A stretch of DNA of 64,000 bases. Source: Salinibacterium sp. G-O1. Its GTDB lineage: Bacteria; Actinomycetota; Actinomycetes; Actinomycetales; Microbacteriaceae. Shown here one piece after another: positions 1 to 64,000 of the stretch. How positions within the stretch are numbered: position 1 is the stretch's first letter; every line of letters starts with the position of its first letter. The DNA is taken from NCBI RefSeq assembly GCF_030063305.1, contig NZ_JASISV010000001.1:1054001-1118000 (forward strand). Direction: 5' to 3'. The notes under the pieces are model-generated. The model searched no databases, was not told the DNA's origin, and saw nothing but the letters and a program-made list of their open reading frames with translations. Position numbers and translations under genes: made by a program.

Positions 1-447
1 GTCAGGCTTGATTGAGTCCATCTCTGCGCTGACAAAGACCCGTTCGAAGAATGTCCCCATGGGGGAGTACCTAAAACCGCTCGAAAAATCGAACCCGGCG
101 TTGGAAAGGATCGCGAGCCTGGTGCCGCCGTCGTGCAGCTCCTCGATGAGGTCGACTGTGGCCGGCTCGATGCTCCACCAGCTGCGGAAGTCGGCGACCC
201 ACAGTTCGTGCACCTTTGACGCACGCCAGGTGACGCCGAGATCTGCGGCGATCAGTGCCCAATATTCGCGGATGCTCGTGGTGCCCTGGTCAAGGCCGTC
301 GCGGTGGGACCAGTACGACGCCCAGAAGGGTTCGGCGTCGCAGCCGGAGACTGCGAGGAGTGCGCTGGTGTCGCTTTCGCTCGGCGAACGGGAGATCACC
401 TCGCCGTAATCGAAGACGACTGTGCGACGGGGGATGCTGATGACCAT
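1..447 (-). CDS. HAD-superfamily hydrolase, N-terminal part (runs off the window)
   Basis: The first 149 residues of a haloacid-dehalogenase-type hydrolase are present; the C-terminus lies beyond the left edge. The nucleophile motif reads VFDYGEV with Asp13, and Gly15 replaces the second Asp of the usual DxD, as in the FDxGG/N-V branch of HAD-IA phosphatases. Motif II is LAILSNAG (Ser115) and the motif III Lys is in the final KPD (Lys147). These enzymes use an aspartyl-phosphate intermediate; the substrate cannot be read from sequence. ATG at 447 is preceded by TAGTTT and exactly six bases, which suggests a leaderless transcript. It diverges from the NAD(P)HX dehydratase gene only 22 bases away, and the two -10 elements overlap. 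Confidence 0.85.
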   Translation of the reverse strand, partial: MVISIPRRTVVFDYGEVISRSPSESDTSALLAVSGCDAEPFWASYWSHRDGLDQGTTSIREYWALIAADLGVTWRASKVHELWVADFRSWWSIEPATVDLIEELHDGGTRLAILSNAGFDFSSGFRYSPMGTFFERVFVSAEMDSIKPD

Positions 448-469
448 CGCACCAAACTATCGTGAGGCT

Positions 470-1282
470 ATGAGTGCGTACACGTCATGGACTGTGCAGG
501 ATGCCGCGGAGCGAATCGCAGTGCCCGCCACGGACGACGATAAATACTCGCGCGGGGTTCTCGGGGTGATCACCGGCTCGACCATGTACCCGGGCGCTGC
601 CGTGATCGGCGTGGAGGCGGCGCTGCGCACCGGTGTGGGGATGGTTCGCTACCTCGGCCCGGAGCGCGCGGCAGATCTGGTGCTGCAGCGGCGGCCCGAG
701 GCAGTGATCAGCGACGGTCGAGTGCAGGCCTGGCTGATGGGCTCGGGCATGGATCACGTCGAGCGCGAAAGCCTGCCACACATGGTCGCCGCTTTGGCGC
801 AGCCGGTGCCCGTCGTGCTCGACGGGGGTGCGCTCGATCTTCATTCGCGGGCGGGCGGCCCGGTCGTGGTCACGCCACACTTCCGCGAACTGGCGCGGTT
901 GTTGGGTGCCGACGTCTCGGATGTCGCCGCTGACCCGTCGGCGTGGGCGCGAAAAGCGGCAGACGCTCTTGGCGTCACAGTGCTGCTCAAGGGGCACACG
1001 ACGTACGTCGCTGGACCCGGCATCTCACTGAGCGCCGCGTCTGCACCCACCTGGCTGGCGACGGCGGGGGCCGGCGACGCCCTCGCCGGCATCCTCGGCG
1101 CACTGGTGGCCACCCATTCGCGCGAGGTTCAGGATGACCCCACCGAGCTCGCGCGGCTTGCAGCGACGGCGGCGGTGGTGCATGGTCTCGCGGCCGAGCG
1201 GGCCTCGGCCGGTGGCCCGCTCACCGTCCTCGATCTGGCAGCCGCGGTGCCGGCGACGATCGGCGCGCTGCTGCGCGGCTGA
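470..1282 (+). CDS. nnrD: ADP/ATP-dependent NAD(P)H-hydrate dehydratase
   Basis: YjeF C-terminal / ribokinase-like fold protein of 270 residues that dehydrates hydrated NADH and NADPH, a cofactor-repair role in the cytoplasm. The early conserved segment KYSRGVLGVITGS (from about residue 24) and the nucleotide-binding, catalytic loop AGAGDALAG near residue 200 are clear. The N-terminal epimerase domain found in some fusions is absent, so this is a dehydratase-only form. In-frame starts exist at 422, 434 and 440, but they would overlap the divergent gene; ATG 470 has TATCGT (458-463) and six bases in front, matching the leaderless pattern seen repeatedly in this window. Confidence 0.9.
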   Translation: MSAYTSWTVQDAAERIAVPATDDDKYSRGVLGVITGSTMYPGAAVIGVEAALRTGVGMVRYLGPERAADLVLQRRPEAVISDGRVQAWLMGSGMDHVERESLPHMVAALAQPVPVVLDGGALDLHSRAGGPVVVTPHFRELARLLGADVSDVAADPSAWARKAADALGVTVLLKGHTTYVAGPGISLSAASAPTWLATAGAGDALAGILGALVATHSREVQDDPTELARLAATAAVVHGLAAERASAGGPLTVLDLAAAVPATIGALLRG

Positions 1283-1336
1283 ATCAGCGTCAGCCCACCG
1301 CGCGGTCGCTCAGAGTGACCGGGCTACGCTAGCGAG

Positions 1337-2566
1337 ATGACGGAATCCACGCCCCGGCTACGCGGCGTCGATCGTCTCCTGGGCAGTCGCCCGGCCGCCT
1401 GGGCGGGCTTCATCGTGGTGCACGCGTGGCTCGCCTGGTTGTGCCTCTTCGGTCGGCATGAGGGCATGAACGATGTGTCGTCCGTCTACCGTCAGTGGGT
1501 CGAGCAGGCGCTCGACACCGGCGTCATCGTGGGGATCGACTCTGCCTGGGTCTATCCCATCCTCGCCATCGTGCCGATGCTCGCGGCCGCGGCATTCGGC
1601 ACTGCCCACTACGTGGCCACCTGGGTGGCGCTGGTCGTTGCCGTCAACGCGCTGGCCTTCGCCGTCATCGCCACGGGCACTCGTGTACGCGTGGCGTGGT
1701 GGTGGCTCGCATTCTTGGTCGCGCTGGGCCCCATCGCCCTTGCTCGCATCGACGCGATCACCGTGTCTCTCGGAGTCGTCGGTGTTCTGATGCTTTCGAC
1801 GAGGCCCAGACTCGCCGGCGTGGTGCTGGCGGTGGCGACCTGGGTGAAGGTCTGGCCCGCCGTGCTCATCGCCGCGGCCGTCGTGACGTCGCGCAGCCGC
1901 TGGCGAATTGTGCTGGCCGGCGCGGTGGTGTCTGCGGGCGTGGTGATTCTGGCGCTTATCCTCGGGGGCGGCGCCAGAATCCTCAGTTTCGTCACCGAAC
2001 AAGCCGGTCGAGGCCTGCAGATCGAGGCTCCCATCACCACATTCTGGATGTGGGCTGCCTTCACCGGGCAGCCGGGCGCTTCGGTCTATTTCGACCACGA
2101 GATCATCACCTACCAGGTGACCGGTGCCGGTGTGGATGTCGCTGCGGCAGCCATGACTCCGCTCCTGGTGGTCGTGGTGGCCGTTGTACTCGCGCTCGGC
2201 GTGAGGGCGGTACGGGCCGGGGCGACCATGGCCCAGGTTTTGCCCTCACTCTCGCTTTCTCTCGTGGTCGCGCTCATCGCGGTGAACAAGGTGGGCTCGC
2301 CCCAGTTCATCGGTTGGATCGCTGTTCCGATCGTGCTCGGGCTCGCGATGGCGGGCGGATCATTCCGAACGCCGGCATTTATCGCGCTCGGGATTGCTGC
2401 ACTTACGCAGGTAATCTATCCCTATTTGTACTTCGATCTGGTGACGCTGCAGCCGGGGATGCTGCTGGCTCTGACCCTGCGGAATATCCTTGAGTTCGTG
2501 CTGCTTGGCTGGGCCATCCGAGCGCTCGTACTATCGCCGAGCCGGCGCCCGCTGGCCACCCTATGA
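1337..2566 (+). CDS. GT87-type polyprenyl-phosphate-dependent mannosyltransferase-like membrane protein
   Basis: Polytopic membrane protein of 409 residues with about ten hydrophobic segments. It carries the short cytoplasmic-edge motif WVKVWPAVLI (about residue 171) typical of DUF2029 / GT87 proteins, which include the actinobacterial PimE-type alpha-mannosyltransferases of cell-envelope glycolipids. The donor and acceptor here are unknown. TACGCT (1325-1330) lies six bases before ATG 1337, so translation is probably leaderless. The stop codon shares bases with the ribosome-binding site of the next gene, so the two are likely co-transcribed. Confidence 0.75.
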   Translation: MTESTPRLRGVDRLLGSRPAAWAGFIVVHAWLAWLCLFGRHEGMNDVSSVYRQWVEQALDTGVIVGIDSAWVYPILAIVPMLAAAAFGTAHYVATWVALVVAVNALAFAVIATGTRVRVAWWWLAFLVALGPIALARIDAITVSLGVVGVLMLSTRPRLAGVVLAVATWVKVWPAVLIAAAVVTSRSRWRIVLAGAVVSAGVVILALILGGGARILSFVTEQAGRGLQIEAPITTFWMWAAFTGQPGASVYFDHEIITYQVTGAGVDVAAAAMTPLLVVVVAVVLALGVRAVRAGATMAQVLPSLSLSLVVALIAVNKVGSPQFIGWIAVPIVLGLAMAGGSFRTPAFIALGIAALTQVIYPYLYFDLVTLQPGMLLALTLRNILEFVLLGWAIRALVLSPSRRPLATL

Positions 2567-2576
2567 AGGAGTTGTC

Positions 2577-2891
2577 ATGCTCGTAGCATTCTCGGTAGCA
2601 CCCAGCGGAGGGTCAGGCGAGGGCGATTCGGTGCATGCCGCGGTGGCTGCTGCCGTGCAGGTGGTGCGCAATTCCGGTCTTCCCAACAGCACCGACTCGA
2701 TGTTCACCACCATCGAGGGTGAGTGGGACGAGGTCTTCGACGTCGTTAGGCGCGCGACCGACGCCGTGGCCGCCTATGGCACGAGGGTGTCTCTCGTGCT
2801 GAAGGCAGACATCCGACCCGGTCACACCGGGGAACTCAACGGCAAGGTTGAGCGACTCGAGCGTGCCATCGCCGACGCAAATCTCGATTGA
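2577..2891 (+). CDS. MTH1187/YqgV-family thiamine-binding protein
   Basis: Small protein of 104 residues of the former DUF77 family (PF01910), whose members form ferredoxin-like-fold tetramers and bind thiamine. Characteristic stretches are the N-terminal LVAFSVAP, the central FTTIEGEWDEVF and the RVSLVLKADIRPG strand. The reading frame is open upstream to 2490, but ATG 2577 follows a strong GAAGGAG (2565-2571), which decides the start. It is placed ten bases after the GT87 gene. A short AT-rich hairpin follows the stop codon. Confidence 0.85.
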   Translation: MLVAFSVAPSGGSGEGDSVHAAVAAAVQVVRNSGLPNSTDSMFTTIEGEWDEVFDVVRRATDAVAAYGTRVSLVLKADIRPGHTGELNGKVERLERAIADANLD

Positions 2892-2910
2892 ATCGAATCG
2901 TTTCGATTTT
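2891..2910 (+). terminator. possible weak intrinsic terminator
   Basis: Seven-base arms AATCGAA and TTCGATT (2891-2897 / 2902-2908) flank a TCGT loop and run into a short T stretch, immediately after the stop of the thiamine-binding protein gene. The stem is AT-rich, hence weak; the match is suggestive only. Confidence 0.35.
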
Positions 2911-3008
2911 GTGATTTCGGCCGTAGGATGAAGTCGGCTCGACGGTGAGTGCACTTCCACACACTCTCGTCGATCGGACCATTTGTGACACTCTCACCAC
3001 CGGCTGTC

Positions 3009-4283
3009 ATGCCGCTCAGCCCCACCCGTGTTCGTCTCGCGCTGCTGGCGCTCGCGCTCGGGGGCTTCGGAATCGGGCTCACCGAGTTCGTCGCGATGGG
3101 GCTGCTGCCCAACCTCGCGTCTGACCTGCTTCCGGCGCTGTGGGCACAATCGCACGAGCGCGCGAATGCGCAGGCCGGCTGGCTGATCACGGCGTACGCG
3201 CTCGGCGTCGTGGTGGGTGCCCCCACAATCGCAGCTCTTGCGGCCCGGTTCCCGCGAAAACAATTGCTGCTCGCGTGCGTCGGCGTCTTCGTGCTCGGCA
3301 CTGTCGCGTCTGCGCTGCTTCCCACCTTCGGCCTCGTGCTCATTGCGCGGTTCATCGCGGCATTGCCACACGGCGCCTATTTCGGAATCGCCGCCCTGGT
3401 TGCTGCGTCGTTGATGGGGCCAGGCAAGCGCGGTCGAGGCGTCGCTCTGGTGCTCTCCGGCCTCACGATCGCCAACGTCATCGGCGTTCCCTCCATCACC
3501 TACCTGGGGCAGCAATCCGGATGGCGTATTGCCTACCTGGTGGTCGCCGCAGTGTTCGCACTGACCTTCGTGGCGGTGCTGCTGGTGGTGCCGATGCAGG
3601 ACGGCGACCGCAGCGCGACCATGAAGCGGGAACTCTCGGCGCTGGCGCGCCCCCAGGTGTGGCTGGCCCTGCTGATCGGCGCCCTGGGATTCGGCGGCTT
3701 CTTCGCGGTCTACACCTACATCTCACCGCTGGCCACGAACGTCACGGGGCTCGAGCCGGGAATGGTGCCCTTCGTGCTGGTCGCTGCCGGTATCGGCATG
3801 ACGATCGGCAACCTGATCGGCGGCCGGGCGGCCGACCACAGCATCATGGGCACGTTGTTTGTCTGTTTTGGCGTCTTTGCCGCAGCGCTCACCGGTCTCG
3901 CACTCACCGGCCAGCATCCGGTGGGGCTCTTCGTGTTCGTGTTCCTGGTGGGCGGGGCGGCGGCGGCGCTGTCGCCGGCCATCCAGACCCGGCTCATGGA
4001 TGTCGCGGGCGACAGTCAGACGCTGGCCGCCGCGATCAACCACTCGGCCTTGAATCTCGGCAACAGCCTCGGCGCGTGGCTTGGCGGCGTGACAATCGCC
4101 GCAGGCTTCGGCTATCTCTCTCCGGCGTGGGTCGGACTCCTACTGTGCGTTCCGGGAGTCGCGCTGGCGGTCATCAGCCTCGCCGCGCAACGTTCCACGG
4201 CGCGACGTCGCGCCGAAGCCGAGGTTGAACTCGACTTCGGGCGTGGGGTCCCAGAGCTCGTTGAGAGCGACTCCCAGGCTTAG
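3009..4283 (+). CDS. MFS transporter, AraJ/Cmx-like drug or sugar efflux (DHA1)
   Basis: Twelve-helix major facilitator of about 424 residues. The N-terminus LALGGFGIGLTEFVAMGLLP and the loop ARFPRKQLLLA after helix 2 are hallmarks of the AraJ / chloramphenicol-efflux (Cmx, CmlR) branch of DHA1 proton antiporters. Substrate is not predictable. The frame is open from GTG 2949, with another GTG at 2985; ATG 3009 is chosen because family similarity begins there, but no upstream site is convincing, so the start is uncertain. Its last four bases overlap the convergent response-regulator gene. Confidence 0.8.
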   Translation: MPLSPTRVRLALLALALGGFGIGLTEFVAMGLLPNLASDLLPALWAQSHERANAQAGWLITAYALGVVVGAPTIAALAARFPRKQLLLACVGVFVLGTVASALLPTFGLVLIARFIAALPHGAYFGIAALVAASLMGPGKRGRGVALVLSGLTIANVIGVPSITYLGQQSGWRIAYLVVAAVFALTFVAVLLVVPMQDGDRSATMKRELSALARPQVWLALLIGALGFGGFFAVYTYISPLATNVTGLEPGMVPFVLVAAGIGMTIGNLIGGRAADHSIMGTLFVCFGVFAAALTGLALTGQHPVGLFVFVFLVGGAAAALSPAIQTRLMDVAGDSQTLAAAINHSALNLGNSLGAWLGGVTIAAGFGYLSPAWVGLLLCVPGVALAVISLAAQRSTARRRAEAEVELDFGRGVPELVESDSQA

Positions 4284-4951
4284 AACTGGCGGGGCAGGTC
4301 TGCCTCGACGAGGATGCCGTCCTCGAGGGCACGCTTGCGCAGGGCCACCTTGGTGCCGACGTCAAAGCCAGCGACGCGGTACTTCTCGCGGATTCGCTTG
4401 AGGTAGCTCTTCGCGGTCTCCTCGGAAATGCTGAGCTGGAACGCGACGGCCTTGACCGGCTCGCCTCCGCCGTAGAGTGCCATGACCCTGCGCTCCTGGG
4501 CGCTGAGCTTGGGGGAGCCCCCGACCTCGCCCGCATTGAGGGCCAGGTCAAGCTCTGCTGAGATGAACGACTCGCCGTTGGATGCCGCGCGGATAGCCTC
4601 GACGATCATTCCGGCGTCTTCGCTCTTCACGAGGTAGCCGAGCGCTCCAGCGCCCAGGGCCTCACGTACCACGTTCGGCTCGGAGTATGTGCTCATGAGC
4701 ACGACCCTGACGCCGGTGGTGCGCAGCGTATTGATCTTCAGCGAGACCGGGATGTTGTCTTTGAGGTCGAGGTCGAGAAGAACGACGTCGACGGGAAACT
4801 CGGGGTGCGTGATCAGCTCGGGCCAGGTCGGCACCGCCACCACCATGTCAATGTCTGTGGCGGCATTGGTGATCCACTCGGTCAGCGCGCCGAGCAGCAT
4901 CCTGTGGTCGTCAACGAGTGCAACACGGATTCGTTTGATCTGGTCGGTCAC
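4280..4951 (-). CDS. NarL/FixJ-family response regulator
   Basis: Two-domain transcription factor of 223 residues. The receiver domain (about 8-125) has the acidic pair DD at 14-15, the phospho-acceptor in VVLLDLDL (Asp60) and the conserved Lys in GYLVKSED (Lys109). The C-terminal LuxR-type helix-turn-helix begins at LSAQERRVMALY and contains SISEETAKSYLKRI. GTG 4951 is preceded by AGAGGA at good spacing. It is the third gene of a three-gene unit with the two membrane proteins upstream and is the likely phosphorylation target of the kinase encoded at 6215-7378. Confidence 0.92.
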   Translation of the reverse strand: MTDQIKRIRVALVDDHRMLLGALTEWITNAATDIDMVVAVPTWPELITHPEFPVDVVLLDLDLKDNIPVSLKINTLRTTGVRVVLMSTYSEPNVVREALGAGALGYLVKSEDAGMIVEAIRAASNGESFISAELDLALNAGEVGGSPKLSAQERRVMALYGGGEPVKAVAFQLSISEETAKSYLKRIREKYRVAGFDVGTKVALRKRALEDGILVEADLPRQF

Positions 4952-4970
4952 GGTAGGTCCTCTGTTTGGG

Positions 4971-6218
4971 TTACTGGTCTGCTGGATTGTCGACGAGGCA
5001 GGCTATCTCTACCCGCAGCGTGGAGTTCTGAGTTGAGTCACTGTACTGGCCGATCTTGCCCAGAGCTTCCCACGTTGCCGGGTCGACTTTGTTCCGGGAA
5101 ACGCCGGTGATGGTGAGCGTGATGGGAATCGTGATCTTTCGTCCATAGCCTGTCTCGACCGATTGCGTGACGGGGCCCACCGCGATCTGCACGCTGCGCG
5201 TTGCACTCTTCGCGGCGTCGTTGATGAGAAGCCAGACCGAAGACAACAGCCCATCACGCTGCTGGGGGTCGAGCAGCCCGGCGAGGCTCCCCTTATCGGC
5301 AAGGGTGACGGTTTTTCCGAGCAGGTCTGATTCGGTGATGGCGTGGTAGAGCCACGTTTCCCGACGGCCCTCGATGAGATGAAGCCTGAGTTCGGTGGCG
5401 AGGGAGGCAGCAACCGACGCTGTCCTGGGGTCGAGGGGAAGCTTCGTGCGGCCGGTCGAGACGGAGTCGAGCAGCTCCTCTGCGGCCAGGTCAAGTCGGG
5501 CGAGCTCTTCTGAGGCCATCATCCCGACGGCGAAACGGGGAGCAGACACCGTGCTCTGCACCAGAACCCGGTCGAGTTCGACCTGCACCAGCCTGCGGAA
5601 ACCTCTGACCAGCACGACCGCGATTAGTGCTGGCACCACCGTGAGCGCGAGGGTGGTCACCTGCGGCGCGAGGTTGGCCGGTGTGAGCGACGTGTTGAGC
5701 AGGATGCAGACGATGAAGGCAGCGCCGATAAATCCGGCAGTGACAAGGATGTCGGATGCCCGCCTCGTGACGACGACACTGACGAGCGCGACGCCGGCAG
5801 CCACGGACGCCGTCGCGTAGTGGCCGATGTCGTTCAGCGGCCAGATCGCATAAAAGTCGAGGGCGATCGTGACGCTCAGGCCCGCCACAAACAGCGCAAA
5901 CATCCAGTTCGGCAGCTCTCCGACGACAGCCCGCGACACGATGATGGTCGCGATGAGCACACCGATCAGAACGACCCAGGCAGCGAGGGCGATGAGCGGA
6001 TCAGGGTACGAGTCCCAGAGCGCTACCAGCCAGATCAGGCAGTAAATGGTGAGCAGGCCGCAGACGACTATCGCTCCGACACCGATGAAACCTATTCCCA
6101 GGCTGGACCTGAGGGGAGTGGCGGCCCGGATGACGCGGCGCGTGGCATCGGCTTCACGCCGCTTGCCTCGGCCGAGGATGACGCCGAGCGTGTTCTCCTC
6201 GGGGGGTGAATACGTCAT
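4971..6218 (-). CDS. membrane protein with degenerate kinase-like C-terminus (two-component partner)
   Basis: Protein of 415 residues: a charged N-terminus, about seven hydrophobic segments (roughly residues 35-215), then a soluble region. The layout resembles the neighbouring histidine kinase, and the C-terminal part (about 230-415) sits where a dimerisation/ATPase module would be. However, I see no phospho-accepting His box, no N box and no glycine-rich ATP lid, so it should not be an active kinase. It overlaps the true kinase gene by four bases and precedes the response regulator by 19. I infer a sensory or regulatory partner; the family is not recognised. Confidence 0.7.
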   Translation of the reverse strand: MTYSPPEENTLGVILGRGKRREADATRRVIRAATPLRSSLGIGFIGVGAIVVCGLLTIYCLIWLVALWDSYPDPLIALAAWVVLIGVLIATIIVSRAVVGELPNWMFALFVAGLSVTIALDFYAIWPLNDIGHYATASVAAGVALVSVVVTRRASDILVTAGFIGAAFIVCILLNTSLTPANLAPQVTTLALTVVPALIAVVLVRGFRRLVQVELDRVLVQSTVSAPRFAVGMMASEELARLDLAAEELLDSVSTGRTKLPLDPRTASVAASLATELRLHLIEGRRETWLYHAITESDLLGKTVTLADKGSLAGLLDPQQRDGLLSSVWLLINDAAKSATRSVQIAVGPVTQSVETGYGRKITIPITLTITGVSRNKVDPATWEALGKIGQYSDSTQNSTLRVEIACLVDNPADQ

Positions 6219-7378
6219 CGCGGCACCTCCAGGACCACTGTGGTGCCAGACCCGGGTGACGAGAACAATCGCGCCCTGCCGCCAACCTCCTTGAGTCGGC
6301 CCACCACGGACTCCTTGAAGCCCAGCCGTGCCGAATCGACATCATCGAGCAGGAAGCCAACGCCGGCATCAGTGATCATGGCTCTCACCGTAGTTTCGTC
6401 GTCGGTGATGGTGACGTGGGCCTCGGTGACGCCGGAGTGCCGTCGAACATTCTCGAGGCATTCAGCAAGTGCCAGCAAGAACGCATCGAGCACTTCGCTG
6501 GGGAGCAGCACCTGCCCGGTACCGTGCCAGCTGACCTCGAGGCCCATTCGGCCGAATCGCTGCTTCACAGACTCGAGGGTGGTGCCAAGGACGGTCTCCT
6601 CGACCTTCTCGAGGTTGTAGTTGCCCGAAGACTGCGGGGTGGGGGTGGCGCCGAGCCTGAGCTGGCGCAGGAGTCTCGCATCGTCCGCTGACTGCTGGCG
6701 CATGGCATCCGGTGCCACGCCGACTCCCGAGTGTGCGAGCAGCGTGAGGGTCGCAAGAACCGTGTCGTGAAGGAGCCTCGCGCCCTGCCGCCGCTGTGCC
6801 TCAGTTTCGCTGGCCTGTCGCTCTGCCCGGTGTGCCCGCCCGATGCTTGCGATCCTACGAGCGACCTGTGGCACTCCGGCACTGACCCAGAAGCCGATGA
6901 CGGCGGCGACGGTCCATCCAAGAACGATCGCCGACAGTGTGCGGGAGATGGGCTGGGAGGCCAGCGTCAGAAGCGCGGTCGTCAGGCTCACCATGACGAA
7001 ACCGGTGACGAGGGCGACACGACGCACAGTGTCGATGGTGAGAACGATCGCGGCCGAGGCCAGTGAGGCGCCAGCGATCTGCATGACGGCAGAGATCGCC
7101 GACTGGCTCGGGCTGGTGAGAGGAAGCGTGGTGACGAGCACGATGATCGTGAGACCGACGAAGTACGACGCGACGACCCAGCCGAGTGAGCGGCTGCGAC
7201 CCATCATGAACTGGAAAAAACCGAGGACAACGTAGAGCGGGAAGCAAATCGCGTATGTGGCGAAATCGACGGCGCCAGGCAGGCTAAGGCAGACGAGGGA
7301 AACGACGGTGAAGCTCAGGCCGAAAACTCGGGCGGTGCGCTGGAGCAGGCGGTTGCGCTCCTTGTCTATGAGGTCCAT
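6215..7378 (-). CDS. membrane sensor histidine kinase (HisKA_3-like)
   Basis: Protein of 387 residues counting from ATG 7378. Six hydrophobic segments occupy about residues 20-170, followed by a short linker and the dimerisation helix with RLLHDTVLATL, phospho-acceptor His204. The ATPase domain has the N box LAECLENVRRHSG (Asn310) and the lid motif DAGVGF, ending in the GSGTTVVLEVP signature of NarX/DesK-type kinases. No extracellular sensor domain is obvious, so sensing is probably intramembrane. The frame stays open to GTG 7426; ATG 7378 follows a short GAG-type site and is preferred. It phosphorylates, by inference, the regulator at 4280-4951. Confidence 0.85.
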   Translation of the reverse strand: MDLIDKERNRLLQRTARVFGLSFTVVSLVCLSLPGAVDFATYAICFPLYVVLGFFQFMMGRSRSLGWVVASYFVGLTIIVLVTTLPLTSPSQSAISAVMQIAGASLASAAIVLTIDTVRRVALVTGFVMVSLTTALLTLASQPISRTLSAIVLGWTVAAVIGFWVSAGVPQVARRIASIGRAHRAERQASETEAQRRQGARLLHDTVLATLTLLAHSGVGVAPDAMRQQSADDARLLRQLRLGATPTPQSSGNYNLEKVEETVLGTTLESVKQRFGRMGLEVSWHGTGQVLLPSEVLDAFLLALAECLENVRRHSGVTEAHVTITDDETTVRAMITDAGVGFLLDDVDSARLGFKESVVGRLKEVGGRARLFSSPGSGTTVVLEVPR

Positions 7379-7481
7379 ATATCGCTCATAGTTCCATATT
7401 CTGACCCTAAAAAGGGGGTGGCGCACCGCAGGTCACAGCAGAGTTGAGACAGTTGCTCGTCGATTCGGGCCAGCCGCGTGT

Positions 7482-8687
7482 TCACAGATCCAGCAGACGC
7501 TCGATCTGAGGACCCACCAGCGCATCCTCGATGAGAAAACCGTCGTGGCCGAATTGCGAGGAGATCAGGTGAGGATGATCCCCGTCAATGTTGCCGGGGG
7601 CATAGGCGGCGATGTGATCCTGGTCGACCGGCGGAAAGAGCCGGTCGCTGTCGATGGCGAGGATGAGCGCAGGCATCGTCACCCGTGCGAGAGCTTCTGC
7701 CGTGCCTCCTCTGCCCCGACCGACGTCGTGCGAGTTCATCGCCCCGAGGAGCGTGAGGTAGCTGTTCGCATCGAAACGTCGCGTGAACTTGTTGCCGTGG
7801 AAGTCGAGGTAGCTTTCAACGGCGTAGCGTCCGCCATCGCCCAGCGGGCTGACCTCGCTTTGCGCACTGCGTTCGAACCGGTCGTTCAGCTCGCTTGAAG
7901 ACCGGTAGTTGAGCAGTGCCATGCGTCGAGCGAGCGCCAACCCACGGTGGGGCCCGTCCCCGTCGGCTGCCTCGTAGTACTCACCGTCCGCGAAAGCAGG
8001 ATCGATCCTGACCGCCTCGACCTGTACCGAGTTGAGTGCGATCTGGTCGGCGCTCGAGAACGCGGGCGCCGCGAGCACGGCAACGCGCTCGACACGCTCC
8101 GGATAGCTCGTAGCCCACTCGAGCGACTGCATGCCGCCCATCGAGCCGCCGATGACCGCGGCCCAACGATCGATGCCCAGCGCATTCGTGAGCGCCAGTT
8201 GGGCATCCACCTGGTCGCGAATAGTGATGAACGGAAAGCGTGGACCCCACTCCGCACCGTCGGGGGAGTATGAGGCAGGTCCCGTGCTGCCCTGGCAGCC
8301 GCCGAGCATGTTGGGGGCGACCACGAACCACCGGTCGGTGTCGATGGCTTTGCCGGGGCCGACGAGACCGTTCCACCAGCCGCCGGTGGCGTGCCCAGGG
8401 CCGGGCCGGCCCGCGACATGACTGTCCCCGGTCAGCGCATGGGCGATCAGGATCGCGTTGCTCGAGTCGGCGTTGAGCGTGCCGATGGTCTCGTAGGCGA
8501 TGCGTACAGACGGCAATACGCCGCCACGTTCGAGGGTGGTGTGCCCGATCGACAGGAACCGTCGCGAGCCCGCTGGGTCGCCTTCGCGCCAGGCGCCGGA
8601 GGCCGGGGGCTTGCCCAGCACTGAGCGCGCGTTGGCCTCGGTAATAAATGCCGAGGGAACGGTGTCTTCGGGGGTTTGCCAGTCCAT
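7482..8687 (-). CDS. metX: homoserine O-acetyltransferase
   Basis: Alpha/beta-hydrolase of 401 residues that transfers acetyl from acetyl-CoA to homoserine, the activation step of trans-sulfuration-independent methionine synthesis. The nucleophile elbow is GGSMGGMQ (Ser182), the acid lies in IDSDRLFPP (Asp348) and the base in GHDGFLIE (His381). The oxyanion/substrate region HALTGDSHV and PNMLGGCQGSTGP are also typical. ATG 8687 has GGGAGGG just upstream. It lies 3' of metY, but a strong hairpin sits between them, so the two may be expressed unequally. MetX product is used by the sulfhydrylase encoded at 8773-10092. Confidence 0.95.
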   Translation of the reverse strand: MDWQTPEDTVPSAFITEANARSVLGKPPASGAWREGDPAGSRRFLSIGHTTLERGGVLPSVRIAYETIGTLNADSSNAILIAHALTGDSHVAGRPGPGHATGGWWNGLVGPGKAIDTDRWFVVAPNMLGGCQGSTGPASYSPDGAEWGPRFPFITIRDQVDAQLALTNALGIDRWAAVIGGSMGGMQSLEWATSYPERVERVAVLAAPAFSSADQIALNSVQVEAVRIDPAFADGEYYEAADGDGPHRGLALARRMALLNYRSSSELNDRFERSAQSEVSPLGDGGRYAVESYLDFHGNKFTRRFDANSYLTLLGAMNSHDVGRGRGGTAEALARVTMPALILAIDSDRLFPPVDQDHIAAYAPGNIDGDHPHLISSQFGHDGFLIEDALVGPQIERLLDL

Positions 8688-8711
8688 GTCCCTCCCAGTA
8701 TCGCGAACAAA

Positions 8712-8749
8712 CCGGGGCGCCGTCGTTTGTTACAACGACGACGCCCCGG
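8712..8749 (-). terminator. strong hairpin between metY and metX
   Basis: Arms CCGGGGCG+CGTCGTT (8712-8727) and AACGACG+CGCCCCGG (8734-8749) pair along 15 positions with one C/A mismatch and a six-base loop. On the minus strand the hairpin is followed by TTTGTT, so it can act as an intrinsic terminator or attenuator after metY and before metX. Confidence 0.7.
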
Positions 8750-8772
8750 TGAGGTCAATCTCTGTGGCGGAT

Positions 8773-10092
8773 CTAGGCGGAAGTGCTCGCTGCCGCCGTG
8801 ATGCTGCGGGCTGCATCGAACCCGAGCTGGAGGTCGGCCTTCAGGTCTTCGATATTCTCGATTCCCACTGACAGACGGATGAGACCGGGGGTCACGCCCG
8901 TCGTGAGCTGCTGCTCGGGGGTGAGCTGCGAGTGGGTCGTCGAGGCCGGGTGGATGATCAGGCTGCGCACGTCGCCGATGTTGGCGAGGTGGCTGAATAG
9001 CTCGACATTCTCAACGACGGCGCGGCCGGCATTGACCCCGCCCTTGAGCTCGAACGAGACGACAGCGCCGACGCCCTGGGGCGCGTACTTGTTGGCGGCG
9101 GCGTACCAGGGGCTCGACGGCAGCCCCGAGTAGTTGACCGATGCGACGTCGTCGTGATTCTCGAGCCATTCGGCGATGTGCTGAGCGTTCTGTACGTGGC
9201 GCTCGATGCGAAGGCTGAGGGTTTCGATGCCCTGAATGATGGCGAACGAGCTGTCGGGGGAGAGCGCAGCGCCGGTGTCGCGCAAAATGGTGACGCGCGC
9301 TTTGATGACGAAGGCGATCGCGTCACCGAGAACCGTGGTGTAGCTGGCCCCGTGGTAGCTCGGGTCAGGCTCGGTCAGTCCGGGGAACTTGTCAGCGTTT
9401 GCCGCCCACGGGAACCTGCCGCCGTCGACGATGACGCCCGCGATGACGGTTCCGTGCCCGCCGAGGAACTTCGTCGCCGAGTGCACGACGATGTCTGCCC
9501 CGAATTCGAACGGGCGAATCAGGTATGGCGTCGCGATCGTGTTGTCGACGATGAGCGGGAGGTCGTTCTCGTGAGCCACCGCGGCAACACTCTCGATGTC
9601 GAGGATGTTGATTTTCGGGTTACCGATGGTCTCGGCAAAGAACAGCTTCGTGTTCGGCCGAACGGCGGCCGCCCACTCGGCGGCGTCATCCTGATCTTCA
9701 ACGAAGGTGACCTCGATGCCCAGCTTGCTGAGGGTGTACTTGAACAGGTTGTAGGTTCCGCCGTAGATCGAGGATGACGACACGATGTGGTCGCCAGCGC
9801 CCGCGATGTTGAGCACGGCGTAGGTGATCGCCGATGATCCGGATGCCACGGCGAGGGCTGCCGTACCGCCCTCGAGTGCTGCGACCCGCTGCTCGAGAAC
9901 GTCGGTGGTCGGGTTCATCAGTCGCGTGTAGATGTTGCCGAACTCCGCCAGCGCGAAGAGGTTCTGTGCATGCTCGGTGCTGTTGAAGACGTATGACGTC
10001 GTCTTGTAGATCGGCGTCGCGCGAGCGTTCGTGGTCGGGTCGGGCTTCGCCCCGGAATGGATCTGCTTTGTCTCGAACTTCCAGTCACTCAT
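8773..10092 (-). CDS. metY: O-acetylhomoserine sulfhydrylase (bifunctional OAH/OAS type)
   Basis: PLP enzyme of 439 residues of the Cys/Met-metabolism family; it replaces acetate on O-acetylhomoserine with sulfide to give homocysteine. The N-terminal FETKQIHSG, the phosphate-binding ASGSSAITY and the PLP lysine in [11 protein letters not shown] (Lys208) are present, along with the long C-terminal [15 protein letters not shown] segment. The frame is open to 10191, but ATG 10092 follows GAAGGAGA and starts the conserved MSDWKFET. It is upstream of metX on the same strand, divergent from an MFS gene. An 18-base dyad sits 27 to 44 bases before the start codon. Confidence 0.95.
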
Positions 10093-10118
10093 CGGGTCTC
10101 CTTCGAACTGCACGGGGC

Positions 10119-10176
10119 GCAGGATCGTGATCCTGCATCGTGGAAGGAGCTTACGTTCGGGAATCCCGTGCGGCAA
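10119..10176 (-). promoter_or_regulatory. metY promoter with downstream dyad operator candidate
   Basis: On the minus strand TTGCCG (10176-10171) and TAAGCT (10153-10148) are separated by 17 bases, a plausible -35/-10 pair. Immediately after the expected transcription start lies GCAGGATC-GT-GATCCTGC (10119-10136), eight-base perfect arms around a two-base centre. The loop is too small for an RNA hairpin, so it is more likely a DNA-binding site. The divergent interval 10093-10389 holds no other gene that I can support and no recognisable SAM riboswitch. Confidence 0.5.
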
Positions 10177-10389
10177 CAGTCGGTGAAACACGACGTAACG
10201 AAGGGAACGGGTTCAGAGCGAGTAGTCGTGCGAGAGTAGTTCGGTGCTGTGCGCCGAGGATGAGCACATCGCCGAACTGAGCGCGACGGTAACTATCCCG
10301 AACGACAGATCCATGGCATCGCCCCGGCCGGGGTCGCGATGCATGTCCGCAATCATTGACGACCACAGCAGCAGGAAGAGCGAAAAGCC

Positions 10390-11973
10390 ATGAACGATTC
10401 CGCACCCATTGACGCACCCGAGGTCGCTGGCGCCCCCGCCGGCCGACCGATCTGGACAGCGCCAAAGGGAGTCAGCGACAAGCGCACGTGGGCATCGCTC
10501 GCCGTGCTGCTGGTGGGCCTGTTCATGTCGCTGCTCGACACCACCATCGTGAATGTCGCTCTGCCGTCGATCCGCGACAGCATCAATGCAGACGAGGCAA
10601 CGCTGGCCTGGATCATCTCCGGCTATGCCCTCGCTTTCGGTCTCGTGCTCATCCCGGCCGGCCGCGTCGGCGACCGGATTGGCCACAAGTGGGTCTTCAT
10701 CGCCGGACTCGCGCTCTTCACGGCCGCGAGTGTCTTCGCGGGCGTCGCCCAGGACTCGACACAGCTCATCGTTGCGAGGGTGCTGCAGGGCATCGGTGGC
10801 GGAATCTTCTTTCCCCCGGTGACGGCATTCATCCAACTGCTGTTCCCTCCAATGAAGCGAGGAAAGGCCTTCGCGATTCTTGGCGCAGTGTTGGGGGTTT
10901 CCTCCGCGCTCGGCCCTGTCGTCGGCGGTCTGCTCATCGAGGCCTTCGGGGAACAGAGCGGGTGGCGCTACATCTTCTTCGTGAATCTGCCGATCGGCGT
11001 CGGAGGGCTCATCGCCGCAGCGATCGTGCTGCCGAAACTTGCGCCGGGTCTGAAAACGACGATGGACCTGTTCGGACTGCTGCTGCTCGCCGGCTCGCTC
11101 GTGGCCATCCTCGTGCCGCTGATCCAGGGCCAGGAGGAGGGTTGGCCGCTCTGGACGTACCTCTCCATCGGTGGCGGACTAATGCTTCTCTTCCTGTTCG
11201 CGCTGTGGGAGAGGCGATTGGCCTCTCGCGGGAGGTCGCCACTGGTGCCACCCCACCTTTACTCGCACGCCGCGTTCACCGGGGGCACGATTCTCGCGCT
11301 CGTCTACTTCGCGGCCTTCACCAGCATTTTCTTCACGATTTCGCTGCTGTGGCAGGCGGGCCTCGGTCACACCGCGCTCGAGTCGGGGCTCGTGTCGATC
11401 CCGTTCGCGATCGGAAGCATCGTCGGAGCCTCGCAGAGTGACCGCGTGGCCGTGATGCTTGGCAGGGGAGTGCTCGTGCTCGGCGCATCCATGGTGCTTG
11501 CTGGCCTTGTCTCGCTGTGGCTCATCCTTCTGACTGTGCCGGGCAGCGACCTCACAAGCTGGACGCTGCTCGGTCCGTTGGCGGTCGCCGGCCTCGGCAG
11601 CGGCTTCTTCATCGCGCCGAACAACCGGTTCATTGTGGCCACTGTCGACACCTCGGAGGCGGGTGCCGCCAGCGGTGTAATCGGCACGATGCAGCGGATC
11701 GGCAGCGCCATCGGAATCGCAGTGGTGTCGAGTGTGCTCTTCGGGGTCACCGATCTGGCAGGCGTTGGCGGAGAGATCAAGCAGAAGGTCGCGGCAGCCC
11801 TGGAAGCTGGCACCTACGCCAGCCCCGAGCTCGCCGGGGAGGCGATCTCGAAGATCGTCCTGGAGGCGCATTTCATGGAGGGCGCGACCGTCGCCATGTT
11901 CGTCAGCGCCATGTTCGCAGTCGCCGCCCTCGCTCTGGTGTTCACGCTGCCAAAACGAGTGCAGCTGCACTAG
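10390..11973 (+). CDS. MFS multidrug transporter, DHA2 (EmrB/QacA-like)
   Basis: Fourteen-helix transporter of 527 residues. Helix 1 carries LDTTIVNVALPSI, the loop 2-3 motif is AGRVGDRIGHKWVF, and antiporter motif C appears as LGVSSALGPVVGGLL near helix 5. A hydrophilic N-terminal tail of about 30 residues precedes helix 1. Members of this family export drugs, dyes or lipids by proton exchange; the substrate is unknown. The start ATG 10390 has GGAAGAG about 12 bases upstream. It diverges from metY and converges with the acyltransferase gene. Confidence 0.88.
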   Translation: MNDSAPIDAPEVAGAPAGRPIWTAPKGVSDKRTWASLAVLLVGLFMSLLDTTIVNVALPSIRDSINADEATLAWIISGYALAFGLVLIPAGRVGDRIGHKWVFIAGLALFTAASVFAGVAQDSTQLIVARVLQGIGGGIFFPPVTAFIQLLFPPMKRGKAFAILGAVLGVSSALGPVVGGLLIEAFGEQSGWRYIFFVNLPIGVGGLIAAAIVLPKLAPGLKTTMDLFGLLLLAGSLVAILVPLIQGQEEGWPLWTYLSIGGGLMLLFLFALWERRLASRGRSPLVPPHLYSHAAFTGGTILALVYFAAFTSIFFTISLLWQAGLGHTALESGLVSIPFAIGSIVGASQSDRVAVMLGRGVLVLGASMVLAGLVSLWLILLTVPGSDLTSWTLLGPLAVAGLGSGFFIAPNNRFIVATVDTSEAGAASGVIGTMQRIGSAIGIAVVSSVLFGVTDLAGVGGEIKQKVAAALEAGTYASPELAGEAISKIVLEAHFMEGATVAMFVSAMFAVAALALVFTLPKRVQLH

Positions 11974-11985
11974 CCCGCGACCGGG

Positions 11986-13059
11986 TCAGGACTTGAGGCC
12001 CTCTTTGTCGACAAATAGCCACGCGGCCCGCGGCTCGACCAGCGGCCGGAAGATCCTCCGCACGATGGGGGTGCCGAGGACGAGCGCGATCACGATCCCC
12101 GCGAGGATCATCCCGGGAAGCAGGAGCGCCGGTGGGTCGTCACCCTTGAGCAGGTCAGACTGGCGAAGGGGATACAACACAAACGTGTGCAGCAGGTAGA
12201 TGTACATCGTCGCCTGGCCCCACGCGGTGATGGCGGTGTTGCGGCGCGGGATCAGCACGATGAAAGCGGCGATGAGAATGGTGGTCAGCACAATCCCCCC
12301 GAGCCTCACTGCGCCCGCCCACCACACGGTTGCGTCCATCCCGGAATATGAGTCGTCATAGAAGAACCAGTGATGGAGCGAGATCGCCTTGAACTCTTTG
12401 ACGTTCAGGACGATCACCGCGATCCACACTCCGAACACGAGCACGGCACCGCCGCGGATCCACAGGCTCGCGCGCGCGGTCGCGTCGTTCCATCGATCGA
12501 TGAAGCCCCACCCCTTCAGCTGCCACCCGAGCACGAAGAAGGGGAGGATGCCGATGGCGCGCGACAGCGAAAAGGTACTGTCCACGTTGCTGAAGTACCC
12601 AACGCCGATGGAGAGAACCACCGACAGCAGGAGCGGAAATCGGACGAGCGCGAGGTAGGGCAGAACGAGCCGGAAGATGGCCAGCGCGAGCAGGAACCAC
12701 AGGGTCCAGCTGGCTTTCGTCGGGTTAAAGTCCTGACTCCCCGTGACAACGAACTGCACCACGGTCCAGATCGCTTCCATGATGAAATACGGCAGCAGGA
12801 TGTCGGTGAGCACCCTCTTCATCTGGGAGGCGTTGGGTGGCCCGGGCTTTGAAAAATAGCCGCTGATCACGGCAAATGCCGGCATGTGGAACGAGTAGAT
12901 GAGTAGGTAGACGACGTAGGCGCTGTCGGAGGCGCCGGTGAGCCGCTGGATGCTGTGACCGACGACCACGAGGGTTACCGCGAGAAACCGGGCGTTGTCC
13001 CACATCGGCACGCGCTTCTTCGTTGTGGAAGCAGGGATCACGGGGGCTGAGGTCGTCAC
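11986..13059 (-). CDS. acyltransferase family 3 membrane protein
   Basis: Polytopic membrane protein of 357 residues with about ten helices. The N-terminal WDNARFLAVTLVVVGHSIQ contains the conserved Arg and His of the acyltransferase-3 family, and FHMPAFAVISGYF follows in helix 2. Relatives O-acetylate sugars or cell-envelope polysaccharides on the outer face. GTG 13059 is chosen because TACTGT lies seven bases upstream; GTG 13068 would sit inside that -10 element. It diverges from the SDR gene across only 32 bases. Confidence 0.8.
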   Translation of the reverse strand: MTTSAPVIPASTTKKRVPMWDNARFLAVTLVVVGHSIQRLTGASDSAYVVYLLIYSFHMPAFAVISGYFSKPGPPNASQMKRVLTDILLPYFIMEAIWTVVQFVVTGSQDFNPTKASWTLWFLLALAIFRLVLPYLALVRFPLLLSVVLSIGVGYFSNVDSTFSLSRAIGILPFFVLGWQLKGWGFIDRWNDATARASLWIRGGAVLVFGVWIAVIVLNVKEFKAISLHHWFFYDDSYSGMDATVWWAGAVRLGGIVLTTILIAAFIVLIPRRNTAITAWGQATMYIYLLHTFVLYPLRQSDLLKGDDPPALLLPGMILAGIVIALVLGTPIVRRIFRPLVEPRAAWLFVDKEGLKS

Positions 13060-13091
13060 CCAACCCACAGTAGCCGCGCTACTTTTATTCC

Positions 13092-13901
13092 ATGACTTCT
13101 GTGACCGATTCTGCCGCGCCCGAATCCACCACGACCAGACGTGCCGTCGTCACCGGGGCGAGTTCCGGCATCGGCGCAGCCACCGTCCGCCTGCTTCGCA
13201 AGCACGGCTGGGACGTCGTCGGCGTCGCCAGGCGTGCCGACCGGCTTGAGGCGCTCGCCGCCGAAACCGGCGCAGATGTCTTCGTCGCCGACGTCACAGT
13301 CCAGAGCGATGTGGATGCCCTGCGCGACTTTCTCGCGGCGCTCGGGCCGATCCACGCCCTGGTCAACAACGCGGGCGGCGCGCTGGGGCTCGAGAGTGTC
13401 GAGTCGAGCGACGCGGACGACTGGATCCGCATGTTCGATGTGAACGTGGTCGGGGTCAAGAGGGTCACGAGCGCGCTGTTGCCGCTGCTGCGGGCCGCCG
13501 TGGTGCCGGGCGCGAGTGCCGACATCCTCACCGTCACCTCGATCGCCGGTCACCTCGCCTACGAGGGTGGCGGAGGCTACGTCGCAGCCAAGCACGCGGT
13601 CGCATCCATGGTCGCCATCTTGAGGCTCGAACTGGCGGGGGAACCGATCCGGGTCACCGAAATCGCGCCGGGCATGGTGCACACCGACGAGTTCTCTCTT
13701 GTTCGCTTCGGAGGCGACCAGGCGAAGGCCGATGCCGTCTACGACAACGTTCCGAACCCGCTGTACGCAGAGGACATCGCCGTGGCAATGGTGCACATGC
13801 TCGAACTGCCGTTCTATGTGAACCTCGACCTCGTCACGATCAAGCCCGTTGCCCAGGCCGCGCCGCACAAGGTGATCAGGGGAGAGCTGAAGCCCCGGTG
13901 A
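13092..13901 (+). CDS. SDR-family NADP-dependent oxidoreductase (YdfG-like)
   Basis: Classical short-chain dehydrogenase of 269 residues. The Rossmann motif is TGASSGIG, the structural motif NNAGG, and the catalytic pair YVAAKHA gives Tyr and Lys. The Arg residues after strand 2 (VARRADRL) favour NADP(H). Sequence flavour is closest to 3-hydroxy-acid / serine dehydrogenases of the YdfG type; the substrate is inferred only. TACTTT (13080-13085) lies six bases before ATG, so the transcript is probably leaderless. The 3' end overlaps the convergent MFS gene by 26 bases. Confidence 0.87.
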   Translation: MTSVTDSAAPESTTTRRAVVTGASSGIGAATVRLLRKHGWDVVGVARRADRLEALAAETGADVFVADVTVQSDVDALRDFLAALGPIHALVNNAGGALGLESVESSDADDWIRMFDVNVVGVKRVTSALLPLLRAAVVPGASADILTVTSIAGHLAYEGGGGYVAAKHAVASMVAILRLELAGEPIRVTEIAPGMVHTDEFSLVRFGGDQAKADAVYDNVPNPLYAEDIAVAMVHMLELPFYVNLDLVTIKPVAQAAPHKVIRGELKPR

Positions 13902-15369
13902 CCTCGCCCGGCTCGAGGGCGTCGTCGATGTCGGCGAACGCGAGCTTCGGCACCAGAAACAGCAGCACGGCCGCAACCAGCGCGCCAACGCCGCAGATCG
14001 CCCACACCGTCATGTAGCCCATCAGGCTTGATGCGGTGCTTCCGATCACGGTGACGGCGCCCATCGCGAGCACGATCCCGAAGATGGCCGAGGCGAACGA
14101 ACCGCCGATGGTCTTCGTCGTATTGGTGAGCGCGGCGGCAATGCCGGTCTGCCCTGGTGGGGCGGCGGCTGCGGCCGCGGCCGGCATGGCCCCGACGAGA
14201 GCGCCAGAACCGATCCCGGCGATGAACATGTTGATGAAGACCTGATACGTCTCCAGGTGGAACGGGATGAACAGCAGGTATCCGGCCGCCACGAAGAACG
14301 CCGCGATGATCAGCGCGAACCTGGGGGAGCGTAAGCGGGATACCAGCGGGAAGAGCAGTGCCCCGCCGATCATGGAGATCAGATACACGCCGATCAGGGT
14401 GGATCGGTCGGTGGAGTCGAGACCCAGGCCGTATCCGTTCGACGGATCCGTGCCCGCGTATGCGCTCAGCGGAGCCTGTGCCCCCAGCAGGCTGATGCCG
14501 ATCAGGAAGGCGGTGAGCTGCACCGGCCACATGTTCGGCTGGGCCAGCACCCGAAGGTCGATAGCCGGGTCTTTCTGCTTCAGCTCGTAGCGGGTGAACG
14601 GGATGAACGTGGCGATTCCCGCGGCGATGAGCAGGTATACCCACCATGCTTCGAGCCCGTTCAACCTGAGGAAGGTCAGCCCCGAAGTGATCAACAGCAG
14701 GCCAATAGTCAGGATGCTGAACCCCACGAAATCGAGGGAACGCCCCGGCAGCGGGGTTGACTCCGGCACGCCGAACAGGATGACGAAGAACACCAGGGTG
14801 ACCGCAATCGCCGGGATCATGAGGGTGACAGGCACGTTCTCGCCGGTCCACCCGAACACCCTGCCGCCCAGAAGCGCGCCGATGATGGCCCCGGCCTCGA
14901 GGGCGACCACGAGGAATCCTGCAGCCTTGCGGGTCTGTGACGCCCCCTTGCCGGTGCGACGCCCCCTGTCGAAGATCAGCGCCACCTCCAGGGGAAGCCA
15001 CACAACATAGAAGCCCTGAAGCGCCCAGGCGATGAGGAACGTCACAAAGTTGTCGGCGAACACCAGTCCCCAGCTCGCCAGGGCCGTCAGCACCGTCGAG
15101 ATGAGCAGGATTTTCTTGTGGCCGTACATGTCGCCGAGTTTGGCGAGGATGGGTACGACGAGGGCCGAGAGCAGCAGCTGCGCTGCCTCGAACCAGTTGA
15201 AGTCTGCGTCTTTGATGCCGAGGTAGGTCACCAGATCGGTGATGAGAGGCACGTAATACCCCTGCAGCACCCCGCTGACGATTTCGACGAGGAAGAGATA
15301 GCCGATCAACCCGAAGGTGATGGCGCCAGCCTTGCCTCGCAGCGCGGACTTCCCCGGAAGAATACTCAT
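13876..15369 (-). CDS. MFS transporter (14-helix type)
   Basis: Transporter of 497 residues with 12 to 14 hydrophobic segments. The loop 2-3 motif appears as AKLGDMYGHKKILL, and the long central linker KQKDPAIDLRVL is typical of EmrB/QacA-like members. An alanine-rich stretch (PAAAAAAAPPGQTG) lies in a late loop. Substrate unknown. ATG 15369 follows TACGAT and exactly six bases, which decides it over ATG 15390. It converges with and overlaps the SDR gene, and its promoter region directly follows the terminator of the esterase gene. Confidence 0.82.
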   Translation of the reverse strand: MSILPGKSALRGKAGAITFGLIGYLFLVEIVSGVLQGYYVPLITDLVTYLGIKDADFNWFEAAQLLLSALVVPILAKLGDMYGHKKILLISTVLTALASWGLVFADNFVTFLIAWALQGFYVVWLPLEVALIFDRGRRTGKGASQTRKAAGFLVVALEAGAIIGALLGGRVFGWTGENVPVTLMIPAIAVTLVFFVILFGVPESTPLPGRSLDFVGFSILTIGLLLITSGLTFLRLNGLEAWWVYLLIAAGIATFIPFTRYELKQKDPAIDLRVLAQPNMWPVQLTAFLIGISLLGAQAPLSAYAGTDPSNGYGLGLDSTDRSTLIGVYLISMIGGALLFPLVSRLRSPRFALIIAAFFVAAGYLLFIPFHLETYQVFINMFIAGIGSGALVGAMPAAAAAAAPPGQTGIAAALTNTTKTIGGSFASAIFGIVLAMGAVTVIGSTASSLMGYMTVWAICGVGALVAAVLLFLVPKLAFADIDDALEPGEVTGASALP

Positions 15370-15396
15370 GAACGGATCGTAGTGCCTCATCGGTGA

Positions 15397-15451
15397 AGGA
15401 AAAGGTCGACCCTGCCGAAGCCACGACGGTGGCGTTCGGCAGGGTCGACCT
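15397..15451 (-). terminator. strong intrinsic terminator of the esterase gene
   Basis: Seventeen-base perfect arms (15403-15419 and 15435-15451, core GGTCGACCCTGCCGAA) enclose a second five-base stem GCCAC/GTGGC with a GACG loop. On the minus strand the stem is followed by TTTTCC. It begins 14 bases past the esterase stop codon. Confidence 0.85.
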
Positions 15452-15465
15452 CGTGAGCTCGGCTA

Positions 15466-18060
15466 TCAGGCCGTGCGGCGTCGTCTCGTCAGCACGAGGG
15501 CGGCGCCCAGGAGCAGCAGAATCGAGCCGAGGGCGAGCACCGGCGCGACCACGCCGCCCGTGTAGGCGAGCGATGGATCGGTGACAGAGCCATCAGCCGC
15601 AACCGTGATCGCGACCCAGCCGATGACCACGCCGGCGCTGTCCTGCACGGCCACTCGGTGCGTTCCCGCCGCGATGTTCGCCGGGAGGGTGGCCGAGATG
15701 GTGCCGTTGGACGCCACGAGCTGCCATCCGCCAAGGCTCACCGGTGCGGAGTAAACGAACGCGGCGACGTAATCACCTGCGTGGTCGCGGGCCATGGTGA
15801 TGGTGAACGACTGGCCCGGTGTGAGAGTCGAGTCGCTCACCGAGATGAGCCCCTCCGTCTCCGGGGTTAGGCTCGATTCGCCAGCGGCAACCGGGGGAGT
15901 GGACGGGGCGCCCTTGGGCACCTCGAATGATCCGGTCTTGCTGATGTTGCCCGCAAGGTCGACCGCGCGGAAACGCACCGAGGCGGCATCCGAGGAGAAG
16001 ACCAGCGGCTCCGTGTACGCCACGAAGTCGCCGTCCCCGAGCGAGTACTCGACCCGATCGACCCCCGAGAGCGCGTCGGTCCCGGTGAGGCTGAGCGTGC
16101 GCGCCGTCAGGGACGCGGTCACAGCCGGTGCCGTGGAGTCGCGGTTGACCGAAGCGCTGGCCTGGCCGACATTGCCCGCGGCATCCGTCGCCCTGACCTC
16201 AACGGTGAATTTGCCGTCGGTGTCGATCGCGATCGGTGCCGTGTACGCAGACCAGGCCGCCGAGCCGATGCGGTACTCCGCCCGCGGTGCTGAATCGGTC
16301 TCGTCGGCGATCGTCGCGGTAACCGTGGCGTTCGTGGTGACCCAGCCGTTGACGTTTGCTGCCGGTGTGACGGCCAGCGTCACGGTCGGCGCCACGGCGT
16401 CTTCAACGAGACCCTCAGCCCTGAAGTGATCCGAGTGCAGCCCGAATGACCGGGAGATCTTCGGCAGCCAGCACGCGTCACTGTGGTTGCCTTCCGGGTA
16501 CACCTCCCAGGTGTGAGCGACTGACTTCCCCGTCAGCACGGCGTCCATCGAGCGTGCTGCGTCGTCGAAACGATATTCGTCGAACTCGCACGCGTCGAAG
16601 TACAGGCTGTAGTGATTCAGCTGCTCCGCGGTCATGGCCGTCGCTTGCGCAATGGGCGTCAGGCCGTACGGCGTGTAGCTGAGCGAACCGATGTGTGTTG
16701 CGATCGAGGTGAACTTGTCCGGGTTGCCGAATCCGATCGAGAAGGCACCGAATCCGCCCATCGACACGCCACTGAGAGCGCGGAAGTTCGCGTCGTCGAT
16801 CGTGCGGTACTCGGAATCGACCTGCGGCATCATCTCCTGCAGGAACATGCTGCGCCACGGGTCGCTCGAAGTGTCTGAGTACCAGAGGGACTCACCGTCG
16901 GGCATGATCACGATGGATTCGGCGAGACCGCCGGTCGTGTACAGCTCGTCGAGCTTCGTGCCGAAGTCGCGCGGTTCCCACTCCTTGCTTCCGCCGTTGA
17001 CACCGTGCAGCAGGTACACCGTGGGGTAGGTGCGGGTCGGTTCTGAGTAGTACGACGGAGGCAGGTACACCTGGTAGCTGCGTCGCTTGCCTTCCAAAGA
17101 GGAGTTGACGAAGTCGCCGAAGAACCGCGAGTGGTTGCCCAGCTCGAGGTTTGTGGATGGATCGACGACAAGGAACTGCTGGGTCTTCGGCTGGAACAGG
17201 TACGGTACGCCGTCCTTCGTGCCGGAAATCGTGCGGTTCGTGTCGACCACGAGGCCCGTCGAGTTCACGACAACTTCGACCTCGGAGTCCTGAAGGTTGA
17301 GTGTTCCGGATTGCTCCACCCACGACCGCAGTTCGCGCTCTCGACGATCCTTGTCGCGTCCGTCGTGGTTGTAGTCGGCGCCGAGGGTGGACAGGTAGGC
17401 ATCCACGTCACCGGCAGCAAGTGCGGCCTTCTGGGCCGCGAGCAGGGCAGTCACAGCGTCAACCTGGGCGGAGCTTGCCGGGTCGCCCACGATGCCGTAC
17501 ACGTTCTCGCGCACTGCATCTTTGGAGAAGATGCCGACGGGGCCCTTGTACCAACCGCCTCCACCGCTCATGTCATACAGCCGCACGGCGAGAGTGTTCT
17601 CACCGCCGAAGACGGGTGCGGCTGCCGGCACCGGGTAGAGGCGCTTCTCGAACCACTGGCTCTTCGCATTGGGGGGCATGACTCCCGAACTGCCGATGAG
17701 CACACCGTTGAGGTAGGCCTCATCGACGTCGTCGAGGAACCCCAGCGAAGCGACGAGGTTGGTGCCCTCGGCTTGTGCGGGCAGATCGAAGGTCAAGCGG
17801 TACCAGGCAAATCCGTCGTAGCTGACGAACGGGCTTCCGTCGCCGGGAACCTGGATGCTGGACCAGCCGCTGTCATCGAAGGCCGGGTCAGCGTAGGTGG
17901 GGTCGTCACCCAGGGTGAATTGCCACGATCCCTCGAGATCTATGGACACGGAATTCTCAGCGGCAGCGGCGGGGGCCACTCCCACTACCAGGCCGGCGCT
18001 CGCGAGCACCGTCACGAGGGCTGCGGCGACGGCCCTCCGAATGGTCGATTGTCTTGTCAT
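15466..18060 (-). CDS. secreted multidomain esterase with LAXTG cell-wall anchor
   Basis: Exported protein of 864 residues. A signal peptide (1-34, ending APAAAAE) leads into a galactose-binding-like beta-sandwich (about 40-190, with SWQFTLGDDP and YLNGVLIGS). A segment resembling SnoaL/NTF2-like folds follows (about 197-310), then an esterase-D / feruloyl-esterase domain (about 325-550) with nucleophile elbow GVSMGGFGAF (Ser433) and a His in EGNHSDACW (His526). Two Ig-like repeats with DAAGN/DLAGN motifs occupy about 555-715. The C-terminus has LAYTG (831-835), a hydrophobic helix and RRRR, the layout for sortase anchoring (class E motif LAXTG). ATG 18060 follows TTGGAG. It is probably repressed by the divergent LacI-type regulator. 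Confidence 0.88.
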   Translation of the reverse strand: MTRQSTIRRAVAAALVTVLASAGLVVGVAPAAAAENSVSIDLEGSWQFTLGDDPTYADPAFDDSGWSSIQVPGDGSPFVSYDGFAWYRLTFDLPAQAEGTNLVASLGFLDDVDEAYLNGVLIGSSGVMPPNAKSQWFEKRLYPVPAAAPVFGGENTLAVRLYDMSGGGGWYKGPVGIFSKDAVRENVYGIVGDPASSAQVDAVTALLAAQKAALAAGDVDAYLSTLGADYNHDGRDKDRRERELRSWVEQSGTLNLQDSEVEVVVNSTGLVVDTNRTISGTKDGVPYLFQPKTQQFLVVDPSTNLELGNHSRFFGDFVNSSLEGKRRSYQVYLPPSYYSEPTRTYPTVYLLHGVNGGSKEWEPRDFGTKLDELYTTGGLAESIVIMPDGESLWYSDTSSDPWRSMFLQEMMPQVDSEYRTIDDANFRALSGVSMGGFGAFSIGFGNPDKFTSIATHIGSLSYTPYGLTPIAQATAMTAEQLNHYSLYFDACEFDEYRFDDAARSMDAVLTGKSVAHTWEVYPEGNHSDACWLPKISRSFGLHSDHFRAEGLVEDAVAPTVTLAVTPAANVNGWVTTNATVTATIADETDSAPRAEYRIGSAAWSAYTAPIAIDTDGKFTVEVRATDAAGNVGQASASVNRDSTAPAVTASLTARTLSLTGTDALSGVDRVEYSLGDGDFVAYTEPLVFSSDAASVRFRAVDLAGNISKTGSFEVPKGAPSTPPVAAGESSLTPETEGLISVSDSTLTPGQSFTITMARDHAGDYVAAFVYSAPVSLGGWQLVASNGTISATLPANIAAGTHRVAVQDSAGVVIGWVAITVAADGSVTDPSLAYTGGVVAPVLALGSILLLLGAALVLTRRRRTA

Positions 18061-18149
18061 TTCTCCAACTTCGTTGTGAGGAGGACCTACGGGGAATGCG
18101 CACTCGGCGTGTGGCTCACGATGCACGATGATGCGGTCGTGGCTGAGGA

Positions 18150-18169
18150 GTCTGTGCACGTGCACAGAC
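18150..18169. promoter_or_regulatory. LacI-family operator O1
   Basis: GTCTGTGCACGTGCACAGAC is a perfect 20-base palindrome with the central CG step usual for LacI-family operators. It is predicted to cover the transcription start of the esterase gene, for which TATTTT at 18184-18179 (minus strand) is the -10 candidate. Confidence 0.85.
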
Positions 18170-18190
18170 GACGCCAAAAAAATACGTGCC

Positions 18191-18210
18191 GTCCGTGCAC
18201 GTTCACAGAC
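18191..18210. promoter_or_regulatory. LacI-family operator O2
   Basis: GTCCGTGCACGTTCACAGAC differs from O1 at two positions only. Its centre is 41 bases from that of O1, close to four helical turns, so two dimers would bind on the same face of DNA. It would cover the -35 region of the esterase promoter. Confidence 0.82.
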
Positions 18211-18260
18211 TATGGATCGCTCTTCGGGGATGTCAACCATCTGAGCGGTACAGTATGTGC

Positions 18261-19283
18261 GTGCCTTCGCCGACCCCACGACGCAAACGTGCAACCGTTC
18301 ACGAGGTCGCCTCGGAGGCGGGCGTCTCCCGCGGGACGGTCAGCAGGGCCATCAACGGCGACCGGTACGTGTCGGCCGAAGCCCGTAAGGCAATCGACGC
18401 CGCGATCATCAAGACGGGCTATGTCCCCAACCTCGCAGCCAGAAGTCTTGTGATGCAGCGCTCTCAGGCCATCGGGTTGCTTGTGCACGAACCGCACTCG
18501 ATGTTTGTGGAGGACCCCAACATCGGTGACATCCTGCTGGGCGCAAACCGGGAACTCTCCAAGGCTGGCTACCTCATGACGATGCTCGTGGTCGATTCGG
18601 AGGGCGACACCGCTCCGATCGAGCGCTATCTCAGCGGGGGCGTCGTCGACGGGGTCATCGTGATCTCAGCGCGACGTGACGATCCCCTTACCGCCGTCAT
18701 CCGTCGGCTGGGGCTCCCCGCCGCCTTCGTCGGGCATCCGCCGGATATTGAGGGCATGTCGTTCGTCGGCATCGACAACCACAAGGCGGCGGAGGCGATC
18801 ACGCTGCGCCTCATCGGCACCGGCCGCAAGCGGGTCGGGATGATCGCTGCCGCCCTCGACCGTGACTCGGGCGCCGACCGGCTCGCCGGGTTCACTGCGG
18901 CCCTCGGTGACGATTTCGACCCCACCCTCGTGAGCGCGGTCGACCTCTATTCGTACTCGGAGGGGGTTCGCGGAATGCGCGCGCTGTTGCAGCGCGAGCC
19001 GAACATCGACGGGGTCTTCGCCGCCTCCGATTCACTCGCGGCGGGTGCCCTCGACGTGCTCAGGGAGGCCGGATATCGTGTGCCGGAAGACGTGGGCATC
19101 GTCGGATTCGACAACAGCGACTGGGCGACCCGCTGCGACCCTCCACTGTCGACGGTGGACCAGCCCGCCGCGGGGCTCGGCACGAGTGCGGCACGGTCGG
19201 TTCTCAACCAACTGGACGGGGTCGGACCGGAGCCGGGCGGGATCTATCTCGATACCCCGATCATTTGGCGCGACTCCGCGTAG
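18261..19283 (+). CDS. LacI-family transcriptional repressor
   Basis: Regulator of 340 residues. The N-terminal helix-turn-helix contains ATVHEVASEAGVSRGTVSRA and the hinge segment GYVPNLAARSLV; the rest is a periplasmic-binding-protein-like effector domain ending with the FDNSDWATRCDPPLSTVDQP signature. The effector is probably a sugar or glycoside released from the esterase's substrate, by inference. TACAGT (18249-18254) is followed by six bases and GTG 18261, matching the leaderless pattern; ATG 18255 in the same frame would lie before the transcription start. It diverges from the wall-anchored esterase gene with two operators in between. Confidence 0.9.
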   Translation: MPSPTPRRKRATVHEVASEAGVSRGTVSRAINGDRYVSAEARKAIDAAIIKTGYVPNLAARSLVMQRSQAIGLLVHEPHSMFVEDPNIGDILLGANRELSKAGYLMTMLVVDSEGDTAPIERYLSGGVVDGVIVISARRDDPLTAVIRRLGLPAAFVGHPPDIEGMSFVGIDNHKAAEAITLRLIGTGRKRVGMIAAALDRDSGADRLAGFTAALGDDFDPTLVSAVDLYSYSEGVRGMRALLQREPNIDGVFAASDSLAAGALDVLREAGYRVPEDVGIVGFDNSDWATRCDPPLSTVDQPAAGLGTSAARSVLNQLDGVGPEPGGIYLDTPIIWRDSA

Positions 19284-19331
19284 ACCGGCCGATCGTGCGG
19301 CGGGGTGCACGTGTGCCGGTACCGTTATGAC

Positions 19332-19823
19332 ATGGCTGATGACGCGCGCGAGATCCTGACCTGGAACGACTTCGGAACGGCATCGCGCGAGCTCGCAACC
19401 AAGGTGGTTCTGAGCGGTTTCGAGACCGATGTAGTCGTCGCGATCGCCCGCGGTGGATTGCTGCTGGCCGGAAGTGTCGCGTATGCGCTCGGGGTCAAGA
19501 GCTGTGGTGCCGTCAACGCGGAGTTCTACACCGGGGTCGGCACACGGCTGCCCGAGCCCGTGATGATGCCTCCGCTGCTGGACGAGGCATCCATCGTCGG
19601 TAAGAAGGTGCTTCTGGTGGACGACGTCTCCGATTCGGGCCGCACGCTCGCGATGGTCGTGCAGCTGCTTGAGCTGGGTGGAGCCGAGGTTCGCACCGTC
19701 TGCCTGTACTCGAAGCCCGGCACCGTGCTCGAGCCCACGTACACCTGGCGCAAGACGGATCGCTGGATTGACTTTCCGTGGTCGGAATTGCCGCCGGTCA
19801 CCCCGGAGGAAGCCGCAGCCTGA
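19332..19823 (+). CDS. PRPP-dependent phosphoribosyltransferase (purine-type)
   Basis: Type I phosphoribosyltransferase of 163 residues. The PRPP-binding signature is [14 protein letters not shown] and an upstream [13 protein letters not shown] loop supplies the PPi-binding Arg-Gly. The short length and [10 protein letters not shown] region resemble xanthine/hypoxanthine-guanine enzymes of the archaeal-like XPRT group; the base is not certain. TACCGT (19320-19325) is six bases before ATG 19332. Its stop codon overlaps the start codon of ung by one base, so the two are translationally linked. Confidence 0.82.
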
Positions 19824-20500
19824 TGCCGGAACCGCTGGCCGGTCGGATCGACCCGAGCTGGACTCGCGCGCTCAAGCCGGTCTCGAACCAGTTCGCGGCG
19901 ATGGGCGATTTCCTGCGGGCCGAGACGGCTGCCGGGCGCGACTACCTGCCGGAAGATCAGAACGTCCTGCGGGCTTTCAGCTATCCACTGGATGGCGTTC
20001 GCGTGCTGATCGTCGGGCAGGATCCGTATCCGACGCCGGGGCACGCTGTCGGGCTCTCATTCTCGGTCGATCGGAACGTGCGGCCGGTGCCGCGCAGCCT
20101 GCAAAACATCTACCGCGAACTGCACGAAGACCTGGGGGTCAAAATCCCGGATCACGGTGACCTCGGCGCATGGGCGTCGAAAGGCGTCATGCTGTTGAAC
20201 AGGGTGTTGACCGTGCAGGCTGGGTTGGCAGGATCGCACCGTGGCAAGGGGTGGGAAGCCGTGACCGGGGCGGCGATCCGAGCCCTCGCTGACCGTCCGG
20301 GCCCGCTCGTCGCGATTCTGTGGGGACGGGATGCCGCCAGCCTGAGCCCGCTGCTCGGATCGACCCCCACCATCGTCAGTGCGCACCCCAGTCCGCTGTC
20401 TGCCCGAAAAGGCTTCTTCGGCTCGAGACCATTCAGCCGCGCCAATGAACTGCTGGCTGACCAGGGCGCAAGCCCGGTCGACTGGTCACTTCCTGAGTAG
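19823..20500 (+). CDS. ung: uracil-DNA glycosylase (family 1)
   Basis: Base-excision repair enzyme of 225 residues that removes uracil from DNA. The water-activating motif GQDPYP (Asp67) and the leucine-loop motif [13 protein letters not shown] (His188) are intact, as is LLNRVLTV for uracil recognition. ATG 19823 overlaps the preceding stop (TGATG) and has GGAGGAAG upstream. Length and motif spacing are normal for family 1. Confidence 0.95.
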
Positions 20501-20509
20501 GCTCGATTC

Positions 20510-21091
20510 ATGCTCGAAGAGGAATACCAGCCGCGTCGCCAGCTGCCCCCTCACCTTCGTCCGGCGCCGGTGCGAGAGGCTCCATTTTCGTTCACGCTCC
20601 GGACGGCCGAACTCGGTGACTTGCCGAGCATTCGCGAGATCTACAACCACTACGTGCTCAACTCGTCGATCACCTTCGACAATGTGCCCTGGACCTTTCC
20701 GGTGCTCCGCAAAAAATTCGAGGATGTGACCCAGCGAGGGTTCCCGTTCATCGTGGCGGTCAGTCCGGGCGGGCAACTGCTCGGTTTCGCCTACGTCTAC
20801 CCGTGGAAGGCGAAGGCGGCCTACCGGTTCAGCGTTGAGAACCACATCTATCTCGGGCCGGCCTCCGCGGGCAAGGGATTGGGCAAGGCAATGATGGCCG
20901 AGCTGATCGCCAGGTCACGTGCGGCCGGTGTCAGGGAGATCATCGCCGTGATCGCCGACAAGAATGCCGACGCCTCGATCGCTATGCACGAGAAGCTCGG
21001 CTTCAGAGTCGTTGGCCACATGGGCCGAGTTGGTTTCAAGTTCGACCGCTGGCTGGGCACCGTGACCATGAGGCTCGCTCTGCGCAAGTAG
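20510..21091 (+). CDS. GNAT N-acetyltransferase, phosphinothricin/L-methionine-sulfoximine acetyltransferase-like
   Basis: Acetyltransferase of 193 residues. After a Pro-rich N-terminal extension of about 27 residues comes the PAT/MnaT fold: IREIYNHYVLNSSITFD, the WKAKAAYRFSVENHIYL strand, the acetyl-CoA loop GKGLGKAMM and the C-terminal HEKLGFRVVGHMGRVGFKF. Relatives acetylate glutamine analogues or methionine sulfoximine/sulfone; true substrate unknown. TAGGCT (20498-20503) and six bases precede ATG 20510, so it has its own leaderless promoter inside the end of ung. Confidence 0.85.
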   Translation: MLEEEYQPRRQLPPHLRPAPVREAPFSFTLRTAELGDLPSIREIYNHYVLNSSITFDNVPWTFPVLRKKFEDVTQRGFPFIVAVSPGGQLLGFAYVYPWKAKAAYRFSVENHIYLGPASAGKGLGKAMMAELIARSRAAGVREIIAVIADKNADASIAMHEKLGFRVVGHMGRVGFKFDRWLGTVTMRLALRK

Positions 21092-21109
21092 GGTCGCGGT
21101 GCCCGCCGG

Positions 21110-21862
21110 TCAGGCGGTCGGGGTGGCCCTGCGCATGAGGAAGAATCCCGTCACCCCCGCGATCGCCGTGATCACCAGGCTCCACAGCATCGACCCAACC
21201 AGGCCAGCTGTCGCGAAGAATTCGCCGACGGCTGGCCAACCCTGAGCGAAGAAGATCAGAGCAACAAGCCCGATCAGGCCGAGCCCGATGATGATGAAGA
21301 ACATCACGAGCCCGGTCGCCTTCCACCGAACCCACACCGACGCAGCGGCTGCTCCCACGAAGAAGAAAAACAGGAAGGCGAGGAAGAAGACGAGCAACCG
21401 CTCTGCCGGGGTTTCCCCGAAGTAGAAGGTGGTGAACATCTGGGCGCCGATGCCCCAGCCATTCGTCGCCTCCTCGATCAGGGAGAGGATCGTGAGAGCG
21501 ACGCTGTAAGCGGCAGACAGCAGCACGAACGTCAGGGCACTGCCCAGGTAGAAGTCGCGCCGGGTCACCCCGAAGCCGAGCGCGAACGGGAACGTGATGC
21601 TGATGGCCTGCACGGCCACCACGAGCATGTACACGAAGATGAAGAAGTTCGACCCCGAATACTGAAGCCCGTCCCGCGCGTCCGCAGTGTCGCTCGCAAC
21701 GCTCAGAATGAGTGCCCAGACCGCGAGGGTTCCGGCGAAGATGATGCCGAGGATCACCCACGGCAGAATGATGGTCGTCCAGGGGTTAGCGAGATGCAGG
21801 CGCACGATGTTCAGGATGCGCCGCATCGGTGTCGCAGGGGCGTGGACGGTGGTGGTAGTCAT
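21110..21862 (-). CDS. ABC transporter permease-like membrane protein
   Basis: Membrane protein of 250 residues with six hydrophobic segments and a short cytoplasmic N-terminus, arranged like ABC-2-type permeases. It overlaps the ATP-binding subunit gene by four bases and ends the GntR-ABC operon, so I assign it as the membrane subunit. The loop FGVTRRDFYLGSALTF after the third segment resembles the coupling region of bacitracin/lantibiotic-type ABC exporters. Substrate unknown; role in envelope stress or antibiotic response is inferred from YtrA-type operons. Confidence 0.75.
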   Translation of the reverse strand: MTTTTVHAPATPMRRILNIVRLHLANPWTTIILPWVILGIIFAGTLAVWALILSVASDTADARDGLQYSGSNFFIFVYMLVVAVQAISITFPFALGFGVTRRDFYLGSALTFVLLSAAYSVALTILSLIEEATNGWGIGAQMFTTFYFGETPAERLLVFFLAFLFFFFVGAAAASVWVRWKATGLVMFFIIIGLGLIGLVALIFFAQGWPAVGEFFATAGLVGSMLWSLVITAIAGVTGFFLMRRATPTA

Positions 21863-22764
21863 GCTCTTGCCTCGATTTCTTTCTCGTTGCCGCCGAGCTC
21901 CGTCAGGTTGGTTCGGCGGATGATGAGCTGTTGCAGGGACACCGGTGACAATTCGAGGCCGGATGCCGCGGCATCCGCTCGCTCGGTCGATGTCAGACCG
22001 GCGATCGTGACCGAGGCGAGCCCGCCGATCCCGTCACGATGGAGCACTTCCCGGTTGCCGATGAACGCGTCGACGGCACCGCTCGGGCCGACAACGGCTG
22101 TAGCGCTGCCGCGTAGCTCGTCTGCGGTTTCGTCGATGATGATCTGGCCGTCGTCGATGACGATCACGTGCTCGAGCAGGTTCGCCACCTCGTCAATGAG
22201 ATGGGTGGACAGCACGATCGTGCGGGGGTGCTCGGCGTAATCCTCGAGGAGGCGGTCGTAGAAGATCTGTCTCGCCACGGCGTCGAGGCCGAGGTATGGC
22301 TCATCGAAGAAGGTGAGGGGCGCGCGCGAGGCGAGACCGACGATCACGCCGATGGACGACAGCTGCCCGCGCGAGAGCTTCTTGATCTTTCGGTCGAGGG
22401 GAAGCCGGAAGTCAGCGATCAGTCGTTCAGCGAAGTCGGCGTCCCAGTTCGCGAAGAACCATGGCGCGCTCTTGAAGACATGCTTGGCGCGGAAGTCTTC
22501 CGGGTAGCGCTGGCTCTCCTTGATGAACGAGATGTTCTGCAACACCGAGGCATTCTCGACGGGTGACTGCCCGAAGACGTTGATGTCGCCGCTGGTGGCG
22601 AATTGCTGCCCCGTGAGCAGTTGCATCAGGGTGGTCTTGCCCGCGCCGTTTCGACCGAGCAACCCACAGATCGTGTTCTCTTCGATGGAGAACGATACGT
22701 TGTCGACCGCCGCGAGCTTGCCGAAGTTCTTGGTGAGGTTCGATACCTCGATGATGGTCGTCAT
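21859..22764 (-). CDS. ABC transporter ATP-binding protein
   Basis: ATPase of 301 residues. Walker A is GRNGAGKTTL, the signature motif is LSRGQLSS, Walker B is LTFFDEPYLGLD, and the switch His lies in VLSTHLIDE. The signature LSRGQ rather than LSGGQ is common in YtrB-type exporters. The C-terminal 80 residues (after about 220) form an accessory region. It overlaps both neighbours by four bases, fixing it in the operon regulator - ATPase - permease. Confidence 0.9.
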   Translation of the reverse strand: MTTIIEVSNLTKNFGKLAAVDNVSFSIEENTICGLLGRNGAGKTTLMQLLTGQQFATSGDINVFGQSPVENASVLQNISFIKESQRYPEDFRAKHVFKSAPWFFANWDADFAERLIADFRLPLDRKIKKLSRGQLSSIGVIVGLASRAPLTFFDEPYLGLDAVARQIFYDRLLEDYAEHPRTIVLSTHLIDEVANLLEHVIVIDDGQIIIDETADELRGSATAVVGPSGAVDAFIGNREVLHRDGIGGLASVTIAGLTSTERADAAASGLELSPVSLQQLIIRRTNLTELGGNEKEIEARA

Positions 22765-23117
22765 GGCGTACCTTCCTTCGTGAGCATGGCGGTGAGCTGG
22801 TCTGCGGTGATGCCGAGTTTCATAGCTTCGGCGATGAGGGGGCGGATGAAATCCACAGGGAACTGTTCTCGTCGTTGTTGCACGAGGCGCTCCCTGGCGC
22901 CGCTGGCGACAAACATGCCAATGCCTCTTTTCTTGTAGATCGCACCGTCGTCAACGAGCAGGTTCACGCCCTTGAGGGCGGTCGCCGGATTGATGCGATA
23001 GAAGACCGCAATCTCATTGATGGATGGCACCTGGCTTTCTTCGGCCATGACGCCGGTGATGATGTCGTTCTCGATCTGTTCAGCAATCTGAGTGAAGATC
23101 GGGCGAGACTCGTCCAA
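22761..23117 (-). CDS. GntR-family regulator, YtrA subfamily
   Basis: Short regulator of 118 residues: winged helix-turn-helix (PIFTQIAEQIENDIITG, then VPSINEIAVFYRINPATALK) plus a short C-terminal dimerisation tail, the size and shape of YtrA-subfamily members that repress their own ABC-exporter operon. The frame is open to 23189, but TTG 23117 has an excellent GGAAGGAGG six to seven bases upstream and begins exactly at the conserved DESRPIFTQ. A 30-base dyad lies just upstream of that ribosome-binding site. Confidence 0.87.
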   Translation of the reverse strand: MDESRPIFTQIAEQIENDIITGVMAEESQVPSINEIAVFYRINPATALKGVNLLVDDGAIYKKRGIGMFVASGARERLVQQRREQFPVDFIRPLIAEAMKLGITADQLTAMLTKEGTP

Positions 23118-23137
23118 GGAGACCCTCCTTCCGGTGA

Positions 23138-23167
23138 GTTGGTTAGTTGGTTCAGTGACTAACCAAC
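23138..23167. promoter_or_regulatory. dyad operator of the GntR-ABC operon
   Basis: GTTGGTTAGT and ACTAACCAAC form perfect ten-base arms around a ten-base spacer, 21 bases upstream of the TTG start of the GntR gene. Position and symmetry fit an autoregulatory YtrA-type site. Confidence 0.7.
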
Positions 23168-23205
23168 CATGTTGCGTCAGCCGTGTCAAGACCTAGGCTC
23201 GGAAA

Positions 23206-24615
23206 GTGTTCGAACTTCATCACCTCACCGCCCTGGAACAGCTCGACTGGCTTCGACGCGGTGAGGTGACGCCCACCGAGCTCGCCACCCACTACCTCGA
23301 ACGCATAGAGCGACTCGACAGCGAGTTGGGCGCCTTCACCACAGTGACGCCGGATGCCGCACTCTCGCGCGCTCGTCACCTCGAGCAGCACGTACCGAAG
23401 TCGGCCGCACTGTGGGGACTGCCGTTGGGTGACAAAGACCTCTGGCAGCGAGCCGGTGTGCGCACCACGTTCGGCTCCAGGCTCATGAACGATTTCGTGC
23501 CCGAAGAGTCAGACGACATCGTCGTGGCCATGGACGAGGCCGGCGGCATCAGTCTCGGCAAGACCAACGCACCCGAATTCGGGCTGCCCGCCTACACCGA
23601 ATCGCTCGTCGCGCCTCCCGCACGCACCCCGTGGGACGTGACGCTCGGCGCAGGAGGCAGCAGCGGGGGAGCGGGCGTTGCCGTGGCGGCCGGGTTGCTT
23701 CCCGTCGCCCCCGGCTCTGACGGCGGTGGCTCCATCCGCATTCCGGCAGCGGCGACCGGGCTGGTCGGGTTGAAACCGTCCAGGGGACGCGTTCCGACGG
23801 GGTCAGGGTTCCTCTCGCTGGGCGGGCTCGTCGCCTCCGGCCCGCTGGCGCGCACGGTCGCCGACGCTGCGCTGCTGCTCGATGCGATCTCGGGGCCATC
23901 CCCGTGGTCGGTCGGCCCGCCCAGTTGGGACGGCGGCCCGCTGTTAGACGCCGCGGTGCGAGGCGAGGGCAGATTCCAGCTCGGAGTCATGACCACCTCG
24001 CCCTGGGATGACGCCTACGACATCACCGTGTCACCGGAGGCTGCCGAGGCGCTCGAGTTCGCGACGAAACACCTGGATGCGCTCGGCCACGGTCTCGAGG
24101 AGATCCGGTTGCAGAGTGACCCCAGCTACGCTCCAGCCTTTCGCGCGATCTGGCAGGCGGGGGCCGCCAATATCCCCGCAGAGGGCGAACAGCTCGAGTT
24201 GCTCGAGCCGCTCACGCGCTGGCTGGTCGCCCGCGGGCGCGAGCTGGATGCGCGTCACCTGGCGACCGCGCTGCAGCAGCTCGCGATGTTCGAGCGCAGC
24301 GTCATCCATCAGTTCGCGTCGTACGATGCGATCCTGACCCCGTCACTTGCGATGACCCCGCGCCCGGTCGGCTGGTACAGCCAGGATGACCCCGAGCTGA
24401 ACTTCGCCCAGCAGGTGCAGTACACGCCGTGGACGAGTTTCGTGAATGTCAGCGGTCTTCCCGCAATCACCCTGCCCCTGTCGATGACGGCTGAGGGCCT
24501 GCCGATGGGGGTGCAGCTCATCGGCCGTCCGGGGCGCGAAGACGTGCTGCTGGCGATCGGAGCCCAGCTCGAGCGCCGCTGCTCCTGGCAGCACAGGCAC
24601 CCTCCGCAGTGGTGA
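23206..24615 (+). CDS. amidase (amidase-signature family)
   Basis: Enzyme of 469 residues of the amidase-signature family. The Ser-cisSer-Lys triad is visible: Lys77 in LPLGDKDLW, Ser152 in AGGSSGGAG and Ser176 in SDGGGSIRIPA. The C-terminal segment with FVNVSGLPAITLPL and GLPMGVQLIG is typical of stand-alone amidases rather than GatA, and no GatB/C genes are adjacent. It hydrolyses small amides; the substrate is unknown. TAGGCT (23194-23199) and six bases precede GTG 23206, so the mRNA is probably leaderless. It diverges from the GntR-ABC operon. Confidence 0.88.
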   Translation: MFELHHLTALEQLDWLRRGEVTPTELATHYLERIERLDSELGAFTTVTPDAALSRARHLEQHVPKSAALWGLPLGDKDLWQRAGVRTTFGSRLMNDFVPEESDDIVVAMDEAGGISLGKTNAPEFGLPAYTESLVAPPARTPWDVTLGAGGSSGGAGVAVAAGLLPVAPGSDGGGSIRIPAAATGLVGLKPSRGRVPTGSGFLSLGGLVASGPLARTVADAALLLDAISGPSPWSVGPPSWDGGPLLDAAVRGEGRFQLGVMTTSPWDDAYDITVSPEAAEALEFATKHLDALGHGLEEIRLQSDPSYAPAFRAIWQAGAANIPAEGEQLELLEPLTRWLVARGRELDARHLATALQQLAMFERSVIHQFASYDAILTPSLAMTPRPVGWYSQDDPELNFAQQVQYTPWTSFVNVSGLPAITLPLSMTAEGLPMGVQLIGRPGREDVLLAIGAQLERRCSWQHRHPPQW

Positions 24616-24653
24616 CCGCGTCGAGGCTGTGAATCGTCTTAGGGTGCCCAACG

Positions 24654-24672
24654 TTAGGTAAGGCATGCCTAT
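24654..24672 (+). promoter_or_regulatory. DtxR/IdeR-type iron box
   Basis: TTAGGTAAGGCATGCCTAT matches 14 of 19 positions of the actinobacterial iron-regulator consensus (TTAGGTTAGSCTAACCTAA) and overlaps the -10 element TATACT (24670-24675) of the next gene. Iron-dependent repression is the expected outcome. Confidence 0.8.
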
Positions 24673-24683
24673 ACTGGAATGAC

Positions 24684-25040
24684 ATGATCACCCCTGAGAC
24701 TTACGCCGCCAGCATCGCCTGGAACCCCAGAGACGCCGACCGGCTGTTGCTCGCGGGGGATGAGCACGCGCTCGACACCATCAAGGTGATCCTCGCGACC
24801 CTTCCGGCCAAATCCCGCGGCCAGGTGTTCATTGAGGTGCAGTCGGAAGCCGACATCGAGCTGATCGCAGCCCCTGGCAGGTTCGCCGTGTGCTGGCTGG
24901 TTCGCGACAGAGGACAGGCAATGCGACGTTCGGTCGATGCCTGGCTCGCCGAGATGCTGCCCGTCAGCGCCTTCGGCGAGAGCACCGTCTACTCGTGGAT
25001 CGCGTCAGACGGTCAGGCCAGACTGCTCAGCTCGAACTAG
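24684..25040 (+). CDS. stand-alone SIP-type (siderophore-interacting) C-terminal domain protein
   Basis: Small protein of 118 residues matching only the NADPH-binding C-terminal half of siderophore-interacting flavoproteins: LLLAGDEHALDTIKVIL, then a central strand FIEVQSEADIELI and the C-terminal WIASDG. The FAD-binding half is missing, so it cannot be a full ferric-siderophore reductase; it may pair with another flavoprotein. The iron box on its promoter ties it to iron limitation. TATACT ends eight bases before ATG, consistent with a leaderless or near-leaderless mRNA. It overlaps the convergent SDR gene by 14 bases. Confidence 0.8.
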   Translation: MITPETYAASIAWNPRDADRLLLAGDEHALDTIKVILATLPAKSRGQVFIEVQSEADIELIAAPGRFAVCWLVRDRGQAMRRSVDAWLAEMLPVSAFGESTVYSWIASDGQARLLSSN

Positions 25041-25863
25041 CAGGAAGCCTGCTGGGCCTCAGGCCCACCAGCAGCGCGCTCGCCGTCCAGAGAGCCTCTG
25101 CGTTGCCCGCGGTGTTAGCGCTCTTGTGCGTGCGTCCGTCCGGCTTCAGCCCGTCGAAGTATGTGCCATTCGCCGCCTCCACGCTCTCGACAGTCGCCAG
25201 ATGAACGAGAGGGGTCGCACCCTGTTCCGCCGAGATGCCCCAGTGGCCGCCGGACAGGAATTTCGCAGCCTTCATGACCGGCGAATCGCTGCCGAAGCCG
25301 GTCGCTACCGTCCCCGGGTGGAAGCTGTAGGCCTCGAGACCTCGAGCCGCCAGCGATTGTGTGAACAGGATCGTCGCGATCTTCGACGTACCGTAGGCCT
25401 TCCAGCCGCCCAGCCACGCGCGCTTCTTCCATTGCAGGTCATCGATGCGCAGGTCGCCGAACGCGTTGGCGATGCTCGCAGAGCCGATCACCTTGGCCTT
25501 GCTCGCCACCAGCTTCGGCATCAGCAGGTTGGTCAACAGGAACGGTGCGAGGTGGTTGTGCTGGATGGTGCGCTCGAAACCGTCGGCAGACACACCACGC
25601 TCGTGGATCAGTCCGCCGGCGTTGTTGGCCAGCACATCGATGCGTTCGTAGCGCTCGAGCAGCCTCTGGGCCAGAGCACGCACATCGTCGAGACGGTCGT
25701 AGTCCGCCAGAAACGGGGTGCCACCGATATCGGCGGCGACCTTGCGGGTGCGCTCGGGGTTGCGGCCGACAACCGCGACCTCCCAGCCCTCGGCCGCGAG
25801 CCGGCCAGCGGCATTCGCCCCGATCCCGGAACTCGCCCCGGTGATCACCACAGTCTTCGTCAT
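25027..25863 (-). CDS. SDR-family oxidoreductase (retinol-dehydrogenase-like)
   Basis: Short-chain dehydrogenase of 278 residues. The nucleotide-binding motif TGASSGIG, the NNAGG motif and the catalytic YGTSKIA (Tyr/Lys) are intact; VGRNPERT after strand 2 suggests NADP. The style is that of the large RDH/WWOX-like group with unknown substrates. It overlaps the upstream HEXXH-protein gene by four bases, indicating one operon, and overlaps the SIP-domain gene tail-to-tail. Confidence 0.85.
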   Translation of the reverse strand: MTKTVVITGASSGIGANAAGRLAAEGWEVAVVGRNPERTRKVAADIGGTPFLADYDRLDDVRALAQRLLERYERIDVLANNAGGLIHERGVSADGFERTIQHNHLAPFLLTNLLMPKLVASKAKVIGSASIANAFGDLRIDDLQWKKRAWLGGWKAYGTSKIATILFTQSLAARGLEAYSFHPGTVATGFGSDSPVMKAAKFLSGGHWGISAEQGATPLVHLATVESVEAANGTYFDGLKPDGRTHKSANTAGNAEALWTASALLVGLRPSRLPASSS

Positions 25864-26303
25864 CGGCCGTAGCCACCCTTCGCCAGTCCCGCCTCGATCT
25901 CGAAACGGTTGAGTCTCGCATCCCGCCCGGCATCAAGATAGAGCGGGATGAGTGCAAGACCGTACTTCTTCCATTGGGCGCAGTGCACGGCCTCGTGCTC
26001 GAGCACACGAGGGCTCGTATTGTTCGTCGTGAGGTACACCGCGCCAATCGTGGTCCCACCTCGACCGTAAGCCCATTTCGGCAATCCGGATGCCACGACC
26101 AGAGTTCCGGCGCGCCGCATCCTGAATCGCCCGAGCACCCCACCCCAGACCCACGCGCATGCTGTCGCGAACCAGAAGCCCGGGCGTGCCACGACCGGAT
26201 GGAGCAGGATGGCGCGCAGCCAACCGAGCCGGCTAAGGCGGCGCACAATGCCACCGGCAGCGCGAGCCGGGGACTCAGCGGAGCGGGATTCATCGGTCGG
26301 CAT
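25860..26303 (-). CDS. hypothetical protein with HEXXH motif and membrane segment
   Basis: Not recognised as a named family. The protein has 147 residues, a hydrophobic stretch around 40-58 and a conserved-looking core with LEHEAVHCAQW (His103-Glu-x-x-His107), the zinc-site form of metallopeptidases. A second zinc ligand cannot be assigned with confidence; Glu or Asp residues follow in YLDAGRDARLNRFEIEAG. It overlaps the SDR gene downstream by four bases. TATTCT lies seven bases before ATG, overlapping the -10 region of the divergent mshA-like gene. Confidence 0.7.
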   Translation of the reverse strand: MPTDESRSAESPARAAGGIVRRLSRLGWLRAILLHPVVARPGFWFATACAWVWGGVLGRFRMRRAGTLVVASGLPKWAYGRGGTTIGAVYLTTNNTSPRVLEHEAVHCAQWKKYGLALIPLYLDAGRDARLNRFEIEAGLAKGGYGR

Positions 26304-26326
26304 GGTTCGCAGAATACAGTGGCTGC

Positions 26327-27559
26327 ATGGTCGCAGGCATTCAGCACGTGGCGATGATCTCCATGCATACGTCCCCGGTCGCCCAGGCGGGCACCGGAGA
26401 TGCTGGCGGGCTCAACATTGCCGTTCTCGGTGTTGCTGCCGAGCTTGCGATTCGCGAGGTGCAGGTGGATCTCATCACCCGCGCCGAGGGAGAACCCGGC
26501 ACGAGACAGCTGTTGCCCGGCGTCACCCTGCACGAGGTTGCCGCCGGGCCTCCCGGAGTGCTCCCCAAGGGTCGGCTGCCTGAGGTCACTGACGAGTTTG
26601 GCGAGGGGGTTGCGCGACTGGCCCGCAGCGTCTCCAGACCGTGGGATCTCATGCACGCGCACTATTGGCTGAGTGGCATCGCGGTGCTGCCGGTGTCACT
26701 CGAACTGCAGCTTCCGCTGGTGCAGAGCTTTCACACGATCGGCGCAATGAAGAATGCTCTCGCAGCCCCCGGGGCAGCACAGGAGCCTGAGCAGCGTGTG
26801 CGCAGCGAGATGTTCATCGCCAATCAGGCCGATGCGATCATCGCAGCGTCATCGGCCGAAGCGACGGCGCTCATCGACCTTGCTGGCGCCCCGGCCAATC
26901 GCACGTGGATCGTGCCGCCGGGCGTCGACCTCGGCCTGTTCAGCCCCCGCCCCGACGCCGCTCGCGAGGCCATCAGGACGGCTCTCGGACTCGAGGGTGA
27001 CCGCCCGCTGGTCGTCATCGTCGGTCGGGTGCAGCCGCTGAAAGGCCACGAACTCGCGGTGCGTGCGGTCGCCGAGCTGCGCGCGATGCGCGGCTGGGCG
27101 CCCATCCTCGCCGTGGCGGGAGAGGTCACCCCAGGGGACGAAGCGTTCGTGGAGCAACTGATGCTGCTCGCGAGCGAGCTGGGCGTGGCATCCGATGTCA
27201 GATTCGTCGGTGCGGTTCATCGCGACGCCCTCGCCGACCTGCTCTCCGCTGCGGCCGTGACGATCATGCCGTCGTTCTCTGAGACCTTCGGCCTGGTGGC
27301 GTTGGAGTCAGCGGCGGCCGGAACCCCCGTGATCGCGTATCGCACCGGCGGGCTTGCCGAGTCGGTCAGCGACGGGGTCTCCGGGCTGCTGCTCGGCACC
27401 CGGGATCCACGCTACTGGGCGTCGGAGATCGCCATCCTGATCGAAGATCACGAACGCCGGGAGGCGATGGCACTCACCGCACGCGCCCACGCCGAGCGCT
27501 TCACGTGGGCGACCGCCGCCGCGAGCCTGCTGGGCATCTACTCCGAAGTGGCGCGCTGA
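26327..27559 (+). CDS. mshA: GT4 glycosyltransferase, MshA-like (mycothiol biosynthesis)
   Basis: Two-domain GT-B glycosyltransferase of 410 residues. The N-terminal MHTSPVAQAGTGDAGGLN is the donor/acceptor loop diagnostic of D-inositol-3-phosphate glycosyltransferases, which start mycothiol synthesis from UDP-GlcNAc. The C-terminal domain has VGRVQPLKGHEL and the nucleotide-sugar motif SFSETFGLVALESAAAGTPVIA. An alternative is a related sucrose-synthase-type GT4. TACAGT (26315-26320) and six bases precede ATG. No other mycothiol gene is next to it, as is usual in actinobacteria. Confidence 0.78.
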   Translation: MVAGIQHVAMISMHTSPVAQAGTGDAGGLNIAVLGVAAELAIREVQVDLITRAEGEPGTRQLLPGVTLHEVAAGPPGVLPKGRLPEVTDEFGEGVARLARSVSRPWDLMHAHYWLSGIAVLPVSLELQLPLVQSFHTIGAMKNALAAPGAAQEPEQRVRSEMFIANQADAIIAASSAEATALIDLAGAPANRTWIVPPGVDLGLFSPRPDAAREAIRTALGLEGDRPLVVIVGRVQPLKGHELAVRAVAELRAMRGWAPILAVAGEVTPGDEAFVEQLMLLASELGVASDVRFVGAVHRDALADLLSAAAVTIMPSFSETFGLVALESAAAGTPVIAYRTGGLAESVSDGVSGLLLGTRDPRYWASEIAILIEDHERREAMALTARAHAERFTWATAAASLLGIYSEVAR

Positions 27560-27656
27560 CACCGCGCACCGTAACAGTGCTTAGCAATCGGCCGACGTTC
27601 TGCCGGGCATGGCACCCTGACAGAAGTTGGGAAGAACATCACCGGGAGCTGCGGCA

Positions 27657-28988
27657 ATGACAGGGCACGACGAATCATACGAGCGAGACGGATTCGCCAC
27701 GCGCCAATTGCACTCGGGTTCGGCGCGGCGCGGCAGCTCGGTGAACCCGCGCGTCACGCCGATTTACATGACCGCCGGTTTCGTGCTCGACGACTTCGAC
27801 CAGGCCACCGAACTGTTCAGCACGGGCGACGGATACTCCTACACCCGGGTATGTAACCCCACCAACGAGGCGGTGGAGCGCGCTGTCGCAGACCTCGAGG
27901 GTGGTGCCGAGGCACTGCTCGTGGGAAGCGGGCAGGCGGCGCTCGCGGTGACCCTGCTCGGGCTGCTGGCCTCGGGAGATCATCTGGTCTCGGCATCCAG
28001 CCTGTATGAGGGCACCCGCGGCTTTCTCATCGACAACCTACCCCGCTACGGCATCGACACCGCGTTCGTGGATGACGCCAACGACCCGCTCGCGTGGGAA
28101 CGGGTCATCCAGCCCAACACGCGCGCGCTGTTCGCCGAGTCGATCCCCAATCCGAAGAACGACATCCTCGACATCGCCGCCGTCGCCTCCGTCGCTCACG
28201 CTCACGGCATCCCGCTCATCATCGACAACACCCTTGCGACGCCCTATCTGCTTCGACCGCTCGAGCATGGCGCGGATATCGTCATCCACTCGGCCAGCAA
28301 GTTTCTCGCGGGGCACGGTGCGGCCCTCGGCGGCATCGTGGTCGACAACGGCCGCTTCGACTCCGAGCGATCCGGCGCGCTCTTCCCGCACCTCGTCGAG
28401 CGGGGGAGGCTCGGTGGGCCCAGCTTCGCGGAACGAGCCGGCGGCAGCGCGCGCATCAGCTACCTGCGCGAGGTGATGGCGCTGCGGTTCGGGCCCACCC
28501 CATCGCCGTTGAACGCGTTCCTCATTGCCCAGGGCATCGAGACGCTCTCGCTGCGGGTTGAGAAGCAATCGCAGAACGCGCTCGGCGTGGCCCGATGGCT
28601 GGACGACCAGAGCGAGGTGCAGTCGGTCGACTACTCCGGACTGGAAACAAACCCGTTCCACGAGCTCGCACTGCGCTACCTTCCCGACGGCCAGGGTGCG
28701 GTGTTCTCGTTCACGCTCAAGGGTGGGCTGAACGCGGCGCGGGCGTTCGTGAATGCGCTCCAGACCGTCACCCACATGACGCACCTCGGCGACGTGCGGT
28801 CGCTCATCCTGCACCCCGCCACCACGAGCCACAATCTGCGTACCGACGACGAGCTTGAGGCGAGCGGGATCTGGCCGGGCACGCTGCGACTATCCATCGG
28901 GATCGAGGATCTGGCCGACCTCATCCGGGATCTTGATCGTGGGCTGGCCGCGGTGCGCGCAACGAGCGATGAGGCAGTGATGTCATGA
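27657..28988 (+). CDS. second O-acetylhomoserine aminocarboxypropyltransferase-like enzyme
   Basis: PLP enzyme of 443 residues related to MetY (8773-10092): FATRQLHSG at the N-terminus, PLP Lys215 in HSASKFLAGHG, and HPATTSHNLRTDDEL near the C-terminus. It differs in having a CNPTNEAVERAV cofactor-side segment and FAERAGGSARISYLREV in place of the MetY sequence. It should add a thiol (sulfide or methanethiol) to O-acetylhomoserine. ATG 27657 follows GGGAG. The gene overlaps the monooxygenase gene by four bases (ATGA), so the two products probably work together. Confidence 0.85.
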   Translation: MTGHDESYERDGFATRQLHSGSARRGSSVNPRVTPIYMTAGFVLDDFDQATELFSTGDGYSYTRVCNPTNEAVERAVADLEGGAEALLVGSGQAALAVTLLGLLASGDHLVSASSLYEGTRGFLIDNLPRYGIDTAFVDDANDPLAWERVIQPNTRALFAESIPNPKNDILDIAAVASVAHAHGIPLIIDNTLATPYLLRPLEHGADIVIHSASKFLAGHGAALGGIVVDNGRFDSERSGALFPHLVERGRLGGPSFAERAGGSARISYLREVMALRFGPTPSPLNAFLIAQGIETLSLRVEKQSQNALGVARWLDDQSEVQSVDYSGLETNPFHELALRYLPDGQGAVFSFTLKGGLNAARAFVNALQTVTHMTHLGDVRSLILHPATTSHNLRTDDELEASGIWPGTLRLSIGIEDLADLIRDLDRGLAAVRATSDEAVMS

Positions 28989-30301
28989 CAAAGCAACAGC
29001 ACCTCGGATGGTTCCTCGCCCGTGGATTCGGGCCACAGGGGTGGGGCCATCCCTACCTCGAATGGAACTACCGGTGGACAGACCCTGCGCTGTACCAGCA
29101 GGCCGCCCGCGAACTCGAGCAGGGCGGCTTCGACCTGCTGATCATCGAGGATGCGCTGTCGCTCGGCAACGCCTCCACGATCGATCTGCGTGTTCGCCAG
29201 GCCTTCGGTGGGCCGAAGCTCGACCCACTGCTGCTGGCGCCGTACCTGTTCGCGGCGACCTCGAACCTCGGCGTCGCGCCCACGGTCAACCCCGCGGCGT
29301 ACCACCCGTACACCGCGGCGCGACAGTTCGCCAGCCTGCAGCACCTCAGCGGGCACCGGCTCGGCCTCAACGTGGTCACCGACACCGGCAGCGCACGCCA
29401 CTTCGGCACAGAGCAGCTCGGGCACGATGCCGCCTACGACCGCGCTGAAGAATGGCTCGGCGGCATCCGTGACCTGTGGCGCAGCTGGCCGGAGGGATCA
29501 CTGATCGCCGATCCCGCGAAGGGTCGATATGCCGACGGCTCGCTGCTCGACCCCGTGCAGCACCGCGGCGACTATTTCAGCTTCGACGGGCCCCTCAACA
29601 ACATCCCGTTCACCGACGGTGAACCGCTCATCATCTCCCCGGGAGGCTCGGGACGCGGGCTGGGATTCGCCGGAGCCAACTCCGACGTGCAGCTCGCCCT
29701 GGCGCCGCTCGACTCGGCCAGCATCCGCGACTATCGGGCGCGCATCCATGAGGCGGCCCGGCAGAAAGGGCGGGACCCGGCCGACGTGACGATCCTGTTC
29801 GCCGTACAACCTGTGCTGGTGTCCAGCGCCGAGGAGGCCGACCGGCTGGTGGCGGCATCCGCGAACCCGGATGACGCGGCGATCCGCTACGTCGCCGAGC
29901 GCCAGTCGAGCGACCTCGAGACAGACCTCACCACGCTCGACTTCGACGCACCGCTCGACCTTTCCGTCTTCGGAGACCACGTCTCGCAGGGCAGCATCAA
30001 GCGCCTGCTGGGCGGGTACGACCCGGCGACCACCCCGTTGCGGGCGATGCTCGCCAAGCAGGCGCGGCTGGGCCGCATCAACGACCGCAGCGGGTTTGTG
30101 GGCACGGCCGAAGAGTTCGCCGACCTCATCGAAGACCTGGGGGAGTCGGCCGACAACGACGGCATCCTGCTGTGGGGCGACCTGCACCCCGTGACAGTGC
30201 ACCGGATGCTCGACGAGCTGGTTCCGATTCTGCGTCGCCGCGGCATCCTCCGTACCGAGTTCGGCGGCGGAGGGCTTCGCGGCAACCTGAGCGACTTCTG
30301 A
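28985..30301 (+). CDS. NtaA/DmoA/SnaA-type FMN-dependent monooxygenase
   Basis: Luciferase-like monooxygenase of 438 residues of the group that includes nitrilotriacetate, dibenzothiophene-sulfone and dimethyl-sulfide monooxygenases. The N-terminal TDPALYQQAARELEQGGFD and FDLLIIEDAL, the HPYTAARQFASLQHLSGHRLGLN segment and late GTAEEFADLIED fit the family. It needs reduced FMN from a separate reductase, not seen next door. Placed in one operon with a MetY-like enzyme, it could release methanethiol, sulfite or sulfide from an organosulfur compound; this is inference. Start ATG overlaps the preceding stop. Confidence 0.85.
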   Translation: MTKQQHLGWFLARGFGPQGWGHPYLEWNYRWTDPALYQQAARELEQGGFDLLIIEDALSLGNASTIDLRVRQAFGGPKLDPLLLAPYLFAATSNLGVAPTVNPAAYHPYTAARQFASLQHLSGHRLGLNVVTDTGSARHFGTEQLGHDAAYDRAEEWLGGIRDLWRSWPEGSLIADPAKGRYADGSLLDPVQHRGDYFSFDGPLNNIPFTDGEPLIISPGGSGRGLGFAGANSDVQLALAPLDSASIRDYRARIHEAARQKGRDPADVTILFAVQPVLVSSAEEADRLVAASANPDDAAIRYVAERQSSDLETDLTTLDFDAPLDLSVFGDHVSQGSIKRLLGGYDPATTPLRAMLAKQARLGRINDRSGFVGTAEEFADLIEDLGESADNDGILLWGDLHPVTVHRMLDELVPILRRRGILRTEFGGGGLRGNLSDF

Positions 30302-30340
30302 CCTCAGCGCGCGGGCCGGGCGCCGACCGCGCCCGTTTGG

Positions 30341-30393
30341 CGCGTCCGCGCACGGGCGCACACGCGCGCACGTGACAAGCGGGCGCGGACGCG
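30341..30393. terminator. long GC stem between convergent genes
   Basis: CGCGTCCGCGC (30341-30351) and GCGCGGACGCG (30383-30393) are perfect eleven-base arms around a 31-base GC-rich loop, placed between the 3' ends of the monooxygenase and flavoprotein genes. There is no T tract on either side, so intrinsic termination is doubtful; it may stall polymerase in both directions. Confidence 0.45.
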
Positions 30394-30404
30394 AGCCGCA
30401 GCGC

Positions 30405-31832
30405 TCAGGCGCCCGGTCGGCCGTAGGTCTCGAGCAGCCGCAACCAGATCTCGTTCATCGTGGGGTAGGCGGGCACCGCGTGCCACAGCCGATCGATGGG
30501 CACCTCGCCGACGATCGCGACGGTCGCGGCCTGCAGCATCTCGCTGACGTCCTGACCGACGAAGGTCACGCCGAGCAGCACCTTACGCTTCTCGTCGACG
30601 ACCATGCGTGCCGTGCCCGTGTAGCCATCGGCCTGAACGCTCGCGCCGGCGACGTGGCCCAGTTCGTAGTCGACGACCCTGATCTCGTAACCGGCATCAC
30701 GTGCGGCCTTAGAGGTCAGTCCCACGGAGGCGACCTCGGGCTCGCTGAATGTGACCTGCGGCACGGCCTCGTGATCGGCGGTGGCCACGTGGGCGCCCCA
30801 CGGCGCGTCATCCACGTCGTTGCCGAGCGCTCTGGCGACGATGACGTCGCCGACGGCGCGGGCCTGGTATTTGCCCTGGTGCGTCAGCAGCGCACGGTGG
30901 TTCACGTCTCCGGCGGCGTACAGCCAGTCGCTGCCCCTGGCCTTCATCGTGTCATCCACGTCGATCCAGTCGCCGGGGGTGAGTCCGACAACCTCCAGGC
31001 CGATATCGGATGTCCGTGGCACCCTGCCCGTCGAGACGAGCAGCTTCTCGGCCTGCAGTACCTCGCCGTCGATCGTGATCGCGAAGCCGTCCGCTGTCGC
31101 CTCCACCTTCGTGGGTGACGCTATGCGGATGTCGACTCCGAGCTCGGTGAGGCTCGCCGCGACCAGCTCGCCTGCGAAGTCCTCCTGGCCCTGCAGCAGC
31201 CCACTTCGGCTGAGGAGGGTGACCTTCGTGCCGAAGCTGACATACGCGGTCGCCATCTCAACGCCGACGACTCCACCCCCGATGATGGCGAGGCTCGCCG
31301 GGGCCGTCTGGGCGCTCGTCGCGTCGCGCGGGGTCCAGGGCTGGGCATCCTTGAGGCCGTCGATGTCGGGCAACATGGGGTCTGAGCCGGTGCAGACGAC
31401 GACAGCGTGGGTGGCGCTGAGCACGGTCCTGGCTCCGTCGCTCGCGGTGACGGTGACCTCTTTGACGCCACTGAGCCGGCCGTGGCCGCGCACCAGGGCG
31501 ATGCCAGCGCTGTCGAGCCAGTCCACCTGGCTCTGGTCGTCCCAGTCGTGAGTGAAGCTGTTCCTGCGGGCCAGCACGGCCGCCACATCCAGCTCGCCGC
31601 TCACCGCCTGCTTCGCGCCACCCACCCGTTTCGCAGCCCTGAGCGCCATGCCGCTGCGGATCAGCGTCTTCGACGGCATGCACGCCCAGTATGAGCAGTC
31701 GCCCCCGACGAGTTCACTTTCGACGACGACAGCGGTGAACCCGCCCTGCACGATTCGGTCGGCTACGTTCTCGGCAACCGCGCCTGCGCCGATGACAATT
31801 ACGTCGAAGTGGGTTTGGGGGGATGCGTTCAC
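30405..31832 (-). CDS. class I pyridine-nucleotide-disulfide oxidoreductase (flavoprotein)
   Basis: FAD/NAD(P) enzyme of 475 residues in the lipoamide dehydrogenase / mercuric reductase / glutathione reductase group. The FAD motif is VIGAGAVAENVA, the redox disulfide CSYWACMPSK has CX4C spacing, and the second nucleotide motif is IGGGVVGVEMA. The C-terminal dimer-interface His lies in WHAVPAYPTMNEIW, replacing the usual HAHPTxxE. This actinobacterial subgroup has no firm substrate; disulfide or quinone reduction is possible. GTG 31832 has CAGGAG upstream. It follows the crotonase gene on the same strand. Confidence 0.82.
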   Translation of the reverse strand: MNASPQTHFDVIVIGAGAVAENVADRIVQGGFTAVVVESELVGGDCSYWACMPSKTLIRSGMALRAAKRVGGAKQAVSGELDVAAVLARRNSFTHDWDDQSQVDWLDSAGIALVRGHGRLSGVKEVTVTASDGARTVLSATHAVVVCTGSDPMLPDIDGLKDAQPWTPRDATSAQTAPASLAIIGGGVVGVEMATAYVSFGTKVTLLSRSGLLQGQEDFAGELVAASLTELGVDIRIASPTKVEATADGFAITIDGEVLQAEKLLVSTGRVPRTSDIGLEVVGLTPGDWIDVDDTMKARGSDWLYAAGDVNHRALLTHQGKYQARAVGDVIVARALGNDVDDAPWGAHVATADHEAVPQVTFSEPEVASVGLTSKAARDAGYEIRVVDYELGHVAGASVQADGYTGTARMVVDEKRKVLLGVTFVGQDVSEMLQAATVAIVGEVPIDRLWHAVPAYPTMNEIWLRLLETYGRPGA

Positions 31833-31870
31833 GATCAGCTCCTGGTGAGAGTGGGTGGTTGAGATTGCGG

Positions 31871-32680
31871 TTAGCGACCGATGAAATTCGCGGGCTGCCG
31901 GGTGATGAACGACTCCATGCCGATGCGGGCATCCTCCGTCTGAACCAGACGCACCAGTTCGGGCTGCAGCGCGGCTTCGGCAGCGGCATCCCCCTGCCTG
32001 ACCGCGATGCGCGCATTCGCCAGGGCAGCCTGAACAGCGAGCGGGGCCTGCGCGGCGATGCGGCCAGCGATCTCCAGCCCGCGCGCGTACTGCTCACCGT
32101 GCGGCACCACCTCCTGCACCAGCCCGATGCGATGCGCTTCGGCGATCGGGAACGTGTCGCCAGTGAGCACCCATCGCATGGCATTGCCCCAACCAACTGC
32201 CCGGGGAAACCGGATGGTGGCGCCACCGAAGGGCAGGATCCCGCGGCCGACCTCGATCTGCCCAAACACTGTGCTGTCTGCGGCAACCACGACGTCGCTC
32301 GCGAGCATCAGCTCAATGCCGAGGGTCAGGCATGTGCCCTGCACCGCAATGACGACGGGTTTCGTGAGCTGCTCGCCGGAGACCTGCCACGGGTTGATCC
32401 CACCCTCGGGAACACTGTCGAGGCCATTCGCGTCGATGCGCGGGCCGACGTCGGCGAGGTCGAGTCCTCCGGTGAAGTGGTCGCCGTGCGCAAAAACAAA
32501 GCCGACCCGCAGCTCGGGGTCGCGCTCGAGCACTCCGTATGCGAGCGACAACTCCTGGAGCATCTGCAGATCGGCCGCGTTGCGCTTGTCTATCCGGTTG
32601 AGACCGATGAGTAGGATGTGGCCCTCACGCTCGACGGTTATGCGGGGCGTTGCAGTTGTCTCGTCATCGTTGGCGGTCAT
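31871..32680 (-). CDS. enoyl-CoA hydratase/isomerase family protein (crotonase fold)
   Basis: Crotonase-superfamily protein of 269 residues. The oxyanion-hole segments are FAHGDHFTGGLDLADV and VQGTCLTLGIELMLASD; the second has CLTLG where many hydratases have CxGGG. The acidic residue at EVGRGILPFGGATIRFP lies at a catalytic-Glu position. Reaction type (hydratase, isomerase or hydrolase) cannot be settled. TAGTGT and six bases precede ATG 32680, giving a probable leaderless start. Confidence 0.83.
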   Translation of the reverse strand: MTANDDETTATPRITVEREGHILLIGLNRIDKRNAADLQMLQELSLAYGVLERDPELRVGFVFAHGDHFTGGLDLADVGPRIDANGLDSVPEGGINPWQVSGEQLTKPVVIAVQGTCLTLGIELMLASDVVVAADSTVFGQIEVGRGILPFGGATIRFPRAVGWGNAMRWVLTGDTFPIAEAHRIGLVQEVVPHGEQYARGLEIAGRIAAQAPLAVQAALANARIAVRQGDAAAEAALQPELVRLVQTEDARIGMESFITRQPANFIGR

Positions 32681-32727
32681 GCTTCCACACTACGGGCCGC
32701 CCGGTGGGCGCCGGAAGGACGGCCGGT

Positions 32728-33552
32728 TTAGGCCGCCGAGTTGAGGGCGCCGATGATCCTGAGGATCGTGGGCATGTCGTCAGCCGACTCAGCGATGGAT
32801 GCCGGTGCGAATTCGGTCACGCCGGCGCCCGCAAGCGGGTAGCGCTCCAGCAGCCCCTTCACCGTCTCGACAAGCGTCGTTGCCGTCACACCGAATGGCT
32901 GAGGAGAGCCGAGGCCGGTGAAGTCGGCAGAGTCGATGACGTCGAGGTCGATGTGAATGTAGACGGATGTCGCGCCCGTCGCCTCGACCGCGGCAATCAG
33001 CGTCTCGGCGCTCACGCTGCCGGCCTCGACGCACCTGATGTTCTTCTCTTCGACGAAGGCGTCCTCTCCCGGGTCGAAGGAGCGCGCCCCCGCCAACACC
33101 ACGCGGGACGGCTGCAGGGTGGCGCTTGGCACGAGCTGCTCGGGCCCCTCGCCCATGAGCGTGCGCAGCACCATGCCGGTGAACGCCCCGGACGTGCTCG
33201 ACTGCGGCGTGTTCAGGTCGGGATGCGCGTCGAACCAGACGACCGCGACATCCGGTTTCTGGAGGGCATGGCTGATGGCGGCGAGCTCGACTCCGCAGTC
33301 TCCACCGATCGTGATTGCGGTGCCGTCGGCTTCTCGCAGGGAGTGCGCGAGGCGATCCCGCACCATCATGATCGAACTCAACCGGTGAACGCCCGTGCCC
33401 TGGGCATCTCCGGCTTCGAGGGGAATGTCGACAACCACGGTTGATGACGATGGCAGGTCGCCCCTGATTGCCTCGGCACCATCGACCAAACGCATGGCGC
33501 GAGACGAACCGGAACCCTGCCACTGGGGCACTACGACGAAAGTGGCTGGCAT
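32728..33552 (-). CDS. arginase/agmatinase-family protein with atypical metal site
   Basis: Ureohydrolase-fold protein of 274 residues. Metal-site motifs are GGDCGVE (Cys86 where arginases have the His of GGDHS), WFDAHPDLNTP (Asp108, His110, Asp112) and HIDLDVID. Replacement of the first His ligand by Cys suggests altered metal binding or a different substrate, as in several arginase-family proteins of unknown role. TAAGGT and six bases precede ATG 33552, so it is likely leaderless. Confidence 0.82.
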   Translation of the reverse strand: MPATFVVVPQWQGSGSSRAMRLVDGAEAIRGDLPSSSTVVVDIPLEAGDAQGTGVHRLSSIMMVRDRLAHSLREADGTAITIGGDCGVELAAISHALQKPDVAVVWFDAHPDLNTPQSSTSGAFTGMVLRTLMGEGPEQLVPSATLQPSRVVLAGARSFDPGEDAFVEEKNIRCVEAGSVSAETLIAAVEATGATSVYIHIDLDVIDSADFTGLGSPQPFGVTATTLVETVKGLLERYPLAGAGVTEFAPASIAESADDMPTILRIIGALNSAA

Positions 33553-33601
33553 GCGAGAACCTTATCGCGTGGCCCGCGCGAGGTTTGGCTCCGTGGCATG
33601 C

Positions 33602-33632
33602 GAAAGGGCGGCCGACCGAGGTCGACCGCCCT
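33602..33632 (-). terminator. hairpin after pspA
   Basis: AGGGCGG (33605-33611) pairs with CCGCCCT (33626-33632) and an inner CGAC/GTCG stem adds four pairs after one mismatch. On the minus strand it runs into TTTCG. It lies ten bases past the pspA stop codon. Confidence 0.6.
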
Positions 33633-33642
33633 GACGTTTCTA

Positions 33643-34380
33643 CTACTGGCCGATGGCCTGCGGTGCAGCCCCGCCAGCCTTCAGCGCGGCGAGACGTGCG
33701 TCTACCTCGGCCTGCTCGCTGATGTCTTCCAGACCCTCGAACTGAGCATCGAGGCTGGATGCTGCGAGCTCCTGCTGACCGGCGACCTTGGCCTCTTCGC
33801 GGCGGATCTTGTCTTCGAATCGACCGAGCTCGCTGGTGGGATCCAGCAGGTCGATCGACTTGATCGCGTCGAGCACCTGACCCTGGGCCTCCGCGGTCTT
33901 GGAGCGGGCCACCAGCTCGTCGCGCTTGGCAATGAGCTGCGACAGCTTGACGTGCATGCCGTCTAGCCCCTTTTTCAGGGCGTCGACCGTCGTCGTCTGC
34001 GACGCGATAGTCGGTTCTGCGCCACGTGCCTCGTTCTCAGAGGAGACCTGGCGCTGCAGCGCGATCTTCGCAAGGTTGTCGAACTTGTCGGCATCGCCGG
34101 TGTTGCCTGCCGTGCGCAGCTCGTCGGCCTTGTTGCTGGCAGCGAGCGCCTTGCGGCCCCAATCGGCGGCGTTGGCGACATCCTCCGCGTGGTCCTGCTC
34201 CATGAGGCGCAGGTTTCCGATGGTCTGCGCCACCGCGCTTTCGGCCTCGGCGATGCTGTTGGTGAAGTCACGCACGAGCTGGTCGAGCATGAGCTGAGGA
34301 TCTTCGGCCTGGTCGATCAGGTTGTTGACGTTGGCTTTCAGGAGCTGGGAGATGCGCCCGAGAATTGTCTGCTTTGCCAT
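33643..34380 (-). CDS. pspA: PspA/IM30-family membrane-remodelling protein
   Basis: Cytoplasmic, almost wholly helical protein of 245 residues belonging to the PspA/IM30/Vipp1 (ESCRT-III-like) family, which binds stressed membranes. The N-terminal amphipathic start KQTILGRISQLLKANVNNLID and the following QLVRDFTNSIAEAESAVAQ are typical. A long coiled coil runs to about 220, ending with a short Ala/Gly tail. ATG 34386 is possible, but AAAGG is too close to it and correctly spaced for ATG 34380. It is encoded 45 bases after the TPM-domain gene, probably in one operon. Confidence 0.9.
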   Translation of the reverse strand: MAKQTILGRISQLLKANVNNLIDQAEDPQLMLDQLVRDFTNSIAEAESAVAQTIGNLRLMEQDHAEDVANAADWGRKALAASNKADELRTAGNTGDADKFDNLAKIALQRQVSSENEARGAEPTIASQTTTVDALKKGLDGMHVKLSQLIAKRDELVARSKTAEAQGQVLDAIKSIDLLDPTSELGRFEDKIRREEAKVAGQQELAASSLDAQFEGLEDISEQAEVDARLAALKAGGAAPQAIGQ

Positions 34381-34425
34381 GAACATGTGCCTTTCGTGGG
34401 GTGGAGTGGATGTGCGAAAGCCTGC

Positions 34426-36459
34426 CTAGAACCTACCGCCGCGGCTGCTGCGACCACTACTGCCGCGAGATGAGCTGCGCGAGCTGCCGCCGAAAGAGCT
34501 GGATCGCGAGGTTCGGGAGCTACTCGAGCGGTTGCTGCTTCGGCTGCCGGACCCTCCGCCGCTCCAGCCGCCTCCGCCGCCTCCGCCGCCACCGAAAAGC
34601 CAGTCGCTGACGATACCGCCGAGATCGGCGCCGTCGCTGCCAGCGTAGGAGTTGCCGCCGTATCCGCGCTGCTGAACCTGGAAATTCGAGACGTCGGCAC
34701 GCGCATACTGCAGGGCACTTCCGGCGAGTTCGCTTGCCCGCTGAGCCTCCGCAAGGGCGGCCACCGGATCGGTGACGGCCAGCGCCGTCGCCTGCGCGAG
34801 GTGCCGGTCTGCTTCACTCGCGCGAGTGCGAGCGGTGTCGCCGATGCCGCCGCGGCGGGTGGCGATGAAATCGTTGGCGCTGGCCAGCTGTGCTCGCGTG
34901 GCGGCCAGCGTCGCGTCGAGCATGCCTCTGGCCTTCTCGACCTGCTGCTGGCCGTCCCGCACCCGAGTGAATACCTGTTCCAGTTCGCCGTTGGCCTTCG
35001 CGAGCGCGGGCAGACTTGCGATCGGGTCGGTGGCGTCCGTCGAGTCGAGCGCTGCTTCGGCGGCGGCGATCTGCGTTTCCATTCCCGAACTCACCGCGTC
35101 GAGCGGCAGGGCTTTCGCCGCAGCAATGTCGCCTCTGGTGTCGGCCAGTGCCGCCTCGAGAGCGGTATTTGCCTCGGCGAGGTTCTCCGCGAGGGTGTCG
35201 ATAGCGGCACTGAGTTGGCCGATCTGGTCGAGGGATGCCTGCGCCGACCGGATGGCGACCGCCGCCTCACTCAACGTGCCAGCGTCGATGGCCCGCTGGG
35301 CGTCCTGAATTGTCGCCGTGGCGAACTCAAGGAGTTTCGTTGCCTGGTCGATGTTGTCGTGCACCTGTTGGGTCGCGGCGAGTGAGTATGCGCTCTCCAG
35401 CCGGGTCAGGGCCACCCTCGCGGAATCGAGCCGTTCGCGTGCCGCGGGCATGCCCGCTCGAAGTTGCTCCACCGCGCGCGGGGCATCCTTTTCCAGCGCT
35501 CTCAACTCGTCGAAAGCGTCGGCCTGCGCGTCGAGCTCGGCATCGGCTGCCTCGCACAGGTCGATGATTTTCGTCGTCCATTCGCGCTTCTCATCATCCG
35601 AATCAGGTTCCGAGTCGTCCAGTTTCTGTCTGAGCCTGAATGCCTCGGCCACCTTGACCCTGGCGCTGGCGAGCGCCGCGGAAAAGTCTGTGGTCGCCTC
35701 GTCGCCGAACTGGGCCACGGCGAACCCCAGCTCTTGCTCGCTCGTCTTGAGCGAGTCATCCAGCTGCACCAGCAGGCTGGCCGCGCGCCTGTCGAGCTCG
35801 CTTTGCGACAGTTGGCCGGTGACGGAAGAGCCCACGCCCGCTGAGCGACGTCGTCTCATTCGGGAGAATATGAACACCCCGGCCCCGATCACGACCACCC
35901 CGCCCACGATCGGCAACACCGGGATGGTCGCTGCAGGGGCGCTGTCGTCCACCGGCATGTTCGACCCCTTCGGTGTGAACGGTCCGACTACTCCCGTAGC
36001 TTCCGCCGCATATCCGTCGGCTGAAGCGATTACGGCCTCAGCCCAGCGATCGTCGCGCAACAGCGGGATCAAGGAATCCGACTCCACCCTGCTCAGCTGG
36101 GCATCGTTGAGAGTGAAGTCGTCAGCGACCGAGATCTCGAAATTGCGGTCCTGAATAGCGATGGCCAGCAGCATGTCGCTGCTGCCGAGGCCGTTCCGAA
36201 GCGCTGTCTGTGTCGCCCAGTCGCCGTCAGCTGCGCCGGTGAAGGTGTCGACATAGACGACGAACAATTGGATGCGGCTGCGCTCGTACAGCGAATCGAT
36301 CGCGGCCCGCACCCCCTCCTCGTCGCCGGCGATCGCGCCCACGGTGTCGAGCACGTAGGCGCCGCGGAGGTCGACAGGATCCTCGGCATGGGCAGCCGGG
36401 GCCAAAAGCAGCAGGCTGCCGGCCGCGAGCGCAACACTTGCCCACAGTTTTGGCCACAT
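34426..36459 (-). CDS. TPM-domain membrane protein with coiled coil and Gly/Ser/Arg-rich tail
   Basis: Exported membrane protein of 677 residues. A signal peptide (1-25, ending AHA) leads to a TPM domain (about 30-165; IQLFVVYVDTFTG, then NGLGSSDMLLAIAIQDR). One membrane helix follows at about 197-217 with a RRRR stop-transfer, then a long, Ala- and acid-rich coiled-coil region (about 240-590). The last 75 residues are Gly, Ser and Arg rich and end SSRGGRF. The frame is open to 36543; ATG 36459 has AAGGAG six bases upstream. Placed before pspA, it is probably a membrane partner in envelope stress. Confidence 0.87.
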   Translation of the reverse strand: MWPKLWASVALAAGSLLLLAPAAHAEDPVDLRGAYVLDTVGAIAGDEEGVRAAIDSLYERSRIQLFVVYVDTFTGAADGDWATQTALRNGLGSSDMLLAIAIQDRNFEISVADDFTLNDAQLSRVESDSLIPLLRDDRWAEAVIASADGYAAEATGVVGPFTPKGSNMPVDDSAPAATIPVLPIVGGVVVIGAGVFIFSRMRRRRSAGVGSSVTGQLSQSELDRRAASLLVQLDDSLKTSEQELGFAVAQFGDEATTDFSAALASARVKVAEAFRLRQKLDDSEPDSDDEKREWTTKIIDLCEAADAELDAQADAFDELRALEKDAPRAVEQLRAGMPAARERLDSARVALTRLESAYSLAATQQVHDNIDQATKLLEFATATIQDAQRAIDAGTLSEAAVAIRSAQASLDQIGQLSAAIDTLAENLAEANTALEAALADTRGDIAAAKALPLDAVSSGMETQIAAAEAALDSTDATDPIASLPALAKANGELEQVFTRVRDGQQQVEKARGMLDATLAATRAQLASANDFIATRRGGIGDTARTRASEADRHLAQATALAVTDPVAALAEAQRASELAGSALQYARADVSNFQVQQRGYGGNSYAGSDGADLGGIVSDWLFGGGGGGGGGWSGGGSGSRSSNRSSSSRTSRSSSFGGSSRSSSRGSSGRSSRGGRF

Positions 36460-36587
36460 CGCAGACTCCTTCTGATCTAGAGCATGACGTCGATACTGCG
36501 TTTCCAGCCTAGCGATCACATTCCGGTCACGAGATTCGGGCAAACTTCACCGTCTGACGGCCATCGGCTAGGGTCGGTGTCACGAAC

Positions 36588-36619
36588 GGACCGTCGGCAC
36601 AATGGTGTGACGACGGTCC
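36588..36619. terminator. hairpin candidate between anti-sigma-like and TPM genes
   Basis: GGACCGTCG (36588-36596) and CGACGGTCC (36611-36619) are perfect nine-base arms with a 14-base loop, just past the stop of the minus-strand gene at 36644. No clear T tract follows. It could alternatively act in the TPM promoter region. Confidence 0.4.
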
Positions 36620-36643
36620 TTCGGCATTTACGGGGAGCGGGCG

Positions 36644-37420
36644 CTAGCGGAGCGTGATCGGCGACAGCGGGCCGCCAACGAGGTCGAGCTCGGGAGTGTC
36701 CGGGCGGATCATCGAGCTGTCGGCGGTGAAGTCGATCGCAGCCGACAGGTCGTACTCGCCCGCCGGCACGGCGGGCAATTCATCGCGGAATGACGCCTCC
36801 AGGTCGTCGGCAACCTCGCAGCGCACTGGGGTGAACGATGACTGGTATTCCATGGATGCCCCCGGCTCAAGATCGATGATGGCGAGCGACATGATCATGG
36901 GGCCGTTGCTGTGCCACAGCACCACGCCGTCCTGCGACAGCGTCAGGGCGGGAGTCGCGTTGGAATAGCCCATGACCCGCGTGGAACTCGTGTTGGTGAG
37001 CCGCACTGTACCCATCACCGGGTCGGTTCCTGCCGGTGCTTCAGCGGGGAAGGCGACATCCAGCTGCAGGCCGTAGAAGCTGGGCGCAGCCTCCGCGAGG
37101 CTTCCCTCGCACAGGTTGAGGCGCTCGGCGGGCGCGCGCTTGATGGCGGAGTCAGACGATTCCTGCGGCGCACCGGCCTCGATGGATGGGCCACTGTCTG
37201 CCTCGCCCTGTGAGGTCATCATCGCCGGCGACGAGAACTGGGAGGTCTGCACGGCGACAGTCGCAATGCCGACGATGGCGAGCGCACCCGCAGCCCCGGC
37301 CACTATTTGGCGGGGGAGTCGTCGGCCCCGGCTTCTGGCGATGACCCGTTTCGGATCAATCGTGTTGCGAGGCCCATCGCTCGAAGCGAAGAGGTCGCGC
37401 AGGTCTTGTTCACTGGGCAT
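36644..37420 (-). CDS. membrane-anchored putative anti-sigma factor / sigma-linked protein
   Basis: Protein of 258 residues: about 36 cytoplasmic residues, one membrane helix (about 37-58, QIVAGAAGALAIVGIATVAV) and an extracytoplasmic domain of about 195 residues with an immunoglobulin-like appearance (GTVRLTNTSSTRVMGYSN). No zinc-binding HXXXCXXC motif is present, so it is not a ZAS-type anti-sigma factor. Start ATG 37420 overlaps the sigma-factor stop by 11 bases, indicating translational coupling; a start at 37453 is also open. Inhibition of the neighbouring sigma factor is inferred from arrangement only. Confidence 0.7.
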   Translation of the reverse strand: MPSEQDLRDLFASSDGPRNTIDPKRVIARSRGRRLPRQIVAGAAGALAIVGIATVAVQTSQFSSPAMMTSQGEADSGPSIEAGAPQESSDSAIKRAPAERLNLCEGSLAEAAPSFYGLQLDVAFPAEAPAGTDPVMGTVRLTNTSSTRVMGYSNATPALTLSQDGVVLWHSNGPMIMSLAIIDLEPGASMEYQSSFTPVRCEVADDLEASFRDELPAVPAGEYDLSAAIDFTADSSMIRPDTPELDLVGGPLSPITLR

Positions 37421-38042
37421 GAGTCGCCCCCGTCGTTGAGTCTCGTGATTCATCCCGAAGTGAGCGCTCGGTTTCGCTGGTGAGGGAGACGGCCATCTTC
37501 GCGAGCGCGTCGCTGAGGTAGCGCTTGACGGCTCCCTGGCTGATTTCGAGTTCGTCGGCGATGGACGCCACGGTGAGGTCTTCGTAGTAGCGCAGCACAA
37601 CGCAGGCGCGCTCGCGGGGAGTGAGTCGCATGAGTTGATGACGAAGGTCGACGCTGGCATCGGTCGATGCGTCAGCCGCCTCCGTGACCTCGGGCGACGC
37701 CTGCAGGTGCGCGATCTTGCGCCAGTTGCTGGTGCGCCGCCCGCCATCCAGGAAAGTGTTCAGGATCGTGCGTCGCACGTAGGCTTCCGCGCTCGCGATC
37801 GTGAAGCCGTTGCGAAGCCGACCGAACGTCTTCACCAGCGCCTCCTGCACGAGGTCTGAGGCGTCATCCTCACTGCCAGACACCAGATACGCGTAGCGGG
37901 TCAGGGCGTCACCGCGCTCGGCGACGAGCCGGGTGAGGATCCCTTCCCAACCCGGTGCGTCGCTCCTGGTCCTGGCCACGCCACGCCTCTCCGGAAATGC
38001 CGCCCCGAGAGGGGTGGTCGAATCGAATGTAGTGGTGGTCAC
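37410..38042 (-). CDS. ECF-type RNA polymerase sigma factor
   Basis: Sigma-70 family factor of 210 residues. Region 2 contains RYAYLVSGSEDDASDLVQEA, the -10-recognition helix, and AYVRRTILNTFLDGGRR. Region 4 contains LTPRERACVVLRYYEDLT and the helix-turn-helix VASIADELEISQGAVKRYL. There is no region 3 and no C-terminal extension. The frame is open to 38453 but that part is a shadow of pckG; GTG 38042 is the first sensible start, with only a weak GTAGG site. Target genes are unknown. Confidence 0.87.
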   Translation of the reverse strand: MTTTTFDSTTPLGAAFPERRGVARTRSDAPGWEGILTRLVAERGDALTRYAYLVSGSEDDASDLVQEALVKTFGRLRNGFTIASAEAYVRRTILNTFLDGGRRTSNWRKIAHLQASPEVTEAADASTDASVDLRHQLMRLTPRERACVVLRYYEDLTVASIADELEISQGAVKRYLSDALAKMAVSLTSETERSLRDESRDSTTGATHAQ

Positions 38043-38079
38043 ACCTACTAAGACGACCGACCGGCGGGAAACGTTGGGG

Positions 38080-39906
38080 CTAGCCCAATTTTTCCCGGAG
38101 GAGCGCGAGCTGCTTGTGCACTGCGGCCGGGACTCGCTCTCCGAAGGTCGCGAAGAATTCCTCGGTCGAGTCGGCCTCGCCGCGCCACTGGTCCTTATCG
38201 ATCGCGAACAGCTCGGCGAGGTCATCCTCTGACACATCGAGACCGTCGACATTGAGAGCTCCCTCGAGGGGGAGTAGCCCGATCGGGCTGTCCTTGGCGG
38301 CGACCTGGCCATCGACCCGCTCGAGGATCCACTCAAGAACCCGCGAGTTCTCGCCGAAACCCGGCCACAGGAACGATCCGTCTGAACCCTTGCGGAACCA
38401 GTTGACCTGGAAGATGCGCGGGACGCTGCCCGAGGTGCGCAGCCCTGCCCCAATCTTCAGCCAGTGGGCCCAGTGGTCGGCCATGTTGTACCCGACGAAC
38501 GGCATCATGGCGAACGGGTCGCGCCGCAATTCGCCCACTGTGCCTTCGGCGGCCGCCGTCCGCTCGGATGAGATCGTGGCACCCATGTAGACGCCATGCT
38601 CCCAGTCCCGTGCCTCCACCACTAGCGGCACGTTGGTCGCGCGGCGACCGCCGAAGATTATCGCGTCGATAACGACGCCCTTGGGGTCTTCCCAATCATC
38701 CGAAATGCTCGGGCATTGCTTCGCGGCAACGGTGAATCGTGAGTTCGGGTGAGCGGCCGGACGACCCGATTCGGGAGTCCAGTCTTTACCCTCCCAGTCG
38801 ATCAGGTGCCGGGGGACTGCGTCGCTCATTCCCTCCCACCAGATATCGCCGTCATCACGCAGCGCGACATTGGTGAAGATGGTGTTGCCCCAAATGGTGT
38901 TCATCGCCGTCGGGTTGCTCTTCCAGCCCGTGCCGGGAGCGACGCCGAAGAAACCCGCCTCGGGGTTGATGGCGCGGAGGCGGCCATCGGTGCCGCGACC
39001 CATCCAGGCAATGTCGTCCCCGATCGTCTCAACGGTCCAGCCGGGAATGGTGGACTGCAACATCGCGAGATTCGTCTTGCCGCAGGCGCTCGGGAAGGCG
39101 GCGGCGACATGAAACACCCGTCCGCGTGGGTTCGTGATCTTGATGATGAGCATGTGCTCAGCGAGCCACCCCTCCTCGCGAGCCATCACCGAGGCGATGC
39201 GCAGCGCGAAGGCCTTCTTCGCGAGGATGGCGTTGCCGCCGTAGGCGGATCCGAACGACCAGATTTCGCGGGTCTCGGGGAAGTGGCTGATGTACTTGGT
39301 GTCGTTGGATGGCCACGGCACGTCGGCCTGGCCTGCTTGAAGCGGCGCTCCGACACTGTGGATGGCGCGCACCCACTTGGTGTCTTCTCCGATCAGCGAG
39401 AGCGCCTGCGAGCCCATGCGGGTCATGATCCCCATGCTGCAGGCGACGTAGGGGGAGTCGGTGACCTGCACGCCCAGGCGTGAGAGGGGTGAGCCGAGTG
39501 GGCCCATCGAGAAGGGCACGACGTACATCGTGCGGCCACGCATGCTTCCGAGGAACAGCGGATCGAGAGTCGAGCGCATCTCGGCCGGATCGCACCAGTT
39601 ATTGGTGGGGCCAGCATCGTCGGGGTCTTCCGAGCAGATGAACGTGCGCGACTCGACCCTCGCGACATCCTTCGGATCGCTGCGAGCGAGGAAGCTGTAT
39701 GGCCGGTACTCAGCGTTGAGTCGGGTCAGGGTTCCGGAGGCGACCATCATGTGGGTGAAGGCGTCCACCTCGGCCTGGGAGCCATCGCACCACACAATGT
39801 GGTCGGGCATGGTGAGTGCTGCGATCTCGGTGACCCACGAGGTGACCGATTCCGGTACGCCATCGGGGGTGATGAAATCAATTGACGTCAGCTCTGCGAT
39901 GCTCAT
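38080..39906 (-). CDS. pckG: phosphoenolpyruvate carboxykinase (GTP)
   Basis: Gluconeogenic enzyme of 608 residues converting oxaloacetate and GTP to PEP, CO2 and GDP. The P-loop is [12 protein letters not shown], with the hyper-reactive Cys, and the metal-binding kinase-2 motif is [10 protein letters not shown]; the substrate segment [18 protein letters not shown] and [12 protein letters not shown] are also typical. Length is normal for the GTP family. ATG 39906 has GGAGAA upstream. It diverges from a ScfR/RamB-type regulator with dyads between them, which fits control by acetyl- or propionyl-CoA metabolism. Confidence 0.97.
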
Positions 39907-39945
39907 GCTGTGCTTCTCCGATCAATAATGTGGTGTTCTTCAACT

Positions 39946-39970
39946 ATGAATGAACTCTGAGCGCATTCAT
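39946..39970. promoter_or_regulatory. dyad between pckG and the ScfR-type regulator
   Basis: ATGAATG (39946-39952) and CATTCAT (39964-39970) form perfect seven-base arms with an 11-base spacer, in the divergent promoter interval. It is a candidate binding site for the adjacent regulator. Confidence 0.5.
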
Positions 39971-39984
39971 CCGCTTTTCTGGGA

Positions 39985-40004
39985 GAAAGATCTTCGTATC
40001 TTTC
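39985..40004. promoter_or_regulatory. dyad over the ScfR-type regulator's promoter
   Basis: GAAAGAT (39985-39991) and ATCTTTC (39998-40004) are perfect arms around CTTCGT, ending three bases before the -10 hexamer TATGGT (40007-40012). The position suits autorepression. Confidence 0.55.
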
Positions 40005-40018
40005 GCTATGGTGAACGT

Positions 40019-41446
40019 GTGAATGATCTTGTGACCCTCGGCCAGCGCATCCGCCACTTTCGGACGGCGGCGGGAATGACTCTCGACCAGTTGGGGGAGA
40101 AGGTCGGCATCGCGGGCAGTCAGCTATCGCTGATGGAAAACGGGCGGAGAGAGCCGCGACTCACCCTGCTTTCCGCCATCGCCGGTGCCTCCGGTGTGCA
40201 GCTGGCAGATTTGCTCGACGAAGCGCCGCCGAGCAAACGCGCGGCCCTCGAGATCGAGCTCGACCGCGCGCAGCACAGCAGTGTTTACGCCTCGCTGGGA
40301 TTGCCAGGCATCCGCCCCTCGAAGGGCACGAGTGACGAGACGCTCGAGGCTCTCGTGGGATTGCACCGCGAACTCGCCCGTCGAGCGCGGGAAGCCATTG
40401 CAACACCCGAAGAAGCCCGTCGTGCCAACACCGAACTGCGCCAGTACATGCGAACTGTCGATAACTACCTGCCAGCAATCGAAAATGTCAGCGAGAAGCT
40501 GTTGACGGACGTCGGCCACACGACCGGCGCATTGACCCACCGCACGGTCACCAGAATGGCCGAAAAGCTGGGCTTCGAGCTCGTGCACGTTCACGACCTC
40601 CCGCATTCCGCACGATCGGTGACGGACCTCGCCAACGGCCGCATCTACCTCCCGCCAGCCTCAATTCCGGGCGGGCACGGCTTGCGAGGTATGGCGCTTC
40701 AGGCCATGGGACACCGCGTCCTGGGTCACGAGACTCCCGTCACGTACGCCGACTTCCTGTTGCAGCGGCTCGAGATCAACTACTTCGCCGCAGCGGTGCT
40801 GATGCCGCAGCGGCAGTCCGTCGAATTCCTCAGTCAGGCAAAATCCGATCGCAACATCGCCGTCGAAGACTTCCGTGACGCCTTCGGTGTTACTCACGAG
40901 GCCGCAGCACTTCGCTTCACCAACCTGGCGACGACGCATCTCGGACTCGAAGTGCACTTCCTGCGGGTCGGCGATGATGGGGCGGTTGCGAAGGCCTACG
41001 AGAATGACTCGCTTCGGCTTCCGGTGGATGTCACCGGCTCGACTGAAGGACAATTCGTGTGCAGAAACTGGAGTGCCCGCACCGCCTTTACGCGCACCAG
41101 CCGCACGACTGAGTTCTACCAGTACACCGATACGCCGGAGGGCACGTTCTTCGAATCGACGCAGACCGGAACGACCGATTCCGGCGAATTCTCGATCTCG
41201 ATCGGGGTTCCGTTCGCCCACTCGAAGTGGTTTCGTGGCCGGGAAACGACCAACCGGATGTCGTCGACCTGTCCGGACGAAACGTGCTGCCGACGGCCGG
41301 ATTCCCGTCTCACCGAGCGCTGGTCGGGCAAGGCATGGTCGAGCGCGAAGCTGCACGCGCACGTGTTGTCGCCCCTGCCGGCCGGCACGTTTCCCGGGGT
41401 AGACGACCGCGAGCTCTACGAGTTCCTCGAGTCACACGCCGACTAG
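40019..41446 (+). CDS. XRE-family short-chain fatty acyl regulator (ScfR; RamB/PrpR-like)
   Basis: Regulator of 475 residues. The N-terminal Cro/C1 helix-turn-helix (about 5-60) contains TLDQLGEKVGIAGSQLSLME. The middle region carries a degenerate IrrE-like segment (LRGMALQAMGHRVLGHE), and the C-terminal ScfR domain has cysteine pairs (CPDETCCRRPDSR) that may hold an Fe-S cluster or acyl-CoA site. RamB and PrpR relatives control acetate, propionate and glyoxylate genes, and pckG lies divergent. TATGGT (40007-40012) and six bases precede GTG 40019; the frame is open to 39950, but that would start upstream of the promoter. Confidence 0.85.
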   Translation: MNDLVTLGQRIRHFRTAAGMTLDQLGEKVGIAGSQLSLMENGRREPRLTLLSAIAGASGVQLADLLDEAPPSKRAALEIELDRAQHSSVYASLGLPGIRPSKGTSDETLEALVGLHRELARRAREAIATPEEARRANTELRQYMRTVDNYLPAIENVSEKLLTDVGHTTGALTHRTVTRMAEKLGFELVHVHDLPHSARSVTDLANGRIYLPPASIPGGHGLRGMALQAMGHRVLGHETPVTYADFLLQRLEINYFAAAVLMPQRQSVEFLSQAKSDRNIAVEDFRDAFGVTHEAAALRFTNLATTHLGLEVHFLRVGDDGAVAKAYENDSLRLPVDVTGSTEGQFVCRNWSARTAFTRTSRTTEFYQYTDTPEGTFFESTQTGTTDSGEFSISIGVPFAHSKWFRGRETTNRMSSTCPDETCCRRPDSRLTERWSGKAWSSAKLHAHVLSPLPAGTFPGVDDRELYEFLESHAD

Positions 41447-42520
41447 TTCGCGCGCGGCTCGCGCGCCGGCCTGGGTCAGCCAGTGCGCGGGATCTCCCAT
41501 CGCGGCCTGTGCCGATCCAGCAAGCTCCGTGAGTGACGATGTCCACAATTCAGTCTCAATGCTCACCTGACCGGCAATAACGCCGACGGGCACCCCGGCG
41601 TTGGTCGCCGTTCCGAGCAGCTGCCCCACGACCTTGCCGCCGAGCGACTGGGAATCGAAGCGCCCTTCACCGGTGAGCAGGAGGTCTGCCGACCGAATGG
41701 CGTTGGTGAGTCCGCCGAGGTCGGCGATGTAGTCGGCGCCGGACATGATCGTGGCTCCCCACGCTGTAGCGAAGCCCCAGCCCGCACCACCGGCGGCTCC
41801 GGCCCCCGCGGCAGTGTGGTCCCCGCCGAACAGCTCTGCGAAATGGGCGAGCGCAGCGTCCAGTTCGGTGACCTGGGCGGCAGTGGCGCCCTTCTGCGGG
41901 CCGAAGATGGCGGAAGCGCCGTGCTTCCCCAGCAGTGGAGCGTCAACGTCGGTGAGCAGCGTGACGCTGTCGGGCACTGCCAGGCCGCTGCGGTCGATGC
42001 TCGCGACGCTTGCGAGGGCGCGCCCGCCATCCGCGATGGGCTGGCCGTGACTGTCTGTCAGCCGCAGACCGAGAGCCATCAGCGCGCCGGATGCCGCGTC
42101 GGTCGAGGCTGAACCACCCAACCCGATCACGAGCGACCGCGCGCCCGAATCGAGGGCGTGTCCGATCACCTCGCCAAGTCCGCGGGTAGTTGCCGCCATG
42201 GCATCCGGGGTCGCCATCAGCGGCAACCCGCTGGGTTGCGCGAGTTCGACCACGGCCACGTTGCCCGGCAACTCGAGCCAGGCGCCCGGTGTGGGCCTGC
42301 CGTCCGGGCCGGTCACGGTGCCGACCTCGTGGCGCACCGCGCCGGGCACGCTCGCCTCGATGGCATCGAGTGTTCCCTCGCCGCCATCCGCCTGCGGCAT
42401 CAGGATGAGTGCGTCCTGCGGCCGCACCCCACGCCATCCCTCCGCGATCGCCTCGGCTGCCTCGGCCGCCGATAGCGATCCCTTGAACGAATCCGGGGCG
42501 ATGATGACGGTGCGGGGCAC
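41432..42520 (-). CDS. glycerate kinase
   Basis: Glycerate 2-kinase type protein of 362 residues, phosphorylating D-glycerate with ATP. The N-terminal IIAPDSFKGSLSAAEAA, the GGEGTLDA segment, the GLGGSASTDAASGALMALG loop and the late LLTGEGRFDSQSLGGK motif are all typical. GTG 42520 follows GAGAGGA at proper spacing and begins at the conserved region; ATG 42589, overlapping the MerR stop (TGATG), is an alternative that would add 23 residues. It is transcribed after the MerR gene and overlaps the convergent regulator by 15 bases. Confidence 0.88.
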   Translation of the reverse strand: MPRTVIIAPDSFKGSLSAAEAAEAIAEGWRGVRPQDALILMPQADGGEGTLDAIEASVPGAVRHEVGTVTGPDGRPTPGAWLELPGNVAVVELAQPSGLPLMATPDAMAATTRGLGEVIGHALDSGARSLVIGLGGSASTDAASGALMALGLRLTDSHGQPIADGGRALASVASIDRSGLAVPDSVTLLTDVDAPLLGKHGASAIFGPQKGATAAQVTELDAALAHFAELFGGDHTAAGAGAAGGAGWGFATAWGATIMSGADYIADLGGLTNAIRSADLLLTGEGRFDSQSLGGKVVGQLLGTATNAGVPVGVIAGQVSIETELWTSSLTELAGSAQAAMGDPAHWLTQAGARAARELVGV

Positions 42521-42588
42521 AGCATTCCTCTCACTCTCGGCACTGCGGTCGATTCCGCGGCCATGCTCATCATGACGCGTGTCTGCCA

Positions 42589-42957
42589 TCAGAGGGTCTC
42601 GCGGGCTTGGAGCAGCGCCAGAAATTCATCCGCCATTCCGAGCTGGGTGCGCAATGTTTCCCGCCTCGCGATCGTCTCCTCAACGAACGCCGCGAGCCGT
42701 GATCGAAGGTCGCTCGCGTCGTCGACGGAGGCCCCGGCAAGGGCATCGATGATCTCCAGGAGCTCCGCCATCTGTTCGAGGCTGAAACCCAGCGGTTTCA
42801 TGCGGCGGATGAGGATCAAACGGTCGTAGTCACTGTCTGTGTACAGGCGGAATCCACCCTCGGTGCGACCTGACGCTGAAACGAGACCGATCTCGTCATA
42901 GTGGCGCAGGGAGCGCAGGGAGAGGCCGCTGCGCTCGGCAAGCTCGCCGATATGCAT
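42589..42957 (-). CDS. MerR-family transcriptional regulator
   Basis: Regulator of 122 residues: N-terminal winged helix MHIGELAERSGLSLRSLRHYDEIGL and R-TEGGFRLY, then a long dimerisation helix; no cysteine cluster for metal sensing. The frame is open to 42999, but ATG 42957 begins the conserved HTH. It is divergent from a SulP transporter, and a 16-base near-palindrome lies between them. The glycerate kinase gene follows directly. Confidence 0.88.
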   Translation of the reverse strand: MHIGELAERSGLSLRSLRHYDEIGLVSASGRTEGGFRLYTDSDYDRLILIRRMKPLGFSLEQMAELLEIIDALAGASVDDASDLRSRLAAFVEETIARRETLRTQLGMADEFLALLQARETL

Positions 42958-42998
42958 GGTGCCCGTTGCTCCAACCACGCTCGACCCCTTTCGATTCA

Positions 42999-43019
42999 AC
43001 CCTTACGTTAGGGTAGAGT
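42999..43019. promoter_or_regulatory. MerR-type operator and SulP -10 element
   Basis: ACCCTTACGTTAGGGT (42999-43014) is symmetric at 14 of 16 positions, a form common for MerR-family sites. TAGAGT (43014-43019) overlaps its right end and is a plausible -10 for the SulP gene, so the regulator would act inside the promoter. Confidence 0.6.
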
Positions 43020-43141
43020 TCAGTAGTTCCCTAACCGGGTGCCCTATTCCCCTCACGCCGGCTCACAGTCGTCACAAGGCTTCGCCGCGTGCTGTGCGCG
43101 ACGCTGCGCTGAATCGATACCACCGCAACCGTCTTCGCGTA

Positions 43142-43167
43142 GAAGGCCGGACCCTCTGGAGGCCTTC
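43142..43167 (+). promoter_or_regulatory. hairpin enclosing the SulP ribosome-binding site
   Basis: GAAGGCC (43142-43148) pairs with GGCCTTC (43161-43167). The GGAGG ribosome-binding site (43158-43162) lies partly in the loop and partly in the stem, two bases before ATG 43169. Folding would hinder initiation. The rest of the leader, 43020-43141, shows nothing I can name. Confidence 0.45.
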
Positions 43168-43168
43168 C

Positions 43169-44689
43169 ATGGCTATCGCCGCAAAAACGTCTGAGAAAAA
43201 CCGCTACAAAGCCGACCCATCTGTCTTGACCGCACTCCGGTCGCCACGAATTCTCACCCGTGAGGTTCTCGCGGGGCTGGTCGTCGCCATGGCGCTGATC
43301 CCTGAGGCCATCTCGTTCTCGATCATCGCCGGGGTCGACCCGCGAGTCGGGCTCTTCTCATCCTTCGTGATGGCCGTTTCGATCTCGTTCCTCGGCGGGC
43401 GTCCCGCCATGATCACGGCCGCCACCGGAGCCGTCGCGCTGGTGATTGCACCCGTCATGCGCGACTACGGGATGGAGTATTTCATCGCAACGGTCATCCT
43501 GGCTGGCATTTTTCAGGTGACCCTGGGTCTGCTGGGCGTGGCGAAGTTGATGAGATTCATCCCGCGCAGTGTCATGGTCGGATTCGTCAATGCCCTCGCG
43601 ATCCTGATCTTCACCGCGCAGCTGCCGCACCTGATCGGGGTGCCGTGGCTCGTCTACCCGCTGGTCGCCGTCGGAATCGTCATCATGGTCGGCATGCCGC
43701 GCATGACCAGGGTCGTGCCTGCGCCACTGGTCGCCATCCTGCTCATCACCGTTGCCGTGGTTGTCACGGGACTCAACGTGCCGAACGTCGGCGACGAGGG
43801 CGAGCTTCCCAAGAGCCTGCCCGAGCTGTTCCTGCCGAACGTTCCCCTGACGTGGGAGACGTTCACGATCATCGGCCCGTTTGCCATCGCGATGGCGCTC
43901 GTGGGACTTCTCGAGTCGCTCATGACCGCGAAGCTTGTCGACGACATCACCGACACTCACTCCCACAAGACCCGCGAGTCGATCGGCCAGGGCATCTCCA
44001 ACATGCTGTCCGGCCTCTTCGGCGGGATGGGCGGTTGCGCAATGATCGGCCAGACCATGATCAACGTGAAGGCGTCGGGTGCCCGCACCCGTATCTCCAC
44101 ATTCCTCGCTGGTGTGTTCCTGCTGATCCTGGTTGTGGCGCTGGGCGACGTGGTCTCCCTCATCCCGATGGCAGCTCTCGTTGCCGTAATGATCATGGTG
44201 TCGGTCGGAACATTTGACTGGCACAGCATCCGCCCGTCGACCCTAAAGCGCATGCCTCTCGGTGAGACAATCGTGATGGTTGCGACCGTCGTCGTCGTGG
44301 TCATCACTCACAACCTCGCCATCGGCGTGTTCATCGGTGTCATCGCCGCGATGATCGTGTTCGCCCGTCGGGTCGCTCATTTCGCCACCGTCACCAGGGA
44401 AGTGGATGCCACGGCAACCACGCCGACCGTCAACTACACGGTCTCCGGCGAGCTGTTCTTCGCATCGAGCAATGACCTGACCACCCAGTTCGAGTACGCC
44501 GACGACCCAGACCGGATCGTCATCGACATGTCTGACTCGCATATCTGGGATGCCTCGACGGTGGCGGCGCTCGACGCGATCACCACTAAGTACGAGAAGC
44601 ACGGTAAGCGCGTCGTCATCGAGGGGATGAACGAAGCCAGCACGAGGATGCACACCCGGCTCGCCGGAAACCTCGGCGGCGAAGTCTAA
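43169..44689 (+). CDS. SulP/SLC26-family anion transporter with STAS domain
   Basis: Membrane transporter of 506 residues. The first helices carry LAGLVVAMALIPEAISFSIIAGVDPRVGL and the GGMGGCAMIGQTMINVKASG loop is characteristic. The C-terminal STAS domain (about 425-500) has the DMSDSHIWDASTVAALD motif. Family members move sulfate, bicarbonate or dicarboxylates with Na+ or H+. The frame is open to 42956, but GGAGG six bases before ATG 43169 decides the start. It is divergent from MerR and probably under its control. Confidence 0.88.
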   Translation: MAIAAKTSEKNRYKADPSVLTALRSPRILTREVLAGLVVAMALIPEAISFSIIAGVDPRVGLFSSFVMAVSISFLGGRPAMITAATGAVALVIAPVMRDYGMEYFIATVILAGIFQVTLGLLGVAKLMRFIPRSVMVGFVNALAILIFTAQLPHLIGVPWLVYPLVAVGIVIMVGMPRMTRVVPAPLVAILLITVAVVVTGLNVPNVGDEGELPKSLPELFLPNVPLTWETFTIIGPFAIAMALVGLLESLMTAKLVDDITDTHSHKTRESIGQGISNMLSGLFGGMGGCAMIGQTMINVKASGARTRISTFLAGVFLLILVVALGDVVSLIPMAALVAVMIMVSVGTFDWHSIRPSTLKRMPLGETIVMVATVVVVVITHNLAIGVFIGVIAAMIVFARRVAHFATVTREVDATATTPTVNYTVSGELFFASSNDLTTQFEYADDPDRIVIDMSDSHIWDASTVAALDAITTKYEKHGKRVVIEGMNEASTRMHTRLAGNLGGEV

Positions 44690-44723
44690 ACCGCGGGGGC
44701 AATCGCCTGCCCGGCGCGAGCCA

Positions 44724-45065
44724 CTAGGTTGCCGGCCCCAGAACTCCCGGTTCGGGCGTGGTCGAACTGTGCTTCAACTCGACCAGAATCGTGTGGGTCG
44801 GCGTGCTGCCGATGTTGCGACCGCGGTGGGTCTGCGTCGGCAACCAGACCGCGGAGCCTGCTGTGAGGCTGACGTCGCGGGTATTGCCACCAATGGTGAG
44901 ACGACGGTCAAAATCGGTGAGCGTCACCATCACGGTGTTGGGATGGGCGTGTGGGGTGGTCTCATCGCCGGGGACGTCCCGGTATTCGAGCACCCTGACG
45001 TCGTCGTTTTCCCAGAGGGTCCGGTAGAGCTCCGGATCCGTAATCGTTGGGTCGGTGTCTGTCAT
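44724..45065 (-). CDS. small cupin-domain protein
   Basis: Single-domain cupin of 113 residues. The metal-binding motif 1 appears as TPHAHPNTVMVTLTD (His-x-His) and motif 2 as GSAVWLPTQTHRGRNIG; YRDVPGDETTPHAHP is typical of small beta-barrel proteins of unknown function. No fused domain. TAGCAT and six bases precede ATG 45065, suggesting a leaderless mRNA. Convergent with the SulP gene, 34 bases apart. Confidence 0.8.
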   Translation of the reverse strand: MTDTDPTITDPELYRTLWENDDVRVLEYRDVPGDETTPHAHPNTVMVTLTDFDRRLTIGGNTRDVSLTAGSAVWLPTQTHRGRNIGSTPTHTILVELKHSSTTPEPGVLGPAT

Positions 45066-45105
45066 AGGCGGATGCTACTCCCGTGGCCTCCCGCTGGATA
45101 TAGGT

Positions 45106-45837
45106 TCAGGCAGCGAGCGACCGGCGGAACCCGGGGGTTGCGACCATTGCTCCGGCGCGATCCACGGCCAGAACGTCGACCGGCCAGCGGTCCGTGATCT
45201 GATCGATCGCGGCCGGACCGCCGGCAACGATCGCAGTGGCCAGAACGTCGGCCGTGACGATGTCGCCGGCGATCACGCTCACCTGCGCGAAGTGAGTGGG
45301 GCCAAGTTCGCCGCCGCGCCAGATGTGGTCGCCACGCTGGGCGCATCCTGAGGTGGCGATGGCCCGCCGAGCGCCACCCACCTCGACCGAGCACAGCAGG
45401 GCGTCGGGGTCAGCGGGATCGGCGATGCCGGTGACCCAGGGGGCGTGATTGCTGCGGACGAGGATGTCTCCACCGACGTTGATCGTCCAGGCGGGGCATC
45501 CGGCGCGGTCGAGGAGCGCCCCGGCGCTCTCGATGGCCTCGGCTTTGACGATGCCGTTGAGGTCCAGGACTCCGTCGGGTCGGTTCGGGGTGAACAGCCC
45601 GCCGGTCTGGATGCGCCATTCGATACTGCGCTCGTAGCTCGAGCGCAGTTCGGCGCTGGCCAGCCCCAGCGCGACGGTGCCGTTCGCGATCCTGCTGAGC
45701 TCGGACTCGGGCCGATACAGGCTGAAGCGCTCGTCGACGTCACGGAAGACGGCATCCACGTCGTCGAGCTCTGACGCGTAGGCCTCCGGCAGCTCGATCG
45801 ATGCGACCGTGCCCATGGTGCAAAGAACGTGACGCAT
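45106..45837 (-). CDS. apbE: FAD:protein FMN transferase
   Basis: ApbE-family flavin transferase of 243 residues that attaches FMN by a phosphoester to a Thr/Ser of a target protein. Motifs are LDLNGIVKAEAIE, TINVGGDI, the IATSGCAQR loop and TADVLATAIVAGG for Mg-FAD. It is shorter than many ApbEs and has no signal peptide, so it may act inside the cell. Its start overlaps the stop of the FMN-binding protein gene by one base, making that protein its likely target. Confidence 0.9.
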   Translation of the reverse strand: MRHVLCTMGTVASIELPEAYASELDDVDAVFRDVDERFSLYRPESELSRIANGTVALGLASAELRSSYERSIEWRIQTGGLFTPNRPDGVLDLNGIVKAEAIESAGALLDRAGCPAWTINVGGDILVRSNHAPWVTGIADPADPDALLCSVEVGGARRAIATSGCAQRGDHIWRGGELGPTHFAQVSVIAGDIVTADVLATAIVAGGPAAIDQITDRWPVDVLAVDRAGAMVATPGFRRSLAA

Positions 45838-46310
45838 CAGATCCCTGCCTGATCGAGAGCGGATTGCAGCGACGCGAGGTAGGCGTTTGACGTGTAGGTC
45901 GCTCCGCCAACGTTCGACACCTGTGCCGATTGCGAGGCGAGCACCTCGTCGTGGAGCACCGGCGCCGCGCGGTTGCTGATCTGCACCGACTTTCCGTCGG
46001 CGTCGGTCAGTTGCAGAGGGGTGACGTCAGTGATCGAGCCGCCGGAGATCGTGACGGCAACCTGGACATTGCCGAATCGCGTGGAGACACTCGAGCCGGT
46101 GAACGTGCCGTCGGCTGGTCCGGAGGCAACGGGAGCCTGGGTCGTGCTGGGGGACGGTGACGTCGTCGTGGTTTGCGGAGCCGTTGCGCCGCTCAACTGC
46201 GGCTGCGAGGTTGTCACGGCAGGCGTGAGCAGTGGCGCACCTGCCTGCCAGCCGACGATCAGCACCGCGACCGACGCGAAAATCCCACCGAGTGTTGCGC
46301 GTGTTCTCAC
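45837..46310 (-). CDS. exported FMN-binding domain protein (ApbE target)
   Basis: Protein of 157 residues: one N-terminal membrane helix or signal anchor (about 8-24), a Thr/Pro/Ser-rich linker (about 30-65), then an FMN_bind domain (about 66-157) with GTFTGSSVSTRFGNVQVAVTI and the flavinylation site SNVGGATYTS, where Thr138 would carry FMN. The domain ends AYLASLQSALDQA. Between the ferric-reductase-like gene (four-base overlap) and apbE, it should carry electrons outside the membrane. Confidence 0.9.
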   Translation of the reverse strand: MRTRATLGGIFASVAVLIVGWQAGAPLLTPAVTTSQPQLSGATAPQTTTTSPSPSTTQAPVASGPADGTFTGSSVSTRFGNVQVAVTISGGSITDVTPLQLTDADGKSVQISNRAAPVLHDEVLASQSAQVSNVGGATYTSNAYLASLQSALDQAGI

Positions 46311-47728
46311 CAGTCGAACCTTTCTGCGTGGATGTGGTCGAAGGGGACTCCCAACGCGCGGGCTTCGGCCTCAACCGAGTCGAGCCAGGGGGTGGGCCCG
46401 CACAGGAAGAGATCGGATTGCGCGAGGTCGGGGAAAGCCGACGCGAGGGTGACCCCTCGCTGAACGTCGGTCTCCGACATCCAACTCGGGCCGGTCGCTG
46501 ACCGGTGACCGACCATGACGAAGCAGGCGGCGCCCTTGGCCGCGGCGAGCTCGACGATTTCGTCCCAGAGGTACGTCTCGTCCTGACTGCCGGCCCGCAG
46601 CAGGATCGTCGCTTCACCCGGGGCGAACTGCGCGTGCTCGAGGAGGGCCCGGATCGGGGTGACCCCGATACCGGCCGCGATGATGGCGAGTTTCGGGGAG
46701 GTGCGTGCGGCATCGGTGAACAGGCCGTACGGTCCCTCGATCGACACCCTGGTGCCGACGGGAACCTGGCTGATGCGAGCGCTACCCGAGCCGAGATCGC
46801 GGATGGTGATGCGAGCCGACGAGGTTGTGGGCATCGCAGACAGCGAGATCGGGTGGGAATGCCACCAGGTCTTGCCCGTCCAGAACCGCCAGATGAAGTA
46901 TTGGCCGCCTGCGCTGCCGAGGCCGCGAAGGTTACGTCCAGCGAGGTGAATGGATGTCACACCCGGAGCGATCGTGTTCACCCCGGCCACGGTGATCTGG
47001 TGGCGAAGGCTCGACACGATCGGTTCGATGAATCGGAAGGTCAGGATCGCGCCGAACGCGATCACATAGAGGGCGATCCAGTACACCCGCTGCACTGTGC
47101 CCTCGGCCAGCACCCCGCCATTGCTCAACTGGTGGGGGAGTGCGAAGGCGACCGAGAAGTAGCTCAGCAAGTGCACGAGATGCCATCCCTCGTAGCTGAA
47201 CTTGCGTCGCACCGCGACAAGGGAGGTCACGACCACTGCGATCATCAGTCCCATGCCGATGAAGGCGAGGGGCATGTCCGGCAGGGCGAGCATCGGCCCG
47301 ATCTCGGCGATGGGGTTGTAGCCCTGGCTCATCCCGTATCCGACCAGAAGCAGGGCTCCGTGCCCAAGCAGCAGGTAGAGGGCGGGCTTGCCGAGCGATC
47401 GGTGCACAGCGATGGCGCGATCGTGCCCGATGACTCGATCGATCGCCGGAATCCGGGCGGCGAGCACCAGCATGACCAGAACGAAGTCGGTGCCAATGAG
47501 ACCGGCCACGATCCCGACGCTCGTAAAGCTTTCGGCAATCGATCCGAACTGTCCGGCACCACCCGAGGCGAGAAAGAGCGCGGCGGCGGCCGCCCCCGAT
47601 GCCCACAATGCGATCACGAGTAGGTCGGCCCGAGCCGCTCGGCGCTTGTATTCCCGCCGCGGATCGCGGCGAGAGGGTGCTGTGCGCGATGGCCGTGCCG
47701 CCGGTCGAGCCTGCGCCTGAATGCTCAT
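46307..47728 (-). CDS. ferric-reductase-like transmembrane flavocytochrome (FNR-type C-terminus)
   Basis: Protein of 473 residues. After a basic N-terminus come about six membrane helices with paired His residues suited to haem binding (HRSLGKPALYLLLGHGALLL, and GWHLVHLLSYFSVAFALPHQL). The C-terminal half is a ferredoxin-NADP-reductase module: FAD site WWHSHPISLSA, NAD(P) site IAAGIGVTPIRAL and CGPTPWLDSVEA. It should pass electrons from NAD(P)H across the membrane to the FMN-binding protein encoded next. ATG 47728 is chosen; CACAGT lies six bases upstream. Confidence 0.87.
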   Translation of the reverse strand: MSIQAQARPAARPSRTAPSRRDPRREYKRRAARADLLVIALWASGAAAAALFLASGGAGQFGSIAESFTSVGIVAGLIGTDFVLVMLVLAARIPAIDRVIGHDRAIAVHRSLGKPALYLLLGHGALLLVGYGMSQGYNPIAEIGPMLALPDMPLAFIGMGLMIAVVVTSLVAVRRKFSYEGWHLVHLLSYFSVAFALPHQLSNGGVLAEGTVQRVYWIALYVIAFGAILTFRFIEPIVSSLRHQITVAGVNTIAPGVTSIHLAGRNLRGLGSAGGQYFIWRFWTGKTWWHSHPISLSAMPTTSSARITIRDLGSGSARISQVPVGTRVSIEGPYGLFTDAARTSPKLAIIAAGIGVTPIRALLEHAQFAPGEATILLRAGSQDETYLWDEIVELAAAKGAACFVMVGHRSATGPSWMSETDVQRGVTLASAFPDLAQSDLFLCGPTPWLDSVEAEARALGVPFDHIHAERFDW

Positions 47729-47826
47729 GGCAACACTGTGAGCGCGCAAGCTGTGCTCGCCCTATGAAATTGTGGTGCGGTGTGTGAGAGTCCTCACACC
47801 GGCTGGCTACCGGCCGCAGCCTGGCG

Positions 47827-48555
47827 TCACACCACGCCGGTCGTCCCGAGGATCGTACCGATCAGGAACGTTGCGGCCAGCGCGATCGCCCCGCCGATTA
47901 CCACGCGCAGTGTGGGTCGCAGCCAGGGGCTGCCGCCGATGCGGGCGCCGGTCGCGCCGGTGAGGGCCAGGGCGATGAGCACGGCGACGAAGGTCACCGG
48001 CACTCGCATGGGCTCGGGCGGGAGCAGGATCGCGAGCATGGGCAGCATCGCGCCGATAAAGAATGCGAGGGCGGATGCCCCAGCCGCCTGCCAGGGGCTG
48101 ACGATGTCCTCCTGACTGATGCCGAGCTCGGCCTCTAGGTGTGCGGTGAGGGCATCATGCGCCGTCAATTCTTCCGCCACCGTCAGGGCGGTGTGCGCTG
48201 ACAGCCCCTTCGATTCGTAGATGGCCGCGAGCTCCCGAAGCTCCTCTTCCGGCATCTCTTCGAGCTCTCGTCGTTCCTTGGCGATGAGGGCGTGCTGGCT
48301 GTCTCGCTGACTGCTCACCGAGACGTATTCCCCCAGCGCCATAGAGATAGCCCCACCAACGAGACCGGCGAGTCCCGCAGTCAGGATCGGGGCTACCGCA
48401 CTGGTGGCCCCGGCAACGCCCACGACGATCGCTGCCACAGAGACGATGCCGTCGTTGGCGCCCAGCACCCCCGCCCTGAGCCAATTGAGTCGGCCCGCGA
48501 TTCCCGCTGCGTGGGGTTCATTCGGGTGCGCCGTGGCGCTCGGTTCAACGGTCAT
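47827..48555 (-). CDS. VIT1/CCC1-family iron/manganese transporter
   Basis: Membrane protein of 242 residues in the VIT1/CCC1 family. The first helix holds LRAGVLGANDGIVSVAAIVVGVAG, the second GGAISMALGEYVSVSSQRD, and a Glu-rich cytoplasmic domain (KERRELEEMPEEELRELA) supplies the metal-binding helices; three further helices follow. Relatives export Fe2+ or Mn2+ from the cytosol. ATG 48555 is preferred over TTG 48567. It lies beside the ferric-reductase-like gene, but in a separate unit. Confidence 0.9.
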   Translation of the reverse strand: MTVEPSATAHPNEPHAAGIAGRLNWLRAGVLGANDGIVSVAAIVVGVAGATSAVAPILTAGLAGLVGGAISMALGEYVSVSSQRDSQHALIAKERRELEEMPEEELRELAAIYESKGLSAHTALTVAEELTAHDALTAHLEAELGISQEDIVSPWQAAGASALAFFIGAMLPMLAILLPPEPMRVPVTFVAVLIALALTGATGARIGGSPWLRPTLRVVIGGAIALAATFLIGTILGTTGVV

Positions 48556-48581
48556 GCGATCAGCCAATCACTGCGCCGCAC

Positions 48582-49862
48582 TCAGGGCAATTCCTCGGCG
48601 TCGCTGAGGCGTCGCGACACCGAAATCCGTATCGCCCGATACAGCAGTCCCAGCGCGAGCACGACGACGCCGCCCACGATCGCGCTCGGCGGCAGCGTGG
48701 CGGCGAGCACGAGGCATCCTGCCGCACCGAGCACGAAAACTGCCCTAGGGAACCGTCTTCTGTCGGCGCCTTGCGTGATGGCAGACACGTTCGCGACGAA
48801 ATAGTAAAGCAGCACGCCGAATGATGAGAATCCGATCGCCCCTCGAACGTCGATGGTCAGCACGACCGCCACGACGGCGACCGCCACCACGACCTCGGCG
48901 CGGTGTGGAACCTGGAATCGTGGATGCACGGCAGAGAGCCACCGTGGCAGGTCAGCCTCGCGCGCCATCGCCAGGCTCGTGCGACCGACGCCCGCGATGA
49001 GCGCGAGCAGCGCCCCGAGGGCGGCGAACGCCGCGCCGATGGTGACGACCGGCCCGGTCCACGACCACCCGCCAGCGACCGCTGCGTCCCGGATCGGGGC
49101 GGTGGACTCGGCCAGCGCCACGGGCCCCAGTGTCGCCAGCAGCGTCGTGCCGACCACCGCGTAGACCGCGATGGCGATCGCCAGGGCGATGATGATCGCG
49201 CGTGGGATCGTGCGCGATGGGTTGCGAACCTCCTCGCCCATGGTCGCGATGCGCGCATAGCCGGCGAATGCGAAGAACAGCAGCCCGGCGGACTGCAGGA
49301 TGCCGTATGGACCCGAGGCGAGGATGGGGGAGTCGATGGGCCCGGCCGTGCTCTGTGGTCCGGCTGCGGCCGACGCGACAACGGCGACGGCGAGCGCCGC
49401 GAGCACGATGACGACGATGATGCGCGCGAGCCTCGCGGTTCTCGTGACACCGCGATAATTCACAGCGGCGAGGGCGCAGACGGCGGCGACGGCCACGGGT
49501 TTCTGCCACCCCGCTGGAGCGGCGTAGGCGGCGAAGGTCAGAGCCATTGCCGCGCAGCTCGCGGTCTTTCCGACGACGAAACTCCACCCGGCGAAAAATC
49601 CCCACCAGTGCCCGAGCTGTTCGCGCCCGTAGACGTAAGTGCCGCCAGACACCGGGTACGCGGCCGCCAGTTGCGCTGACGCGAGCGCGTTGCATCCTGC
49701 GACTATCGCGGCAACCACGAGTCCCACCAGCAGGCCGGCCCCCGCGGCCTGCGCGGCGGGGGCGAAGGCGGCGAACACTCCGGCCCCGATCATGGAGCCG
49801 AGGCCAATGAACACGGCGTCGGAGGTGCCGAGGCTGCGGCTGAGCGGCGTAGCGGTGGTCAT
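48582..49862 (-). CDS. APC-family amino-acid permease
   Basis: Membrane transporter of 426 residues with 12 helices. Helix 1 has the substrate-binding break GLGSMIGAGVFAAF, helix 2-3 YPVSGGTYVYGREQLG, and helix 6 FFAFAGYARIATMGEEVRNP, the signature of the basic/neutral amino-acid antiporter branch. The substrate is not determined. TATCCT and six bases precede ATG 49862. It is the nearest downstream gene of ppx on the same strand, 30 bases away, but has its own promoter. Confidence 0.88.
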   Translation of the reverse strand: MTTATPLSRSLGTSDAVFIGLGSMIGAGVFAAFAPAAQAAGAGLLVGLVVAAIVAGCNALASAQLAAAYPVSGGTYVYGREQLGHWWGFFAGWSFVVGKTASCAAMALTFAAYAAPAGWQKPVAVAAVCALAAVNYRGVTRTARLARIIVVIVLAALAVAVVASAAAGPQSTAGPIDSPILASGPYGILQSAGLLFFAFAGYARIATMGEEVRNPSRTIPRAIIIALAIAIAVYAVVGTTLLATLGPVALAESTAPIRDAAVAGGWSWTGPVVTIGAAFAALGALLALIAGVGRTSLAMAREADLPRWLSAVHPRFQVPHRAEVVVAVAVVAVVLTIDVRGAIGFSSFGVLLYYFVANVSAITQGADRRRFPRAVFVLGAAGCLVLAATLPPSAIVGGVVVLALGLLYRAIRISVSRRLSDAEELP

Positions 49863-49892
49863 CTGCGCAGGATAGGGGATCGAGGTAACCGG

Positions 49893-50825
49893 CTAGGTCG
49901 TCATGAGGTGATCGAAGCGCCTCAAGATCAGACCCTCCCGCAGCGCCCATGGGCAGATCTGCATCGATTCGACGTTCAACCCCTCCATCGCCGCCTGCGC
50001 AACGAGGGCTGCTGCGAGCAGTTGGCGCGCGCGGACGGCGGAGACTCCCGGAAGCTCGGCTCGGTCATCCGAGGCCATGGCGGAGAGTCTCGTGGTCCAC
50101 AGGGTCAGGTCCTGCAGCAACAGCTCTCTGCGCACGTACGGTCCGTCTGCTTCGGGTGCGGAGCCGGCGATGCGGGCGAGCGAGCGGAACGACTTGGAGG
50201 TTCCTGCGACGAGTGTTGGTTCGCCGAGGCGCTCAATCTCTTCCAGCGGGCCTTCGAGGGTGGCGCGGATGTGCTTGCGGGCTTCCTTGACACTTTTCGC
50301 GGTGGGCGGGTCTTCTGCGAAGAAGTCACGGGTAAGGCGACCCGCGCCGAGCGGCACAGAAAGCGCAAGTTTTGGCTGCTCTTTGGCGCCCATCGCCAGT
50401 TCGAATGATCCGCCACCAATGTCGAGGTTCAGGATCGTGCCGGAACCCCAGCCGTACCAGCGGCGCACCGCGAGAAATGTTGCGGCTGCCTCCTCCTGAC
50501 CGCTCAATTCGACGAGCTGGGTGCCGGTCTCGGCCAGCACGCGCTCGAAAATGGCCGGCCCGTTGGTGGCGTCGCGCAGGGCAGACGTGGCGAACGCCAT
50601 CATGTCTTCCGCGCCATTGTCTTTCGCGATGGTGGCGGCTTCGCCCACAAACTCGATGAGCTTCGTCTGGCCTTCGGCCGAAATCGATCCGTCGTCCTCC
50701 AGAAACTGGATGAGCTGCAGGGGCTGCTTATGCGATGTGTACGGGATGGGTCGGGCGCCGGGGAAGGCATCCACCAGCAGCATATGAACGGTGTTCGAGC
50801 CGATATCGAGAACGCCCAGTCGCAT
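49893..50825 (-). CDS. Ppx/GppA-family exopolyphosphatase
   Basis: Actin-fold phosphatase of 310 residues, one-domain form typical of actinobacterial Ppx1. The phosphate-1 motif is VLDIGSNTVHMLLVDA, the second is NLDIGGGSFELAMG, and VAGTSKSFRSLARIAG lies later. It removes terminal phosphate from polyphosphate and perhaps the pppGpp gamma-phosphate. TAGATT and six bases precede ATG 50825; it diverges from the ArsR gene. Confidence 0.9.
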   Translation of the reverse strand: MRLGVLDIGSNTVHMLLVDAFPGARPIPYTSHKQPLQLIQFLEDDGSISAEGQTKLIEFVGEAATIAKDNGAEDMMAFATSALRDATNGPAIFERVLAETGTQLVELSGQEEAAATFLAVRRWYGWGSGTILNLDIGGGSFELAMGAKEQPKLALSVPLGAGRLTRDFFAEDPPTAKSVKEARKHIRATLEGPLEEIERLGEPTLVAGTSKSFRSLARIAGSAPEADGPYVRRELLLQDLTLWTTRLSAMASDDRAELPGVSAVRARQLLAAALVAQAAMEGLNVESMQICPWALREGLILRRFDHLMTT

Positions 50826-50888
50826 GCACCGAATCTACTCTCTGCGCGCTGGTTTGATGGAAACATAAAACCGTGGAATTATGAGCGA

Positions 50889-51236
50889 ATGGATCAATTT
50901 ACAGGTTCCCAGCGCCCGCTCTACGAGGTGAAGGCCAACTTGTTCAAGGGCTTGGCGCATCCGGTGCGCGTGCGAGTGTTGGAGGTGCTTTCAGCACGCT
51001 CGGATGTCTCGGTAGCCGAGCTGCTCGCAGACACCGGGTTGGAACCATCCCACCTCTCCCAGCATCTGGGCGTGCTGCGACGTCACCACCTGGTCATCGC
51101 CGAGCGACGCGCCAGCCAGGTCTTCTATCGGCTCGCATACCCGCAGGTCGCCGATCTCCTCGCCGTCTCGCGGTCACTCCTCGTGGAAGTGCTCAACACG
51201 ACACAGCAACAACTTGCCTCAACAGTGAACTCGTGA
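50889..51236 (+). CDS. ArsR-family transcriptional regulator
   Basis: Winged-helix repressor of 115 residues. The fold spans LFKGLAHPVRVRVLEVL, AELLADTGLEPSHLSQHLGVLRRHHLV and the wing AERRASQVFYRL. The metal box CVC of ArsR/SmtB is absent, so it probably senses something else. The frame is open to 50730; ATG 50889 is the first start near the conserved core, with AATTAT six bases upstream. The next gene, a SulP transporter, starts within a few bases, indicating an operon. Confidence 0.9.
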   Translation: MDQFTGSQRPLYEVKANLFKGLAHPVRVRVLEVLSARSDVSVAELLADTGLEPSHLSQHLGVLRRHHLVIAERRASQVFYRLAYPQVADLLAVSRSLLVEVLNTTQQQLASTVNS

Positions 51237-51241
51237 GGGCC

Positions 51242-52885
51242 ATGCGCTACATCCAGTCGTTGCTGCCCCGCTGGGCCGACTATCGATCGGCCAAACGCAC
51301 GTGGAGAGGGGACCTCCTGGCGGGGGTCACCGTCGGAATCGTCGCGCTTCCCCTTGCGCTGGCGTTTGGGGTCAGCTCGGGAGCGGGCGCGGAGGCCGGA
51401 CTGATCACCGCCATCGTCGCCGGGATCGTCGCCGCCGTATTCGGAGGCTCCAACATCCAGGTGTCCGGTCCGACCGGGGCGATGGTCGTCGTTCTCGGTC
51501 CGATCGTTGCAGCGCACGGTGTTGGAGCGGTGGCGATTGTGAGTGTCATGGCCGGCCTGGTTGTGCTGGTTGCGGGAGCAGCAAAGCTGGGCCGGGTTGT
51601 GTCGTACATCCCGTGGCCGGTGATCGAAGGATTCACCCTCGGGATTGCGGTCATCATCTTTCTGCAACAGGTTCCCGCCGCCGTCGGCTCCCGGCCCGGC
51701 TCCAGCAGCAACGCGTTGGTGGCAGCAGTGCAGTCATTCGAGCAGGTCTCCTGGCCGTCTGTCGTGTGGCCGCTGGGTGTCGTTGCGCTCGTCGCCGCGA
51801 TCATGGTGCTGGCGCCGCGCATCCATCGGCAACTGCCCGGGTCGATCATCGCCATCGTGCTCGTGTCGGCTGCCGCGTCGCTGCTCTCGATTCCGCTGGC
51901 CGAGATCGGTGCGCTGCCAGCGTCGTTGCCGGCACCGAGCCTCCCGGATCTCGACCCGGCCCTCCTGCAGCAGCTGATTGGGCCAGCACTCACTGTCGCC
52001 GCTCTTGCCGCGATCGAGTCGCTGCTGTCGGCCAGGGTCGCCGCATCGATTTCCGATACCGGGCCGTATGACGCCGACCGCGAGCTCGTGGGGCAGGGCC
52101 TCGCGTCGGTGGCATCCGGCTTCTTCGGCGGGATGCCCGCCACCGGCGCAATCGCCAGAACCGCCGTCAACCTCCGATCGGGCGGGCGCACGCGGCTCGC
52201 CGCGATCACCCACTCCCTCGTGCTGCTGGCGGTCGTCTACCTCGCCACCGGTGTGATCTCGCACGTGCCGCTCGCCGCACTCTCCGGGGTGCTCATGGTC
52301 ACCGCCGTCCGCATGATCTCGCTGTCGACGGTGCGTGCTGTCGTCGGTTCGACCCGCTCTGACGCGGCAGTTTTCGTGGTCACCGCAATCGTGACAGTGT
52401 CTGTCGACCTCATCGTGGCGGTGGGAATCGGAATCGCGGTTGCCGCGTTCTTTGCTCTTCGTGCCCTGGCAAAGTCGGGAGGCGTGCACCGCGAGGAACT
52501 CCCGTCACCCTCACGCCGCGGAGACGAGCACATCGCGCTGTTCCGTCTGGACGGTGCGTTGTTCTTCGGTGCTGCCGATCGCGTGCTCGAACGCGTCACC
52601 AGCGTCGACAACGTCATGGTTGTCATTTTGCGTATGTCGCAGCTTCAGGTGCTGGATGCCACGGGAGCGCGAGTTATCACCGAGATGGTGCACGCCCTCG
52701 AGCGCCGCGGCGTGACAGTTCTGATCAAGGGCATCCAACCCGGCCATCTCACGGTGGCTACGCGCGTCGGGGTTATCGGCTCGCTCCGCCACCAGAAGCA
52801 CCTCTTCACGGATTTACCGGCTGCGGTTGAGCACGCCAGGAGTCACGTTGCACGGGAGACGAGAGCGGCTGTCACGCCTCTGTGA
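51242..52885 (+). CDS. SulP-family anion transporter with STAS domain (second copy)
   Basis: Membrane transporter of 547 residues. The N-terminus has the full RGDLLAGVTVGIVALPLALAFGVSSG motif, the helix 3 loop SGPTGAMVVVLGPIV and GFFGGMPATGAIARTAVNLRSG. The STAS domain (about 430-530) carries MSQLQVLDATGARVITEM. It is closer to bicarbonate/sulfate SulPs than the copy at 43169. ATG 51242 follows GTGAGGG; GTG 51233 is an alternative. It is cotranscribed with ArsR and overlaps the convergent CDF gene by 14 bases. Confidence 0.9.
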   Translation: MRYIQSLLPRWADYRSAKRTWRGDLLAGVTVGIVALPLALAFGVSSGAGAEAGLITAIVAGIVAAVFGGSNIQVSGPTGAMVVVLGPIVAAHGVGAVAIVSVMAGLVVLVAGAAKLGRVVSYIPWPVIEGFTLGIAVIIFLQQVPAAVGSRPGSSSNALVAAVQSFEQVSWPSVVWPLGVVALVAAIMVLAPRIHRQLPGSIIAIVLVSAAASLLSIPLAEIGALPASLPAPSLPDLDPALLQQLIGPALTVAALAAIESLLSARVAASISDTGPYDADRELVGQGLASVASGFFGGMPATGAIARTAVNLRSGGRTRLAAITHSLVLLAVVYLATGVISHVPLAALSGVLMVTAVRMISLSTVRAVVGSTRSDAAVFVVTAIVTVSVDLIVAVGIGIAVAAFFALRALAKSGGVHREELPSPSRRGDEHIALFRLDGALFFGAADRVLERVTSVDNVMVVILRMSQLQVLDATGARVITEMVHALERRGVTVLIKGIQPGHLTVATRVGVIGSLRHQKHLFTDLPAAVEHARSHVARETRAAVTPL

Positions 52886-53471
52886 GAAGTGACGCCCGCT
52901 CGGCGCGAGCCGCCTTCCACACCGCCCTCGCAGCATCCGCGTTGAGGAGTCCTATCCCTATGCCGAGGATGATGTCGAGCCAGCCGGTCTGAAGCCAGGC
53001 GGTCAGCAGGGCAACGACGATGATCGCAACATTCGCCAGCGAATCATTACGTGCTGAGAGCCAAGCCGCGCGGGTCAGGCTGCCCGAGTGCTTGCGGTGG
53101 CGTAGCAACAGGAAGGCGCAGGTCAGGTTGATGATCAGAGCGCCGAAGGCGGCAAGAGAGAGTGGGACGACGTCCGGTGGGGTCGGGTTGATTATTTTGA
53201 GCACCGCCATGGCGATTGTCGCGACGGCCGGCAACACAATGACGAACGCGAGCACGCTTCCCACGGTCGCCCGGCGCTGAGCCGACCAGGCGAGCGAAAA
53301 GAAGATGAGCAGATTGATCGACGCGTCTTCGAGAAAATCCACGCTGTCGGCGAGGAGTGACACAGATCCGACCCGTTGAGCGACCACGAACTCCACGCCA
53401 AAGTACGCCAGGTTCAGAATGGCGACGACGAGAACGATCCGCCGGAATCCCGGTGGAGGTGCGGTGGTCAT
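52872..53471 (-). CDS. short cation-diffusion-facilitator-like transporter
   Basis: Membrane protein of 199 residues with five or six helices, related to the CDF family but lacking the C-terminal cytoplasmic domain. Helix 2 has SLLADSVDFLED and helix 5 SARNDSLANVAIIV; the usual HxxxD metal site is altered, with Asn replacing the second His. Zinc or cobalt export is therefore uncertain. The frame is open to 53690; TACGCT and six bases precede ATG 53471, fixing the start and suggesting a leaderless mRNA. Confidence 0.8.
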   Translation of the reverse strand: MTTAPPPGFRRIVLVVAILNLAYFGVEFVVAQRVGSVSLLADSVDFLEDASINLLIFFSLAWSAQRRATVGSVLAFVIVLPAVATIAMAVLKIINPTPPDVVPLSLAAFGALIINLTCAFLLLRHRKHSGSLTRAAWLSARNDSLANVAIIVVALLTAWLQTGWLDIILGIGIGLLNADAARAVWKAARAERASLLTEA

Positions 53472-53529
53472 CTTGACAGCGTAGGAGATGCGGCAGACAC
53501 GTCGCGGGCGACGCTGGCCTGGCCGGCGG

Positions 53530-54783
53530 TTACGGCGCCCCGAGGTTCCTCTCGAGGAATGAATTCCAAAACTTCCCGTCCGGGTCGTATTGCCTGCGCA
53601 GGTCTTTGAAATCGGTGACGCGCGGAAATCGTTCGCGGATAACGTCGGCGTCGAAATTGAAGAGCTTGCCCCAGTGTTGCCGCGGAGCAAATGGGGCGAG
53701 TGCCTCCTCGATCACGCTCGACAGCGCCGCCACCTCAGCCGGGTGCTTCGCCCAGGTGAAACCGATACACAGGACGTCCCGCTCGAAGGCGGGGCTCATC
53801 CACAAGGAATCTGCTGCTGCAGTGCGGATCTCGGAGATCAGCAGGTGCGGCGAAATCTGCGTTCCCAATGTGCGCAGCACCTCCAGCGCCTGCACGCCGT
53901 GCTCACGGCTGACGTAATACTCGCTCTGTAGCTCGTCGCCACCATTGGAGGGCTGCCGGTCGAGCCGGAAATGCGGCATCCGTTCCGACCACGGGCCCGG
54001 CACGCTGGCTCGTTGGTTCACGTTCTCGGGGGCGAGTTCATCCGAGTCGTCGTACCAGGTGCCGCCGAACAGGGTGGGAGCCACCTCGGGATGATCACCC
54101 TCATCCAGCCGTGTCTTGAGCCAGATCTGCATCACGGTAGGACTGCCGAAGTCTGCGAGGAGGCTCACGCTGTACGCGCTGGCCATGACCTCGTCCAGTT
54201 GCTCGAGAACTGTCTCCCATGGCGCGTAGCGGTATACGTCCTGGCGAACGAGATAGCTGGGTTGAAGGTCGAGTGTGACTCGGGTGATGATCCCGAACGC
54301 GCCCAGACCGACGGCGAGTGCGGAGAGGTGCTCGCTTGACCGGTCGATTGTCGTCAGGGATCCGTCCGCCGTCACCAGTTCGACGGCCGAGATGGCCGTG
54401 GACAGGATGCCGTTGCCGTCGCCTGAGCCATGCGTCCCCGTCGCGGTGGCGCCCGCCACCGAGATGTGTGGCAGCGAGCCCGTGTTGTGCACAGCAAAAC
54501 CCTGCGCCTGAAGCGCGCTGATCAGTGCTCCGTAGGTGGTTCCGCCGGTGACGCTGGCGGTCATCGCGGCTGGGTCGATCCGGAGTTCCGGGTCAAGGCC
54601 AGCCAGCGAGATCAGCGTGCCCGGGGTGTCCGCGATGTCGGTGAACGAATGCCGAGTACCGAGCGCCCGGACGCGTGGCGATCGAGCGACCAGATCCTGC
54701 ACCTCGCCGACCGTGGACGGTGCGACGATCGTCTCGGCGCCGTATGTCAGGTTTCCCGCCCAGTTCACGTTCTCGTTAGACAT
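53530..54783 (-). CDS. FAD-dependent alditol/lactone oxidase (AldO / gulonolactone-oxidase-like)
   Basis: VAO-fold oxidase of 417 residues. The N-terminal PCMH domain has ALGTRHSFTDIADTPG, where the His is the covalent FAD site in alditol oxidase, and GTHGSGDGNGILSTAI. The C-terminal substrate domain ends HWGKLFN and FKDLRRQYDPDGKFWNSFLER. Compatible substrates are sugar alcohols such as xylitol or sorbitol, or aldonolactones. ATG 54783 has GGGAGGA upstream. Confidence 0.87.
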   Translation of the reverse strand: MSNENVNWAGNLTYGAETIVAPSTVGEVQDLVARSPRVRALGTRHSFTDIADTPGTLISLAGLDPELRIDPAAMTASVTGGTTYGALISALQAQGFAVHNTGSLPHISVAGATATGTHGSGDGNGILSTAISAVELVTADGSLTTIDRSSEHLSALAVGLGAFGIITRVTLDLQPSYLVRQDVYRYAPWETVLEQLDEVMASAYSVSLLADFGSPTVMQIWLKTRLDEGDHPEVAPTLFGGTWYDDSDELAPENVNQRASVPGPWSERMPHFRLDRQPSNGGDELQSEYYVSREHGVQALEVLRTLGTQISPHLLISEIRTAAADSLWMSPAFERDVLCIGFTWAKHPAEVAALSSVIEEALAPFAPRQHWGKLFNFDADVIRERFPRVTDFKDLRRQYDPDGKFWNSFLERNLGAP

Positions 54784-54919
54784 GCCGATCCTCCCGGTTG
54801 GCTGCAGATTCCGTGGTCGAACGGGGTCGACGTTGGCACCAGCAGCCCCTCAAGGGTAGCCACATCGCGTCGACGGCGGCAGCGCATCTCGAGTCAAGAG
54901 GGTGCGAGAGGATTGGAGC

Positions 54920-55528
54920 ATGGCGCGTGACGCAATTTACGTCGAAATCGAGATCCGGAGCTCGATGGAGCGGGTCTGGCAACTCACCCAGGAGCCGACG
55001 CAGCATCCACGGTGGGATCTGAGGTTCAGCTCAATTACACCGACCGCAGATCTCTCCGGTGGCGGATATCGATTCCGGTATGAGCGGCGCTTACCGTTCC
55101 ACACGATCGCGGGCACCGGCATCTCGCTCGGCGAGCGAAGCAGGCCGGACGGCACTCGAACATCCGCTCTGCGCTTCACGACCCAAGACCGGTTGTCGCC
55201 TCTGGGTGAAGGGCGGGGATACTGGCGATACGTTCCAACAACGGACGGAGTTGTCTTCATCACCGGCTACGACTACGCGCCGGGGTGGGGGCGACTCCTC
55301 GATCGCATCTTTCTGCGTCGATTCATCGGCTGGATGACCGCGTGGAGTTTCGACCGCTTGCGCATCTGGGCCGAGACCGGTGTCCCGCCTGAGAGATGGC
55401 CCCTCGCCTCGATTCTCATGTTTTGGAGAGCCGACAGGCCACGCGCATCTCGATGCCGAAGAATCACACGTCGCGGCCATGCAATGGACAGTTCGCCCGC
55501 GACACTCGGTACTCTCGAAGCCCCATGA
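54920..55528 (+). CDS. SRPBCC-fold (polyketide cyclase/START-like) protein
   Basis: Protein of 202 residues. The first 150 form a START/Bet-v1-like fold (IYVEIEIRSSMERVWQLTQEP, then HPRWDLRFSSI; a later IGWMTAWSFDRLRIWAE helix), which usually binds a hydrophobic ligand. The C-terminal 45 residues are basic and unlike the family core. ATG 54920 has TTGGAG in front. It overlaps the DUF4166 gene by four bases (ATGA), so the two are probably cotranslated. Confidence 0.8.
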   Translation: MARDAIYVEIEIRSSMERVWQLTQEPTQHPRWDLRFSSITPTADLSGGGYRFRYERRLPFHTIAGTGISLGERSRPDGTRTSALRFTTQDRLSPLGEGRGYWRYVPTTDGVVFITGYDYAPGWGRLLDRIFLRRFIGWMTAWSFDRLRIWAETGVPPERWPLASILMFWRADRPRASRCRRITRRGHAMDSSPATLGTLEAP

Positions 55529-56196
55529 CCTCGATCTTCGAAAGCGCGCTCGGTGACGATTTCGCGCGACTGTCTCCGATGATGCAGAAGCGGTTCGGCG
55601 TCGGGCTCGAGCCCGGCTACGCCTGTGTCGGCACAGGAGTGATGTCACGTATTCGGCGGGGTCCATGGTGGGTGGTGCCGTTCCTCTACATCGGCAAGCT
55701 GCGCAACATCCTCATCCCGGATGTCGGCGTGAACGTGCCGTTCACGATCGAGAACTACCCGTATCGCGACCCATTCGGGCGCGAGACTGTAACTTTCGTG
55801 CGCGAGTACCAGGTTCGACAGAAACCGAGCCGATTCGACGCGACCATGATTCTCAGCCAAGGACGCGTGCTCGACTACCTCGGAACCCACCAGCACCTTG
55901 CCGTCGCTCTGGACCTCAACGTGGGCGACGATGGATCTCTCCGGCTCACGTCAAGCGAACAGCGCTTCTATGAGGGTCGTTTCATCGCGTTCCGATTCCC
56001 CATGCTTTTCAGCGGCCGTGCCGAGCTGAACGAAAGTTTCGACGCCGCCGCGGGCGTTTACAGAATCAAGATGGAAGTGCACAACCGGGTATTCGGCTTC
56101 CTCTTCGGCTACGAGGGCGAATTCACCTGCGACTTCCCAGCAGCTATTGACGCTCCTGTTCGGCTGAAACCATTGCGCCACGAGCGGCGCGTTTAG
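55525..56196 (+). CDS. DUF4166-type protein
   Basis: Protein of 223 residues similar to DUF4166 proteins, function unknown. It has no signal peptide; visible segments are FARLSPMMQKRFGV, VPFTIENYPYRDPFGRETVTF and the C-terminal EVHNRVFGFLFGYEGEF. These proteins commonly accompany SRPBCC or lipid-related genes. The start overlaps the SRPBCC gene stop. The 97 bases after it, up to the tRNA, hold nothing I can name. Confidence 0.75.
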   Translation: MTSIFESALGDDFARLSPMMQKRFGVGLEPGYACVGTGVMSRIRRGPWWVVPFLYIGKLRNILIPDVGVNVPFTIENYPYRDPFGRETVTFVREYQVRQKPSRFDATMILSQGRVLDYLGTHQHLAVALDLNVGDDGSLRLTSSEQRFYEGRFIAFRFPMLFSGRAELNESFDAAAGVYRIKMEVHNRVFGFLFGYEGEFTCDFPAAIDAPVRLKPLRHERRV

Positions 56197-56293
56197 CCAG
56201 GTCGATCGAATCACGCTGCAACCTGCTTGCGCTGGAATCACGGGGGCCGCTGGGCGCCTCAGTCAAGCCACTCCGACCAGCACTTTTACACAG

Positions 56294-56365
56294 TGCCCCC
56301 ACGCAGATTCGAACTGCGGCCCCTGCCTCCGGAGGGCAGTGCTCTATCCCCTGAGCTATGGGGGC
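56294..56365 (-). tRNA. tRNA-Arg (CCG)
   Basis: A full 72-base cloverleaf reads on the minus strand from GCCCCCA to TGGGGGC plus discriminator A. Anticodon stem CTGCC/GGCAG holds loop CTCCGGA, so the anticodon is CCG (decodes CGG). The T arm is CGCAG-TTCGAAT-CTGCG; D arm GCTC/GAGC. The 3' CCA is not encoded. Confidence 0.95.
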
Positions 56366-56426
56366 CAGGAGTTCGAGGTCAAGGCTACCAGCGGTATCGC
56401 ATGCTTCAGTTACGTAGTGTGGAGTG

Positions 56427-57086
56427 GTGAGCGAGCCCAGCATCCGTGACATCCTGCGCCACCTTCCGCCGTTCGCGACCGATCTGCCCGATTTCGATAC
56501 GGATGCCGCCCCGGCAGACCCGCTCGAATTGTTCGGTTCGTGGCTGGCCGAGGCCGTCCGCGTCGGCGTGGCGCAGCCGCACGCGATGGTGCTGTCGACC
56601 GCGGGGATGGACGCGACGCCCACCGCCCGCACGCTGCTGTTGAAGGATGTGACGGCCGAGGGGCTCTGGTTCGCGAGCGTCGGCGACAGCCCCAAGGGCC
56701 GCGAGATCGCCGCCAATCCGAGCGTGGCGCTCACGTTCTACTGGCGCGAGCAGGGCAGGCAGGTGCGGGTCACGGGGGAGGCCAACATCGGACCACGGGC
56801 GGTTGCCGAGCTCGACTTTCTGGCGCGGCATCCGACGGCGCGAGCGAATGTGATCGCCGGTCGGCAGAGCGAACCCATGCCCGAGGAGGCGGACGTGCAG
56901 CGCGCTGTCGGCGCCGCGCGCGAGCTGGTGGCGCAGCATCCTGAGACAGTTCCGGACGACTGGAACGCATACCTCGTCAGGCCGGAAACCGTCGAATTCT
57001 GGCAGGCTTCGCGCGAGCGTGACCAGGTGCGGCTCCGGTACTCCCGCACCGCGGAGAGCTGGGCAACGGCGGTGCTCTGGCCGTAA
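56427..57086 (+). CDS. pyridoxamine 5'-phosphate oxidase-family flavoprotein (PdxH-like)
   Basis: Split-barrel FMN protein of 219 residues resembling PNPOx: DPLELFGSWLAEAV, HAMVLSTAGMDATPTARTLLLKD, PKGREIAANPSVALTFYW and RQVRVTGEA all match. However, the RPxxSQIGAWAS segment is changed (ARANVIAGRQS) and the substrate-binding RLHDR near the end reads RERDQ, so PLP synthesis is doubtful; PhzG-like or other oxidase activity is possible. TAGTGT (56415-56420) and six bases precede GTG 56427; GTG 56424 is adjacent. Confidence 0.82.
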   Translation: MSEPSIRDILRHLPPFATDLPDFDTDAAPADPLELFGSWLAEAVRVGVAQPHAMVLSTAGMDATPTARTLLLKDVTAEGLWFASVGDSPKGREIAANPSVALTFYWREQGRQVRVTGEANIGPRAVAELDFLARHPTARANVIAGRQSEPMPEEADVQRAVGAARELVAQHPETVPDDWNAYLVRPETVEFWQASRERDQVRLRYSRTAESWATAVLWP

Positions 57087-57120
57087 CAGAATTCGCCCCC
57101 ACTCATGGGAGGATCGAAGG

Positions 57121-57915
57121 ATGCAAAGAACTGTTACCTCCCGCCTTGAGCTCGACATCAAGGGCACCACCAACATGGTGTTCAGCATTGCTGCTGCACA
57201 GGGTTCGGCCGTGACGTCTGAGCTGCTCAGCTTCGTGCTCGACGGCGAGCCGCAACGCGCGACGGAGCTCACGGATCGCCACGGGACCAGACTGCACACG
57301 TTCGTCTCCGGCCCCGGCCAGATGATCGTCGAATATTCGGCCGACATCGCTGGTCGCTCCGATGCCGCCACCCCGGTAGACCTCGACCTCGTCACGTATC
57401 TGCGCCCCAGTCGTTACTGCGAATCCGACAGCCTCACACCGACCGCGCGATCGGAATTCGCCGGGATCAAAGGCCACGAGCTGCTGCACGCCGTCACGCT
57501 CTGGGTGTGGAACAAGTTGCGGTACGTTCCGGGATCGAGCCTTCCCACCGACGGCGCCGAGCAGACGCTGCTGGCCCGTCGCGGAGTCTGCCGTGACTAC
57601 GCACACCTCGTCATCGCGCTGCTGCGTGCGCTCGACGTGCCCGCCCGGATGGTCGCGGTGTACGCGCCCGGTCTTACCCCCATGGATTTCCACGCGGTCG
57701 CCGAGGCGTACGTCGACGGAGCATGGTGGGTGGTGGATGCCACACGCCTCGCCCCACGCCAGAGCATGGTCCGCATCTCAACGGGGCGCGACGCTGCAGA
57801 CACCGCATTCCTCACCAACCACTGGGCAGACCTCGTGCTCAGCAAGATGAGCGTGCTCGCCATCGTCGACGAGTTGCCCACCGACGACGGCACCGAGCTG
57901 GTTCAGCTCGGCTGA
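57121..57915 (+). CDS. transglutaminase-like (papain-fold) protein
   Basis: Protein of 264 residues. The transglutaminase core has Cys157 in LLARRGVCRDYAHLVIA, His191 in PMDFHAVAEAYVDG and Asp206 in WWVVDATR, so the catalytic triad is intact. The N-terminal 110 residues form the beta-sandwich common in bacterial members. It lacks a signal peptide and is probably a cytoplasmic protease or amidase. ATG 57121 has GGGAGGATCGAAGG ahead. Substrate unknown. Confidence 0.85.
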   Translation: MQRTVTSRLELDIKGTTNMVFSIAAAQGSAVTSELLSFVLDGEPQRATELTDRHGTRLHTFVSGPGQMIVEYSADIAGRSDAATPVDLDLVTYLRPSRYCESDSLTPTARSEFAGIKGHELLHAVTLWVWNKLRYVPGSSLPTDGAEQTLLARRGVCRDYAHLVIALLRALDVPARMVAVYAPGLTPMDFHAVAEAYVDGAWWVVDATRLAPRQSMVRISTGRDAADTAFLTNHWADLVLSKMSVLAIVDELPTDDGTELVQLG

Positions 57916-57920
57916 CGCCG

Positions 57921-58538
57921 CTATCCCAGCGCGTCGGCGGCAGCGCCGATGATCGGCACGGCGTCCCGGTCGCCGAAGAAAGCGATGGATGTCGCGGTCA
58001 GCCAGAACTTGCCCGGGAAGGCCTGGGCGGATGAGCCGAGGTCTCCCTTGTCGAAGTAACCGTCGGGGCCGAAGCTCGACACCGGCGTGCTGCTCGCGGC
58101 GAGAAATGCCTTGCGGTTGGCGATCGACTCGGCGTCGAGCTTGGCCACAGACACGTCGATGGTGTCGCCGCTGGACTGGTTCATCCACCGGCAGGCCAGT
58201 CCGTTGGCCGCCACAGCCTGACCCGCAAGCGAACCGCCGAGCGGAACAAAACCGTCGATAAGGCCGAAGTTGGGGTTGAAGTCGTACATCTGCTGGGGGC
58301 TGATGAGGTCGTTACATGAGACGCCGACTGGTTCACCGGTCTCGACGTGCGCACCGGGGGTGGGCTCCGGAACCGCTGTTGCCGTTGCCGTTGCCGTCGC
58401 CGATGTCGTCGCACTCGCGGAGGGCTTGGGCGTCGGGGTCGCCGTCGACGCTGTGTCAGTTGGCGAACCGCAGGCGGACAGCGCCAGCATTGCGGAGAGT
58501 AGGGGAACAGTGATCAGGAGCATACGGCGAGCGGACAT
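57921..58538 (-). CDS. lipoprotein of the DUF3558 type
   Basis: Exported lipoprotein of 205 residues. The signal peptide ends in LSAC (Cys23), a clear lipobox, followed by a Thr/Ser/Pro/Ala-rich linker (24-65) and a compact domain with one disulfide pair possible ([14 protein letters not shown] and [11 protein letters not shown]), in the manner of DUF3558 proteins of mycobacteria and relatives. Role unknown. CACAAT lies six bases before ATG 58538, and the gene diverges from argS. Confidence 0.78.
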
Positions 58539-58571
58539 TGCCCCATTGTGCCCCAGCTAAACTTGTTTCTC

Positions 58572-60230
58572 GTGAACCCCGCCGATCTCTCCGCAGCCTT
58601 GTTAACCGTAGTGACGGCAATCTCCACCGCCCGTGGGGGCACCCGCGAGCTCACCGTCGACGACCTGCTGCTTGAGCGCCCGCGTAATCGGGATCACGGC
58701 GACTGGGCATCCAACATCGCCATGAAGCTCGCGAAGTCGCTGGGTGTAAGCCCCCGGGAGCTCGCCGACGAGATCGCGGTCGAGGCTGCACAGCTCGCCG
58801 GTGTTGCGTCGGTTGACGTCGCAGGGCCCGGCTTCATCAACATCACACTGGATGCCGCTGCCGCCGGGGCGCTCGCGAAGACCATCGTCGAGCAGGCCGA
58901 CGCGTACGGTCGCGGCGATCTCTACGACGGCATCGCCATCAACCTCGAATTCGTCTCGGCAAACCCGACAGGACCGATTCACATCGGTGGCGTGCGCTGG
59001 GCCGCCGTGGGCGACAGCCTCGCGCGAATCTTCCAGTCGCAGGGCGGAATCGTCACGCGCGAGTACTACTTCAACGATCACGGTGCGCAGATCGACCGGT
59101 TCGCTCGCAGCCTGCTCGCCTCGTTCCTGGGTGAGCCCGCCCCGGAGGACGGCTACGGCGGGGCGTACATCTCCGACATCGCCGCGCGAGTGCTCGCCAC
59201 CTATCCCGGAACGCTCGAGAGGATCCCGCGCGCCGAACAGCAGGAGCTGTTCAGGGCCGTCGGTGTGGAGCTGATGTTTGGCGACATCAAGGCCGCCCTG
59301 CACGAATTCGGCGTTAAGTTTGACGTCTACTTCCACGAGAACGAGCTGCACGAGAGCGGTGCCGTCGAAAAGGCAATCCAGCGCTTGCGTGATCTTGGTG
59401 CGATTTATGAGGCGGATGGCGCCACCTGGTTCCGGTCGACTGACTACGGCGACGACAAGGACCGTGTCGTCATCAAGAGCGATGGCGAATTCGGCTACAT
59501 TTCCGGCGATCTCGCCTACTACCTGAACAAGCGCGAGCGCGGCTTCGAGCGCAACTTCATCATGCTCGGCGCCGACCACCACGGGTATGTCAAGCGGCTG
59601 ATGGCGATGACGAAGGCGTTCGGCGACGAGCCTTACGTCAACCTCGAACTGCTCATCGGCCAGATGGTGAACCTGGTTCGCGACGGCGAACCGATGCGCA
59701 TGTCGAAGCGCGCGGGCACCGTCGTCACCCTCGAAGACCTCGTGGAGGCCGTGGGAGTGGATGCCGGTCGCTATGCCCTCGTGCGCAGCTCGATCGACTC
59801 GCAGGTCGACATCGACCTCGATCTCTGGGGCCGCAAGACCAACGACAACCCCGTGTTCTACGTGCAGTACGCACACGCTCGCACCCATTCCGTGGCCCGT
59901 AACGCCGAGGCATCCGGTGTCGACCGCAGCGTTTTTGAGGCGAGCCTGCTCTCTGACGAGACGGAAAGCATCCTGCTGGGCGTGCTCGCAGAGTTCCCAA
60001 GGGTGGTGCGTCAGGCCGCTGAACTCCGGGAGCCGCACCGCATCGCGCGGTACAGCGAGCAGCTGGCCGGCGCCTACCACCGCTGGTACGACGCGTGCCG
60101 CGTCACGCCGCTCGCCGACGATGCCGTTGATGATGTGCACCGCACGCGGCTCTGGCTGAACGATGCGGTCGGTCAGGTCCTGCGCAGCAGCCTCGGACTT
60201 CTCGGTGTCAGCGCTCCGGAGCGGATGTAG
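58572..60230 (+). CDS. argS: arginyl-tRNA synthetase
   Basis: Class I aminoacyl-tRNA synthetase of 552 residues charging tRNA-Arg. The HIGH motif is in [13 protein letters not shown] and the KMSK motif reads [13 protein letters not shown]; the N-terminal Add1 domain and C-terminal anticodon-binding DALR domain are present. TAAACT (58558-58563) lies eight bases before GTG 58572, so the mRNA is likely leaderless; GTG 58548 would start upstream of the promoter. A tRNA-Arg gene lies 2.2 kb upstream. Confidence 0.97.
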
Positions 60231-60233
60231 CTC

Positions 60234-61088
60234 ATGGCCGAGCCGATCGTGCCCAGGAGTGAGCGGGCCGACCCCGCACAGACCCTCGTCATCGAGGTTC
60301 CACCCGAGAAGCCGGTACGCCGACGGCGTCGATGGATGGGATGGCTCATCGCCGGCGTGATCGTCGTCGTCCTGCTTCTCGTCGCGTTCTTCCTCGGGGA
60401 CGCTCTCGCTCGCCAGTACGCAACAAATCTTGTGCGGGAGAAGATCGTCTCCGCGTTGCAACTCGACCCGCAGTCCGAGGTCGATGTAAACCTCGGAGAC
60501 GGCTCGATCCTGCTGCAGGCAGCGACGGGAAGCATCGACGAGATCAGCGTGCACATCCCCGAGTTCACCCTCGGCGACGTCGTGGGGGAGGCCGAGATCA
60601 CGGCGACCGGAGTGCCCATCGACACGTCGAAGCCTTTGGACACGATGGGGATCGAGGTGACGGTGAACGAGACCAACGTCAAGAAGCTGTCCGGCTACCT
60701 CAGTGGGGTAGACCTGACCTCGATCGACCTGCGTGACGGTCTCATCAGGATCGGCTCGAGCCTCGACGTCTTCTTTGCCAGCATTCCGGTCGCAATCGAT
60801 CTGTCGCCGTCAGCGACCGAGGGCGGCATCGCCTTCGAGCCGGTGACGGTGCTGCTGGGTGACCAGGAGCTCTCCGTCGCCGACCTGCGCGCGATTCCCG
60901 GAATTTCCGGCATCGTGGGCAACCTGCTTGGCTCGCAAACTGTGTGCGTGGCAAGCTACCTGCCCGTGGGGCTGACGGTCGACGATGTCAACATCGTCGG
61001 TACCGACCTGATCGTGTCGATCAACGGCGATGGAGTCGTCCTCGACGGCCCCGATCTCTCGGCTCGAGGAACCTGCCCACCGTCATAA
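60234..61088 (+). CDS. LmeA-like (DUF2993) phospholipid-binding membrane protein
   Basis: Membrane-anchored protein of 284 residues: a cytoplasmic N-terminus with RRRRR, one helix (about 35-55) and an extracytoplasmic DUF2993 domain (about 60-280) rich in beta strands. LmeA of mycobacteria binds phospholipids and supports lipomannan length. It is between argS and lysA, four bases after argS, and probably translated from its mRNA. The link to arginine or lysine metabolism is not evident. Confidence 0.8.
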   Translation: MAEPIVPRSERADPAQTLVIEVPPEKPVRRRRRWMGWLIAGVIVVVLLLVAFFLGDALARQYATNLVREKIVSALQLDPQSEVDVNLGDGSILLQAATGSIDEISVHIPEFTLGDVVGEAEITATGVPIDTSKPLDTMGIEVTVNETNVKKLSGYLSGVDLTSIDLRDGLIRIGSSLDVFFASIPVAIDLSPSATEGGIAFEPVTVLLGDQELSVADLRAIPGISGIVGNLLGSQTVCVASYLPVGLTVDDVNIVGTDLIVSINGDGVVLDGPDLSARGTCPPS

Positions 61089-61182
61089 CCCGAAGCCCAC
61101 AGTCTCGGCCCCGGTAAGCTCAATGGGTTTGACAGCAGTGCATCGCCCAGCCCGCCCGCTCGTATTTTCTTCGTGAGGTTCA

Positions 61183-62631
61183 GTGAACAGCAATCCGCTC
61201 GCCCCGTCGTGGCTCGCCGTTCCCGCTGATGCGAATGAACTGGCGGCAACTGTCTGGTCAAGGAACACCGCTCGCGATGCGTCGGGCGAGATCGTCATTG
61301 CCGGAGTAGCCGCCTCGGCCATCGCAGCAGAGTTCGGCACGCCGGTCTATGTGGTCGATGAGGCAGACGTGCGCAGTCGCGCCCTCGAGATCCGGCAGTC
61401 TTTCGATGCCGAATTCGCGAAAGTGGGCGGGGCGGTAAAGGTCTATTACGCGGGCAAGGCGTTTCTGTCGATCGACGTCGCAACGTGGATGAACGACGCC
61501 GGGCTCAACATCGACGTCGCCAGCGGGGGAGAGCTCGCCGTTGCGCTCGCGGCAGGCGTCGACCCGGCCAGACTCGGTTTGCACGGCAACAACAAGTCCA
61601 TCGCCGAGATCGACAGGGCCGTGTCAATCGGGATCGGCGCCATCGTGATCGACAGCGAGATCGAGATCTCGCGCATTGCCGAGGCGGCCACCCGACACGG
61701 CACAGTGCAGCCCGTGCGTCTTCGCATCAACAGCGGCGTGCACGCATCCACCCACGAATATCTTGCAACGGCCCGCGAAGACCAGAAGTTCGGAATTCCG
61801 TTGGTGGATGCCGCGGCCCATGTCGCGCTCATCAGGGCCGAACCGTCGCTCAAGTTTCTGGGCCTGCACTCGCACATCGGCTCGCAGATCTTCGAGTCGA
61901 GCGGCTTCGCGGAGGCGGCCCGCAGACTGTTCGCTCTGCACGCCGAACTTCTCGCGGGCGGCCCGGTTCCCGAGCTCAACCTCGGCGGCGGGTTCGGCAT
62001 CGCGTACACGAGCGTCGACGAACCGCTGCCGATCGCTGAGATCGCGACCCGGTTCGCCGAGATCGTTTCAGAGGGCGCCGCCGCACTCGGCATCCCCATC
62101 CCGGTGGTGGCGATCGAGCCAGGTCGCTCGATCGTCGGTCCCTCCACGACGACGCTGTACACGGTGGGCACGATCAAGGATGTGGTCGTGGACGGCACTG
62201 ATGTGCGCAAGTACGTCAGCGTCGACGGGGGCATGAGCGACAACATCCGCCCCTCTCTTTATCGCGCCGACTACTCGGTGCGCATAGCCAACCGATCGTC
62301 TTCAGCCGCACCACAGCTCGTTCGAATCGCAGGCAAGCACTGTGAGTCCGGCGACATCGTCGTGCATGCTGACTACCTGCCGGGCGACGTCGAGCCGGGT
62401 GATCTGGTGGGCGTGCCCGCAACTGGCGCCTACGGTTGGGCGATGGCCAGCAACTACAACTACCTGTGCCGCCCTCCGGTGGTGGCCGTTGTCGATGGAG
62501 TTGCGCGGGTCATTGTGCGCCGCGAAACCGAAGAAGATCTGCTCAGCAGGGACGCAGGCGTCAGAGTCAGCACCGCCGTTCCAGCCAGCACAGCCGTTCC
62601 AGCGAACACAGTTAAGGGAGCACAATCGTGA
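61183..62631 (+). CDS. lysA: diaminopimelate decarboxylase
   Basis: PLP enzyme of 482 residues converting meso-diaminopimelate to lysine. The PLP lysine is in VYYAGKAFL (Lys92), HSHIGSQI and the glycine-rich GGGFGIAY bind the phosphate, and EPGRSIVGPS, CESGDIV and YLPGDVEPGD complete the active site. The final 25 residues (STAVPASTAVPANTV) are a short repeat not usual in LysA. GTG 61183 follows GTGAGG. It overlaps hom by four bases. Confidence 0.96.
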   Translation: MNSNPLAPSWLAVPADANELAATVWSRNTARDASGEIVIAGVAASAIAAEFGTPVYVVDEADVRSRALEIRQSFDAEFAKVGGAVKVYYAGKAFLSIDVATWMNDAGLNIDVASGGELAVALAAGVDPARLGLHGNNKSIAEIDRAVSIGIGAIVIDSEIEISRIAEAATRHGTVQPVRLRINSGVHASTHEYLATAREDQKFGIPLVDAAAHVALIRAEPSLKFLGLHSHIGSQIFESSGFAEAARRLFALHAELLAGGPVPELNLGGGFGIAYTSVDEPLPIAEIATRFAEIVSEGAAALGIPIPVVAIEPGRSIVGPSTTTLYTVGTIKDVVVDGTDVRKYVSVDGGMSDNIRPSLYRADYSVRIANRSSSAAPQLVRIAGKHCESGDIVVHADYLPGDVEPGDLVGVPATGAYGWAMASNYNYLCRPPVVAVVDGVARVIVRRETEEDLLSRDAGVRVSTAVPASTAVPANTVKGAQS

Positions 62632-63947
62632 CCGAAGAACGCACGCTGCGAGTCGCAATCCTTGGTGGTGGAAGCGTGGGGTCGCAGGTTGCTAGCCTGC
62701 TGATCTCGCACGGGGACGAGCTCGCGGTCCGGGCAGGAGCGACGCTCGAGGTGGTCGGCGTCGCCGTCCGTAACCTCGATGCTCCGCGCGACGGAGATAT
62801 TCCGTCGCAGCTTCTCACCACGGATGCCGCAGGCCTCGTGCTTCGTGCAGACATCGTTGTCGAGCTCATCGGCGGCCTCGAGCCGGCGCGCACACTCATC
62901 CTGGCCGCGCTGAACGCTGGCGCAGACGTGGTCACCGCCAACAAGGCCTTGCTCGCGACGCACGGTCCCGAGCTTTTCGCGGCTGCGGAAAAGGTGGGCG
63001 CGCAGCTCAACTATGAGGCTGCCGTTGGTGGAGCGATCCCGATCATCCGTCCGCTGCGTGACAGCCTCGCCGGCGATCGCGTGAGCCGCATCCTGGGAAT
63101 CGTCAACGGAACGACCAACTACATCCTCGACCGCATGGACGTGGAGGGCGACTCGCTCGAGGGTGCCCTCGCCGAGGCGACCCGTCTCGGCTACGCCGAA
63201 GCAGACCCGACCGCAGACATCGAAGGGTTTGACGCCGCGCAGAAGGCGGCGATCCTCGCGAGCCTGGCGTTCCACACCACCGTGCCACTCGATGCCGTGC
63301 ATCGCGAAGGCATGAGCACGGTCACGCTCGACCAGGTCGTGTCGGCTCGCAAGGCCGGCTACGTCGTGAAGTTGCTCGCCATCTGCGAGCGGATCACGGA
63401 TGCCACCACCGGCGTCGAGGGCGTCACCGCGCGGGTTCATCCCGCCCTGGTGCCTATAGATCACCCGCTCGCGGCGGTGCACGGCGGCAACAATGCCGTG
63501 TTCGTTGAGGCAGAAGCCGCTGGCAGCCTGATGTTTTACGGCGCAGGCGCCGGCGGCATCCAAACCGCGTCCGCCGTGCTCGGCGATGTCGTCTCAGCAG
63601 CCCGCCGCAACCTGGCCGGCGGCCCTGGCGTCGCAGAGTCAACGCAGGCCAACCTGCCGGTATTGCCCATGTCGAGTGTGATCACGAAGTACCAGATCAC
63701 GCTGACCGTGGTCGACGAACCAGGCGTGCTCGCGACGATCGCCACCCAGTTCAGCGACCAGGGGGTCTCGGTCGAGGCAGTTTCGCAATCAGTTCGTGAC
63801 GGCGGGGATGAAGCTCGCCCCACCGCTACCCTTGTCATAGTCACGCACCGCGCCGCAGAGTCCTCTCTCGCCGCGACAGTGACAGCGCTCGCCGCGAGTC
63901 CCGTGGTGTCGAGTGTCGTTTCCGTTTTACGAGTTGAAGGACAGTAA
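62628..63947 (+). CDS. hom: homoserine dehydrogenase
   Basis: Enzyme of 439 residues reducing aspartate semialdehyde to homoserine. The Rossmann motif is LGGGSVGSQVA, the catalytic segment NGTTNYILDRMD and the substrate motif GYAEADPTADIEGFDAAQKAAILASLAF. A C-terminal ACT domain (about 355-430, TLTVVDEPGVLATIA) suits threonine feedback inhibition. Its product feeds both MetX and ThrB/ThrC. Start overlaps the lysA stop. Confidence 0.97.
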   Translation: MTEERTLRVAILGGGSVGSQVASLLISHGDELAVRAGATLEVVGVAVRNLDAPRDGDIPSQLLTTDAAGLVLRADIVVELIGGLEPARTLILAALNAGADVVTANKALLATHGPELFAAAEKVGAQLNYEAAVGGAIPIIRPLRDSLAGDRVSRILGIVNGTTNYILDRMDVEGDSLEGALAEATRLGYAEADPTADIEGFDAAQKAAILASLAFHTTVPLDAVHREGMSTVTLDQVVSARKAGYVVKLLAICERITDATTGVEGVTARVHPALVPIDHPLAAVHGGNNAVFVEAEAAGSLMFYGAGAGGIQTASAVLGDVVSAARRNLAGGPGVAESTQANLPVLPMSSVITKYQITLTVVDEPGVLATIATQFSDQGVSVEAVSQSVRDGGDEARPTATLVIVTHRAAESSLAATVTALAASPVVSSVVSVLRVEGQ

Positions 63948-63950
63948 CCA

Positions 63951-64000
63951 GTGGCACACCAGTGGCGCGGAGTTCTCCGCGAATACGCCGACCGCCTCGA
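63951..64000 (+). CDS. thrC: threonine synthase, first codons only
   Basis: GTG 63951 begins MAHQWRGVLREYADRL, the typical actinobacterial threonine synthase N-terminus. It follows hom by three bases with GAAGGA about ten bases upstream. Only the first 16 full codons are in the window, so the call rests on these residues and on the hom-thrC order. Confidence 0.8.
   Translation, partial: MAHQWRGVLREYADRL

Follow-up and report, generated by a model that had tools for sequence, protein, structure and literature searches.

In 2011, Zheng et al. (PMC3160421) described leaderless genes of high-GC Actinobacteria in which a TANNNT motif has its first T around 12 bp ahead of the start. Such genes occurred in 86 of 89 genomes and made up 19.2% of genes on average (range 2.3 to 29.8). 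Since this class has been described across Actinobacteria, the general finding here is not new; the share in the present genome, about 26%, is inside their range, and our analysis differs only in the organism and in a finer count of the spacing. The gene finder GeneMarkS-2 applies several upstream models per genome, and leaderless transcription was predicted in 21.6% of bacterial species (PMC9581028). In Mycobacterium tuberculosis, many leaderless genes were identified by 5'-end sequencing (Cortes et al. 2013, PMC3898074), and the genes studied here resemble them in having a TANNNT -10 without a conserved -35, a purine start and C at -1. The 5' ends were sequenced in that work, whereas here we show the motif with its spacing, conservation and gene context, and infer from sequence where transcription starts, which sigma factor acts and that a leader is lacking. 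In another phylum, Deinococcus-Thermus, a -10 likewise lies beside the start codon and the mRNA is leaderless (PMC12340547).

Divergent promoters in close juxtaposition were termed common in M. tuberculosis, where the divergent genes of the pair prpD/Rv1129c both yield leaderless mRNAs (PMC3898074). In the bidirectional promoters of E. coli, the starts around a shared -10 prefer a distance of 18 bp, and 10 and 23 bp are also common (PMC12825309). The 447/470 pair described below has the 23-bp form, and both of its codons are apparent start points, whereas that paper does not treat the E. coli promoters as leaderless and does not contain the word. The words leaderless and bidirectional promoter both occur in a paper on an archaeon (PMC6640164). 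Judged by titles, the first parts of abstracts and word counts, no bacterial paper among the matches listed treated the two together. Prokaryotic bidirectional promoters are reportedly the subject of a first paper in Nature Microbiology.

TANNNT sites in the window and their conservation

The window, that is, the whole 64-kb stretch of DNA that was analysed, had been said in the first-pass annotation to hold at least 18 gene starts preceded by TANNNT and exactly six bases (k=6), and all 18 that it listed were found as TANNNT-N6-ATG/GTG at their coordinates. Both strands together contain 23 TANNNT-N6-RTG strings; the 18 located at modelled starts are exactly those listed, and five lie off modelled starts (25318+, 62443+, 18200-, 7397- and 6082-). 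Sequence and the start model were the basis for ATG starts at 1337 (TACGCT, 1325 to 1339, + strand), 45065 (TAGCAT, 45063 to 45077, -), 49862 (TATCCT, 49860 to 49874, -, amino acid transporter), 50825 (TAGATT, 50823 to 50837, -, exopolyphosphatase-like) and 53471 (TACGCT, 53469 to 53483, -). The lowest start-model score among the 18 was that of 470 (start posterior 0.49), and 40019 (start posterior 0.60, leaderless 0.57) and 33552 (0.86 and 0.63) were also among the weakest.

Homologues in Salinibacterium xinjiangense (L041), which were compared by eye, retained TANNNT and the same spacing at all ten leaderless starts with a readable homologue. The motif was kept at 13092 (TACTTT, ATG, 13080 to 13094, +), 19332 (TACCGT, ATG, 19320 to 19334, +), 20510 (TAGGCT, ATG, 20498 to 20512, +), 23206 (TAGGCT, GTG, 23194 to 23208, +, amidase), 32680 (TAGTGT, ATG, 32678 to 32692, -, enoyl-CoA hydratase family), 33552 (TAAGGT, ATG, 33550 to 33564, -) and 40019 (TATGGT, GTG, 40007 to 40021, +). 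At the seven of these starts with k=6 away from mshA, T-12, A-11 and T-7 were identical to S. xinjiangense in 7/7, versus 2 to 6 of the seven in columns -40 to -18. The conservation extended past the hexamer, with columns -17 to -14 identical at 6 or 7 of the seven starts and columns -6 to -1 identical at 5 or 6.

The longer spacings also agreed with the first-pass annotation, with seven bases at 13059 and 26303 (both on the - strand) and eight at 24684 and 58572. At 13059 (TACTGT, N7, GTG, 13057 to 13072) the start model preferred 13011, and k=7 and the GTG are retained in S. xinjiangense. The k=8 spacing at 24684 (TATACT, ATG, 24670 to 24686, +) is retained there as well. The site at 58572 (TAAACT, GTG, 58558 to 58574, +, arginyl-tRNA synthetase) is uncertain, with a posterior of only 0.43.

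Several start choices had been corrected on the basis of the motif, for example at 15369, 18261 and 56427, and they hold in the cases that were tested. The one at 15369 (TACGAT, N6, ATG, 15367 to 15381, -, MFS transporter) holds, since TANNNT-N6-ATG was present in all 11 same-genus homologues read, again by eye, and the -10 carries an in-frame TAG in 10 of the 11, which excludes an upstream start. The start at 18261 (TACAGT, N6, GTG, 18249 to 18263, +, LacI-type regulator), for which no homologue was found in S. xinjiangense, was already picked by the coding score alone, and the start model agrees. At 56427 (TAGTGT, N6, GTG, 56415 to 56429, +, PdxH-like), the single close homologue examined has the motif with k=7.

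Spacing, gene context and alternative readings

A count of six-base against other spacings, as suggested in the first-pass annotation, was run on 864 kb including the window, which amounts to about 27% of the 3.14-Mb genome, and the excess at six was found. Outside the window, 40 spaced 20-kb stretches yielded 732 starts, which were picked with the motif ignored, using just the coding potential and a penalty on the start codon. The k=6 spacing occurred at 79 of the 732 starts and k=7 at 15, versus 0 to 6 for each of the remaining spacings between 0 and 44. In this sample and the window together, 127 of 3361 in-frame candidate starts had k=6, versus 8 of 2475 out-of-frame ATG/GTG codons in the same stretches. 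A mixture model learned the motif TAnnnT and gave the leaderless class a weight of 0.26. The k=6 peak was also present in four more genomes of the family or order (33/353, 17/333, 8/325 and 5/332), and was weak in two of them (G048, 8/325; G117, 5/332), in which the motif learned by the model begins with C, not T.

These results suggest, with a probability of about 0.87, that TANNNT is a -10 placed so that transcription begins on the start codon, giving leaderless mRNAs for about a quarter of the genes. This reading is well supported by the k=6 peak, the promoter-bearing positions of the sites, the near absence of TTG and the conservation. The hexamer would be recognised by the housekeeping sigma factor, and six or seven bases before ATG or GTG would let RNA polymerase initiate on that codon's first base; the mRNA would therefore have no 5' leader and be translated without a Shine-Dalgarno (SD) site. 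In this Microbacteriaceae-like genome, the arrangement would serve chiefly genes that open transcription units. No -35 box was in excess among 104 strong leaderless cases (TTG at spacers of 16, 17 and 18 in 2, 1 and 0 of them), so the promoter call was made from the -10 only. C occupied -1 in 48% of the same 104 cases. Points against the reading are the missing -35 excess, the conservation beyond the hexamer and the weak peaks in G048 and G117.

The spacing had been called constant, which goes too far: six dominates (mixture weight 0.75), but seven (0.17), eight (0.025) and nine (0.045) also occur. Such a multi-valued spacing, like the range of k=5, 6 and 7 over the orthologous 447/470 starts, would also be expected if transcription started slightly to either side of the codon, by one to a few bases, and many mRNAs were near-leaderless, with very short leaders. 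Against this, a spacing of six, the mode, sets the purine of the codon at a usual distance of a start from the -10, and TTG is nearly absent, as expected with the codon at the 5' end (3/376 leaderless versus 45/1068 SD starts in five genomes, p 0.0007); very short leaders are thus unlikely as the general explanation. A -10-to-start distance of 7 bp is given in PMC12825309, and the scarcity of TTG fits the ATG/GTG-only rule for leaderless starts in mycobacteria (PMC4633059).

The hexamer is located where a ribosome site could be, and might be an AT-rich, non-SD translation signal in the mRNA rather than a promoter. A gene overlapping the one upstream of it on the same strand needs a ribosome site and usually no promoter, yet only 4 of 163 such genes were in the leaderless class, in contrast to 85 of the 256 whose upstream neighbour is divergent (Fisher p 1.8e-16), and 114 of the 163 were assigned to the SD class. 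A translation signal is therefore very improbable. That the genes are ordinary leadered ones, with their true promoters upstream and TANNNT present by chance of base composition, would suit so short a motif and the five window matches off modelled starts, but is contradicted by the sharp peak at six, the scarcity of out-of-frame matches and the 10/10 conservation, and can practically be discarded.

The claim that start codons can be predicted from the -10 alone proved good for ATG, where 94 of 117 TANNNT-N6 matches fell on a candidate start, and poor for GTG (34 of 76); about a quarter of the genes come within its reach.

Divergent pairs with a putative common -10 core

Two divergent pairs, 447/470 and 26303/26327, have one common -10 core, ANNNTANNNT, and their start codons are 23 and 24 bp apart. 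In the first pair, the hexamers of 447 (TAGTTT, N6, ATG, 445 to 459, -; start posterior 1.00, leaderless 0.98) and 470 (TATCGT, N6, ATG, 458 to 472, +, NAD(P)H-hydrate dehydratase-like) lie on opposite strands and overlap on the TA at 458-459 within AAACTATCGT (454-463). In the second, those of 26303 (TATTCT, N7, ATG, 26301 to 26316, -) and 26327 (TACAGT, N6, ATG, 26315 to 26329, +, MshA-like glycosyltransferase) overlap on the TA at 26315-26316 within AGAATACAGT (26311-26320). The TAGTTT of 447 is conserved in the three relatives that have the divergent partner, with k=5, 6 and 7, and the TATCGT of 470 in 4/4 relatives, with k=7 there. For the 26303/26327 pair, k=7 and k=6, respectively, are retained in 4/4 relatives that have the pair.

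Both genes of each pair are apparently leaderless, as judged from these sites. We consider it somewhat likely that Actinobacteria have bidirectional leaderless promoters, in which the 10-bp core ANNNTANNNT serves as the -10 for both strands, and that the mshA promoter is one of them, kept both inside its genus and in Salinibacterium. In the few pairs of this kind, the hexamers would overlap on a common TA, and the divergent genes would be only 22 to 24 bp apart, with their codons locked at about 23 bp, because both mRNAs would begin on the start codons.

In 197 genomes, the 23-bp pattern was found 346 times versus 176 for a backward-read control (4 versus 3 in the genome studied), and its k=5 version 86 versus 225 times, with a control that is unfair because TA becomes AT. 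The 18-bp geometry was rejected, its hits being below the backward control (175 versus 200 in the 197 genomes), for which the control is even more unfair. Of 20 inspected hits, two had both starts, 11 had one and seven had neither; most inspected hits were one-sided. Quantised divergent start distances gave no strong peak among 395 divergent pairs in stretches of five genomes, and a genome-wide preference is not claimed; distance 23 occurred in 4 of the 395, the joint top count within 0 to 100, and in two of these four both starts were leaderless (posterior above 0.4).

Consequences for annotation and gene control

In annotating this lineage, the -10 serves well to fix ATG starts, and it reveals starts misplaced by a longest-ORF or coding-only rule, most clearly at 15369. 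If the shared-core reading is true, these pairs would be among the smallest conceivable control regions for divergent genes. RNA polymerase would then pick either direction on one 10-bp core, and neither side would have leader RNA for regulation. Since the mshA pair is conserved across species, the shared-core reading is directly testable there.

Spacing of the hexamer upstream of gene starts

The window comes from a 3.14-Mb genome in 6 contigs. The first-pass annotation had listed 18 gene starts in which TANNNT is followed by exactly six bases and then ATG or GTG, and four further sites with seven or eight bases; 18/18 were present in the window, and the four extra sites were as described. 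The two strands contain 23 TANNNT-N6-ATG/GTG strings in total; 18 of these coincide with a start in the gene models, and they are precisely the 18 listed. The five off modelled starts (25318+, 62443+, 18200-, 7397- and 6082-) could be chance occurrences, internal promoters or small leaderless ORFs. The predicted leaderless gene at 56427 is closely preceded by a divergent tRNA-Arg (ccg) at 56293-56365 (-). The gene at 20510-21091 (+) encodes a GNAT protein whose nearest families are ArsN1 and phosphinothricin acetyltransferase, with all three matches under the curated cut-offs.

Genes were modelled with a dicodon score and the best ORF chain, and starts were set by their coding score, less a penalty depending on the start codon, without upstream information. 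Forty spaced 20-kb stretches outside the window, which together with it cover about 27% of the genome, gave 732 starts with sufficient sequence upstream. In 79 of them TANNNT stood at k = 6 (k being the number of bases between hexamer and start codon) and in 15 at k = 7, versus 0 to 6 at any other k from 0 to 44. This is the comparison of N6 with other spacings that the first-pass annotation had proposed as a check, and the pattern it described is confirmed. When the window was included, 90/792 starts had k = 6. The same spacing was found in 127/3361 in-frame candidate starts lying at most 25 bits below the best one, and in 8/2475 out-of-frame ATG/GTG codons of the same stretches.

A mixture model over 815 genes gave weights of 0.26 for a leaderless, 0.55 for a Shine-Dalgarno (SD) and 0.19 for an empty class, with a leaderless posterior above 0.5 in 189 genes. 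The learned hexamer had T at 0.77, A at 0.92 and the last T at 0.96. The learned spacing was six (0.75), seven (0.17), eight (0.025) or nine (0.045), so that the spacing claimed to be constant is tight but not constant. In sample and window together, the motif with six bases fell on an in-frame candidate start in 94/117 matches for ATG, 34/76 for GTG and 1/18 for TTG.

When starts were set by coding alone, the k = 6 peak recurred in four other genomes from the same family or order (G106, 33/353; G148, 17/333; G048, 8/325; G117, 5/332). Among the five genomes, that of the window is the richest in k = 6 starts and the lowest in GC. The available text of Zheng et al. 2011 (PMC3160421) places TANNNT about 12 bp upstream of leaderless starts, at an Actinobacteria average of 19.2% of genes, and that of PMC9581028, on gene-start prediction with several upstream models per genome, names Actinobacteria as a clade rich in leaderless genes. 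Judged by these texts, the general leaderless claim is correct and had been made before, and one genome is added here.

Promoter character and conservation

The leaderless class contained 85/256 genes with a divergent upstream neighbour. For same-strand genes it contained 48/198 at gaps of at least 50 bases, 36/99 at 15 to 49 bases and 11/63 at 0 to 14, and only 4/163 overlapping genes, 114 of which were taken by the SD class. If the hexamer were a ribosome site rather than a promoter, it would not behave in this way. TTG starts across the five genomes numbered 3/376 in the leaderless class versus 45/1068 in the SD class (p 0.0007). The 104 strong leaderless cases had C at -1 in 48% and showed no -35 signal, as reported for M. 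tuberculosis in the available text of PMC3898074. As judged from sequence, these hexamer sites are very probably leaderless promoters, known in kind.

The closest named relative found through the MshA-like protein was Salinibacterium xinjiangense (Microbacteriaceae), at 81% identity. Its 21-kb locus L041 was compared at the 10 leaderless-called starts having a homologue and readable upstream sequence (13092, 19332, 20510, 23206, 24684, 26303, 26327, 32680, 33552 and 40019). By eye, TANNNT and the identical spacing were kept at 10/10, among them 24684 with its eight bases and 26303 with its seven; 26303, 26327 and 13092 were also compared by script, which skipped rows too close to the locus end, and 15369 and 18261 have no row. 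For the seven k = 6 starts away from mshA, T-12, A-11 and T-7 were identical in 7/7. Columns -40 to -18 were identical in 2 to 6 of 7, columns -17 to -14 in 6, 7, 6 and 6, and columns -6 to -1 in 5 or 6, the last two blocks showing that some constraint reaches past the hexamer.

The start proposed for the MFS transporter at 15369 (-) holds: read by eye, motif, six-base gap and ATG are kept in 11/11 same-genus homologues, the twelfth genome giving a weak match only. In 10 of the 11, an in-frame TAG inside the hexamer makes an upstream start impossible.

Divergent pairs with a probable shared -10

Three pairs among the listed starts are arranged head to head, with start codons 23 bp (447/470), 33 bp (13059/13092) and 24 bp (26303/26327) apart. 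The two hexamers share TA at 447/470 (AAACTATCGT) and at 26303/26327 (AGAATACAGT). In the 26303/26327 pair, the hexamer is six bases from the right start and seven from the left, in the window as in 4/4 relatives having both genes (L041, L244, L245 and L247); L246 ends at a contig end without the left homologue. Since the left start in L244, L245 and L247 is 4 to 6 codons off the point where the first residue of the window's protein aligns, it was chosen by motif as well as homology. The 447/470 pair has the same hexamers in 3/4 relatives, where k ranges from 5 to 7 and the start codons are 23 to 25 bp apart; the fourth (L265) keeps TATCGT, its partner being absent from that place. Elsewhere in the genome, a third pair has the 23-bp arrangement (locus L025, 4084/4107), and each of its two starts is called leaderless at > 0.9. 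Two leaderless-called starts in the relative G106 are 17 bp apart across the near-palindrome CATGTTGTAATCTTACAACATG (L182, 7711-7728).

The left gene at 25860-26303 (-), which shares its -10 core with mshA, encodes a 147-aa protein with a HEAVH (HExxH-like) stretch and no NCBIfam match at 1e-5; it is 65 to 83% identical next to mshA in 4 relatives. The mshA-like gene itself (26327-27559) has strong homologues (66 to 73%) in only 4/12 same-genus genomes besides the window's own, one copy (G203) carrying an internal stop. In the remaining 8, which include an assembly of 430 contigs, the matches were distant glycosyltransferases only. Within the genus, the initial step of mycothiol synthesis may thus have a patchy distribution.

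In 197 genomes of the class, CAY-N6-ANNNTANNNT-N6-RTG gave 346 matches versus 176 for the backward pattern, palindromic matches being counted once each, and the version with five-base flanks gave 86 versus 225. The nine genomes of the own family gave 18 versus 4 and 4 versus 9, respectively; the 18-bp form gave 175 versus 200. When 40 matches of the 23-bp form, hand-picked from those listed, were inspected with the coding model of the window's genome, coding starts were found on both sides in 14, one side in 21 (some with a high-scoring opposite ORF dropped by the gene chain) and neither in 5. For 20 k = 5 matches the numbers were 0, 2 and 18. Scaled from this hand-picked sample (14 of 40, 346 matches, 197 genomes), shared -10 leaderless pairs would number about 0.6 per genome. 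The window's genome alone showed no excess of the 23-bp pattern (4 versus 3 backward), and no strong peak in start distances emerged from 395 divergent pairs sampled across five genomes. Divergent starts of E. coli bidirectional promoters favour a distance of 18 bp, and distances of 10 and 23 bp are frequent as well, according to the available text of PMC12825309.

From these counts and inspected matches, leaderless pairs with a shared -10 very probably exist; by sequence comparison they are conserved in the relatives looked at, but rare. A preference for 23 bp between divergent starts is not proven. Of the findings described, it is these divergent pairs with a shared -10 that merit an experiment.
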